The notes beneath the pieces are model-generated. The model had not been told where the DNA came from, ran no database searches, and saw only the letters and a list, made by a program, of their open reading frames with translations. From contig MCFG01000055.1 in the NCBI GenBank assembly GCA_002104895.1, forward strand, positions 164,372-228,371: a stretch of 64,000 nucleotides of DNA. Reading direction: 5' to 3'. Below are positions 1 to 64,000 of this stretch, piece by piece. The translations under genes and the position numbers were made by a program. The stretch is from Anaeromyces robustus (Eukaryota; Neocallimastigomycota; Neocallimastigomycetes; Neocallimastigales; Neocallimastigaceae). Position 1 is the first letter of the stretch. Every line of letters starts with the position of its first letter.

Positions 1-529
1 TCTGTTTTGTTTTAATTATAGATTTTAATATAAAATATTTATGTATATAATATATTTATAAAAATATTTACAAAATTACTTATAATATTTTTATAAATAG
101 AATTATAATATTTTTATTAAAATATTATAAATATTAATTATACAATAAAGGGAAAAAAAAACAAGTGTTTATCAACTATAAGAAAAGTTTAATATATTCA
201 GCATAACAAACAAACAAACAAACAAACAAATAAACAAAAAAAAAAAAGTAACTATTTAATATTAAAAATTTTAATAATAAAAAATATATACTTGCAATTA
301 AAAAGAAATAACAAAAAAAAAAAAAAAAGTAATTTAAAAATCAAACATTTAAAAAAAAATAATTCAATTTCTAACAATACATTTGTAAATAGAAATTATT
401 ATAATAAACAGACATTAAATTTACAATAAGATAAAAATAAAATCAATTTTAGATATATATATATTTAAATACATATAGTTTCTATTCCCTCTTTTTTTTT
501 CTTTTTTCTATATATATATACATACAAAA
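1..529. other. 5' flank of 7-helix gene 1
   Basis: A/T-rich leader region with no coding potential. Bases 1-26 (a GTTTTAATTATAGATT-like stretch) resemble the right half of the second upstream motif seen before members 2-4, whose left half would lie outside the window. It also holds the palindrome at 103-130, a CAAA-type microsatellite at about 206-233, poly(A) runs, and a pyrimidine tract (about 486-508) just before the start codon, a plausible core promoter and initiation region. Confidence 0.4.
103..130. promoter_or_regulatory. Conserved upstream palindrome of 7-helix gene 1
   Basis: Perfect 12-bp arms TTATAATATTTT and AAAATATTATAA flank TATT. The centre is about 413 bp upstream of the ATG at 530. 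The same palindrome core occurs upstream of all four paralogues (10264, 21986, 35567), which makes it a candidate cis element rather than random A/T sequence. Its function is inference. Confidence 0.55.
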
Positions 530-1858
530 ATGAATGCTTCAACTTTGGATTCTTCTCTGACTTCTTCAATAATGAATAATGCTACTATGCTAAATAATTC
601 TACTATAATAAATGATTCCTATATAATAACTAATCCATTATATTTAGAAGTTGGAAATTCTTTATATAGATTCAATGTTAATAGTAGTACATGTTATGGT
701 AAAGATTTTGATGATATATTTGAAGGTTTTACTGGACAATTTCGTGATTCGAATTGCTATACCTATATTATACAATTTATTATAGTATTATTAATGTATG
801 TCAATGTTGGTAGAGGTAAATATTGGTTACTTTTATTTATTGCTTCCTTAACCGGAGTATGTGGTGCTTTTATTGAACATTCTACCATAGCCGTAATTTG
901 TCAAAATAAATATAAAAACACCACTTTTAGAACTCTTCCTACTTTATTACTTAATGAATTATTTTGGATACCAAGTGAATATTCTATACCATTATTAAAT
1001 TTAATTAAAATGCAAGCTTTTTCCAAAGAAAAATTAGCAAGATTTATGAGATTTTCTATTTTATTATTAGGTATTCCATTTATATGTTTTAGATTTTTAA
1101 TTGGATATAAACGTATGACAAGTGGTTATTTATTAGATACCGATATTCGTGCTTATCATGGTGGAGCTTTTGGTATTATGGCTATTGCTGATATTCTTTG
1201 TACTTTTAGTATCCTTTATTTAGTTAAAAAAAGTAGTCTTGATGCTAAAAATAATAATATTATGAATCATGCTAAACATTCCAGTTATACCATTTTAATT
1301 GTTGTAGATGTTGTTAGTCTTTTCCTTTCTATCTTAGAAATTATAACTAATATTGGACCTTATAAAGATGATATTTCTAATGCCTATGTTATACCTTTCC
1401 ATTGTGTTAAAAATTCATTTGCTTTAATTTTAGCGGCAGATGCTCTTATCTTTAAATATGGAGTTAGTGTTGAAAAAAGTAGTAGTGGTAATAATTCCTA
1501 TAGTAATAATAATAATAATAATAATAATATGAATATGAATATGAATATGAATATGAATAAATCTAATGGAAGTGGAAGTATTATGATGGGTAAAAATAAA
1601 AGTAAAAGTGAAGGTAGTAGTAATAGTCAAAAGAAAAGTTATAATAATTATAGACTTATTAATAATTATTCACCATCCCCTAATGATAATCTACCATCAT
1701 TAAATTCTAATTCTATGGGTAGATCCAAATATAATAATAATAATAATAGTAATCATGTTGCCAATATTTCACCTTATAATTATCAAACTTATGAACCAGA
1801 TAATATGTATTCAGGAAAAAATATAAATAATAATTATTATTCAAAACATAATTATTAA
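530..1858 (+). CDS. Seven-helix membrane protein, tandem family member 1 (442 aa, function unknown)
   Basis: I do not recognise a named family. There is no cleavable signal peptide. The N-terminus (1-45) is Asn/Ser-rich with several N-glycosylation sequons (N2, N17, N23, N28, N51). A conserved LYRFN...STCYG block (45-56) and a DS-N-C-Y block (73-77) precede the first helix. Predicted helices lie at about 77-94, 99-124, 137-159, 174-192, 211-232, 252-272 and 286-310. The first intracellular-type loop has the invariant VGRGKYW. The last helix ends in DALIFKY. The tail (311-442) is Asn/Met/Ser low complexity but keeps the ISPYNYQTYEPD motif (PYNY at 415-418). The gene is intronless. This start is chosen because it is the first ATG after a pyrimidine-rich and TATATA leader, and it gives an N-terminus like that of member 4. 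Family relatives at 10783, 22544 and 36082 support a real gene. A GPCR-like or transporter role is possible but unproven. Confidence 0.9.
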   Translation: MNASTLDSSLTSSIMNNATMLNNSTIINDSYIITNPLYLEVGNSLYRFNVNSSTCYGKDFDDIFEGFTGQFRDSNCYTYIIQFIIVLLMYVNVGRGKYWLLLFIASLTGVCGAFIEHSTIAVICQNKYKNTTFRTLPTLLLNELFWIPSEYSIPLLNLIKMQAFSKEKLARFMRFSILLLGIPFICFRFLIGYKRMTSGYLLDTDIRAYHGGAFGIMAIADILCTFSILYLVKKSSLDAKNNNIMNHAKHSSYTILIVVDVVSLFLSILEIITNIGPYKDDISNAYVIPFHCVKNSFALILAADALIFKYGVSVEKSSSGNNSYSNNNNNNNNMNMNMNMNMNKSNGSGSIMMGKNKSKSEGSSNSQKKSYNNYRLINNYSPSPNDNLPSLNSNSMGRSKYNNNNNSNHVANISPYNYQTYEPDNMYSGKNINNNYYSKHNY

Positions 1859-4668
1859 TTTATAAATTAAAATAAAAAACAAAAAAAAAAAAAAAATACA
1901 AAAAAAAATACAAAAAAAAAAAAAAGTCAATAAATAATATAGAAATACCTAATAAGTAATAAAATAATAACTTAATATCCCACTCAAAAAAATAATTATA
2001 ATAATTATAATTATTTAAAAAGAACTAAAAAAAAAAAAAAAAAAGAAACAATTTTTACAAAATTAACAAAATTTAATACATATTATATTTATTTAAATAA
2101 GATTTAAATAATAATAATAGTAGTAATAATCATAATCATAATAATAAAATATAAATAAACCCTATATTCAATAAATATATAGATTTATTTATATTTTATT
2201 TTATTTAATTTTTTTTTATTCCTATTTAGTTTTTTTTTTTTTTTAAAAAAAAAATTTACTAAACAAATAGAATAAAAATCAATATATTAATATATAGAAT
2301 AAAATTTTATAATAATTAATAATATATAGTTTTTTTTTTTTTTTTATATTTTTTTTATATATATAAAATATATATTTTATACCAACATTTCATAATAATA
2401 ATAATAATATAATATAAATAAAAGTATTAATTATAAAAAAAAAAAAAAAATAAGAAACAAATTTTATTTATATAAAGAAAAAGTGTTATCTTTAATTTAA
2501 TTTATTTTTTAAAAAAAAAAGAATATGTGTGTTTTCTCTTAATTAAAAAAAGAAAAAAAAAAGTTTTTTTATTTTTTTTTTTGTTAACATAAAAAGAAAA
2601 AAAGAAATTTTAAATGTATATTTTTTTTTATTCTAATAATTTTCTCCTTTTTTATTATTATTATTATAATTTTTTTTTTTTAAAAAAAAAAAACATAAAC
2701 ATAAACATAAATATAAACATAACCATAAATATAACCATAAATATAAATATAGTAAAAAAAAAAAAGGGAATTCCTAAATATGTTATTTTTTTAATCATTA
2801 TTTTAAATTATTAAAAATGGATAAAAAAAGAAAAAAGAAATAAAAAAAGAAAAAAAAATTTTTTTTCTTTTTATTTAATTTATTTTAAAATCAAAATAAA
2901 AAATTAAAGATTAATTGTAATAATAAAAAAAGGAAAATAATAATAAAAAAGGTAAATAATAAAGAATAAATATAATTAATAAAAAATTATTATATATAAA
3001 AAAATATTTTTTCTATTTATGAAAATGCTAATGTTACTAAAAAAAAAAACATATATTTCAAATTCTTTTTTTTTTTTTTTTTGTTATTTTTTTTTTGTAT
3101 TTTTGTATTTTATGATAAAATTTTATGATATTGATTTTACATTTACTCCTTTTTTTTTGTTTTTAATAATCTTTAATAATTCTTTTTTCTATTTAATAAA
3201 AAAAAAAGTTACAATAACAAAAATTAAGGAATAATCAACAAATTTAAAGATATGTTTTTTTTATCATATAATCTATTTTTCTCCTTTTTTTTTCTTTTTT
3301 TTATATTTTATTTTCTTTTTATTTTCTTTTTTTCTTTATATATATTCTTTTTCTCTTAAATATTTTTTTTGTAATTATTTTGTTAATTATTTTGTGTTAT
3401 TTTAATAATAAATAGGTAAAAATATTTAATATAATTTTATATTAATCTTCAACAATCATCAAATTTATATTGATTATATAATATTATATCATATAATAAA
3501 TAAAGTCAAAAAAAAAAAAAAAAAAAAAAAAAATCTAATCAAAAAACAAAAAAACAAAAAATATTATATATTATATATTTATATTTATATATTTATATTT
3601 ATATATTTATATATATACAGGAGTTATATATATAACAGAAAATGTTTAAAAAAAAATACAGATATTAATATGATGATATTAATAGTATACATGATATTAT
3701 GATTACCAATATTCATATTTTATATGATATTTTTTTTATTAATATTATGATTACTATTTTTTATTAAAATTTTTGTTACTTTTATTAATATATAAAATTA
3801 TTATTTTTATCATTAACCTATATAAAAGAGTTTTATTTATGTTAATAATTAATAATTATACTTTGAAAAGTATGAAAAAAATACTTATCAAAGTATTTTG
3901 CAAATATATTTATATATTTATAGATAATAATAAATAATAATAAATAGTAATAATAAAGATGAAATAATAAAAAATAATAATAATAATATAATATATAATA
4001 ATAATAATATATAATCAATATATATAAAAAAACTTGAATATTTAATAATATATTATCGATAATCATAATTATATATAATGAATTAATTATTCAATATATG
4101 ATATATAATTTATTATATATTATTATATATTATATAATATATTTTAAACATATTTAATTTTCAATTAACGAAAATAATGATATAAAATAGTATAAAAAAA
4201 TTAAGGTTTAAAAAATAATATATATTATAATTTAATAAAAAATATATATTTTATATTTATTATATATAGTGAATAAATTGTTTAATATAAAGTTAAAAAT
4301 AGCGTTTATTCCGAATTGGAAAAATTTGTTTACTTTATTAGAGAATAATTTAATAATTAAATTTTTATTAAAAATTATTTTTTAATATTAAATTTTTATT
4401 AAAATGATTAAATTAAAATTAATAAAAAAAAAATTTTTTTTTTGTTCCTCAAATTTTATTGATTCATTTATTGATTAACAATTTTTTTCTAGCCTCAATT
4501 TAATATTTTATTGTTTGTATCCAAAAAATTAATATTATTTAATAAAGTCAAATGATAAACTTGAACTTTTTTTTTTTTTTTAAAACTAATTAAAAAATTA
4601 TTATTTATTAATTAATTAATTAATATATTAATTTATTTATTTCTTATGAATATAATATAATATTTTTA

Positions 4669-4699
<31 letters not shown>

Positions 4700-7600
4700 T
4701 TTTTTCTGTGAAATACTTTTAAAATGTTTTATAATTAATAATTAATAGTTAACATTTAATAATAATTAATAGTTAATATTTAATAATAATTAATAACAAT
4801 AATTATTTTAATGTTCAATAAATATTATTATTATTATTTTTAACAATATTCTTTTAACACAAAATATAAAATCGATAGATTAAAATTGTGTTCAGTGATT
4901 TATTATTAATATAATAAGAAAAACAAGGTTGCTTTTTTTTTTTTTTTACTATTTTACTATTTTACTTTTTGTAATTCACGTTTTTGTAGCAAAACAAATA
5001 AATAAAATAAATAATTAATATTCTATACTATTGTTAGTACTTTTGATGTTATTATGGAATAAAATAAAATAGAATAAAAGAACAAAAAAGAAATGAGAGA
5101 TATAACAGATAGAATTTATTATTATATTATATTATATTATCATTATCTCCATCATCATCATAACTTAATATATATTTATATATATTTTATTTTATAATAA
5201 AAAAAAAAATAAAACTAATATTACCAGTGTAATATAATGAATAATTTGAAATACAATTTTATTACGTAATAATAAATGAATTTAATCTTAAAAAATAAAT
5301 AAATCTATTATAATAAATAAATAAATAAACATATAAACTAAAGGATTAAATAGGAAGTCAAAAAAAAATAATTAATATGCAATTTATAATTAAAAATAAT
5401 AAATAGCAGTGCTTATATATGCAATGATTAATAATAATAATAATAATAATAATGATATAAAACGAATATAAAAACTTAATTTAATAATATAATTTAATAA
5501 ATTGTAAATGTATAAATTAATGTATTCTTCATAGATTTTATATTATTTTATGTTAAATGTAAATTATTATATTTTATTGTTCAATCATTATTAAGTATTT
5601 ATATAAACAAATAAACTCTATTGTAAGTAAATAGTATAAAAGCTAGGAAATAGTTTAGTTATATTAACCCTCATCTAGGAATATCTATAGTTAGATAGTT
5701 GAGATGTAGAGAGATATTCTTACGATCATTAATTAGAATATGTAAACAAAAGAATAATAAATAAAGTGTACTCAAGTTCCTTAATAAATAAACTGTGTTA
5801 TATCAATAAGAATTAAAAATTAATAATTCATTTTTATAATAAGAATTAAAAATTAATAATTCATTTTTATAATAATAATTAATAACTAATTAATTTTTAT
5901 AATAATAATTAATAACTAATTATTATTATTAAATTATTTATTCATTAAATTATTTATTTATTATTTAATCTTATTATTTTATTAATTTATTTATTTATTA
6001 ATATATATTAATTTATTTATTGTTTTTTTTAATAATTATTTATTTATTAATATTTATTAATTCATTTATTATTTATTTTTAATTATGTTTTCTTTAATTA
6101 TTTTTGTGTTCAATCATCCATACCATAATAGTAAAAGTTAATAATAGTTAATATTTATTATTAATAAAAAAAAAAACAAGTACAAGGTAAAAAAAAATTT
6201 TTTTTTTTTCGTATCTTTTTTTTTATTTTTATTTTATTTCAATATGATTGATTATATAATATATTATATATAATAATATAATATATACTAACCTAATATA
6301 TAATATATTAACATATTATATATAATAAATATTATTAACCAATAAGAATAAACTATTTTTTATTAATTTATTATTTGATTATTCTTATATTATGGCTAAT
6401 TTCATTCTAGAAAATATTTTTTTTTTAACGTTTAATTCCCGGTTATTTCAATTAAAAGAAATAAATATATATTTATAAAATAAATAAAATAAACATTTAC
6501 TTAATTTTATATACTCAAAAAAATAATTTTTATTGATTAATTAATATAATTATAAAATTTTATTTTATATTTTATTTATTAATTTCAAGTTTTTTTTATT
6601 TAAATTTTAATTTTAATTTTTATTTTATTGTATGTTCGTTTTTAGCATGATAGTTTAAATATTTAGTTTTTTTTGTTTTCATTCTTTTCATTCTTTTTTT
6701 TTTTTATTCTAAAACTTGGTAAAACGTTGCACTATTTCAATAAATTATAATATATTAAATTAGTTGATTATCTTTCATCTTATCTCTAATCATTTATTTA
6801 TATACTTTATATAAAATTATATATTATTTAAAAAACTATAATTTTTAAAGTTTACGTTTTAAAAAAAAATTTTTTTTTTCTATCTATCTATCATTCATTC
6901 ATTTAATTATAAATTTAATTATTAAAATATAAAATATCCTGAATAATCTTGGTTTATTTATTTATTTATTTATTATTTATTTATTTAATTCTAAAACAAT
7001 TAATAAAAAAAATTAATTAAAACGTTTATTGTTCTATTTTTAAATTATTTTTAATTACTTAGTATTATTATTTATTTTCATATTATTTTTTATAAATATT
7101 TTAATTATTTTGTGTTTTTATTAATTAATTATTTATTTTATTAATTATTTATTTAATTATTTTATAATAAATAATAAAATAAAAATTAATTTTTATTAAT
7201 ATTTATTATTAATTCTTATTATTATTTTATATTAGTTTATTATTAAAGACTTAGTATTTTTTTTATTTTATTTTATTATTTAACATCTTATTATTATTAT
7301 AATTATAATTAGGATTATTATAATTAGGATTATGATTATCCTTTATAAAAGTGTTTAATTAAAAAAAATATAACAAAAGTTTATTATATTCCTTTTCTTC
7401 TTATTTTAAATATTATATATTTCATTCTAGAATTAAGTTTTTATAGAATAAATTTTAATTTAAAATGACATCCTATTTTTTAATATATTTTTATATTTAT
7501 AACTTCTACAACTTATTTAAAATATAGGGTTTAATTTTGGTGGAATAATAATAAAAATATATATTATATATTATATATATATTTTTTTCTTAACTTTTAA

Positions 7601-7823
7601 AATTCATTCCACTTTACTTTTTTTATATTTCTATTTAACTTGTTATACAAATTTTTATATTTTATTATAACTAATAATAATGAATAATGAAATAATAGTA
7701 ATAGTTCTATTCATCAATAAAGTGTTTTCTTCATTTCATTTCTATTCATTTCATTTTATTTTTTTTTATTTTTTTTATTTTTCTATATTACTATATATCT
7801 ATGGTTATTTAATAATAATAATA

Positions 7824-7858
<35 letters not shown>

Positions 7859-10091
7859 TTATTAAAAGAAATCCACTTTATTTCCTATTTTATAAAATTA
7901 TGCATAAATTTTTAAAATATTATTAATTATAGTTTTTCTTTTTTAATTTAATTATTTATACATTGTGGGTAAAATACATCAAGTTCCTTTTTTATTCTTC
8001 TAATAAATAAACTTTTTAAAACAAAATATTTTAATATAAATATCATTTTTTAAAAGAATAAGTTCTAAAACCTTATTTCTAACATATAAAATAAAAAAAA
8101 TGGATCTTCATTTAATTTATTTCATTATTCTTTGGGTTTTTTTTAACTTTAATTTTATCTTTAGAATTTTATTTATTTATTTATTTATTTATTTATTTTT
8201 TCATCATTCTCACTTTTTTTTATACTTTAATTTATTAAATATATTTCTAAATACTTTTCAACTGTTCCTTCTATAGTTAAAGGATAAGGTAAAAATATAC
8301 TGAAAAAAAAGATATTTATTTTAATTATTAGATTAACATGCTTGATATTCAATGGAAAAAATCAATAATAATAATAAAAATTAATAATAATTAATAATAA
8401 TAATAATTAATATTAATAATAATAATAATAATAAATCATTAATTATTCTCTAATAATAAATAATAAAAATTAAATAAATGAATAAATTAAATAAATTATT
8501 GACTATAGCCCAAGATAATTAATTTTTTTATTATAATATATATTAATAAATTAATTAATAAATAATAATATAATATACAAAATAATTAATATAATATAAT
8601 TAATATAATATAAAAGATATACAAAAAACAATAAAATAAATTATTAGAAAATAAAGTTATTTATATATAGTATAAATGAATAAACGAAAAAAAAAGATAT
8701 GAAAATGTTTTATAATAATAATACTAAATAATATAATTTATAACAATGATAAAAAAAAAATTAGGCTTAATTATATTAATAAAAAAAAAAAAAAAGAAAA
8801 CATTTATTTATTTTAGATTATTAAATCATTTATTCATGTATTAATCATTTAATGATTAAATATTTGTAAGAGATTTTTATTTTTTTTAATTTTTATTTTT
8901 TTACAAAAAAAGTAATTACGACGTTTGATATGCCTTTTTTAGTAAGAAAAAAATTTTTTTTTTAAAAAAAAAGCTGTTTTTTTTTTTTTTTTCATTATTA
9001 CTTTTATATAATTTTTTCCATTTATATAATAGAAAATACTAAAAAAAAAAAACATAACAAAACAATAAAAAAAAAATAAACAAAAATTAAATAAAAATTT
9101 AATAAAATAAAAAAAAAAACAGAATAAAAAAAGAAAAATTAAAGAAAAAAAAAAACAATTTAATAAATAAATATATTAATTAAAATATCTAATATATTTA
9201 TGTATATTGTAATATATAATAAATATAAGTTGGCATATATATTCAAAAAATAAATTAAAATTCATATATTAAAATAAATAAAGTTTCATCATCAAAAATA
9301 ATAATAAATAAAGTTTGGAAATGTAATTCCTCAAAAAAAAATGTTAAAAAAAAGTAATAAAAAGTAATAAAAATATTGAAATATTAAAAAATATTAAAAA
9401 ATATTAATTAATAAAATTATGTGAAACTATAGTGATCAAATAATTAAAAGTTTTAAATAATAATTATTAAGTAAGTAGTAGAAGAAAGAAAAATGATGAA
9501 AAAAAAAAAACAATTTTTTATGAAAAACGAATAGGATTAAAACAATTTAATAGATAAAATATATATACATTATATATACAAATAAAATAAAATAAAATAA
9601 AATATTTTAAAAGGAAATTGTTAATTATTATATTACATTTATTACAAAATAAATTAAATTATTATTTACATTAACTTTAAAATATAATTATTATTTAAAC
9701 GTAAAGAATATTAAAAAATTAAATATTTCAAATAAAAATAATAAAATAAAAAAAAATATAAAAAAAATATTATTATAAGAATAATAATAATAATAAAATT
9801 ATTATAAACAATTATTAAATAATGATAACAATATATATAAAAAAAAGACATATTAAAAAAAAATTATATTGAATAATGTTTATATATTAAAAAAAAAAAA
9901 AACTATAAAAAGAAATAAATTTCTTTAAAAATAAATATTTTATTTTCTTACTTTTTTTTTTTTTTCTTTCAAAAAAATAAAAAAATAAAAAAAAAAATAA
10001 AATAAAATTATTAAATATTATTATTATTATAATAAAAAAAAGAAAATAGTTAATAAAAAGAAAATTTTTAATTCTAATAATAATAAAAATA
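1859..10091. other. Gene-free A/T-rich spacer between 7-helix genes 1 and 2
   Basis: I find no credible gene on either strand. The content is homopolymer A/T runs, TTTA/AATA microsatellites (for example about 8168-8199) and A/T tandem duplications near 4733-4800, 5806-5935 and 7305-7335. One less A/T-biased patch, about 5630-5810, contains a TATAAAAG box, two CTAGGA(A) words and AATAAA signals and could be a decayed solo LTR, but no ends can be defined. Short open frames here are made of Phe/Ile/Tyr/Lys codons from simple repeats. Confidence 0.5.
5806..5935. repeat. A/T-rich tandem duplications
   Basis: A unit of about 33 bp (ending in ATTCATTTTTATAAT) is present twice in direct succession. 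It is followed by a second related unit (AATAATTAATAACTAATTA) also present twice. Replication slippage is the simple explanation. Confidence 0.6.
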
Positions 10092-10130
10092 AATCTATAT
10101 TTTACTTTTATTAAAATAAAATTAGATTTA
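10092..10130. promoter_or_regulatory. Second conserved upstream motif, 7-helix gene 2
   Basis: AATCTATATTTT, then CTTTTATTAAAA, then TTAGATT. The same order of words occurs at 21834-21873 and 35436-35472, always 130-170 bp upstream of the palindrome. The ends AATCTA and TAGATT are inverted repeats of each other. It is interpreted as a duplicated promoter or enhancer element. Confidence 0.5.
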
Positions 10131-10263
10131 TAATTATTATTATTATTTTATGAAGTTGTATATATGATTAAATATTTATAACAGGAAGAAAAAAAAAAAA
10201 AAGGAAAAAAGAAAATAGTATTATTTAAATTATTTTAGGAAATATATTTATTGGAAAAATTTT

Positions 10264-10291
10264 TTATAATATTTTTATTAAAATATTATAG
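10264..10291. promoter_or_regulatory. Conserved upstream palindrome of 7-helix gene 2
   Basis: TTATAATATTTT, TATT spacer, AAAATATTATAG. It matches the palindrome of gene 1 with a single change at the outer edge. It is centred about 505 bp upstream of the ATG at 10783. Confidence 0.55.
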
Positions 10292-10782
10292 AAAAAAAAA
10301 ATTAAATAATAATAAAATAGTGAATAAGACAATAAAATAAAATAAAATACTATAAACACAACAAGAATTTTTTTTTTATTATTCAATAGATAATAGAAAT
10401 AAAAATAAAAATAAAGAAATATATAGAGATATAAAATAAAAATAAAAATAAAAATAAAGAAATATATATAGAGATATAAAATAAATATCAAATATAATTT
10501 TAAATTAAAAAATATAATATTAAAAATAAATATAAAGAATAAAAAAAATTAATAATATATATATTTTAATTATAAAGCAATATATTTGTAAATATATATT
10601 AATATAATATATTAAATAATTGATAAACAATTATAACAAAACAAAAAAAAAACAACAAATATAGAAAAAAATAAATTAAATAAAAAAAAATATTATTTAT
10701 TCAATTAAGACTTTATCTCCAATTCATCCCCTTTATATATTTAACAAGAAGAAGAGAAATAAAATAAAATAAAAATAAAAAA

Positions 10783-12033
10783 ATGAATTATACACATACG
10801 AATGGTTTAGATGAATCTATTTTTAATAAAGAAACCACTTCTTTATATAGATTCAACGTAAATAGTAGTACATGCTATGGTAGTGATTTTGATGATATCT
10901 ATACAGGTTTTAGTGCTCAATTTGCTGAATCAGATTGTTATACCTTTGTTATACAATTTATTATTGTTACATTGATGTATACTAATGTGGGTAGAGGTAA
11001 ATATTGGTTACTTTTATTCCTTGCTTCTTTAGCAGGTGTATGTGGTGCTTTTATTGAAAATGGTACTTTAGCCGTCATTTGTCAAGTAAAATATAAAAAT
11101 CCAAATGGTTCTTTTAAATTTATTCCTTCCTTTTTAGTAAATGAAATATTTTGGATTTCTAATGAATTTTCTGTACCAATATTAAATTTAATTAAAATGC
11201 AAGCTTTTTCCAAAGAAAGATTAGCTCAAATGATGAAATATCCTATTATGATATTAATTATTCCATATATTATTTTTAGATTCATGATTGGTTATTATCG
11301 TATGACTTATGGTTATTTATTAGATACTAAGATTCGTGCTTTACATGCTGGAGCTTTTACGGTGATGGCCATCGCCGATATTCTTTGTACTATTAGTATT
11401 TTACATTTTGTTAGAAAAAGTAAACATGATAGAACTGTTTTAAATAGAAATAATGATATTAAAAGTCATGTTAAACGTTCCAGTTATACTACTTTAATTA
11501 TTATTGATATTGCTTGTGTTTTCCTTTGTACCTTAGAATTAGTTACGGATATTGGACCATTAAAAGATGTTATTTCAAGTAGTTATGTAGTACCTTTCCG
11601 TTGTATAAAGGATTCTTTTGCTTTAATTTTAGCTACAGATGCTCTTATATTTAAATATGAAGTTAATATAGAATCTAGTAGTGGATCTAATGGTTATAGT
11701 GGTAGTTATGGTTATCAAAAGAGTAGTGGAAATAATTTCAAATATTCTACCTCTAATAATGATACCAAATATTCTACCTCTAAAAATGGTAATTCTTATA
11801 GTAAAAATAAATATGGTAATGATCAAATGGCAAGTATTACTCCATATAATTATCCAACCTTTGATATGGAAGCTTATTCTAAATCTCCAGGAAAGAATAA
11901 AAGTATTATTAAAAATTATTCCAATATTAAAACTTCTAATTTAATGGATGATAAATATGGTACTATTGGTGGTGGTAATAAATCTTATGACATAGGTTAT
12001 AATCCAAATAAAAACTTTGGATTTTTAAATTAA
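10783..12033 (+). CDS. Seven-helix membrane protein, tandem family member 2 (416 aa, function unknown)
   Basis: Intronless paralogue of the gene at 530. It has a short N-terminus (1-19) without signal peptide, then SLYRFNVNSSTCYG (20-33) and ESDCYTF (49-55). Predicted helices lie at about 52-69, 74-99, 114-136, 153-171, 187-211, 234-254 and 267-291. Invariant family blocks are NVGRGKYWLLLF (68-79), NLIKMQAFSKE (135-145), GYLLDT..RA (177-186), MAIADILCT (195-203), a VKRSSY block (230-235), and TDALIFKY (285-292). The tail (293-416) is Ser/Gly/Asn/Tyr-rich and ends with ASITPYNYPTFDMEAYSK (PYNY 354-357), an IIKNYSNIKT block and a terminal NFGFLN shared with member 4. The two Cys residues before helix 1 (31, 52) could form an extracellular disulfide. 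Being shortest, this member best shows the minimal conserved architecture. Receptor, channel or transporter function cannot be decided from sequence. Confidence 0.92.
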   Translation: MNYTHTNGLDESIFNKETTSLYRFNVNSSTCYGSDFDDIYTGFSAQFAESDCYTFVIQFIIVTLMYTNVGRGKYWLLLFLASLAGVCGAFIENGTLAVICQVKYKNPNGSFKFIPSFLVNEIFWISNEFSVPILNLIKMQAFSKERLAQMMKYPIMILIIPYIIFRFMIGYYRMTYGYLLDTKIRALHAGAFTVMAIADILCTISILHFVRKSKHDRTVLNRNNDIKSHVKRSSYTTLIIIDIACVFLCTLELVTDIGPLKDVISSSYVVPFRCIKDSFALILATDALIFKYEVNIESSSGSNGYSGSYGYQKSSGNNFKYSTSNNDTKYSTSKNGNSYSKNKYGNDQMASITPYNYPTFDMEAYSKSPGKNKSIIKNYSNIKTSNLMDDKYGTIGGGNKSYDIGYNPNKNFGFLN

Positions 12034-15000
12034 AAATAAAAAAAAAGACTTAAAAAATAGAACAATAATAATTAAAAAAAAATTATATAAAAATATAAAA
12101 AAAATAATAAAAAATAAAAAAATAAAAGAATAAAAAAAAAATTTTTTTTATTTTATATTTATATATTTTAAATCTATATCTATAGATCTATAACAATATA
12201 TCTATATAGATTTTTTATATATCTATAAAGTCTTTTAAAAATTAAAAAAATTCTTTTCTTTTTTTTTTTTTCAGATAGATAGACATAAATAAATAAATAA
12301 ATAAATAAATAAAGATAATTATTATACACAACTTCAAAGAAATATAATATAAAGGGTAAAAAAAAAAATAATAATAAAAATGTAAAAAAAAAAAAAAAAA
12401 AAAAAAATTATATTAATATTTATAATATTTATAATATTTATAATATTTAAAAATATTTATAGAAGTTATATATTAAATATATATATAAATATATATGTAT
12501 ATATATATTTCAAAAATAAAATAGAATTACAATTATTCAAATTAGAAAATGTATTTTTATTTTATTTTACTTGATTTATTTCAATGTTTTTTTTAGTTTA
12601 TTTTATTTTATTTTTTTATTGATATTATAAAAACTAAAATAAAATAAAATAAAATGAAATAAAATAAAAGTGATATATATATATATATATAAATAAAAAA
12701 TATTAATAAAATGTAATAAGAATTAATAAAAAATAAAAATAAAAAAAAATATAAATAAAAATATAAATAAAAAGGAAAAAAACGATATTTATGATATGCT
12801 ATGTCATGCTATGTTATGTTAACAATATATATAAAAAAAGTAAAAAAGAAATAATAGTATTATAAATATATATATTTGAAATATATATAAAAAAATTTAG
12901 TATAAAAAAAAAAAAAAAACATCAAATATGATAATACCTATTGTTGCTGACCAAAAAGTATTAATTCCTATTCCAGATAAAAAAAATATATATATATATA
13001 TTTCTGTATATATATTTAACCTACCAAAAAAGCCAAAAAAAAAAAAAAAAAAAAAAAAACAATACCAATAATAGAAATTATTCATGTTTTTTTTTTAATA
13101 TAAATATTATGCTTTTTTTAAAAAAGTGTTCTCTAATATTACTTACTATATTTATATTATTTTACTATATTTAGATATCGATATGTACTATCAACATCTA
13201 ATATAAATTAAAAAAAAATATTATATATAAGTAAATAGTTTAAATGAAATCCTAACAAATATGAGTTAATAATATAAACGGAGACATAGATAACAATATA
13301 AAAAAAATTGTTTCTAATATTGGTAAAATGTATTAAGTTTATCTACCTATTATAGTAAAGTAAAAAATGGTAATACATAATAAAAAATACATAATAAAAA
13401 ATAAATATATATTATAATTTATATATAAATTTTTTTTTATAACTATAGTAAAAAAAAATCAGTGTAAAAGAACAACAATTATATATATAATATAATTTTT
13501 AATTATGATATATTATACAATATATAATATTTAATATTTATAAAAAAAATTATTTATATATATTTATTTTATATAAATTATCATATATTTTTAATCATAT
13601 TATATATATAATAAATTCTTTCTTTAATTATTGATCTTTTAGTTAATTATATATATATATATATATTTTATATTTTATTATCCAATAATTTTAAATATTT
13701 GAAATAAATATTTAATAAAAAAGTGTGAATAATAAGTATCAACTTCTTTAAATTTATCAATATAAGATTTTATTTTATTTTTTTTTTTTATTTAATTTTT
13801 TTATTTAATTTTTTAAGATTTCTTTAAGTAGTTAATAAGGAAAATTTTCATTGTTTTTACAACCAGGAAACAGTCATGATTAACAAAGTCATGAATAATT
13901 TTTTTTTTGTCAATATCAATATTAATTCTTCTAAAGCCAAACAATGTACTAGCAGTTTAGATGGTATAAAAAAAAATTTTTTTTTTTTCATATATAAAAG
14001 TTAATAATTAGTTGCCTAACTTTAAAAATTAAAATTTATATATATATTAAGAAAAAAAAAAATTATTATTAAAAAATTTAATACATTCATTGTACGACCC
14101 TACAAGAAATATATAAAATTATATACAAATAAAAAATTTTTTATTTTTATTTTAATTTTTATCTTTATGCAATTTTATAAAGTTTTTTTTTTTTTTTATT
14201 ATTAGTATTAATAATCATAAATTAAATGTTACCATATTTGATAATTATGCATCTATTCTTTTCTTTTTTTAAAAAAAATTTTTTTTCTTAAAAAAAAAAA
14301 AGTTTGGTTGGATTGTAAATAATAAATAATCAATAATAAATAATAAATAATAACAAATTAATAATTAATAATATATAAATTAAAAAGAAACAAAAAAAAA
14401 GAAAAAAATTTTTTTTTCTTTTTTTTGATTTCCTTTTTCATTTATTTAACTATTTCTTTTTTTGATTTTCTTTTTCATTTATTTTTGTTAAAAGTTGATT
14501 AAATTTAGTTTTAAAAATTATTTATGTTAACTATATTAATACATTTTATGTTTTAAAAAAAAAGTTTTTTTTTTATAAACATTTTAAATTTTTTAATTAT
14601 AATAAATTACAATGCTTTTATAAATATGGTATAAGATAATATAATATGGGCATATAACATAAAATTTAATTACATTAAATTACATTTTTAATACATTTAA
14701 CAAATCTATTTCACCTATTCTAACAAATTTTTTATGCATAATTTTTCATTTAAATATTTTTTTTTTTTTTTAAAAAATTTATTAATTAGGTATTATTATT
14801 TTAATTATTAATTTGATATTATTATTTTAATTATTAATTAGATATAATTATTTTTTCATTATTATTTTAATTAAAAAAAAAAAGATTCTATTTAAAAAAA
14901 TAATATTATTTATTTATTTCTTTCTTTTTCTTTTTTAATTATTATTAATTCTAATAACTATGTGTCGATTATTTAACAAAGTTATGAATATTTTCAATTT

Positions 15001-18000
15001 GTATTATATCTTATATAATAAGAATCTAATTTTTTCTTTTTTTTTTTTTTTTTGTAATGTTTTTGTTAAGAATTGAATTGAACTTTATTTTTTTTTATTT
15101 TATTTTTTTTTTAATTTTAGTATAAATAGAATTGTTCTGCCAGTCATTTTATTTTTATTTTTATTTTCATTTTTTAATTTTTAATTATTAATTATTATTA
15201 ATATTTTATATTAAATTGGTTGGTTATAAAAATATTTTATATTTTTTATAATCCTTATCAAATTTCTATGGTAAAAAAAAAAGAGTAAGAGATGTTTTAA
15301 ATAGTTTACCAATAGAGGTACTGGATAACCTCTACAATTACTGTTCTTGTTAACCATAATTTTATTCTTGTTCTTGTTCGTTTAAAAAAAATTATGTATT
15401 ATAAATCCAGATACTGGAGGGGGCGTTAGTTAGGCTAAGTAGTGAAAGTGGTTTTTTAATTCTGAAAATTATTCCGTGTATGAAATTAGAAAAAAAAAAA
15501 AGAAAAAAAAAATTTTTATTTATTTATTTAAAGATAATGTTATGTCAGGGATAAAATTATTATTATTATTATTATGTTTTATAGAAGATTTAACTAAGGA
15601 AATATATATTAAATAATGATGATTATTCAAAAATGATTTATTATTATTATTATTATTATTTTTATTTGGAATAATATTTGATTTTTACTGAATAAAAAAA
15701 TTCAAAGTGATATAGATTTAAGATTAAGATTTTTGTATTAGAAATAAGGTATAAATAGGTACACATATTTATTTTTTTTTTTTTTTTTTTTTTTGAATGA
15801 TATGAAAGGATTTTATTTAAATATCTATATATTTATATATAATTTATATATTTAGGTATATATAATATATTGTTGGAAGATGAAAGGAATAATCAAAGAG
15901 AATTTTGAAATTTTATATTAAATATTTTTTAAATATAATAAAGAATAAAAAGTGAATAAATTTTTTTAAATCTGTTTATTAATTTTTCAGATAATGAAGT
16001 CAATATTAATGATAAAAAAAAATTATCTCAAGTTAATGTTTTATTTTCATTATTTTCTTTTCTTCTATTTTATTTTAAAATTTTTATATTTTCATCTTCA
16101 GTTACATATAATATTTTACTTATATATATTTATTTATTTTCATTTTCATTTTTAATTACAATAACAAAAAAAACAGAATCATTTTTTCTTTAAAAAAAAA
16201 AAAAAAACTATATATTTTTTATTTTTAACCTTTTTTAATTATAATAAAATATTGGTAACTAACCCTTAATTCTACCCCTGTTACTCTCCAAAATTAAATG
16301 AAATATAAGTTTTTTTAATAATATAATATTTCATTTCCTATTTTTCTTTTCTTTTTTTTTTTTTTAACATATAATAACTAATTAATAATTAAATTATTGA
16401 TGGATGTTTGTATTATTAAATCTTTAAGTAATCATCGAGTTATTTATAAAATTCTATATATATATAGAATTGATATGTTAAAATTATTCATGCTTGTCGC
16501 ATAGAGATATCTTCAGGTTTGAGGATCTAAATTTTTTATTTCATAAAGATTTACTCACACCTTTGAATAACTATTGTTATATTTTACCTCATTTATTCTG
16601 TGTATTTCTAGCATTCAACTATTAAGTACAAAAGTGTTTATTTAAATTGTTAAAGTAAATAAATAAATAAGGCAGTGAAAATTTTGTACAATAATATTAC
16701 TAATAATAAAATATATATATAAGAATAGAGAGAGAGAGATAAAATATAAAATATATTAATTGATAATCTAATTGATCAGATATTATAATATTAAAGTAAA
16801 ATTCATTTCTTATTAAAAAAATAAATTATACATATATAATATATACATAATATAAAATATTAATAAAAATTATTTAAATATTAAGATTAATTATTAATCT
16901 TTAAAATAAGAACAATATTTAAAGATAATCTTTAATAAATTGAAAAGAAACAAAAAAGATAATGACAATAATAATATTAAATTTTTATTCATATAATACT
17001 CTTTAATTACTTGTAACTAGTTGTTGAACTTATAATAATAAATATAGTTTTTATGTAAATCTTTACTTTTATTTTATTTTTTTTTATTTTAATAATATTT
17101 TGTCTCATTATTAACCTTTAATTATACTTTTTCCATTTTATTAAATATATTATTTATTATAATAAATATATAATAAATATATAATAATATATAATATATA
17201 ATAAAATATATAATAATAAATATATAATAAAATATATAATAAATATATAATATATATTATTATATTAAATGATATTTTATTTTATTAAATTAATTAGTTT
17301 CATTAAAAAAATTAAAAAAAAAAATGAATACAAAAAAAATTTTTTTTTTTCCATCGTATTTATTTATAAATAATATTTATTTATAATAATTTATTATAGA
17401 AAGAGTAAAAAAATTCGTTTCGGCAAATTTAAGAAAATATATTTTAAAAACGGGAGGGGAAAAAAAGGTATGAATTATAGTAATAAAAAAAAAGTACAAT
17501 AAGATCAAATATATCAATATCATTTTTATATGTATAAATATTTTATTTTATCTATATATATATTTTTTATTATTATTATTAATTCTTTTTTATATTTATT
17601 TTTTAAAACAATAATTATATAAATATATAAATATGAAATTATATTTAAACAAAAGTCAATTATTCTTAAAATAATAATAATAATAATAATTATTTTGTAT
17701 TTGTATTTATATCATATAAAAATATTAAAAAAATATATGGATAATTAAATTTATTATTAATTATGTTTAATATAATCATCAAATATTACAATAAATACTA
17801 CTAATAATAGTAAAAATACTAATAATAGTAATAATAGTAATAATAGTAATAATACTATTTTAATTTATATATTACATTATTATACTACTTATAAATACGA
17901 TGTTTTATGTTTTATACCTACACACAAAATTTTACTTTTTTTTTTTTTTAATAAAGTGTAACTTTTAATATTTATTTAATTTAAAAGAATTAAAAATCTA

Positions 18001-21000
18001 TTTAGATTAAAAAGGAATAAATAAATAAATAAATGAATATATTTAAATGAATTACTAAAAATAAATAAATATATAAAGTAAATAAATAAAAAATTATATA
18101 AATGTATATAAATAAAAAAAAAGGGATAAAACAATCCTATTATGGGTCAAAAGAAAAATCATTTATATAAATATAAATATAAATATATATAAATGTGTAT
18201 TCATTCATAAATTATGTATTTTATTATTCTATTTTATTTTATTTTATTTTATACCCTAGATATTAGATTATAATAAAGAAAATTGTATATATAACTTTTA
18301 TATATAATTTGGGATACATTAAAACTTTTGTTTTTTTTTCTTTATACCTATATTTTTTTTAAGATGAAGTAGGTTTAATACCTATTTAAATAATTCAAAA
18401 GGGAATTCTATACTTATACTTATCGTTTATAAGATTATATTCTTTGTAATTTTTATAAAGATTTAAAAATTAAAATAATTTTAAATGTTACATTTCATTC
18501 TATAGATATAAAAATATATCTAAATTAAAAAAATAAAAAGTAATCAGACTCTCTAGACACAAAAAATATATTCTCTCTTTTTTTTTTTATTTTCTTTTTA
18601 TTATTTATATAAATCATCTTTTTATTATTATTATTATTATTAATGAATTATTTAATTTATTTTTTATATTTTATTTTATTTTTAATAAATATAAATTTAA
18701 ATATTTCATATCAAATAATTCAATTAAATAATTAAATAATTATTAATTTTTTTATAATTATTATTTAATTATTTAATTATTTAATTATTTATAATTAAAA
18801 TAGAAATAAATAATTAAATTAATTATTAAAATAAATAAGAGTTTATACATTTATATTTTAAAATCTATTTTAATATAAGCCAATATGACTCCTATTTATA
18901 TATTTCATTTTAATTTTAATTTTAATTTTATCGTTTTACGTTTTATTGAAAAAGTCAGTCATCACAAAACACTTTTAATAATGGCAATTAATAATTAATA
19001 TATTTTAATCGACACAATTTAACTATAACTATCTTGAGTATTTTTTAATAATAATAAGAATACACATTATTAATAATAATTTATTAAAAATAAATTATTT
19101 TTTTTTTCCTTATTCATTTTTACGTATTAAAAAAGAAATAAAATAAAATAAAATAACGTAAAAAGAAAAAAAAAAAAAAGAAAACTTAATATATAAAAAA
19201 TACAATACAATACATTACTATACATTTTTATTTTATTTTATTTTATAGATTTTACATTATATAATAAAATAATAAATATTGATAAATATCAATATCATTA
19301 CTATGATATAAATATATTTAAAATATTTACGATAGTGGTTTTTAAATTTATTTATTTAATAACATATTTATTCATATTTTAACCAAATTCAACAAATAAT
19401 GAAAAAGAAAAAAAAAGTGGGTTTAAAAAATTATATTATTATCTATGAAAATTATAATTATAATTATATTTTAAATATATATCTATTTGTATATCTATTT
19501 GTATATTATATTATTATTGTAACGATTTTAAGATGTTTTCTGTAAATGAGATAATATTATGTAATTAATTTGTATTGGTTCGTAAAAAAATGTATAAATT
19601 GTAACAAAATATTTAAAATATTTTAAAATGATAAATAGAAAATAAAATAAAATAATTAAATAATTAAATAATTAAAAAGAATATTCATAGACACCCTACC
19701 AAATTAATGAATAATATAAATAATAATAATAATAATAACAAATTTTGTATAATATTATACAACTTAACTTGACTTTAACTATATATACAATTACGTATAT
19801 AATTAAAAAAAAAAAAAAAGAAAAAAATAAAATAAATAATGAAATAAAATTTTTTTATAAATGTACCTGTATATGAATATAAATTTGATAATGGCTATGA
19901 TCAAAAATAAAATAAAATAAAATATATTAAGTAAAATGAATAAATAAATAAATATAAAATAAATAAATATTAATTTATTCTATAATAAATTAATGAATAA
20001 ATAAATATTAAATTAAATAAATAAAGTTAATAATTTTTCATTTATTTAATTTATAATACAACAAATAATATTTAAAAGAAAAAGGATACAAAGAACTTCA
20101 TTATTCTTGTAACAAATTATTTTTTATAATATTTAAAGTTTAGATTCATTAATTAAAATCAAATAAAATTAATAAAAAATTAAATTTTTATTAGGAAATT
20201 TGAAAAAGAAAATAAAAAAAAAAAAAAAAAAATTAAAGTTTTAAGTAATTAAGAAAAGAAAGAAAAAAAAAAAAAAAAAAAAAAGAAAAGAATAAATTGA
20301 ATTGAATTGAATACTATTTTATTAAATATCATTTTATATTTATAATATATTTTTAATATATTTAATGTATATTATTTATATATATGATATATTAATGATA
20401 TATTATTATATAATGTAATATATTATCTTTTATATTAGCTTTTATATTAGCTTTTATATTATCTTTTTGAACTTGAATTAAATTTTTTTTTATTTATTTT
20501 TATAAACTTTTGATGAATTTATACTTTTTAAATTACAGATAATAATAAGTATAAATATATATAATAAATATATATTTTAATATAAAATAATATTAAAAAA
20601 AAAAAAAAAAAACCACAGTATTTACAATTCTAATTAATACTTAACATTAAAATAAATTTAAAAATAAAGATTATGATTATAAAAAAAAAAAAGTTATTAT
20701 TACAATTATTTACAATTATAGTATAAAGGTTATGCTAAGAAATATGTAATAAATTATTAAATAATTAAAAAAAAATTTTTTTTTCTTTATTTCCACAAAA
20801 AGAAAAAGAATTACAATTTTTTTTTAAAAAAAATCGTTTTAAGATTTATTTGAAAAAACAAAATAGTATAAAAAATGGTAAAAAAAAAATAAAAATAAAT
20901 AAAAATAAAAAAATAAAAAATAAAAAAAAAATAAAAGAAAATGTAACATAATATATAAAACAATATACTATAATATACAATATACATATATTATAATATA

Positions 21001-21719
21001 ATTAAATATATATAATATGTAATATATATGATATGTATAAAGCAATATATGGGTTTATATATATTGATGTATATAGATTTATATCATAATTTGACATGCC
21101 GAACAAATTAATTTATTAATAAAATTTTAAAAATTATTTTATTTTAATTAAAGTTTGAAGTAAATAATTTACTTACTCATAATTAAATAAAAATAAATAG
21201 AAAAAATTAAATAAAAATAAAATTAAATAAAATAAAATAATTAAAAAATAAAATAAAATAAGATGTAAAAAATAAAAAAAAAATAAAAATTAGAAAGTAA
21301 AAAAAAAAAAAAAAAATAAAAAATTGGAACAGAATTAAACATATAAAAAAAAATAAAAAAAATTAAAAATGGAATTTAATAATATAAATAAATAATTAAT
21401 TAATAAAACAAGAACAAAAATAGTAATTAATCATTATTAATAATTAAATTAATAATTCTTTTTTTTCTAAATTTTACAGTTTTTTTAATCAAAATTAATT
21501 AATGACTAATCTTTAAAGAAAAAAAAAAAATAAAAACATAAATTATATAATAATTTATTATTATTACAGAACATTTATAAAATAATTCATAATATTCATA
21601 TTCAAATTAATATTAATATTAATATTTATTGATTTTTTGATTTTATGATTTAGGCAAAAAAAAAAAAATATTTAAACAAGAAAAAATACTTTTATTTTTT
21701 TTTTTTTTTTTGATTATTA

Positions 21720-21755
<36 letters not shown>

Positions 21756-21833
21756 AAAAAAAAAGAAAAAGATAATATAAAAAAAATTATTTATAAAAAT
21801 TATAAATGATTTTTCTATAATAATCATTAATTT
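12034..21833. other. Gene-free A/T-rich spacer between 7-helix genes 2 and 3
   Basis: Dominated by poly(A)/poly(T), TATA arrays and AATA/TTTA repeats. Several less biased patches (about 12930-13030, 13240-13370, 13850-13960, 15300-15480, 16430-16680) contain no long open frame, splice-supported exon or RNA fold that I can recognise. They are probably decayed repeats. The patch at about 15410-15450 contains a purine run GGAGGGGGCGTTAG reminiscent of a polypurine tract next to an LTR start, but no second LTR or PBS is visible. An AG microsatellite lies at about 16727-16738. Confidence 0.45.
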
Positions 21834-21873
21834 AATCTATATTTTTGCTTTTATTAAAACAAATCTATAGATT
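21834..21873. promoter_or_regulatory. Second conserved upstream motif, 7-helix gene 3
   Basis: AATCTATATTTT, TGCTTTTATTAAAACAAA, then TAGATT. It aligns word for word with the motifs at 10092 and 35436 and lies about 150 bp upstream of the shared palindrome. Confidence 0.5.
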
Positions 21874-21985
21874 TTTTTTTTTCTTTCTGTATAATATTTT
21901 TATAAAATTGTATATTTTTATTATTTATTTATAAAAATAAAAAATACTATTTAATATTTAATAAGAATAAATAAATAGAGATAAT

Positions 21986-22010
21986 TTATAATATTTTTAT
22001 TAAAATATTG
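21986..22010. promoter_or_regulatory. Conserved upstream palindrome of 7-helix gene 3
   Basis: TTATAATATTTT, TATT, AAAATATTG. The inner 8-bp arms are intact and the right outer arm has diverged. It is centred about 544 bp upstream of the ATG at 22544. Confidence 0.5.
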
Positions 22011-22543
22011 AAAAAAAATAATTATTAAATAATTAGATAATAAATATATAGATTATATAAAAGATATATAAGAATTTATTAAAATAATAATCATAATAAT
22101 AATAATCATAATAATATAAAAAAAAAAAACTTAAGGGTAAAAAAAAATAATAAAATAATAAAAGAAAGTGAAAAATAAAAAAACTAATTAATCAATTGTT
22201 AATAATAATTTAACAATTTTTTTTGTAAATAAATAGTTATTAGAATAAAAATAATAAAATATAAAGAGTTATTATAATAAAAAATTAAATAAAATAGTTA
22301 TTATAATAATAAAAAAATTTAAAGAATTATTATAATAAAATAATAAAATAAATAGTTATTATACTAGTATAATAATAATAAAAAAAACTAAAATAAATAA
22401 TAATAATAATATATAGATATATTGTTAATTATTATTCATTTATAATATAAATAATAATACAAAAAACAAAAAACATAAAAAACAAAAAACAAAAGAAAAA
22501 AGAAACAAAAAACAAAAGAAAAACAAAAGATCAAAAAAGAAAA

Positions 22544-23512
22544 ATGGATAAAAATATTGAAAATATTTTTTCAGATGATAAAAGTTCCCTTTATCGTTTT
22601 AACGAAAGTAGTAGTACCTGTTATAATAAAGATATTAATAATATGATTACAGGGTTTTCAGGACAATTTCAAGATTCCGATTGTTATATTTTCATTATAC
22701 AATTTATAGTAGTTGCTTTAATGTATATAAATGTTGGAAGAGGTAAATATTGGTTAATATTATTTATTTCCTCTTTAGCTGGATTATGTGGATCGGTTAT
22801 TGAAAATGGTACTATTGCTGTTATTTGTCAAAATAAATATAAAAATAGTCAAGGAGCTTTTCATACTATTCCTTCCTTTTTAATTAATGAAATATTTTGG
22901 TCCACGAATCAATATTCTATACCTATATTAAATTTAATAAAAATGCAAGCTTTTTCCAAAGAAAGATTATCCAAATGGATGAAATATATTATTACTTTAT
23001 TATTTATTCCATTTATTAGTTTTAGATTTTTAATTGGGTATAATCGTATGATGAAAGGTTATTTATTAGATACTTATCTTCGTGCTTTACATGGTGGGGC
23101 TTTTGGAATTATGGCCATTGCGGATATTTTATGTACTATTAGTATTCTTTATTTTTTAAGAAAACAACCCAGTGATCATATGATTGTACAAGGAAGTAGT
23201 ATAAAATCTCATGCTAAACGTTCCAGTTATAATACTTTAATTATTGTGGATATTGTATGTATTTTACTTTGTATTTTAGAATTAATTACCGATATTGGTC
23301 CATTTAAAGATGCCTTATCTGGTCAATTAGTAGTCCCTTTCCGTTGTTTAAAAAATTCATTTGCTTTAATTTTAGCTTCAGATGCTCTTATTTTTAAATA
23401 TGAAGTTAATATAGATTCTTATAATAATAGTAATTCTGGTGGTAATGGTGGTACTGGTAGTAATTATTATGGTAATAATGATAGTTATGCCTATGGTCTT
23501 CAAAGAAGTATC

Positions 23513-23546
<34 letters not shown>

Positions 23547-24046
23547 CTATGACTATGACTAATAATAGTAATAGTAGTAATAATTTTAATAGTAATAATT
23601 TTAATTTTACAAATTATAATGAAATGATGCCAACGATGAATATGAGTATGAATATGAATATGAGTATGAGTTCTTCTTTAAGTAGAAATAATTATAATAA
23701 TGAACAACAATTAGCTAGTATTGCACCCTATAATTATCCATCCTTTGATATGGAATTATTTAATAATAAAAATAATAATAATGATAGTAGTAATAATAAA
23801 GGTAGTTTGGATAATGATAAAAAGAAATTAGTAAAAAAGAATAGTAATAGTAGTAATAAATCAAAATATTCCTCCTATAATTCAGAAATGTTTTCTAAAT
23901 CTTCCAATAAAACTACTAAAAGTAAGAATAAGAATAAAAATAAGAATAAAAATATTAATATTAGACATTATTCCAATAGTAAAAAATCATTTAGTATGTT
24001 AGAAAAAGATTATGATATTGATTTTAATCCAACTCATAATTATTAA
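22544..24046 (+). CDS. Seven-helix membrane protein, tandem family member 3 (500 aa, function unknown)
   Basis: Intronless paralogue of the genes at 530, 10783 and 36082. The N-terminus is short (SSLYRFN at 14-20, STCYN at 24-28, DSDCYIF at 44-50). Predicted helices lie at about 47-64, 69-95, 109-131, 148-166, 184-206, 228-249 and 262-286. Family-invariant blocks are present: NVGRGKYWLILF, NLIKMQAFSKERL, RALHGGAFGIMAIADILCT, AKRSSY, ELITDIGP, NSFALILASDALIFKYEV. It has the longest tail (287-500), with Asn, Thr/Met and Met/Ser runs followed by ASIAPYNYPSFDMELF (PYNY 395-398), a Lys/Asn-rich stretch and a terminal DYDIDFNPTHNY. The helical core is highly conserved while the tail varies in length by homopolymer codon expansion, which suggests constraint on the membrane domain plus short tail motifs. 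The start is preceded by a CAAAAAA-rich leader like the other members. Confidence 0.92.
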
Positions 24047-24927
24047 ATAAAAAAAAAAAAAAAGAAAGAAATATTTAAATAATTTTAAAAAAAATTAATA
24101 AATAAAATTTATTAATTCAAAAGAAGAAAGAATGAAAGAAAGAAAGAAAAAAGAATAACCTTTCAAAAAAAATAACCTTTCAAAAAAAAATTCTTTAAAA
24201 AAAAAATTCAAAAAAAAAAAAAAAAAAATAACCTTTAAAAAAAAATAAAAAAATCGAAAGAAAAAAGAAAAAAAAAAAACTTTAAAAAAAAAAAACCCTT
24301 GTAGAAACAGAAAAAATAATAATAATAATAATAATAAATAAAAATAAATAAAAATAAAATATATCAAAAATAAATAAATAAATGAATAAATAAACAAATA
24401 AAAACTTTTTAATATATTCTAAAGAAAATAATAATAATAATAATTTATATATTATATAAATAATATAAATAATATATAAATTATTATAAATTAAAGAGGA
24501 AGAAGGAAAGAAAAAAAACTATTATTTATTTTTATTTTTTTTGTTTAAATATATTATTGTTATATAAAGTTGTTTTTTTTTTATTAAGTATTTAATTTTT
24601 TATTTTTTTTTTTGAACTCTTTACATATAAATATATATATATTATTTAAATAAAAAAATTGAAATTTGGTTTCAAAAAAAATTATTTTTTCTATATTTCT
24701 TTTTCTATCATTGCATTTATATATATAATAATAATATATAATAATAATATAATACAATATAATGTAATATAATAGATAAAACTTATTATTAATGATAATT
24801 ACAAGGGGGGTGTTATTATTCAGTATTTTTCTTTCTTTTTTTTTTAACTATTAACTTTATTAATACCATTCATAAAACTATAATAATAATTCATTTTATA
24901 AAAATTATTTTTTATTTATTATTTATT

Positions 24928-25008
24928 AAAAAAAAATGAGTACAATAAATTCCATAAATATATACCAGTTTAATTTAAAATAAATTTTTATTGTACTCAT
25001 TTTTTTTT
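24928..25008. repeat. 22-bp perfect inverted repeat (hairpin or MITE-like)
   Basis: The left arm 24928-24949 (A9 followed by TGAGTACAATAAA) is the exact reverse complement of 24987-25008. A 37-nt loop lies between. The core TGAGTACAATAAA is not simple sequence, so the pairing is unlikely to be chance. No flanking target duplication is evident. Confidence 0.65.
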
Positions 25009-28000
25009 ATTAAATATTTTTTTTTTTTTTACTTTATTTTACATTGATTATGTATGTATGTATATAGATATATACATATATATATTTTTTTTTTATTCAT
25101 ATGATAAAAAAAATTTTTTTTTCCTTTTTAAAAGTTATTACTACAACAACAACAACAATAACAATAACAATAAATAAATAACAACAATAACAACAACAAT
25201 AAATAAATATATTTATAGTTATTATATAAAATTTTCATTGTTTTATTGTTTTATATTTTTATTATTAAGCTTTAATATTTCATATAATCATATAAAGGAA
25301 TTATATTGTACTTTACATTTACTTGTACTCAAAATTCTTTTTAGTATATATCATGTATAATGAATAATGTAAAAGATATAATCTTATAATCTAATAAATG
25401 TATTTTTTTTTTTTATTTTTTTTTCATATTTATTTAAATTATTTAAACCACGTTGCATTAGGGTAAAAATAATTTTTTTTTCTCTTTTTTTAATATATTA
25501 AAAATAAAATAATGATCATTTTTTTTATTTTAAAAAAGTTAAAAAATAAATATATTTGTTAATAGTTTATAATTACTTATTTTTTATAATAATAAAAAGA
25601 ATTAAAAAAAAAATTTAATCAAGTAATAATAATAAAAAAATAAATAATTGTTATTAAAGGTTAGCTTTTTGTGAACCCTACTAAAAAAATAAAAAAAAAT
25701 TTTTTTTACATCAATGCACATAATCAATTTTTATTATTTTTAATAAAGTATACCTTTTTTTTTTTTTCTTCTAAAAAATAAAATACAGTTCAATATTTAA
25801 TAAAAAAATAAATAAATAAAAAATAAATCAATGACTTTTTTTTCTAAGAATAATTCAAAATTTTATTTTGTTATACTTCTTAATGTTTTATTAGTTTGTT
25901 ATATATAACATTAAAAATCTTTTGTTATTTCTATTAACTTTTATAAAATAAAATTTTTTTAGTAAACTTTTATAATTGAATAGAAAAAAGGGTATATATT
26001 TTTTCTCACTTTTAAAACCTTTCACGTTGTTAATAAAAATAAAAAGATAATATTTTTATAAATACTTTGTTGATTTGATATATATAATTATTTAAATATA
26101 TATAGACAATTATTATTTCTTATTTAAAGTATAATAAAATAAATTATTAGGAAATGTTTTTTTTTTTTGTTCTTTCTTTTTTTCGAGATTCAGTTAAAAA
26201 AAAAAAGAGATAAATTATGAAAAAAAACATATATATATTATTATTTTAATAGCTATAAAAAAAGAAAAAGAAAAATTAAATTAAAAAGTTAAGGAATAAC
26301 AAGAATAATAAGACGAATTGTAAAAAGAAAGAAAAAACGAAAAAAAAAAGCATAAACGAACTATAAAAAATAATTTACGACTCTATTTTAAAGGTAAAGA
26401 AAATTTATTATAATCATTTTCTATATATAGATATTTTAAAAAAAAGCAACTTATTTTGATAGTATATTAGTTTCATATAAGAATATATTATTTAATTTAA
26501 TTAAAAGATTTTAATTAAATAATAAAAAGAAAAAAAGATAAAGTAATTATAAAGGTAATCTTTTTTTTTTTTACCTATTGTTGCCCCAAGTTTTTTTTTT
26601 TTCTATCTTTTATTTTACATTCTTAAATTATATTTTTAAAATGCTTTTTTTTTCTCTCTTTTTAATTTTTATTGATATGTCATTTTTTTATTTATAAGAA
26701 CTTTTCTTTTTTCATTTTTCTTTTTTTTTATTCTTTTTTTCTTTTTATAATTAATAAGTTGAAAAGAAAAAAAAAAGAAAAACATAATTTTTTCAAGATT
26801 CGAACACAAAACAAAATAAAACAAAATAAAACAAATTTAATAAAAAAAATATTAAAAATTTTATTCTTACCATGATGAACAATATGAAATTTAAATGAAA
26901 AAACAAAAAATAAAAAACACATAAACAAAAACACAGAAACAAAAATAAAATGAAACTATAAAAAAAAAACACAAAGAAAAGAAAAAAAGGAAAGTAAAAA
27001 ACAAATGAATGATATGAACTATTTTTTTCTACTTAAAGGTCAAAAGAGTTATAGTTATATCTATTGTATAGTAATTTTTTTTTGAATGTCAATAATAAAT
27101 GATAATAAATAAATAAATAAATAAATAATAAAAATTTTTTGAGGCAACATCAAAAAAAAAAATTCTTTTTTATTTTTTTCTCCCTTCTTTTTTTTTTTTC
27201 ATTATTATTATTATTTATTATTATTATTTATTATATTAATATTAATATTAATATTAATATTAATCATTGAAATAATAAAAATATTTTTAATATTCTACAT
27301 ATTTTTTTATTTATTTATTTTTATTTATTTATTTTGTTTTATTTATTTTGTTTTATTTATTTTTTTGTTAGTTTTTTTATTATTAGTTTTTTTTTTTTAT
27401 AATATAATCATGCATGCATCAAAATCAAAAATGTCTTAAAACATTTTTTTTTTTGTTTTAGCATATATTCATGCATCCAATATTTTTTTTTACAATTAAT
27501 ATACACAATAGATTATAATTTATTATTATTATTTTTTATGTTTTATAATATTTTATATATATTAATATTATTAATATTATTATTATAATTTTTTATTTTC
27601 ATTTTCGTTTTTCGTTTTTTTTATATATAATTTAAAACAATAAAATATAACATAATATAATAAAACAATATAAAATAAAATTATAAAATTATCCGTCGTT
27701 GTAGTACAATTTTGTAAAAAAAAAAAAAATTTGATAACAAATTAATAAATAAGGTTTAAAAATGGAATTTTTTTTTTATTAAAAAAAAAAAAAAAAACGA
27801 AATACGAAATACGAAAAACGAAAAACGAAAAAACGAAAAAAAAAAAAAAAGAAAAACAAAAAAAAACAATAAATAAAACAAAACAAAAAAACACCCTAAA
27901 TATAAATCAAAATACACCCTAATCAATCAATAAATAAAATAAAATAAAATAAAAAGTTAAAATAAAAAAAAATAAAAATAAATTTGTAAAACTAAATATG

Positions 28001-29013
28001 TTAATAGTTAAAATAATTAAATAACCGAATATCTATAATAAGTAAGTAAATAAATAAATAAGATTATAACAAAATTAATCAATAAATATATAATTAATCA
28101 ATAAATATAATTAATATATATAAATAAATTATAATTAATTATAAAATAATTTGTAATCAATGATTAATAATTAAAAATTAATCATTAATCATAATATCAT
28201 AATTATTAAATAATGTAATATTACATTATCAGAAAAAAAATTTTTTTATTTATTATTTATTTAATCTTAATATATTATTTATTGTTTATTGTTAATATAT
28301 TATTTATTTATTTATTTATTTATTTTTACTTTTGTTTTATGATAAATAATTTTATAATTTAAAAAAAAAAAAAAAACTTATACAAAATTTATAAAAAAAA
28401 AAAATTTTTTTTTTTTATGAAAAAGGAAAAAAATAAAACTTTAAAATTTAAAATGGAAAAAAGAAAAAAAATTAGTAACAGAAATAAAAAAAAATTAATT
28501 AAAATAAAATTAAAAATTTGTTTTAAGTATCCAAATTAAGGTATAACAAACTATAAAAGGAAGGTGAAATAAAACAGAAAAATAATTATTTAAATTAAAT
28601 TTTTTATTAATAATTTGACATTATTAAAAAATTTAATAATTAAAGTATTAAATTTATTGTTTTTCATTTATTAAAAAAAAAATTTTTTTTTTCAATTAAA
28701 AAAAGAATAAAGACATGTATTACAAAAAAAAAAATAATATAAAAATAATATAAAAAATAATAATATAAAACAAAAAAAAAAAAAAAAACAAAAAACAAAA
28801 AAACAAAAAATAAAAACAAAAACAAAAATAAATTAAGAAAAAATAATTTTTTTTAAAAAAAAAATTTTTTTTTAAAAAAAAAGTTGTTTTTTTGTATCAT
28901 AAACAATTTACATTGTAATATAAACAATTTTTATAATTAAAAATTAATATTTAATAATTAATTTTTAATATTTAATAATTAATAATTAATAATTAATAAT
29001 GTAATATTTAAAA

Positions 29014-29072
29014 ATTAATATTTAATATTTAATATTTAATATTTAATATTTAATATTTAATATTTAATATTT
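29014..29072. repeat. Heptanucleotide tandem array (TAATATT)n
   Basis: About eight near-perfect copies of a 7-bp A/T unit in direct succession. It is a minisatellite with no coding content. Confidence 0.7.
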
Positions 29073-32000
29073 ATTTAATATAGTATTACTGTGTATAAAT
29101 AAATATATATAATTATATTATAAAATATAAATATATACTATAGATTATATGTAAATTACAAATATTAAATAAATAAATAAATAAACAAACAAAAAAAAAA
29201 AAAAGTATAATACATTTTACAGAATAAATACGCGATGAACCTATAAAAACACATATATATACACATATATGTATATATACATCTATATATACATCTATAC
29301 ATACATACATACATACACGTAATACACATTCACATAATACACATATACCTAATACACATATACCTAATACAAATTATACATAATACTCTATAGATAAGTT
29401 TACCATATATATTATAATGCATATACTTTTATATGTATATGCATATGTATATAATCTTTAATAGTCTTTTTAATACTCTATAAGTATACTATACAGTATA
29501 ATCAATATATAGTTAATATATAGTAAGATGATATACAATTTTATGTTTCTATTTATATTTCTATTTAAATTTCTATTTATTTTTTTATTCATAGTATATA
29601 TAAGAATTTATACTTATAAAAGATACTATATATATGCTATATTAAAGAATATATATATAGAATATATTTATAGAATGAAATATATTATATAAATGTTATA
29701 TTAGAGAATATATAGAGAATATATTTATAGAATAAAATATAATATATATATCTTGATATATAATATAAAAACAATTATAATATATAAAAAAGAGTTAGAT
29801 AATAAATATTATTATATTAGAAGTAATATTAATATTTATTAATTCTTTTGATCATAAAAAGATATAATTTTTTATGTTTAATAATTTTTATCTTAAGCTC
29901 AATAGAAAAAAAAATAGATAATTTTTATTATATAATTTTTATTTATTTATTTATTATTTATTATTTATTATTTACTATTTAGTATTTATTATTAATTATT
30001 TATTAATTATTTATTATTTATTATTTATATTTTTAGTTATTTATTATTTATTATTCATTATTTATTTATTTATTTAGTTATTATTTATTTATTTATTTAT
30101 ATATTTTTGTGTAAAACGTTACACCATTGTTTTAATTTTAATGAATTCTTTGTGATTGTTTTATTTTTATAAAAAAAAGATCAATAAAAAAAAAATATTT
30201 CACATAAAAATTTATTAGAAGAATTATTTTTATTTATTTTATTTTTCGATATCCATACTCATATACTCACAACCATAACCATAATTATTACCATACATTT
30301 TTATTTATTTAATATTTTTATATTCCATTATTATTTTCTATTTTCTTTTTTTTATATTATTTATTTTTTATTTTTTTATTTTTTTATTTTTTATTTTTTA
30401 TTTTTTTTTATTTTTTTTATTGTTTATTTATTTTTATTCTATTTTATTTTTATTGGTACTTGTGTTTTATAAGATTTAATAATTTCATTATTTCTTATTT
30501 GTTTAATTTTTTTATTAATACATAAAAAAAGAATTTCATTTTATTTTATTTTATTTTATATAAATATAATATAATATAATAATAATATAATATAATATAA
30601 TAATATAATATAATAATAATATAATAATATAAGTAATATAATATATAATTAATCAAGTAATACTAAATAAATAAATTTTTTTATAGAATAAAAAAAAAAA
30701 AAATGACATCATTATTTAATATTATTTAATCTAAAACAAGAAACAAAAAAAAAAAAAATTTTTTTTATTAAAATTTTATTTAATTTAATTTATATTAATT
30801 TTTAATAAATTTTTTATTTATTTTATGTTTTTTTTTTTTTTTTATGTTTTTGTTTCTTTTTTTGTTTTTTGTTTTTTTAATTATTATTTAAATTATTTAT
30901 TTTTAATATTAATAATTAAATTATTAAATAAATTATTAAATAATTAAAACAATATAAAAATAATTATTTAAAACCATTCTTAAAAAATATTTTAAGCCTT
31001 ATTTCACATATTTATTTTTTTTTATTATTTAATAATTATTTATTGTTAACAATTAAATACTTTTTTTTATATATATATTAGTTTTATTAAACTGCTTTTT
31101 TTTTTTGCTTATATCATTATTCTTGGTATTACAGATATTATAATTATTATTGGTATTGTTTTATTGTTATATTATTAATATTTATTAATTTATTTATTAT
31201 TTAATATTTTTTAGATTAGCTAATTTATGCTTTAATATTTAATTACTTTGCTATTAATAAAAATTAATAATTTTTTAAACAATAATAATTTAAAGATGAT
31301 TTATAATCTCTACTTTCCTTAAGTGTAATATTGCAGATATTCTCAAGAAAACGAAGATTAGTATCACTTTTTTTTTTTTCCGAAGTATTAAAATAATATT
31401 ATCAAATTGCTTTTTTTTTTTTTTTTTTAACTATTGAATAATCAATAATGAAATTCATAAACAATAAACAATAAATAATAATGAATAATAAATAATAATA
31501 AATAATTAATAATAATTAATATTTTTAATTGATTTTTAGGTTAAAACAATAAAAAACAATCACCTCAAAATTTAATCAATTTTTTAATTTTTTAATTTTT
31601 AATTTTTTTTTAACACAATATATTATGTTTATTGTATTTATTATATATATTATATTTATTACATTTATTATATTTATTATATTTATTTATTTATTGTATT
31701 TATTGTATTTATTGTATTGATTATATTTATTGTATTTATTTAAAATTATTACACAATTATGACATTATGAAATCATTTTATGAAATGTTTATTTATTTTA
31801 ATAGTTTTATTTCTATTTTTTTTTTGCTTTTAAACACAATTTTATGAAATTGGAAATTGTGTTTTTATTCAAATAATAGTTTATTTTCTTATTGAACTTC
31901 GAAGAAGTGTTCTTTATTTTTTTTTTATTGAATTAACAATATTATTATAATAATTAATTTATTTTTTTCCCTTAATTTTTTTAATAATAATCGAAATTTT

Positions 32001-33455
32001 TATATTGTTTTTTTTTTCTGTTTTTTTTTTTTTTTTATTTACTTACAAGAAATTTTTTTGAACCTTTTTTTTTTTTTAATATTCTGTTATTTCTTAATAA
32101 TTATTAAATATATAAACTTTATTTAATATAATTTCAATTATCATATAAATGTATAAATGTATGTAACATTTAACATACAACAACACAACACATTTTGTAT
32201 ATACCTTTGAATAAATGAATCATTTTTTTTTAAAAAAAAAAAAAAAAAAAACTAATTTTTTATATCAAATAAATAAATCAATAATTATAAAATAAATAAA
32301 TCAATAATTATAAATCAATAAATCAATAAATAATAATAAATAAATAATAAATTACTAATTCAATTATAATATATTAAAAATGTATTACTGATAATTTATT
32401 TAGTTAATTTTTGTGATTTCGTAATATTGTATATTTGTATCAGCTACAAACATTTGTAATATGAAAAAAAAAATTAAACAATTTAATAGTTAAATTTCCA
32501 TTTATGAAATAAACTTTTTTTAATAGAATATTTAATATAAATCTTAACCTAAAAAAAAACCTTATTCTATAATACAATTTGATTATAAAAAAAGTGCAGG
32601 ATAAAGATAAAATAATAATATAAAAAATAAAATTAAAAATAAAATTAAAATTAAAAATAAAATAGAAAATAGAAAATAAAAAATAGAAAATAAAATTGAT
32701 TAATAAATAAATAAATAAATAAATAAATAAAAATGATGGATAAATTAATTATGGATAATGGATAAAATTTATTAATAATTAATAATTTATAATACATACA
32801 TCATATAATGAATAATAAATGAATAAAAAATAAAATAATACATTATGAAAAAAACTATAAATATAACTAAATAATAATAAATAATAAACAATAACTAAAC
32901 AAATAATAGATTAAAGATAATAAATAATTAGTTATAGAAACTTAAGAAATTGTTTTAATTATTTCTAATATATATATATAATTAAAAAAAAATTAGTCAT
33001 TATAAATAATTTATTAGAAGTGACAAAATTAATAAACATATTAATTATAAATAACTAAATAAAGAAAAGGAAAGTTATAAAACAGAATTAAGGTTTAAAG
33101 TTGGGTAATTTTATATAGCAAAAAAAAATGAGTAATAAAAAAAAATTTAGTAAAAGGAATAAAAATAGAAATAATAATAAATTTGATTAATGAATATAAT
33201 AAATGTAATAAATGAATAAATATAATAAATAAATGAATATAATAAATGAATTATAATAATTAAAATAAATGAATATAATTAATATAATAATAAATATAAT
33301 AAATGAATAAATATAATAAATTTAATAAATGAATATAATAAATATAATAATAAATCAATTATTAAATATATAATCAATAAATTATAATTGATTAATAAAT
33401 AAATAATTAGACAAAATGGAAAAAAATGTATAAAAATGTATAAAAATGTATAAAA

Positions 33456-33456
33456 G

Positions 33457-33509
<53 letters not shown>
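33456..33509. repeat. AAAT tetranucleotide microsatellite
   Basis: Uninterrupted AAAT/TAAA units over about 54 bp inside the gene-free spacer. Confidence 0.8.
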
Positions 33510-33512
<3 letters not shown>

Positions 33513-35435
33513 AATTATTTTTTATTATATATTTTATAAAAATTTTAATAAAATTTAATTTAATTAAATTAAATTAAAAAAAAAATAAATTTTAAAATTT
33601 TAATATTTTAAAAATATTTTCAATTAACAATATTTAGAGAAGAATAATTTAATTTATTAAATTAATTAAGTACAAAAAACGAAAAAAAAAAACTAAAAAT
33701 AGTTTTTAAAACTAATTTTTTTTATTTCAATGTACTTTGAAAAAAAAAAAAAAAAAAAAAAAAAACTAATAAAAAAAAAGACAAAAACAAAAATGAAAAA
33801 AAAAACTTTTTTTTTTTAATCTAATTTTTCATTATTCTTTTTATTTTTATTAGTTCAATTTTTTATTATTTTTTAATTATTTTTTTATTATTTTTTTATT
33901 ATTTTTTTATTATTTTTTAATTATTTAATATTATAGAATTATTTAAATTATGTTACAAAATTTTAAAAATTAAGAAAAAAAAATTAAAACAAATTTTTTA
34001 TTTTTTATTGTATAAAATAGAAAAAAAATTAACAAATTTAGATCTACTCTATAGAGAACTAACAAAATAATTATAATAACTATAAAATGTTTTAATAGAC
34101 AAAATTTAATAGAAATGGTTTCTAAATTATAATTATAATTATTTATTTACTTATTATTTGTTTATTTATTTATTATTTATTATTTATTTATTTATTTATC
34201 TATAATACTATTCTATTTTCTATTTTTTGCATTTTTTATTTTCTATTTTCTTTTTCGTTTTTTTATTTTTTATTATTTATTTTAGAAAATCCTAATGAAT
34301 TAATTTTTTTAAAAAAAAAAAGAAATCATTCAGATTTAATATACTATAAAATATATTCTAATATATTAAATGTTAAATGAAATAAATAGAACTTTATTTA
34401 ATAAATAAAAGTTGACGTGAGTAATCGAAAAGTTAATTAAAGAATTAATTAATGAACTAATAATCATTCATCATCAAAAAGTTTAAAAAAAAAAAATAAA
34501 AAAAAAAAAATAAAAAAAAAAAAAAGAAAACAAAATAATTAAATAATAATTATATAAATAAATAAATAAATAATATATTAAAATTAAATAAATAAATATA
34601 TAATTAAATAAATAAATAGTATAAAAAGAATATAATGTAAATTGTATTGATAGATTAAAAAAAAAACTTTAAAAAGTAAAACAATGTAAAATAAAATAAA
34701 ATAAAAAAAAAATTAAAGATGGAATAGAAAAAAAAATAAAACAAAATAAAACAAAAAAAATTAAAAAAAAAAAAAATTAATAATTAATAAGTTAATAATA
34801 CATAAAATAATAAAATAATAATTAATAATACATAAAATAATAATAATAAGATAATAAATTATTAAATTATTAAATAATTCATAAGATAATAATTGATGAC
34901 TACATCCAATTAACTACTAAAAAAAGAAAAACAAAAATATTAAAACAAAAAAAAAAAAAAAAAAAAAAAAGATAATACATAAATACATAAAATATAAATA
35001 AATAAATACATAAATACTTATAATAATAAATATAATTTATAAAGTTTATAAATTTTATTTATTATTATTTATACTTATTTATTCTTTTTTGTTAATATTA
35101 TTTATTTAATTTTTATTTTATTAAATTTTATTTATTATTATTTATAATATTAAAATATTAGGAATAATATTTATTATTCTTAATTGATAGTCATTTTTAT
35201 TTTTCATTTATCTTCTTAATTAATTAATTAATTAGTAAAAAAAAATATATAAAAAGAGGACAAAAATCTTTAAAAAAAAAAAAAAAATTCTTTTTTTCTT
35301 CTTTTTTTTTTATTAATAAGAAGAGATAATCAAAAAAATAAAAAAATAGTAATAATAAAAAATAAAAAAAAAAAAATAAAAAAAAAAAAAAATAAAATAA
35401 AAAAAAAAAAATTCTGATTATAATAATACTAAATT

Positions 35436-35472
35436 AATCTATATTTTGGCTTTATTAAAACAAAATTAGATT
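35436..35472. promoter_or_regulatory. Second conserved upstream motif, 7-helix gene 4
   Basis: AATCTATATTTT, GGCTTTATTAAAACAAAA, TTAGATT. The order and spacing match the copies before genes 2 and 3, and it lies 131 bp upstream of the palindrome. Confidence 0.5.
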
Positions 35473-35566
35473 ATAATATTATTATATAGAATTGTATATA
35501 GTATTATTTATTAAAACGAAATACTATTTAACTTTTTTTTTTTTTTTTTTTAGATAAATTACTAAT

Positions 35567-35594
35567 TCATAATATTTTTATTAAAATATTATAA
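35567..35594. promoter_or_regulatory. Conserved upstream palindrome of 7-helix gene 4
   Basis: TCATAATATTTT, TATT, AAAATATTATAA. One base in the outer left arm differs from gene 1. It is centred about 501 bp upstream of the ATG at 36082. Confidence 0.55.
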
Positions 35595-36081
35595 ATAATA
35601 ATTAAATAGTTAAAAAAAAAAAAAAAGTATTATTATTTATATTAAATTTATAAGTTATTCTTATTATCTAAATTATATCTAAGATATTTAAAATAGTAAT
35701 AATAATAAAAGAGTTAAATAATTAAAAATAAATAAAAGAAATAATTATTTAATAGTTAATACTTTTTTTTTTATTATTAATTTAATTATTAACAATATTT
35801 TTGTATATATATTTAAGTATTATATTATATTAAATTAAATAATACTAATAATAATAATAATACTAATAATAATTTTTATTGTTAATACTTATTTAATTTA
35901 ATTTGATTTATAATAAAAATTAAAAAAAAAAAAAAAAAAAACAAATTGGTATTCATCCACAACTTCCTTTTATTTTTTTATTTTTTATTTTTAAATACAT
36001 GAAAAATTAATTAAAACTAAAACAAAAAAAAATAGAAAATTATAAAAAAAAAAATACAAAAAAAAAAAAAAGAAAAAAAAA

Positions 36082-37512
36082 ATGGATTATAAGAATGAAA
36101 CTCTTATTAATAATTATTTATTTAATTATGGTGAATCTAATTATTTATTAAATAATAATACCACAGAAATACCATTTTATGAAAATTATCATGAAAAAGA
36201 ATCATTATACAGATTTCACCCAAATAGTGCTACATGTTATGGAAAAGAATATACTAATGTTATAATGGGTGTTAGTGGACAATTTCATGATTCAGATTGT
36301 TATACCTTCATTATACAATTTATTATTGTTTCCTTAATGTATATCAATGTTGGTAGAGGAAAATATTGGTTACTTTTATTTCTTGCATCTTTAGCTGGTA
36401 TATTTGGTGCATTTGTTGAAAATACTACTCTTGGTTTTATTTGTCAAGTTAAAACTAGAAATACTTCCTATAATAACGTTTTTTCCTTTTTACTTAATGA
36501 AATATTTTGGATCACGAATGAATATTCTGTACCTTTATTAAATTTAATTAAAATGCAAGCTTTTTCAGAAGTAAAATTAACTAAATATATCACTTATATT
36601 ATCTTTTTATTAGCTTTACCATTTATGGTTTTCAGATTTTTAATTGGTTATAATCGTATGACAAGAGGTTACCTATTAGATTCAGATATTCGTGCTTATC
36701 ACTCTGGTGCTTTTGGAGTTATGGCTGCTGCTGATATACTTTGTACTATAACGATTCTTTATTTTTCAAGAAAAACCAATAATGATATTTTACAAGGTCA
36801 AGCTAGTAATATTAAACATCATGTTAAACGTTCCAGTTATACCATTTTAATTATTGTTGATATTGTCAGTTTTGTTCTTTGTGTTTTGGAACTTATTGCC
36901 GATACCGGACCACTTAAAGATAAAATATCTACTCAATTTGTAGTTCCTTTCCATTGTTTAAAAAACTCTTTTGCTTTAATTTTAGCAACCGATGCTGTTA
37001 TCTTTAAATATGGTGTTAATTCGGAATATGCTGGTTATGGTAGTAGTGGTCATGGTGCTCATGGTAATCGTAGTGGAAGTTATGGTTATCAATTAAATAG
37101 TGGTAGAAAATATTCTAATCATTCCTATGATATTACTTATACTAATGATACTACTTATCCATCTCTTCCAAATATGAGTAGTAGTTCTTTAAATGTTATG
37201 GGTAATGGTAATGGTAAAAGTTATAATACTAATAACAATAGTCCTACTAATGCTACTAATAATAATTATAATAATTATAATAATTATGGTAATAATGGTA
37301 AATCTGGTAATGAACCTATGGCAAATGTTACCCCTTATAATTATCCAACTTTTGATATGGATATGTATGCTAAATCTTCCAATAAAAATAAAACTATTAT
37401 TAAGAATTTTACAAATATTAAAACTCAAACTATTGTAGAAGACTTATCTAATCATCAAAAACGTGATATAGATTATCAACCTAATCAAACTTTTGGATTC
37501 TTGAATAAATAA
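36082..37512 (+). CDS. Seven-helix membrane protein, tandem family member 4 (476 aa, function unknown)
   Basis: Intronless paralogue closing the array. The longer N-terminus (1-40) is Asn/Tyr-rich with sequons (N5, N26) and has no signal peptide. It is followed by SLYRFHPNSATCYG (41-54) and DSDCYTF (70-76). Predicted helices lie at about 73-91, 95-121, 134-156, 169-190, 208-229, 251-271 and 285-310. It carries the invariant NVGRGKYWLLLF, NLIKMQAF, GYLLDSDIRAYH, VKRSSY, and TDAVIFKYGV. A Cys conserved in helix 2 of the other members (GVCGAF or GLCGSV) is Phe here (GIFGAF), so that Cys is not essential to the fold. The tail (311-476) has Gly/Ser/Tyr then Asn/Tyr repeats, then MANVTPYNYPTFDMDMYAKS (PYNY 418-421), an IIKNFTNIKT block and a terminal TFGFLNK, closest to member 2. 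Function is unknown. Confidence 0.92.
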   Translation: MDYKNETLINNYLFNYGESNYLLNNNTTEIPFYENYHEKESLYRFHPNSATCYGKEYTNVIMGVSGQFHDSDCYTFIIQFIIVSLMYINVGRGKYWLLLFLASLAGIFGAFVENTTLGFICQVKTRNTSYNNVFSFLLNEIFWITNEYSVPLLNLIKMQAFSEVKLTKYITYIIFLLALPFMVFRFLIGYNRMTRGYLLDSDIRAYHSGAFGVMAAADILCTITILYFSRKTNNDILQGQASNIKHHVKRSSYTILIIVDIVSFVLCVLELIADTGPLKDKISTQFVVPFHCLKNSFALILATDAVIFKYGVNSEYAGYGSSGHGAHGNRSGSYGYQLNSGRKYSNHSYDITYTNDTTYPSLPNMSSSSLNVMGNGNGKSYNTNNNSPTNATNNNYNNYNNYGNNGKSGNEPMANVTPYNYPTFDMDMYAKSSNKNKTIIKNFTNIKTQTIVEDLSNHQKRDIDYQPNQTFGFLNK

Positions 37513-38052
37513 ATAAATAAATAATCATAAAAATAAACATAAAAATAAAAATTAAAATAAAAATAAAAATAAAAAGTAAAGAAAAAAATTGAAAAAAAGT
37601 AAAAAAGTAAATAAAAAGTAAAAAAGTAAAAAAAATTAAGAAAAAAATTAAACTAAAAAAATAAATAGATCTAAAAATAATATTACGAATTAGAAAAAAA
37701 AAAAAAAAAAGAATTTTAAAAAAATAAAACGAAAAATTAAAAATAAAAAAAAAGAGGATCAAAAATTGAAATAGAAATAATAAATCAATAACATGGATGG
37801 ATCATTTGAATTAAAACAAAAATATTAAAAAAAAAAAAAAAAAAAGATTAAAATAATACAAATATATATATTTATAAAAAATTAATTTATTTAATTTAAA
37901 CATAAAACAAACGAAAAAACCCCTAATATAATGAATTTAAATTAAGATAAAACTATAGAAAAAAAAAATAAAAAAAAAAAAAATTCCAACAGAAAACGAT
38001 AAAAAGTATTTTAAATAATATTAAAATATTTTGAAACACAAAAATAATAAAG

Positions 38053-38086
<34 letters not shown>

Positions 38087-39180
38087 TTCTTTAAATTATT
38101 TATAGTACATTATATAGTTTTAAAGTAACTTTTATTTATTAAAAAATATATACGTTATATAGTTGAAACAAAATATATATATATATATACATATATATAA
38201 TAATAATAATGATTATTATAGAATATGTATATATATACTGAACAAGATAAAGAAAAATAAAAAAAAATAAAAATAAAATAAAATAAAATAATAAAAAAAA
38301 AAAAGCGAGAGAGAAAGTTATTTTTTACTTTTATTATTTATTATTTAATGAAAAAAAATAATAACATTAAAGGGTATTTTTATTTTAAATATTTTTTATA
38401 TAAAAAATATAATTTTAGATAAAAAAAAAAAAAAAAAAAGACTTATTTCTTCTTTTTATTCCTTTCTATTATTTAATCCTTTTCTTTATTCATTTTTTCT
38501 CTCTTTATTTCTTTCTCTCTCTCTCTTTTTTTTTTTTTTTTTTATTTATTTATTTTATTTTATTTTTTTTTTTTGAATAATTTCTTTAAGGAAAAAATTT
38601 AATGTTAATTTTTTTCTTATGTAAAAAAAAAATAAGATGTTATAATAATAATGATAATATTAATAAAAAAGATTATAGGAAAACAAACAAACAGAATAAA
38701 TAAATAAAATAATTTAAAAAAAAAGAAAATTAAGATTGTCAATATATTGAAAAAAAAAAAATAAAACAATTTATTTTTTTTTTTTATTTATTTATTCTAC
38801 ATTTTTTTACTTAACTTTTAAAATGTGTTTTTAGGTAATATTTTCATTTTTTTTTTTTTTATTGATTATAATTATACAACAAGAATGGTTTTATTTTATT
38901 TTATTTAAATAAATATAAAGTATAATTATAAAGAAATGATTTTTCTGAAATTTTTTTTATTATACAAGTATAATATCATCCTTTATGAATTTAAAAATTC
39001 TTTTTATTGGAATATTTTTATTATGATAATAAAAAAAATTTATATATATATTTAGAGGAATAAAAATTATTTAAAAAAAAAAAAGTTAATCTTGGTTTTA
39101 TTAAATTTAAAAAGTTTTTTGTATATACACTATAATTACTATTACTATTCTAAGAAGATATTCAAATAATCAAATAATAT
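37513..39180. other. A/T-rich 3' flank of 7-helix gene 4, no gene seen
   Basis: AAAT and AAAAAT arrays directly after the stop codon, several poly(A) runs (the longest at about 38051-38084) and a pyrimidine-rich CTCTCT/T-run segment at about 38445-38575. No open frame with balanced composition. Confidence 0.5.
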
Positions 39181-40814
39181 ATGGCTTCCTATTTAAATTG
39201 TGACCAGTGATAACTCTAGTGTAGATAATAGAGTTAATAATAATATCGTTAAGAGTTATTAAAAGTAGTGATCATATTAGGATTAATAGTATAAATAATA
39301 TAGATATTTTTAGGTAATAAAAAAAATAGTTAATAGGTATATCGAATTTATTTTTTTTTTTTTTTTAATTGGTGGAAGAGAATATATGGTTTTAGTGAAA
39401 GAATTATTAACAATGGTTCATACAAAAAAGGAAATGGAAATGTTTGTTTAAATTATCAGACTGAATCTGGTACTTATTCAAAATCTCCATTCTTGTTGGC
39501 AATCTGTGGCTCGATTGAATGATATTATGCTTGTTGTCTGTAAAAAAAAAAAAACAACATATATTATTGTTCAATAAATTCAAAACCAACCAACCTCTCC
39601 AAGGAACTTCAATACTGATAAAACACAGTAAGGACTACCTAGTAAAGGCAAATGCCTGATCCTATTTCCAACCCAAGTGGAATAGAATAGATCAATTTTA
39701 CTTTAATTCTATATGTAGAAATTAAGCGGTTGTCTATGAATTTATAATTTTTATATATTATTATACTACTTTTTTTTTTTCCCTTCCAGTATTATTCATT
39801 ATTATCTTTAATGTTTTACTGGTTTTTTATTATTATTTTTTTTTTAGTATCATTTTTTTATTTTTTCATTATGTGTTTTTTTTTTTTTTTTTATGATTCA
39901 TGTATTTTTAATATTTAAGTTAAATAAAAATGATGTACGAATTGTGTGCTATGAAAAAAAAAAAAAAAAAAAATTCAAATAATATAAAATCTATTAAGAT
40001 ATTGCCACAACTATTGTGAAAGAATATACTAATATAAATTTTCCTTCACCTTCACCAGACCTAATAGAGACAAAAATATTTAAAGAAAGAATAAAAAAAA
40101 ATCTTTGATGAAAATATTTGTTAAAGTAACAAAGAAAAATATAATAGATCATCCCTTAATCGTTATTATTTTTATATATTGTAAAAAAGTATTTTTTTGT
40201 TTTTATCCGAAATGAGAAATAATCATGTAATTTAAGGGAAAAATTATATACAAATACCTTTTATGAAAAAAAAATATATTTATATCCTTATATAATATAA
40301 TTTGTTTTTAAAATTTATATTTACTATAAAAATATTGTTAAGTTTGACGTATAAATATAAGTACAAGTGAAAATAAAAATAAAAATAAAAATATTCAAAA
40401 AAAAAATATTTTTCACTTAATAATGATGCCCCAATACCTTAAAAAAAAATTATAATGATAATAATAAAATTATATCATCATTAATAAAAATAATAGAAAA
40501 ATTTATTAATTAATGAAGATGTAAAAAATAGATAATAATAATAATAATATATATATATATATATATTATTATTGTTATCTATATTTTTTTTTTCTCTAGC
40601 TGATGATACTATAAATAATATTTTTAGGTAAGCTATAACTATAAGGGAAGATGCTAATCAAGGGAATGATAGGAATGATATGTTAATTGAAATAACAATT
40701 CACAGAAAAAGAAAGAAAGAAAGAAAACTTGACCATTTAATGAATAAAAATTTGAGAGAAAAAGAAAAAGAAAAAAACTTATTAAAGAATAATGAAAGAT
40801 ATAATATAATTTAG
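39181..40814 (+). pseudogene. Cluster of broken coding-like fragments (relic of an unknown gene or transposon)
   Basis: This stretch is less A/T-biased than its surroundings and contains short open segments with normal amino-acid composition, each broken by stops or frame changes. Segments: 39197-39262 (VTSDNSSVDNRV...), continued in another frame to about 39317 (IKSSDHIRINS...IFR); 39367-39522 (NWWKRIYGFSERIIN, then GSYKKGNGNVCLNYQTESG); 39998-40108 (DIATTIVKEYTNINFPSPSP, then DLIETKIFKERI); and 40632-40814 (EDANQGNDRNDMLIEITIHR, then a Lys/Glu-rich coiled segment). The first series and the stretch before 40632 both end in ATTTTTAGGTAA, which could be exon ends with GTAA donors. I could not join them into a sensible gene or assign a family. 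Decayed gene is the favoured reading; an intron-rich unknown gene is the alternative. Confidence 0.35.
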
Positions 40815-40982
40815 GAATCTGAAAAAAATATAAAATAAATATAAAAGATTATTTAAAAAAATTTGTACTGGAATTTGTATCGATATATAAATATTGTAAA
40901 AAAAAAAAATGATTTTTTTTTATTCTTATATAGATTAAGAATATCTTTAAAGAATATAAAACAAATTTTTTTATATTTTCCA

Positions 40983-41023
<41 letters not shown>

Positions 41024-41100
41024 GTTATTTTTTAACACAATATAACAGCAGTATTAATAATTAATTTTATATTATTTATTTATTTTCTTTTAAAGAATAT

Positions 41101-41371
41101 ATATATATATTTTGTATTTTAATAATAATATGAAATTAATTTTAATTTCAGTGTCGAATAATTATGAAGCGATATGAATAATCTTAAGAATATTTTTATT
41201 TAATATCTATATGAATAATAATTGTAATAAAATATATATATATATATATATATTTTGTATTTTAATTAATGGAAATGAAAAATCAATTCAACTGTAATAA
41301 TTTCAGTACAGTTTAGGAAATATTAAACAATGAAGCAATATGGATAATCTTAGGAATATTTTTTTTTTTTT
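41101..41371. repeat. Diverged tandem duplication of about 110-140 bp
   Basis: Both copies start with an AT dinucleotide run then TTTTGTATTTTAAT, and both end with ATGAAGC-ATATG-ATAATCTTA-GAATATTTTT. Copies are about 41101-41198 and 41232-41371. The middle differs by small insertions, so the duplication is old. Confidence 0.55.
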
Positions 41372-41995
41372 ATTTTTATTTTTTTTATATTTTCATTAAT
41401 TAAAAATGGATTTATTAAAATAAAAGATATTTCCCTCTCATGTCATATAAAGAATACTTTTAAAATAATGATTTTATATTTTTCATATTTATTTATTTGT
41501 TTTTATTTTATATATAAATCTAATTGAAATTTTTTGGTCTCTAATGTATTTAAATATATAAAACGTAAAATGACTGTAATATATACAAATTACTTTTCAA
41601 AAAAAAAAAATAAAAATAAAAATATTGTTTAAAATGGTTCATATTTACTTTAATTCATAAACATTACAAATAATAAATTAATAATATATAAAATAAAATA
41701 AAAATAAAAATAAAATATAAATTATATATTAATATATTTATACTATTTTGATGGTGTTTATTGAAATAAAAAAAATAAAAAAATAAAGTTTAAAGTAAAA
41801 ATACATATATATATATATGTCCTATTTATCTATAGATATTATACTTTTTTTTTTTTTTTTTTTTTTTTTTTGTTAATATAATAATATATTTATAATATAT
41901 ACAACTATCAAACCAAACTAAACCAAACCAAAATAATAATAATAATAATAATAATTATTATTATTATACAATTTTAAGTTAAAAAATCGAACTAT

Positions 41996-42004
41996 AAAAA
42001 AAAA
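41996..42004 (-). terminator. RNA polymerase III terminator
   Basis: Nine consecutive T on the minus strand, beginning 11 nt after the 3' end of the tRNA-Arg gene. Runs of T are the standard Pol III termination signal. Confidence 0.8.
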
Positions 42005-42014
42005 TAAAGGTCTA

Positions 42015-42087
42015 CATGCCAAACGGGACTCGAACCCGTAATCTTCAGATCCGAAGTCTGACGCCTTATCCATTAGGCCACTGGCAC
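42015..42087 (-). tRNA. tRNA-Arg (anticodon UCG)
   Basis: A full cloverleaf reads on the minus strand. The 7-bp acceptor stem is GTGCCAG with TTGGCAT (G-U at both ends). The D arm is GCCT/AGGC with loop AATGGATA. The anticodon stem is TCAGA/TCTGA with loop CTTCGGA (anticodon TCG, decoding CGA). A 5-nt variable loop is followed by T stem ACGGG/CCCGT with loop TTCGAGT. The discriminator is G and CCA is not encoded, as expected for a eukaryotic tRNA. There is no intron. Internal A and B boxes are intact and a T9 terminator follows. Its 5' side is occupied by an LTR element 68 bp upstream. Confidence 0.96.
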
Positions 42088-42150
42088 AACCAATGCAGCT
42101 TGAAATTATGAAATTTGATTGGTAAATTTTATAATTTTTACCCTCCATAA

Positions 42151-42155
42151 AAAAA
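42151..42155. repeat. Possible 5-bp target-site duplication (AAAAA), left
   Basis: AAAAA immediately precedes the left LTR and AAAAA follows the right LTR at 43862-43866. A 5-bp duplication is typical of LTR element integrase, but both sites lie in longer A runs so the evidence is weak. Confidence 0.4.
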
Positions 42156-42607
42156 TGTAAAGATTTGGAGTGACCACTAGGTTATTGTAGGAAATTAATA
42201 ATAAATAATAATTATTTATTTAATTAAAATAAAATACATGAATTTATATATTCAAAAATCTATTCTAAATTATTACATGATTGGGCAAATTATTTAAAAT
42301 AAGAATTATATAATTATTTAATTATTATTTTAATTAAATAAATATAATATTAAGAACTAGATAAATTATTATATTAATTAAGTGAATAATAAATTAATAT
42401 TTAAATAAATTTATTTCAATGAATACATATTATTAATTTAAGTAAATTATTATCTAATAATTGAGTGAATATATTTATTATTAATTAAATAAATAATATT
42501 ATTCCGAAAGGTAAATAGTAAGGTTCGAACCAGAGACAACCAACATAATAATAGAAGCAGGTAGAACTGAGCCTAATTAGTAGCCATAATGGATCCATAT
42601 CATTACA
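42156..42607. repeat. Left LTR (452 bp, carries a 141-bp deletion)
   Basis: Aligned to the right LTR it is nearly identical outside one gap: about 141 bp present in the right copy after AATAATAAATAATAAT is missing here. One substitution is seen (GTAAATAGTAAGG versus GTAAAGAGTAAGG). It contains the palindromic B-box-like word GGTTCGAACC. Confidence 0.9.
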
Positions 42608-43268
42608 TGGTCCTCCTCTAAAGATCGGATACCAGACGATCGCTAATATAAAAGAATAGTAAATAAGAGTTTGTAGATAATCTAAAGAGAGTTATAATCG
42701 AGAGTAATCATTAAAAGCCTAAAAAAAAAATTTGTATAAGATAGTATCTACAAAAAGATATATTAAAATATTAGAGTTATAGTATTTGATTATTTAGCGG
42801 TAACGTATCCTAAAATAGTAGTTAAAATTTTATATCGAAGTAGAGTTTAAGAGGTATTATATGGCAGGCACAGATAAAATAAAGATAAATTGGTATCTGG
42901 TTTTCTAGTAGAATTGAGTATGAACAGAAAATTACCAAAAAATGCGGCTAACGGCATCAAAATTGAAATAAAGATTTTTTGAGAAGAAAAATAGGTAAAA
43001 CTGTTCTAGAATGTTCCAAACTAGTTCAAAGTGTACTCCTGATGGAGATAATTTATATTTAGTGAAAAACGCATCATTTTTTTAAACCGATTGGTAAAAT
43101 TAAAAAATTTCCGAAAAAGATTGATGGATGCGTTGTTGTTCTTATTTTAATATTATTGAAAATAGATTTTCGATTTATAGCGTTTATTGAAACGTTGAAC
43201 GGTGAAAACCTTGGAAGGATTGGTCCTACAACAAGGTAGTGGGTGTTGTTTCAACGTGGAATCGATAT
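42608..43268. other. LTR-element interior, 661 bp, non-coding
   Basis: Visibly richer in G and C than the flanks but without a usable open frame. The longest start-anchored segment on the plus strand, at about 42861 (MAGTDKIKINWYLVF), stops after 15 codons. Near the right end, ACGTTGAA (about 43193-43200) and TTCAACGT (about 43250-43257) form a small inverted repeat. Both ends contain TTGGTCCT- or TGGTCCTC-type words. It probably serves for packaging or priming by a partner element elsewhere. Confidence 0.7.
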
Positions 43269-43861
43269 TGTAAAGATTTGGAGTGACCACTAGGTTATTG
43301 TAGGAAATTAATAATAAATAATAATATAATATATTAAATTATTTATAACACTATTGATTATTCACTTAATTAATTAGTAGATTCATTTATATAATATATA
43401 TTTGTTCATTTATTTATGGTTGATATTTATATTTTATTTATTATTAATTGATTGTTAATATCGACTCAAAGAGTCAAATAAAATAAAATACATGAATTTA
43501 TATATTCAAAAATCTATTCTAAATTATTACATGATTGGGCAAATTATTTAAAATAAGAATTATATAATTATTTAATTATTATTTTAATTAAATAAATATA
43601 ATATTAAGAACTAGATAAATTATTATATTAATTAAGTGAATAATAAATTAATATTTAAATAAATTTATTTCAATGAATACATATTATTAATTTAAGTAAA
43701 TTATTATCTAATAATTGAGTGAATATATTTATTATTAATTAAATAAATAATATTATTCCGAAAGGTAAAGAGTAAGGTTCGAACCAGAGACAACCAACAT
43801 AATAATAGAAGCAGGTAGAACTGAGCCTAATTAGTAGCCATAATGGATCCATATCATTACA
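43269..43861. repeat. Right LTR (593 bp, full length)
   Basis: Same TGTAAAG start and CATTACA end as the left LTR. It retains the 141-bp segment missing there, which contains the small palindrome GACTC-AAA-GAGTC and further A/T sequence. Confidence 0.9.
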
Positions 43862-43914
43862 AAAAAAATTTTCAAGATCTTTCCAAATAATAATAATAAT
43901 AATAAAAAGTAAAA

Positions 43915-44041
43915 AAAAAAAAAAAAAAAAATAAAATAACAAATAGCCTTTTAAAAAAAAAATTTATAAAAAAGTTTTTTTTTCCTTTTTTTTTTTTTTT
44001 TTTAAAAGGCTATTTGTTATTTTATTTTTTTTTTTTTTTTT
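43915..44041. repeat. 48-bp perfect inverted repeat
   Basis: The left arm 43915-43962 and right arm 43994-44041 are exact reverse complements with a 31-nt loop. The outer part is poly(A)/poly(T), but the inner core (TAAAATAACAAATAGCC then TTTTAAA) is complex, so this is a true inverted duplication. It starts 54 bp after the right LTR. Confidence 0.8.
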
Positions 44042-45007
44042 AACATTACACAAAATCAAAAATCAAAGAATTTGATTTGTATTAAAGAAAAAATGGTTAA
44101 ACCAAACAAAAATTAAAAAAAAATTAAAAAATTAAAAAATTAAAAATTAAAAAAAAAAAAATATTTAAAAATAAAAAATAAAAATAATAATATTTATTTT
44201 ATATTTTTATTTTTATTTATATTTATTTTCTTATTTATTTATTTATTTAGTTATTTATATTTCAATATTTTTTTATTTATTTATCTATATTTCTATATTT
44301 TTTTATTATTTTTTTATCTATTTATTTTTCTTTTTATTATTATTATATATAAAATGATAATAAAAATCAAAAATAAAAAAAAAAAAATTATTATTATATA
44401 TTTTAATAAATATAAAAAAAAGTATATCTTTAATATTATAATATTATTCTATACATATATAAAAGTAATTAACATTAAACATTAACTTTAATATAGAATA
44501 TTATTAATATTTACAAAAAAAATAAATAAAAACAAAATTATTATTTATATATATATTTATCTAAGAACAAATAATAATAATATATATAATAAAGTAAAAT
44601 AAAAAAAAAATAAACTTTTTTTTTCTTTTTTTGGTTTTTATTATCATTTTTTATAAATAACAATAATAATACTTTTTACATATTAAAAAATAAAAAAGAA
44701 AAATACAATATATATAGAAAAATAAATTAAAAAAAAAGCAAAAAAAAAGAATATATATAAATATAATATTAATTTATTATGTTGGGTTGTGTTTTAGAAA
44801 AATTGTTTTGAAATTTACTGTATTGACGAGTTTTTATTTAATTTAATTTTATTTTATTTATTATTTAAATTGTTTATTATTAATTATTATTTATGTATTT
44901 ATTTATATAATTATTTATTTATTATACATTATGAAAAATTAATAACTAAACAATGTTATTAAGTAAAATGCGTATTAATATTATCTATTACTCTACATTT
45001 ATTTTAA

Positions 45008-45010
<3 letters not shown>

Positions 45011-45041
<31 letters not shown>

Positions 45042-45054
45042 TCTATTTATCTAT

Positions 45055-45089
<35 letters not shown>

Positions 45090-45154
45090 CTTATTTATTT
45101 ATTTATTTATTTATTTTATTATTTATTTACTTATTTATTTATTTATTTATTTAT
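45011..45154. repeat. (TTTA)n tetranucleotide array
   Basis: About 36 TTTA units with a few C interruptions. It faces the complementary array at 45410. Confidence 0.85.
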
Positions 45155-45409
45155 TATATATTTACTAATTAATTTTATTTACTAATTAATTGTATTAATT
45201 ATAGATTTAGATAAAATTTATAATACAAATTTATAATTTACCTATAATTACTCTATATAATAAAAAATTGATTTATTTTTTTATAATTTATAGATAAATT
45301 ATAATAATTAAATTAAATAATAATTTTTATATATAAAATGTTCCCCCATCATTAAAATATTAAAAAATTTAAAATTTTAATTTCAATATAGGAAGAATAA
45401 TAAAATATA

Positions 45410-45410
45410 A

Positions 45411-45486
<76 letters not shown>

Positions 45487-45527
45487 AAATAAATAAATAG
45501 ATAAATAGATAAATAATTAAATAAATA
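45410..45527. repeat. (AAAT)n tetranucleotide array
   Basis: About 29 AAAT units with a few G interruptions near the right end. It is the reverse complement of the 45011-45154 array across a 255-bp spacer. Confidence 0.85.
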
Positions 45528-46955
45528 ATAAGAAATAAGGAAAGAAATAAAGAAAAGAATAAAGTTTAAGGAAAAAAAAATTTTTTTATTTATGGTATAT
45601 CAAATATTAAATATCAAATATTAAAAAAAAATAGATTTTTCTTTTTTTTTTATTTTTTATTTTTTTTTTTTACTCTTTTAATTATTTATTTTTTTTATTG
45701 ACTATTATTGTTATAAATATAAAGCTAAAATGAGAAAAGTAATATTTATATTAATTTATATTAATTTTTTTTTATATTATATAATTAATAATAATTATAG
45801 AATATGTTTATTAAAGTATTATATATAAAAAGAAATAACAAAAAATAAAATAAAACAAAATAAAATAAGATAAATAAATAAAATATAATAAAAATATTTT
45901 AATTATCTATCTTATTTAAGTTTCATATAGTCATTGTTATTATTATTATTCATTATACATTGCATTTTATTTTAGATATAGATTAATTTGATATTTATTT
46001 TTATTTTAATTTTATTTTATTTTATTTTATTTTGTTATCATTTATATAGAATGACATCACTTTTTTTTTTTTTATTGAATTACTGATTTATTTATTTATT
46101 GTTTCATTTGTTTATTTAATAATATATATATATTTAAGATATTTATTTATTTATTTATTTATTTAATTATTTATTTAATTTAATTATGTAGATTTATTAT
46201 TTAATCTATAGAGGATGATAAAATTTTTTATATGAACGGCAACTTTTTTTTTTTTTGTTTTTTCGAAACAAAAATATATTCTTTTTTTTTTTTATTTATT
46301 AATATATTAATAGACTTATTTATATCAATATATATTTTATAATTAAAAAATATTAATAAATTATATCATAAATAAAAAGGAAAGGAAAATAAAAATAAAA
46401 ATATAATAAAATAAAAATAAAATAAATAAAAACAAAGTAATTAAAAACAAAGCAATATTAAAAACAATATATTTATATATTATATAAAGAAAAAACATTC
46501 TTTTTTTTTTTATTTTTTTTTATTATTATTATTTAAATTATAAGCAAAGTTACATATATTTATTTTACAAATGAATATATATATATTAATTAAAAATATA
46601 TATAAAACCTATTGTTTTTTTATATAAATCTCTTGTTTGATATAAAGAGATTATTCGAAAAAAAATACTTTATATATATATATATATATAAATATAAATC
46701 TAATGATTATGATAGTGGGTATTATCAATTTTTTTTATAATATTCTATATAAATATATATATAATAATAAATATTATATATATTTTTGTTTATTTTTTTT
46801 ATCATTAAAAAAAATATAAAAAAATTTTTTAAAAAAAAATAAAGGTATATAAATTTATTGAAAATTATTTGAAATAATTTAAAACTATTGACTTATTATT
46901 ATCATTATAGTATTATTATTAGTTTAATATTTCTCTCTCTTTTTTTTTTTTTTTT

Positions 46956-47336
46956 TTACATTTGTTGTAACCTAAGTCTTTCTTCTTCAATTTGTTGATA
47001 AAGTTGATCTTGCATTTGAAGGAATAACATTTGTTCTTCATAGGCACTTAAACCATTATCACCCATTTGTACATCTTCTGGTCTATTTATGGCTTCTTGA
47101 TAATTATTATTATTATTATTGATATTATTATTATTATTTTGATTAGTGATAGTATTATCAATTGGACTACTACTTGTTATACTTGTTGGTGAATTATTTG
47201 GAAAATTTGAATTACTAAAAGGTGAAGTAGCTGATGGTATTTGTAAAGGTGAAGAAGAAACATTATCGGACATATGCATGGCCATGAACATTTCATGAAG
47301 ATTGTCCATGTTAAAATCTTGTGTATTAATATTCAT
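46956..47336 (-). CDS. Small Asn/Ser-rich protein with C-terminal charged helix (126 aa, unknown)
   Basis: Single-exon reading frame with balanced composition at its ends, in contrast to the simple-repeat frames around it. The N-terminus (1-25) is Met/Asp-rich and could form an amphipathic helix (DNLHEMFMAMHMSDN). Residues 26-80 are Ser/Pro/Thr/Asn-rich and probably disordered, with two Asn runs. The C-terminus (84-126) has RPEDVQMGDNGLSAYEEQML followed by a Gln/Glu/Leu-rich helix (QMQDQLYQQIEEERLRLQQ), a likely coiled coil. There is no signal peptide or membrane segment. I do not recognise a family; an adaptor or transcription-associated role is only a guess. The start codon sits after an A-rich leader (minus strand) like other genes here, and a poly(T) tract lies just past the stop. 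Confidence 0.65.
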   Translation of the reverse strand: MNINTQDFNMDNLHEMFMAMHMSDNVSSSPLQIPSATSPFSNSNFPNNSPTSITSSSPIDNTITNQNNNNNINNNNNNYQEAINRPEDVQMGDNGLSAYEEQMLFLQMQDQLYQQIEEERLRLQQM

Positions 47337-48845
47337 TTTTATTTTTTATTTTTATTTTGTTTTTTGGTTACTTTTTTCTTATTTTATATCAAATATATAT
47401 TGTTTTATTTAAAGTAAATAAAATTATTCTTTGTTTGAATTTTAAAGTAGAGAACCTGGTTTTTTTTTTTTTATAAAAATATATAAAATATATTTTTATA
47501 ATGTTAATTTCATTCAAAAACTTTTTATTTTTATTAATTTTTTTAATATATATACCTTTATTTTCTTAATAGAATTACTTCTTTATATATTTAAAAAAAA
47601 ATTACTATTCAATTTTTTATTAAAAATTGAAAAATAAAACTAATTTTTCCTTTTTCTTAAAAAAAAATAATTTTAGAAATAGAGAAAAAAAAAAAGAAAG
47701 TGAATTTCTTTTTTATTTATTTATCTTTTTTTTTTTTCGTTTTGTTTTATTTTCACTTTTCTATTTTTAAAAAAAATTTTTTTTATTATTATTTTTTTAA
47801 TATTTTTTTCAATTTTTTTTATAATACTTTAATTTAATATAAATTAATTATTATATAAATATATATTATTTTATATTATAATTATATTATTTGATATATT
47901 TTTATATATATTTGAATATAAAATAAATATATTTTAATTATATTTAAATTATTTTATTTTAAAATTTCATTTTTATTTTATTTTATTTTGTTTTTTTTTT
48001 GTAGTTTCAATTATAATTTTTCTATATAAAAATATAATTTTATTATATAATAAAATATATTAAAAGAAAATTGACATTTTAAATTATTCATTAATAATGA
48101 ATTAATTATTTAATATATTAAATTATATATAAATAATAAATTAATTTAAATTTCATTATATAAATGGAATATATTTAATTATAAAATTTTTTAATTTTTC
48201 GTTTTTTTTAACATTTTTAAGAAAAAGTCTATAATATATATAATATAATATATATATAATTTATATAAATCATTATATAAAATATATAAAATATATATTA
48301 TAAAATATACTTAAAATAATAAAATATGCATATAAAAAAAATAAAAAAATAAGGAAAAATAAAAATAAAATTAAATAATTATTATTAATTATTATTATGT
48401 AATATGAACTCTTATTTAATGATTATAATATTAATTAAATTAGTTAATGATAAATAAAACATATAAAATGAATTTTTTTATATAATAAAAATTATATAGT
48501 TTATTAATATTATAAATACATTTTATTATATATAAAAAATTTCAAAAAAATTTTATTTTTTAAAAAATAAAAATTAAAAAATAAAATGAATTATTAAAAG
48601 ATTTTTTAAATATAATTATATATATTAGAAGTATATTTAAATATATAATCAATTTTGAAAATTAATATAATTTTGTAATTTAAATTTTAACGTTTATTTT
48701 CATAGGATGTGAAAAAGGCATGGGAACAAAAAAAAATTTGATGATAAATTTTTATTTAAATTTAAATATATTATCATTATATTATAATATATATTAAAAG
48801 TTTTTATTGATTTATTTATTTTTATTATAAGAAAATAAAAAAAGC

Positions 48846-48876
<31 letters not shown>

Positions 48877-51800
48877 TTGAAAATATCGTAAAACTTTAGA
48901 ATAATTATTAACCTAAACAATATAATATTTATTAATAATAAAATCATTAGTATTAGTAATAAATAAATATGGTATAGTAATGAAATATTAAAATAATTAA
49001 TAATTGTAGTATATAATAAGTATAATAAGATAAATAATAATGATTAATAATAAGAATAAAATGAGTAAATAAATAAAAAAGTAAATAAATATAGTTATGG
49101 AGTAAAGGATAAATAAATAATAAATATAATTAGCAGATAATAAATTTTTGTATTTTAATTTATTCTATTTTCTTTTAATATTAATAATATTATCCCATTA
49201 TTATTATTTTTAAATAAATTTATAATCATTTATAATAGATTCCATATATTTTAAATCAATTTTACATATATTTTTTATATATAAAAATATATATAATTTT
49301 TAAAATCTATTTTAATAATTAATTTATCCAATTTATTTTGTGTTAAATTTTCAAAATTAATTTATTTTTTATTTTTTATTTTTTATTTTAAATCTTTATC
49401 CATATATGGAAATTTATGTTTAAATCATTATTTAATATAAAAATAAAAATTCCATTAATTCCATATTAAAAAATTTAAAATATATAAAAATATTATTAGT
49501 TAGTTAGGATTGAGTTTTGCTTTTTAATAATAATTAAATAATAATTATAATTATAATAATTATAATTATAATAAACAAAGTTTATTATTTCTGTTCTACC
49601 CTACTATATAAATTCTAATATGAAAAATGTAAAAGCCATTTTTTATTTATTTATTTATTTATTTATTTATTAATAATATGAAATAGTAAATAAATAAATA
49701 AATAAAAAATGGCTTTTATTTAATAATAGTAATAGAAATAATAATTCTAAAAACATTTAATAATAAAAAAATATATAAATAATAATTAAATAAGGAAAAA
49801 AGAAATTCATTATAAAAATAAATAAATAAACACTGAATACATTATTAATATATTAAATAAAATAATAATTTAAAAGTTTAAAAAAATTTTTTCTTATATT
49901 TGGTATTATTTACTATATAATATAGTAAAAAGTATGGAAATGCTATAATATATAAAAAATAATAATTTAATAATTAAATATCCAAAAAAGAAAAAAAAAA
50001 AAGAAGGCCCTATAAAAGTTTAAAAAAATTTTTTTTTTTAAAAACTTAATAAATAATAATAATAATAATAACTAAATAAAAAAATTCCCTAAATTAATCA
50101 TACTTTAATTCACGTTTTTGTTCATCCGGTCATTTAATTTAACTCTCTTTTTTTTATTTAGTTATTAATTATTATTCATTTAATTATTAATTATTAATTA
50201 TTTATTTTTAAATATTTATTTATTTATTTTTTTATTTATTTAAATTTATAATTTATTTTATTAATATATATTTATTTCTTTTATTAATATATATTTATTT
50301 AATTTATTAATATATTTAATTATATATTTAATTATTATATTTAAAAGAATGATTTGATATACTGTCAAATTTTTTTATATTTTTATTTAAATATATAATT
50401 AAAAATTAGAAAAGAGTTTGAATTCTTTTTATCTTTTTTTTTTTGTATTAAAATAAACTCCATGTTATAAAAGAATAATAATTAATTTTTCTAATTTATT
50501 TAATATTTACAAAAAAAAAAAAAAAAAAAATTAAAAATGATATATATTGAAAGAAATATAAAAATGAATTTTAACAACCAAAAAAACTAACTAATAAAAA
50601 ACTTCACTTGGTAAACTTCACTTGTATGGTATACTACGTGGAATAATACTGTAATATGATTAAAAAAATATCATAAAAATCTTATAGAAATAAAAATTAT
50701 ACTAGTAAAAATAAAATATTTTTATGATAGATAATAATAAACAATAAATAATAATAAACAATATATAATACTTATTTTATAAAGATAAATTTATTTGATA
50801 ATTATTATTATTTAAAGAATAAGAAAGTTTATCGAATTCTATAAATTAATTTCTATAATAAAAACGGTAATAAAAAGAAATTGCTTCAATACATATACGT
50901 TGGTTACTATTTAATATATATAGTAATAAATAATAATATTATAAAGGTATAATGGATTATGGTTAGATAATAAAAATCAAAAAAAAAAAAATTATTCTCT
51001 TCTTTATTATCCAGAAATAAATAATTAAAAGAAAATTGTGTAACATTCATATTTTTTTTTATTTTTTACTATATTGTTATTATTTTTTCTTGGATCCTTT
51101 ATATATAATCTTAATAGAACTTGTACCTGAAATATTATAATAAAGTTTTTATTCCGTATTTTTCTTTATAAGCTTCATAAATTAATTTCTAAAAATATAT
51201 ATATATATATTTTTATTTATTTTTCCTGGATATTCATTATAAGTATAGAATTATATAAGTTTAAGGTCATTAATATAATTAATTAATAAAACAAAATTAA
51301 AATCAAGTATTAATATTTCTTATAATACTATTTTTTTTTAAAATCTAGTTGAATTATTATTAATAAAATCAATAATTTTTTTGATATAATGAGAAAAAAA
51401 AAGATTATAATAATAAATATATTGTCTTATATAGAAAAAAAAGTTTGTTATATATTAAATATATACTTTTGCTTAATCTAATAATATTTTAATAATTATT
51501 ATTATTAAATATTGATTAAAAGTATTATGTAAAACTATAAAAGAAATAAAGTTATAATTTAAATTAATAAGTTTTCTGTCCTTTTTTTATTATTATTATT
51601 ATTATTATTTTTATCTATTCATTATTAAATTATTGATTGATAATATTAATTTAACAGTGAAAATAATATAAAATGTTATTGTACTGATCAAAATAAATGG
51701 AGATTTTTTATTATAAAAACCTCCACAAAATTTTTTTTTTTTTGATATCTTGCTTTTAATTATTATTCTTTATATATATATATATATGAAACTCTTGTCA

Positions 51801-53365
51801 TAATGATATAAAATGAAGATTAAAACTTTAATTAATATAAAAAAAGAAAATGCTTTTATAAAATTTTTTTTTTTATAAAAATTGGATGTCCCTATCCTGC
51901 GGAACATAAAATTTATGTAAACATATCAATACAAGATAAATATTATATAAAATTATATCTATGTAATTATCATAAATAAAATATCAAAAATAAATATTGT
52001 TATAGTTATATTTATATTATAAAAAAAACCAAAATTTTTTTATTTTAGTTAATATGTTATAGAAATATTATAGGTAAACATTATTATTATTTCTATTATT
52101 ATAAACATTAAATTGATCTAATTTTAAGACTTTAATATATTATTATAAATAATATCTAATATACTAATTAATTAATAAATTATTAAAAATTGTAAAGATA
52201 ATATTTAATAAAAATATTTATTTAAATAGTAAATAATAAGAATTATATTTTTTAAAAGAAATTTTATAAAGTCAATTTTAATGTTAAATAAATATTAAAT
52301 AAAGTTTTTAATTTCCTAATTTTTATCTTAAAAAAGATAGAAAGTTAATATTTATAATAATTTTTTTTTCCTTTTTGTTTTTTCCTTTTTAATTGATTCA
52401 TATTTTTATTTAAATTTATATTATTTTAATTTTTATAAGTTTTTATACCATTGTATACATAAATTATAACCAATGAATTCTAACTGATGTTCATCAAAAA
52501 AATTACAAAAAATTGAAAATCCATTTAAAAAAAAAAAAAAAAATAAAAAATAAAAAGTTAAATTTATATTAAAAAAAAAAAAAAAAAAAATTACACAAAA
52601 TCTTATTTTATTTTATTTATAATTTTATTAAAGTTTAGGCACTATTCAGGATATAATAATTTTTTATAAAGAAAAAAATGATATAAAAATTTTTTTTTCA
52701 AATTATTTATTATTGTTTCAATAATACATTTTTTTAACCAATAATAATGTATGTGACTTTATTTTTTTTAATTATTTATTATTTGATACTGTTTTTTTTT
52801 TATTTTTTATTAAAAAATATTCCTTTTTGATGAAATATTATATAATATAAAGTTTATAATCATTAAAAAAGATTAATTAATTTTAATCTTAATTATTATA
52901 AAATTTAAAATATAAACTTGATATTAAATATGAAAGATGGGTATATAAAATATTAAAGATAAATATAAATATAAATATTAAATATTTTCCCTCTTTTTTT
53001 TTTTTTTTTAAAAAATAATTCAATTTTTTTTAAATTTTTTTTTTATAAAAGTGTTATTCTTTACTTTTTTGATAAAAGAAAAGAAAACTCAAAATTAGAA
53101 GTAAATTATTCAATAATAGAAAATTTTTAATTTTTTTGATAAAAATTAAAAAAAAAAAACAAATTTATATGATATAATAAAAATTAAAAAAAATAAAATA
53201 AAATAAAATAACTGCTATATAGAAAAATTGATATATATATTATATTAGAAAACCAAAACAAAATAAATTAAAACAAACAAACAAACAAACGAACTAACTA
53301 ACAAAAAAAAAAAACAGACAAATAACAAATAATTATATATATACAAACTAATAAATAAAACAAAT
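47337..53365. other. A/T-rich spacer upstream of the esterase gene
   Basis: No gene recognised. It holds a 31-bp perfect inverted repeat (49631-49717), a short direct repeat AACTTCACTTG (about 50601-50625), an isolated less A/T-biased patch at about 51880-51930 (GGATGTCCCTATCCTGCGGA) without an open frame, and near 53270-53300 a CAAA/CTAA-type leader just before the esterase start. Several A7-T8 palindromes are ordinary for this sequence. Confidence 0.5.
49631..49717. repeat. 31-bp perfect inverted repeat
   Basis: 49631-49661 (AAAAGCCATTTTTT plus TTTA units) is the exact reverse complement of 49687-49717, with a 25-nt loop. The AAAAGCCATT end makes it more than a microsatellite coincidence. 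Confidence 0.65.
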
Positions 53366-54994
53366 ATGAAAACAAATTTCGGTATTGCAACAATTTTAAC
53401 AACAGTTTTATCTGTTATAACAAAAACATATGCTGCACCAGATCCAAATTTCCATATTTATTTAGCTTTTGGTCAATCCAATATGTTAAGTGGTGATATT
53501 GAAAGTCAAGATAAAAATGTTGATAGTCGTTTTAAAATGATTTCAACGGTTAATGATTGTGGTAATCGTCGTCAAGGTGAATGGTATACGGCTGTACCAC
53601 CATTAGCTAGTTGTAATGCTGGTTTAGGTCCAGTTCCATATTTTGGTAATACTTTAGTAGAAAAATTACCAAAAGAAATTACAGTTGGTGTTGCTGTTGT
53701 TGGTATTGCTGGTTGTGATATTCAACTTTTTGAAAAAGATAGATATCAAAGTTATGAACATGCGGATTGGATGACGGGTTATATTAATGAATATGGTGGT
53801 AATCCTTATGGACGTTTAGTAGAAAGTGGTAAAATTGCTCAAAAATCTGGGGTAATTAAAGGTATTCTTGTTCATCAAGGTGAAACTAATAATGGTAATC
53901 AAGATTGGCCAAAACGTCTTAAAGGAGTTTATGAAAATCTTCTTAAAGATTTAAGCTTAAAAGCTGAAGAAGTTCCACTTTTAGTTGGTGAACTTGTTCA
54001 ATCTAATAAAGGTGGTATTTGTGGTGATATGAATAGTATTATTCAAAGAGTTCCAGAAGTTATTCCAACAGCTCATGTTGTTTCATCTGAAGGTTTAGAA
54101 CAACAAGGGGATGGTTTTCATTTTACTTCTGCTTCTCATCGTATACTTGGTAAACGTTATGCTGAAGTTATGTTAAGTATTTTAGATGGTACTACTCCAA
54201 TAAGTCAAAATGGTAGTGAAGAACCCGATAAGGATGGTTATTATTTCCATAATACTTTTGAAAATGGTACAGATCGTTGGGAAAATAGAGGTTATGCAAG
54301 TGTTTCTCAATCAAAAGATGATGCTTATAAAGGTAGTGGATCTCTTTATTGTGATAATAGAGAATATAATTGGAGTGGTGCTTCTCGTTCTCTTTCCTCT
54401 AATGTCTTTGAAGCTGGTAAAGAATATAGTTTTAGTGTTATTGTAAAATATAATGAAGGACCAGATTCACAAAAATTCTATCTTACTCTTCAATATGATA
54501 ATGGAACTGATGAAATTCAATATGATAAAATTGCTACCGTTAATGTTTCCAAAGATCAATGGGTTCAATTAGCTAATACTAATTATAAAATTCCAGCTAA
54601 TGCATCCGATCTTATTTTCTATGTTGAAACTGAAGAAGGATTAGAAAGTTTCTATATTGATGAAGCTATTGGTGCTGCAGCTGGTACTAAAATTGATGGA
54701 CCTAATTCAATAGATTCCCCTTCAACCCAAAATAATGATACGGAATGTTTCTCCTTAGCATTAGGTTATTCTTGTTGTCAAAAAACTACTGCCGTTATTT
54801 ATGAAGATAAAGATGGTAAATGGGGTATTGAAAATAATCAATGGTGTGGTATTAAACCAACAACATCAAATAATAATTGTTGGTCTGTTGATTTAGGTTA
54901 TCCATGTTGTAAATCTACTAATGAAGTTTATGTAACTGATGAAAATGGTAAATGGGGTTTAGAAAATAATAACTGGTGTGGAATTCCAAATTAA
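53366..54994 (+). CDS. Secreted CE6/SASA-type carbohydrate esterase with two fungal dockerins (542 aa)
   Basis: Probable acetyl esterase removing acetyl groups from plant polysaccharide such as xylan, outside the cell. A signal peptide (1-23, likely cleavage after TYA) leads into a SASA/SGNH-type catalytic domain (about 28-275). The nucleophile motif is FGQSNM (Ser38), followed by a conserved HQGETN (170-175) and DGFH (249-252) supplying the catalytic His252. Residues about 290-440 form a predicted beta-sandwich like CBM4/9/22 modules ([12 protein letters not shown] at 298-309). Two Cys-rich dockerins follow (461-496 and 505-540), each with the pattern [11 protein letters not shown] or [11 protein letters not shown], then [12 protein letters not shown] or [12 protein letters not shown], the docking units of anaerobic-fungal cellulosomes. 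The gene is intronless, as is common for bacterial-derived wall enzymes in these fungi. The start is the first ATG and gives the signal peptide. Substrate (xylan versus other acetylated glycans) is not decided. Confidence 0.95.
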
Positions 54995-55563
54995 AATATA
55001 GATTTTATAAATATAAATATAAAAAATAAATAATTGAATAAAAAAATAAATAAATAAAAAATAAATAAAGAAATTTTTTAATATATATTAAACTCTGGTA
55101 TAAAGTTTAAATATATTAAGAATAAATATTGTATAGTATTTTTGTTAATAAAAAGAAAAAAATATATAAATATAAAATAATATTAAAAAAAAAAAAAAAA
55201 AAAAAAGAGTAAAAAATAATAAAAATAAAAATGATAAAGTTATAAAAATGTCAAGTTTTTATTATTATTACTATTATTATTATTATTATTTTTTTTTTTT
55301 TTATTAAAAGTATCTTCCAAGTTTTTTTTTTTTTATATATATATAATTATTATTATTTTTATTAAATTAAAATATATTATCAAATATATTTTTTATTATT
55401 TATTATTATTCATTATTCATTTATTATGTTATTATTATTATTATTATTATGTTTTTGAAATTACTAAATGTATTATCTTTTTTTTTACATTCTAATTAAT
55501 ATATCTCTTAAAATAATTTAAATATATTAACAATTACTATTATTATTATTATCATTATCATCA

Positions 55564-55640
<77 letters not shown>

Positions 55641-55701
55641 GTAATAATAGTAAATTTTGGATCTTCTGATATTGAAAATGTTGTATTAAAAAAAAAAGGA
55701 G

Positions 55702-55738
<37 letters not shown>

Positions 55739-55801
55739 CGAAAGAATAAGAGAAAGGAAAAAACTTATATATATTATTTTATCTTTTATTTTTGTTAAAT
55801 T

Positions 55802-55840
<39 letters not shown>

Positions 55841-56630
55841 TTTTATAAATGTTAAATATTTTATATATAAATATTGATTATTATATGATAATTATATAAT
55901 TTTTTGAAATATTAATAAATAAGTTTATATTTAAGTAAAAAAAAAAAAAATAATAATAATAAAGTTGTATCTAAAAAAATGAATTATTCTTAAATATTAT
56001 ATAGAAATATTTTTTTTATATATATGTTTGACGATTGTATATATTATTAATAATATTTATGATTCGTTTCTACATGCATATATATTATATATATATATAC
56101 ATATTTAAAATAAAAATTTAATTCTATGAAAAGAAAAAAAGAAGAAAAAAAAAAAGTGTTATCTTATATGTCTTTATATATATATATATATAATATTAAC
56201 AATTATTATTTATAATAATAGTAATATTTATGATATATATATTTATAATTGGTAATTCTTTAATGAAGTTGACTTGTTAATAAATATGTTATTGCATTTC
56301 TTTTCTTTTTCTTTTTCTTTTTTCTTTTTTTTTTTTTTTTTATTTTTCCTTTCTTTTATTATATATATATTTATTTTTTTATTTTTATTTTTTTTTTATT
56401 TTTTTAATATTTATTATTATTTTATTCCCTATATATAAATGACTGTATTCTATTTTGTATTTAACGCTTATTTAACTTTCTATAATGATATTAAATATAT
56501 AATATATATATAGATATTTTTTCAGAAATATATTATTAATATAATAAATAAAAGAAATGTATTTTTTTTTTTTTTTTTAATTTTATTATTTATTATCTAT
56601 TATTTATTATATTATTCCATGCTAATGTAT
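54995..56630. other. Convergent intergenic region between esterase and LRR genes
   Basis: This is the shared 3' flank of two convergent genes. It holds AATAAA-like words just after the esterase stop, an imperfect ATT trinucleotide array (55541-55640), a TTTA array (about 55805-55843) and long A and T runs. No open frame of note. Confidence 0.55.
55541..55640. repeat. ATT trinucleotide microsatellite
   Basis: About 100 bp of ATT units with a few ATC variants near the left end. Confidence 0.85.
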
Positions 56631-58411
56631 TCAAGCATAAGCCTGCTTTAAACACTCTAATTTTTTCAAAGTAAAATTAGAGTGTTTAAATATAATATAT
56701 TTTATTATTATATTTACCTTTCCCCTTTTAACAGCTTGTTGTTTGTAATGTTCCATTATTTTTTCAAGACCACCAGCAACAATTGGTTGAATATCGGTTT
56801 TCCATACATTATCTTTAGTATTGAAAATCTTAAAAAAAATTTTTTTATTATTATAATAATAAAAAATTAAAAAAAAAAAAAAAAAGATTATATATATATA
56901 TATAATTAAAATTTATAATAATATTAGATATAGTATAAAAATATAGTTTTAATAATAATAATAATAATAATAAAGAATATATAAATAATATATAATATGT
57001 ATGTCTTATATAATATAAAATATATATAATAATATTTATATATTACCTTTAAATTAGTTAATAAATAGAAATCATCAGGTAAATCCATGATTTTATTATA
57101 ACTAATATCTAATTGTTTTAAATTACTTAAATGACAAATATCATCAGGTAATGAATTAAGTGAATTTTTTAGTAATTCTAAACTCTTTAAATTACTTAAT
57201 TTTCTATTAATTATATAAATATATAAATATATATATAATATGTGTATAGTAAGATTATTAGTTAATCATTATTTAAAATATAATATAATAATTGTAATTT
57301 ATAAAATAAATAATTAGATCAATTATTATTTAAATATTATCTTTAAAAAAAATATTTATATTTTTATTTATATTTATATTTATAAATGTATAAATTACCC
57401 TATTGAGTCAGGTAGACTTTCAATTTTATTATTATTAGCAATTAATTTTTCTAATGAAACTAAATTACCAATATCTTCTGGTAAAGAATAAATATTATTA
57501 TTACTAATATCTAAATCAATAAGATTAGTCATTTGACAAATTTCTTCAGGTATAACTTCAATTTTATTATTGCTATATTTTAAATATATATATTATATAT
57601 TAATGAATAAATGATTATTAGTTAATATAATTAATATATAAAATTATAAATCTAAATATAATAATATATAGTAATATAACTAATGATCATCAATTATATA
57701 ATTATAAACAAATAAATATATATATATATATATAAAGAAACTATATTTATCAATGTTTTTTTTTAATAATGCAACATACTTTAAATATAATCTAACAAGA
57801 TTAGTTAAATTTTGGAAAGAGGTTGGAATAGAGAAGGAAGAAAGTTCATTATGATTTAAATTTAAAATAACTAAATTTTTTAAATTTCCAATTTCTTCTG
57901 GAATGGTTGAAATTGAACAATTATTAGCTTCAATTCTCTTTATTTTTGTTAAATTTCCAATAAAGCCTATTTAATAAAATAATAAATAATAATAATAATT
58001 AAAGAATAAAAAAAAAGGAATAATATATATATATATATAATATTATATAATTTAAAAATATTATAAATAATATATATTATTAAATAAATAAATTAATATA
58101 TATATATAATCAAGTTATTAATTAATTAGTATTAATAATAAATAGATAGATAATAATTAATAAAAAAGAAATATTTATTATTATTATTTCTATTTACTTG
58201 GTAAAGTTTCAATTTGAGAATTATCATATAAATAAAGTTCTAAAAGTTCAGTCCAATTTTCAATAATGGATGGAACTTCTTCAAGTTTTGTATTACAGAA
58301 ATGGAAACGTTTAACTTTACTTAATTTACGAATAGTTACTGGTAATTCTGAAATTTGTAAATTATAAGAAATTTGAAAATCTTCTAATTCTTGAATATCT
58401 CCAACTTTATT

Positions 58412-58450
<39 letters not shown>

Positions 58451-60255
58451 TTATTTATTTATTTATTTATTAAATAAATTTAAATTAAAATGTAAAAAAA
58501 TAAAAAAAATAAAAAAAATAAAAAAAAAAGTAATAAGTTAGAAAAGAAGAAAAATAAAAAAAAAATAATAAAAATAATATTTAAATTGATAATTTTCGTT
58601 TTTTCATTATATATATAAATATTTACTAGTATTTGGAAGTTCATATAAATAATTATTATTAACAATTAATTTCTTTAATTTATCTAATAAACCAACATTA
58701 TCAGGTAATTTTGTTAACATATTATTTGAAATATTAAGTTCCTGTTTTATTATTATTATTATTATTGTTATTATTATTATTACAAATATAATTTTTAAAA
58801 TTAATTAATCAATTTTATTTGTAATCAATTTAATATGATATTATTAAATATTATTTTAAGAAGATATATTATTTGTTATATAGTGAATTTTAATAAAATT
58901 ATATATATATATTTACCACAAGATTTTTAAGCCATGCTAATTCTTGTCCAATATTTTTAATTTTATTATTATCAATTCTTAATACTTCAAGATTTGGTAA
59001 AGTGAAAACACAATCTGGAATTTCCTATTCATATATATATATATATTTTTTTTAATATTTTCATAATAATTTAATTATTTTATGTTTAATCACTAAAATA
59101 TTTTAAAACTAATATTGAAATATTTAAATATTTGTTTTTATTAAAATAAATTTGTTATTTTATTTTATTTATTTTTACTTGTAAATCATTATTTTGAAGA
59201 ATTAAAGTTCTTAAATTTGTAAGTTTATTTAAACCTTCTGGAATTGATCTTAAAATAATATATTATAATATATAATATATATAATTTTTTTTTGTAAATA
59301 TATACATATATACTATATAAAAAATTTAAAAAAATAAATGTTATTTTTTTCTATTTGTTATTATTATTATCATTACTCTAATTGGTTAAATCCTAAATCA
59401 AGAACTCTTAATGATTCTAATTCACAGATAGCATCAGAAATTGGTGCATAAAATAAACGATTATGACCTGATTTATATATAAATTTATATCATTTTTTTA
59501 ATATTATTGTATTTTTTTTTTTTAAAAAAAAAAAGGATAGAATAATGTAAAATATTTTATTAAAAAAAACATAATTGTATTAATAATAATATTAACATAT
59601 ATAAATATATGATAATAATAATAGTAATAATAATAAAAAATAAAATGACAATGATAATAATAATAAGTATTTTTTTAATATTTATTAGAAAAATATTAAG
59701 ATTTATATGAATTATTAAATTATTAAGTTATTGAAATTAATTATAAAATGATAAACATTATTTTTAGAATATTTTTATATATCCATTTTCGTATTATTAA
59801 TTTTTTTTTTTTTATTTTGGTCTAATTTTACTTTAATGTTATTATTCTTTAATTATATTTTATTATTTATTATTTATTTTTTTTTTTAATTTTCATTTTA
59901 TATATGTTTTATATAAATTAAAAAATATTAAAAAAAAAAAAATAAAAAAGAATAAATAAATATATATATTATTGTTATTAGGATATTTACTTGCATTAAT
60001 TTCTTCTAAAGTTAAAGGAAAATGAGGACACCAATAATTCATATTATTATTAGAATAATCCAATTTTTTTAATTTTTTTAAACATTTAATATTTTCGTGC
60101 ATATTTTGCATTTCATTTCCACAAAGTATTAATTCTGTACAATTTTTTTCTAATTTTTTAATTTCTTTAGGTAATGACCTATACCCCATATTAGATAAAT
60201 CCACTACTGAATTTTTTTTAAATTTTCCAATTTCTCTTGAATATTTATTACCCAT
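56631..60255 (-). CDS. Myristoylated leucine-rich-repeat protein, 11 exons (about 498 aa)
   Basis: Exons read on the minus strand: 60255-59991, 59467-59377, 59248-59179, 59024-58917, 58741-58627, 58404-58198, 57966-57780, 57572-57399, 57203-57047, 56828-56718, 56642-56631. All introns are GT-AG (mostly GTAAAT donors; TAG, CAG or AAG acceptors) and the frame stays open throughout. The protein begins MGNKYS, fitting the N-myristoylation pattern (Gly2, Ser6), so membrane attachment is likely. Residues about 17-458 are typical LRRs of the LxxLxxLxLxxNxLxxLP type, for example SLRVLDLGFNQLESIPEGL and NLIDLDISNNNIYSLPEDIG. The C-terminus (459-498) is a non-LRR cap (VWKTDIQPIVAGGLEKIMEHY). The architecture resembles SHOC2/LrrA-like signalling scaffolds; that assignment is inference. 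The final 75-nt intron is in frame, so retention would give about 523 aa. Confidence 0.88.
56647..56690. repeat. 18-bp perfect inverted repeat inside last LRR-gene intron
   Basis: 56647-56664 (TTTAAACACTCTAATTTT) and 56673-56690 are exact reverse complements with an 8-nt loop. They occupy most of the 75-nt last intron (56643-56717). Confidence 0.75.
58408..58472. repeat. (TTTA)n array in LRR-gene intron 5
   Basis: About 16 TTTA units, beginning 4 nt inside the 3' splice site of the intron between 58404 and 58627. On the transcript it reads as AAAT units directly before the AAG acceptor. Confidence 0.8.
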
Positions 60256-63200
60256 CTTGCTACTTTTTTTTTTTTTTTTTTTTTTAACTTTATTCTTTCT
60301 ATTATCAAATATTTTATTTCTAATATTTAAACTATTACTTTAATATTTTTATGAGATATATATATATTTATATTTTAATGTTGTTTTAATATTATATTAT
60401 TAATTTAAAAAAAAATTTAAAACTCCTCTATAATAAAATAGGGATGATACATCATTAATATATATATTAATATAAATTTTATTATATTTATGTAAAAAAA
60501 TTATATTTAATATGGATTAATAAAATAAAAAATCTTTTATATTTATTAATATACCTTTTCTTTTTTTCTTTTCTTTTTTTTTTTTTCCAAATATATATAT
60601 ATGTAATTATGTAATTAATAATATCTTAATAATAAAAAGAAAATATCTTTTAAAATAATTAATATTGAATTATTATATTGTTAATAATAATAATAATAAT
60701 AAAAAATTATAGTTAAATTAAAATTAACTATAAAGAAAAAATAAAAATAAAAAAAAAAGAATAAATATAATATATATATAAAAAAAAAAGAATGTTTAAC
60801 TTTAATTTTTATAATTTAAATAATACTTTATTAACTTTAAAACTAGTATATGCCTATGAATACTGCTTAATAAACAAGAAAATTATCTAAAAGTTAACTT
60901 TTTTAGATTTTGGGAATATTATAATAATTAAAGTTTATAATTAAAAATAATTATCTTTTTTTTTTTTTTTTTTTTTAAATTAATTATATTTTTAATTATA
61001 AATTATATATAATAATAAAGACAATAATAAAATGATAAATAATAACAAATATAGTAATGGTATATAATACTTAACAATATTTAACCAAAAGTAAAAATAA
61101 TAATTAATAGTAATTAATTAATACAAAATAATAACTAAGTAATACTATTAAAAAATTGAAATTAATATAATTAATATAATTAAAATTAATAGTTGTTAAG
61201 AATTAAATGTAATAACAAAGCAATTATATAATAATCAATGGTAATATAATATATATAAAAATACATTAAAAATAAATAATAAAATTTTTATAATAAAAAA
61301 AAAATTAATATAAAAATAAAAGTTAAATAATGTTTTGCTATTTTATTTAAAAGTTTTAATTTAAATCTATAAAATATACTTTTAAATATTAGAATACGTC
61401 ATCTTTAATTAATTAATTATTAAGAATATTAATTATATTAATATATTAATATATTATTATAATAATATATATTTTAGTATACTTTTTTTTTTTTTAAAAA
61501 AATTCTATTTAATAAAAAGTTAATTATTCCATTAGTTTAAAAAAAAAAAAACATGATATATTTTAATATATTTATAAATTTTATTTTTCAAAAAAACAAA
61601 TACATATAAACATATTCTTGTTTTTTTTTTTTTCTTCTTTAAAGTGGATATTTTAGATAAATGTGGGGTTAATTAATAAGGAATAAGAAATATATAATAT
61701 TTTATGATATAAGAATAAATAGATAATAGATAATAGATTATACATATAAATATAATCATTTATATATTTATTTATTAGATTAATAGAGTATTTTATTAAA
61801 ATTTATTTAGTTTTATATTTCATTTTTTAATTTTTATTGTTATGCTTTAATAACTTTATATATTCGGGTTAAAATAAATTACTAAAAACGTGAGATTAAT
61901 AATAATATAAAAAAAAAAAACAATAACAATACCAATAATAATAACCATAATTTTTATTTATCATTATATTTTGTAGTTTTCTTTTTTATATAAACAATAA
62001 TAACATAATTATAGTAAAAATTATAGTAAAAATTATAGTAAAAAATATATTTGTAATAATATATATATATAAATACATAAATTTTACATATATTACTTAT
62101 TGATATAATAAATAAATATTATAGATATAATTATATTACACACTAATTATATTTAAATATATAATATTTTCTTATTTATAATAAATATATATAAATGATA
62201 TTTAATAAAGTTTTTAAATATTTTTATTCTATGCTATTATTTTCATAGAAAATTCAATTTTTATAATTCATTTATTTATTAATATTAATATTAAAATAAT
62301 TAAAAGACACCATGTTAATTATAAAAACAAAAATTAGAAAAATGAATAAAAAAAAAACATATATTTATTGTTTATATTAAAGAACATGTTTTTTTTTTTT
62401 ACTTTTTTTATTATGATTATTTTAAAAGAATAAATTGAATATAGTATAAAAAAAAATTTTTTTTTTTCTGTAACACCAATTTTTTTTTTCTTAGAAAAAA
62501 TTTATATTAATATTACACTAAAATTTTTATTTCAATACACAAAATTAAAAAAAAAAAAAAAAAATAAAATACAAAAAAAAAAAATGTAAATAAATAAATA
62601 AAAATAAAAAAAAGAAAAAAAAGAAAAAAAGAAAAAAAGAGAAAAAAGAAAAAAGATAAAAAGATAAAAAAAAAATTAGCATTAAAAAAAAAAAAAAAAA
62701 AAAAAAGAATAATTTAAAAAGGAATTTTAAAAAAATATATATATACACATTTATATATAAATAAAATTAAAAATTAATAAATATATTTATAGATTAGTGT
62801 AACTGTTAACATGATATAAAATTTAATATTTTTTAAAATATTATATAATATTATATTATTATTATTATTATGTAATATGTGTAATGTTTTATGTGTTATC
62901 CTTTTTACAACATGGTATAAGCATATTTTGTTTAAACATAAATTTTAAAATAATCATTAAATACTCCTATTATTATTATATTATTTAACATCATATTACA
63001 TAATATCATAAATTATGTAATAATTAAAAATAATAGGTACTTTCCTATATATATTTTTATTAAAATAAAATATTTACATATTAAGAATAATAATATATAA
63101 TACAAGTATAAATAGTGCAAAATACATATTATAATATATAACAGATAATACATAATATATTTTATATATTTTATATATTTTATATTTTATAATATTGAAA

Positions 63201-64000
63201 AAAAAAAAAAGTTATTTGTCATTTTATCTTTTTTATATTTCTTTACTATATATATTTTTTTAAATGGTAATAATATTTTTTATATAATAATACTATAATT
63301 CTATTCATTATAATAAATATATATAATATATTATTATTTGAATGGTTAATATATTTAATTGTTTTTTCCTACTTTTATTTTTGAATTTAAATATTTTTAT
63401 CTCCAAAATAATAAATAAAACTTTAAAAGAAAAAGGAAAAAAAAAAGTTGGATAAATAAAACATTTTTAATTAATAGTTTAAAGATAAAAAAAAAATATT
63501 TAAAATTAAAGTTTTCAATTTCAACTATTTTAAAATTAATAAATGAATAATATTTATCAATATATTTGTGAGAATAGTTTTAGTATTAGTTTTACATTAT
63601 TTTTATCACTTTTAATTTATAGTTTTCAATGGTTTTTTTATTTGTATATAATCAAATTTTTTTATTTTAGAAAAAATATGATTTTGATTTTCTTAAGTTA
63701 AATATGAATTACAATATTATATGAAATTATCAAAGATAAAAGAAATTAGAAATAAAAAAAAATTGAAAAAAGAATAGTAAATGTATAATATTAATAATAC
63801 TTTTCTATATGGAATGATTTTAAAAAAAGTATTAAAATATTAATCATTAAACACAAAAAAAAGTGATAATCACCGAAACAATGTTTTTTTTTAGTATAAT
63901 AAAGGTAACAAGTAAAAATTTTTTTAATATTTATTTACTATTGATATTTTAATTTATTTTTATTATTATACTATGTAAATAAATGTAAATAATTTGTATA
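60256..64000. other. A/T-rich region upstream of the LRR gene, no gene seen
   Basis: Directly before the LRR start (minus strand) is a poly(T)/poly(A) tract (about 60265-60285). The rest is poly(A)/poly(T), TATA arrays and a purine tract (about 62585-62710) whose minus-strand frame encodes only Phe/Leu runs. No tRNA fold, long open frame or LTR end is recognised to the window edge. Confidence 0.5.

Follow-up and report, generated by a model that had tools for sequence, protein, structure and literature searches.

A genome-wide family of predicted seven-helix membrane proteins in the gut fungus Anaeromyces robustus, possibly an undescribed class of sensors

Two described groups of fungal membrane proteins offer the nearest comparisons for the genes analyzed here. 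Class C G protein-coupled receptors (GPCRs; 7tm_3, PF00003) have been reported in three anaerobic gut fungi (51, 24, and 32 sequences), where class C receptors and sugar-binding proteins are proposed to do the sensing (PMC5168858). DUF6534 proteins (PF20152) have been proposed as a new GPCR class in a survey of 1357 fungal species; the consensus predictions, which were obtained by machine learning and modelling, all lie within Agaricomycotina, and the GPCR classes listed at present number 17 (PMC12842992). Because of this recent proposal, DUF6534 is worth naming beside the orphan family that we describe from Anaeromyces robustus.

The orphan family resembles the class C receptors of gut fungi in that both comprise many helical proteins, encoded mostly in one open frame and in clusters. 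However, class C GPCRs have a large ligand-binding domain, whereas in the 26 aligned members of the orphan family only 14 to 72 residues precede the first helix (TM1), with no large N-terminal domain, and no profile relation connects the two. With DUF6534 it shares seven helices (predicted here), expansion in a fungal lineage, the lack of a characterized ligand, and a faint profile resemblance over TM5-TM6, but the fungal lineage is another one and there is no significant sequence match. In outline (short N-terminus, seven helices, long tail) it is also like the Rhodopsin-like and Dicty_CAR-like GPCRs.

Four paralogues in the window and their relatives in the genome

The stretch analyzed (here, the window) covers 64,000 nucleotides and forms the end of contig C501 (MCFG01000055.1) in the searched genome of 70.2 Mb and 769 contigs; its GC content is 8-22% in 2-kb steps. 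The first-pass annotation had pointed to four same-strand, intronless paralogues, and each is indeed a single frame from start to stop on the + strand. Their features are as follows (residue numbers throughout are those of P0002).

530..1858, + strand: paralogue 1 (P0001), 442 aa, single exon
746..1456, + strand: helical core of paralogue 1, from TM1 through the lysine in TM7, placed by hand from alignments and hydropathy
10783..12033, + strand: paralogue 2 (P0002), 416 aa, single exon
10873..10875, + strand: codon of Cys31 in the N-terminus of P0002, proposed from co-occurrence to form a disulphide with Cys100
10927..11655, + strand: helical core of paralogue 2, residues 49-291
11080..11082, + strand: codon of Cys100 at the outer end of TM2 of P0002, proposed from co-occurrence as the disulphide partner of Cys31
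11905..11919, + strand: tail motif IIKNY of paralogue 2
12016..12027, + strand: C-terminal tail motif FGFL of paralogue 2
22544..24046, + strand: paralogue 3 (P0003), 500 aa, single exon
22673..23398, + strand: helical core of paralogue 3, placed by hand from alignments
36082..37512, + strand: paralogue 4 (P0004), 476 aa, single exon
36289..37008, + strand: helical core of paralogue 4, placed by hand from alignments
37396..37410, + strand: tail motif IIKNF of paralogue 4
37492..37503, + strand: C-terminal tail motif FGFL of paralogue 4

The core motifs named at first reading are present. NVGRGKYW, NLIKMQAF, SSY, and D-A-x-I-F-K-Y are invariant in all four paralogues, while MAIADILCT and RSSY each have one position changed in one of the four. 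Over 289 shared core codons the paralogues are 61-69% identical at the protein level. Nei-Gojobori estimates (NG86 only, without correction for a third-position GC content of 11-13%) give dN of 0.23-0.27 and dS of 0.43-0.60, with dN/dS at about 0.44-0.53 across all six pairs. These ratios support the coding status of the four frames; by the identity and substitution values together, the window copies are under purifying selection and not fresh. The DNA is 70-79% similar, in register across the coding regions (similarity families D12-D14 and D16, among the 20 of 54 families listed), and similarity in the flanks is short (at best 213 bases at 77%).

The four window paralogues form a single clade (support of 100/99), so that the tandem array, as first described, fits local duplication. 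The suggestion that the expansion is recent is weakened by the dS values and by the 31-39% of core residues that differ. As a counterpoint, synonymous codon identity in the window pairs (0.76-0.79; four of six pairs listed) is above the means of distant pairs (0.61-0.68); when all pairs in the family are grouped by distance, the nearest class averages 0.75 and the farthest 0.61.

The expansion extends well beyond the window. A search of the same genome with P0002 and two distant members found a main family of 30 loci on 19 contigs (a further hit, L029, belongs to the P0004 locus as its second piece). Apart from the window, C208 and C321 carry three loci each and C22, C27, C134, and C75 two each; the two on C22 are separated by 47 kb. 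Among the 30 loci, 13 pairs lie within 30 kb of each other, against an expectation of about 0.4 under random scatter. The core is one open frame in 26 of the 30 loci, and these 26 were used for alignment, tree, and topology counts; left out were one locus at a contig end (L026), one with a run of N (L027), and two C75 genes (L091 and L092, at 70300-72100 and 83600-85400), whose frames are interrupted in the TM3 region by what looks like an intron. The N-terminus of both C75 members is Gly/Pro-rich and collagen-like.

A query from C532 added nine loci of a diverged subfamily (seven on C64, one on C532, and one on C82) and also matched the main family (E values of 2.3e-6 and weaker). The C64 cluster comprises at least seven genes (61174-124433, - strand), with an eighth weak piece at 92570 (E value of 0.086). 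In the two diverged loci that were fetched with their flanks, the frame breaks before TM6-TM7, which points to introns. A profile of six of the nine diverged loci matches the 26-member profile with a probability of 98.2 over 194 columns, which run from TM1 up to where TM6 begins. Judged by eye, all six diverged rows retain the second glutamate of TM3 and five retain the TM3 lysine.

The window holds several other features. An esterase gene with SASA (PF03629) and CBM_4_9 domains and two CBM_10 stretches lies at 53366-54994 (+ strand). In anaerobic gut fungi CBM_10 serves as the dockerin, and the product is presumably a cellulosome-type plant-wall enzyme of these fungi. An LTR-like element without a recognizable gene occupies 42156-43861, 67 bases from a tRNA-Arg gene (42014-42088). 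Its repeats (42156-42607 and 43269-43861) start with TG and end with CA by eye, the first copy being shorter inside; they are 99.5% identical over 386 bases, enclose an interior of 661 bases, and have runs of A on both sides. All 40 repeat copies scored genome-wide, of 406 candidates, are near-identical, and at least seven pairs elsewhere are spaced 1253-1255 bases apart, as is the window pair. The element looks like a very young one of the TRIM type. Leucine-rich-repeat frames at 56631-60339 (- strand), of which two of the three scanned pass LRR cut-offs, apparently belong to one gene with several exons. At 46956-47345 (- strand), an open frame of 129 aa with a high content of Asn, Met, and Gln has no Pfam match at an E value of 0.1.

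Predicted topology, conserved residues, and tails

The hydropathy curve over the 26 members has seven peaks, of which the third exceeds the threshold at one position; another lone position is a shoulder of helix 6. In 25 of 26 members the loops proposed to lie inside carry the higher net charge, and in 24 they have the higher count of Lys plus Arg (L018 has more outside, L007 has equal counts, and L023 has equal net charge). When the N-terminus and the first loop are included, seven helices with the N-terminus outside fit the charges better than six helices with the N-terminus inside in 19 members and worse in four, with three ties. By these predictions, the seven-helix, N-outside topology of the first-pass annotation is probably correct. 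On the six loops alone, six helices with the N-terminus inside and TM3 not crossing agree with the charges in 24 of 26 members, a fit similar to that of seven helices. Such a topology is common in transporters.

Two families differ from the predicted topology. PAQR/adiponectin receptors resemble the orphan family as helical bundles, but their N-terminus lies inside, whereas that of the orphan family is predicted to be probably outside, and no HlyIII profile is among the matches listed. Insect-type 7TM channels also have the N-terminus inside, an orientation that the loop charges disfavor, and were dropped.

The annotation had noted two Cys residues before helix 1 and a glycosylatable N-terminus. 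Both Cys residues hold for the window four; family-wide, the first (position 31) is present in 23 of 26 members and the second (position 52) in 7, and N-terminal sequons occur in half of the family (13 of 26). Cys31 and Cys100 are both present in 22 members and both absent in three, with an N-terminal Cys alone in one. The two would lie on the same side in both the seven-helix and the six-helix readings. Their co-occurrence may go back to a single event, because the 22 members with the pair form one clade (100/99).

Many residues in the helices are conserved. W75, E121, P132, N135, K138, R166, D242, and D286 are kept in all 26 members, Q58, E92, W124, and D199 in 25, C202, K276, and K291 in 24, and E128 in 23. 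Ten of these residues, all in TM2-TM7, are ionizable (E92, E121, E128, K138, R166, D199, D242, K276, D286, and K291), and they are an argument for reading the family as secondary transporters or ion channels, in which the in-helix charges would form a proton- or ion-coupled path and the paralogues would differ in substrate. The fit of the six-helix topology to the loop charges points the same way. We consider this, the chief rival to a receptor, rather unlikely. The outer loops are variable, in contrast to a conserved first inner loop and conserved inner helix ends, and the long tails carry short motifs in a fixed order; neither feature is decisive against transport. Furthermore, no significant transporter or channel match is among those listed from Pfam, from PDB, or, for the four window proteins, from NCBIfam (TMD0_ABC, MerE, and Cation_ATPase_C at E values of 0.06 or worse in Pfam; a CSC1-like protein at 0.68 in PDB), a result silent on unnamed transporter families. 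A retinal protein with its lysine in TM7 was rejected: K291 sits where the helix ends on the inner side and K276 close to its outer end, instead of mid-membrane as in rhodopsins.

Conservation is 0.72 in ICL1 against 0.36 in ECL1 and 0.50 in ICL3 against 0.41 in ECL3, and equal in ICL2 and ECL2. Inner helix halves average 0.71 against 0.65 for outer halves (shuffle P value of 0.044, with neighboring sites not independent), and TM4 and TM5 reverse the trend, their outer halves being more conserved than their inner ones. As a whole, the pattern leans towards a shared partner inside and varied contacts outside.

The C-terminal tails, earlier described as long and of low complexity, are indeed rich in Asn, Ser, and Thr (29-61%) but not featureless. 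Among 28 tails (L026 has none, and the gene at C75:71027 was left out), the motifs [IV][IV]KN[YFSH] and FG[FY]L are found together in 11, in constant order; 17 tails lack the pair. In nine of these 11, FG[FY]L ends 1-10 residues before the C-terminus; in the remaining two the distances are 18 and 32 residues. A third motif, P[YF]NY, is found in 10 of the 28. Of the window paralogues, P0002 and P0004 carry the full set of motifs and P0001 and P0003 only P[YF]NY. Composition shuffling gives means of 0.10 and 0.02 of 28 tails for the paired motifs and 0.23 for the third; these figures overstate significance, because the patterns were picked after the tails had been viewed and because the members are related.

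Relation to described families and candidate functions

No family could be named for these proteins from the libraries searched, in agreement with the first reading. In Pfam, the best matches of the 26 members (from a table giving E values, no cut-offs) were Ac110_PIF (E value of 0.0048, one member) and ICMT (E value of 0.0098, two members), and no Pfam cut-off was reached by the four window proteins, four consensus sequences, four members, or the diverged exons (best for these, Pex24p at an E value of 0.006 for the C532 exon, 16.1 bits against a cut-off of 26.8). Other weak Pfam or PDB matches included DUF6534, CSC1-like, SteA-like, PEN-2, Orbi_NS3, and DPM3. Because different members match different families, we read these matches as chance, keeping DUF6534 as a lead. 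NCBIfam gave no usable match to the four window proteins, nor did PDB sequences to single proteins or the 26-member profile, and a scan of viral contigs found no relative (13 pattern matches, none confirmed). Class A (7tm_1) gave no Pfam profile match, and the pattern of DRY at TM3/NPxxY at TM7 was not found. Among the papers listed by full-text searches of open PMC, none describes the family in its title or the opening of its abstract; published supplementary gene lists of gut fungi might include members.

That the proteins are enzymes embedded in the membrane, such as lipid hydrolases or transferases whose charged active site lies within it, seems improbable. The sole ICMT match listed with a cut-off scored 15 bits against 24. 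The AlphaFold2 model obtained with the four window proteins is poor (pLDDT of 46.5, pTM of 0.47, TM3 in two pieces), and its structural neighbors, which include PAQR/adiponectin receptors, form a list that does not discriminate for a helical bundle; a family missing from this list is given no weight.

DUF6534 is the Pfam family matched by most members (3 of 26; best E value of 0.091). TM5-TM6 of P0003 aligns to positions 2-47 of the profile; the match of the family consensus begins at the same point of the profile. The score of P0003 is 13.4 bits, below the cut-off of 28.2, and the consensus of all 26 members, instead of strengthening the match, weakens it (8.1 bits, E value of 7.9); three other consensus sequences had no match. 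A whole-genome search with DUF6534 found nothing, and its control was equally silent. By the Pfam cut-off, the orphan family is not a member of DUF6534, and its being a remote fungal arm of this Agaricomycotina family is decidedly improbable.

Derivation from class C GPCRs through loss of the large ligand-binding domain has in its favor that 7tm_3 domains are abundant and clustered in the same genome: at least 127 places were found when 150 of 187 candidates had been scored. Many are in open frames some 500-550 aa long, and one, on C31, has a family member at a distance of 2 kb. By eye, none of them falls on a family locus. When profiles were compared, 20 class C rows from this genome gave a probability of 1.1, and subsets of 4 and 16 of these rows (differing from the former comparison in one program option) gave 11.7 and 0.2, whereas the two subsets found each other at 98.5. 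Thus, a truncated class C origin is highly improbable.

The sequence family is absent from the libraries searched; in predicted architecture and probable mode of action it follows a known type, the seven-helix receptors. We tentatively favor, at somewhat less than even odds, the reading of this large family as receptor-like, GPCR-type sensors. In such a receptor, the extracellular N-terminus would be pinned by a Cys31-Cys100 disulphide, the ligand would be read from outside or within the helical bundle, the signal would pass to a G protein through TM3, TM6, and TM7 at their conserved inner ends, and the C-terminal tail would recruit a regulator. The same genome has Gα-like genes (30 matching pieces, fewer genes) and RGS domains at 19 places, so that a receptor role is possible; this is permissive and not proof, as both would be expected anyway in a genome with so many class C receptors. 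A more specific version, an undescribed fungal GPCR class of about 39 loci with a conserved inner face and a tail code (IIKNY ... FGFL) recruiting a shared partner, which senses plant or rumen chemicals, is conceivable but doubtful.

Anaerobic gut fungi find and colonize plant fiber by means of swimming zoospores, and it is plausible that the family is used for environmental sensing by zoospores, as the first-pass annotation had suggested. Surveys built on Pfam domains or on known GPCRs would presumably overlook the family. If the receptor reading is true, a second receptor-like family, for which no relation to class C could be detected, would add to the candidate sensors of these fungi and provide concrete genes to express, localize, and knock out. 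With its receptor-like build and its lack of a match in the libraries searched, the family may represent an undescribed class of sensors.
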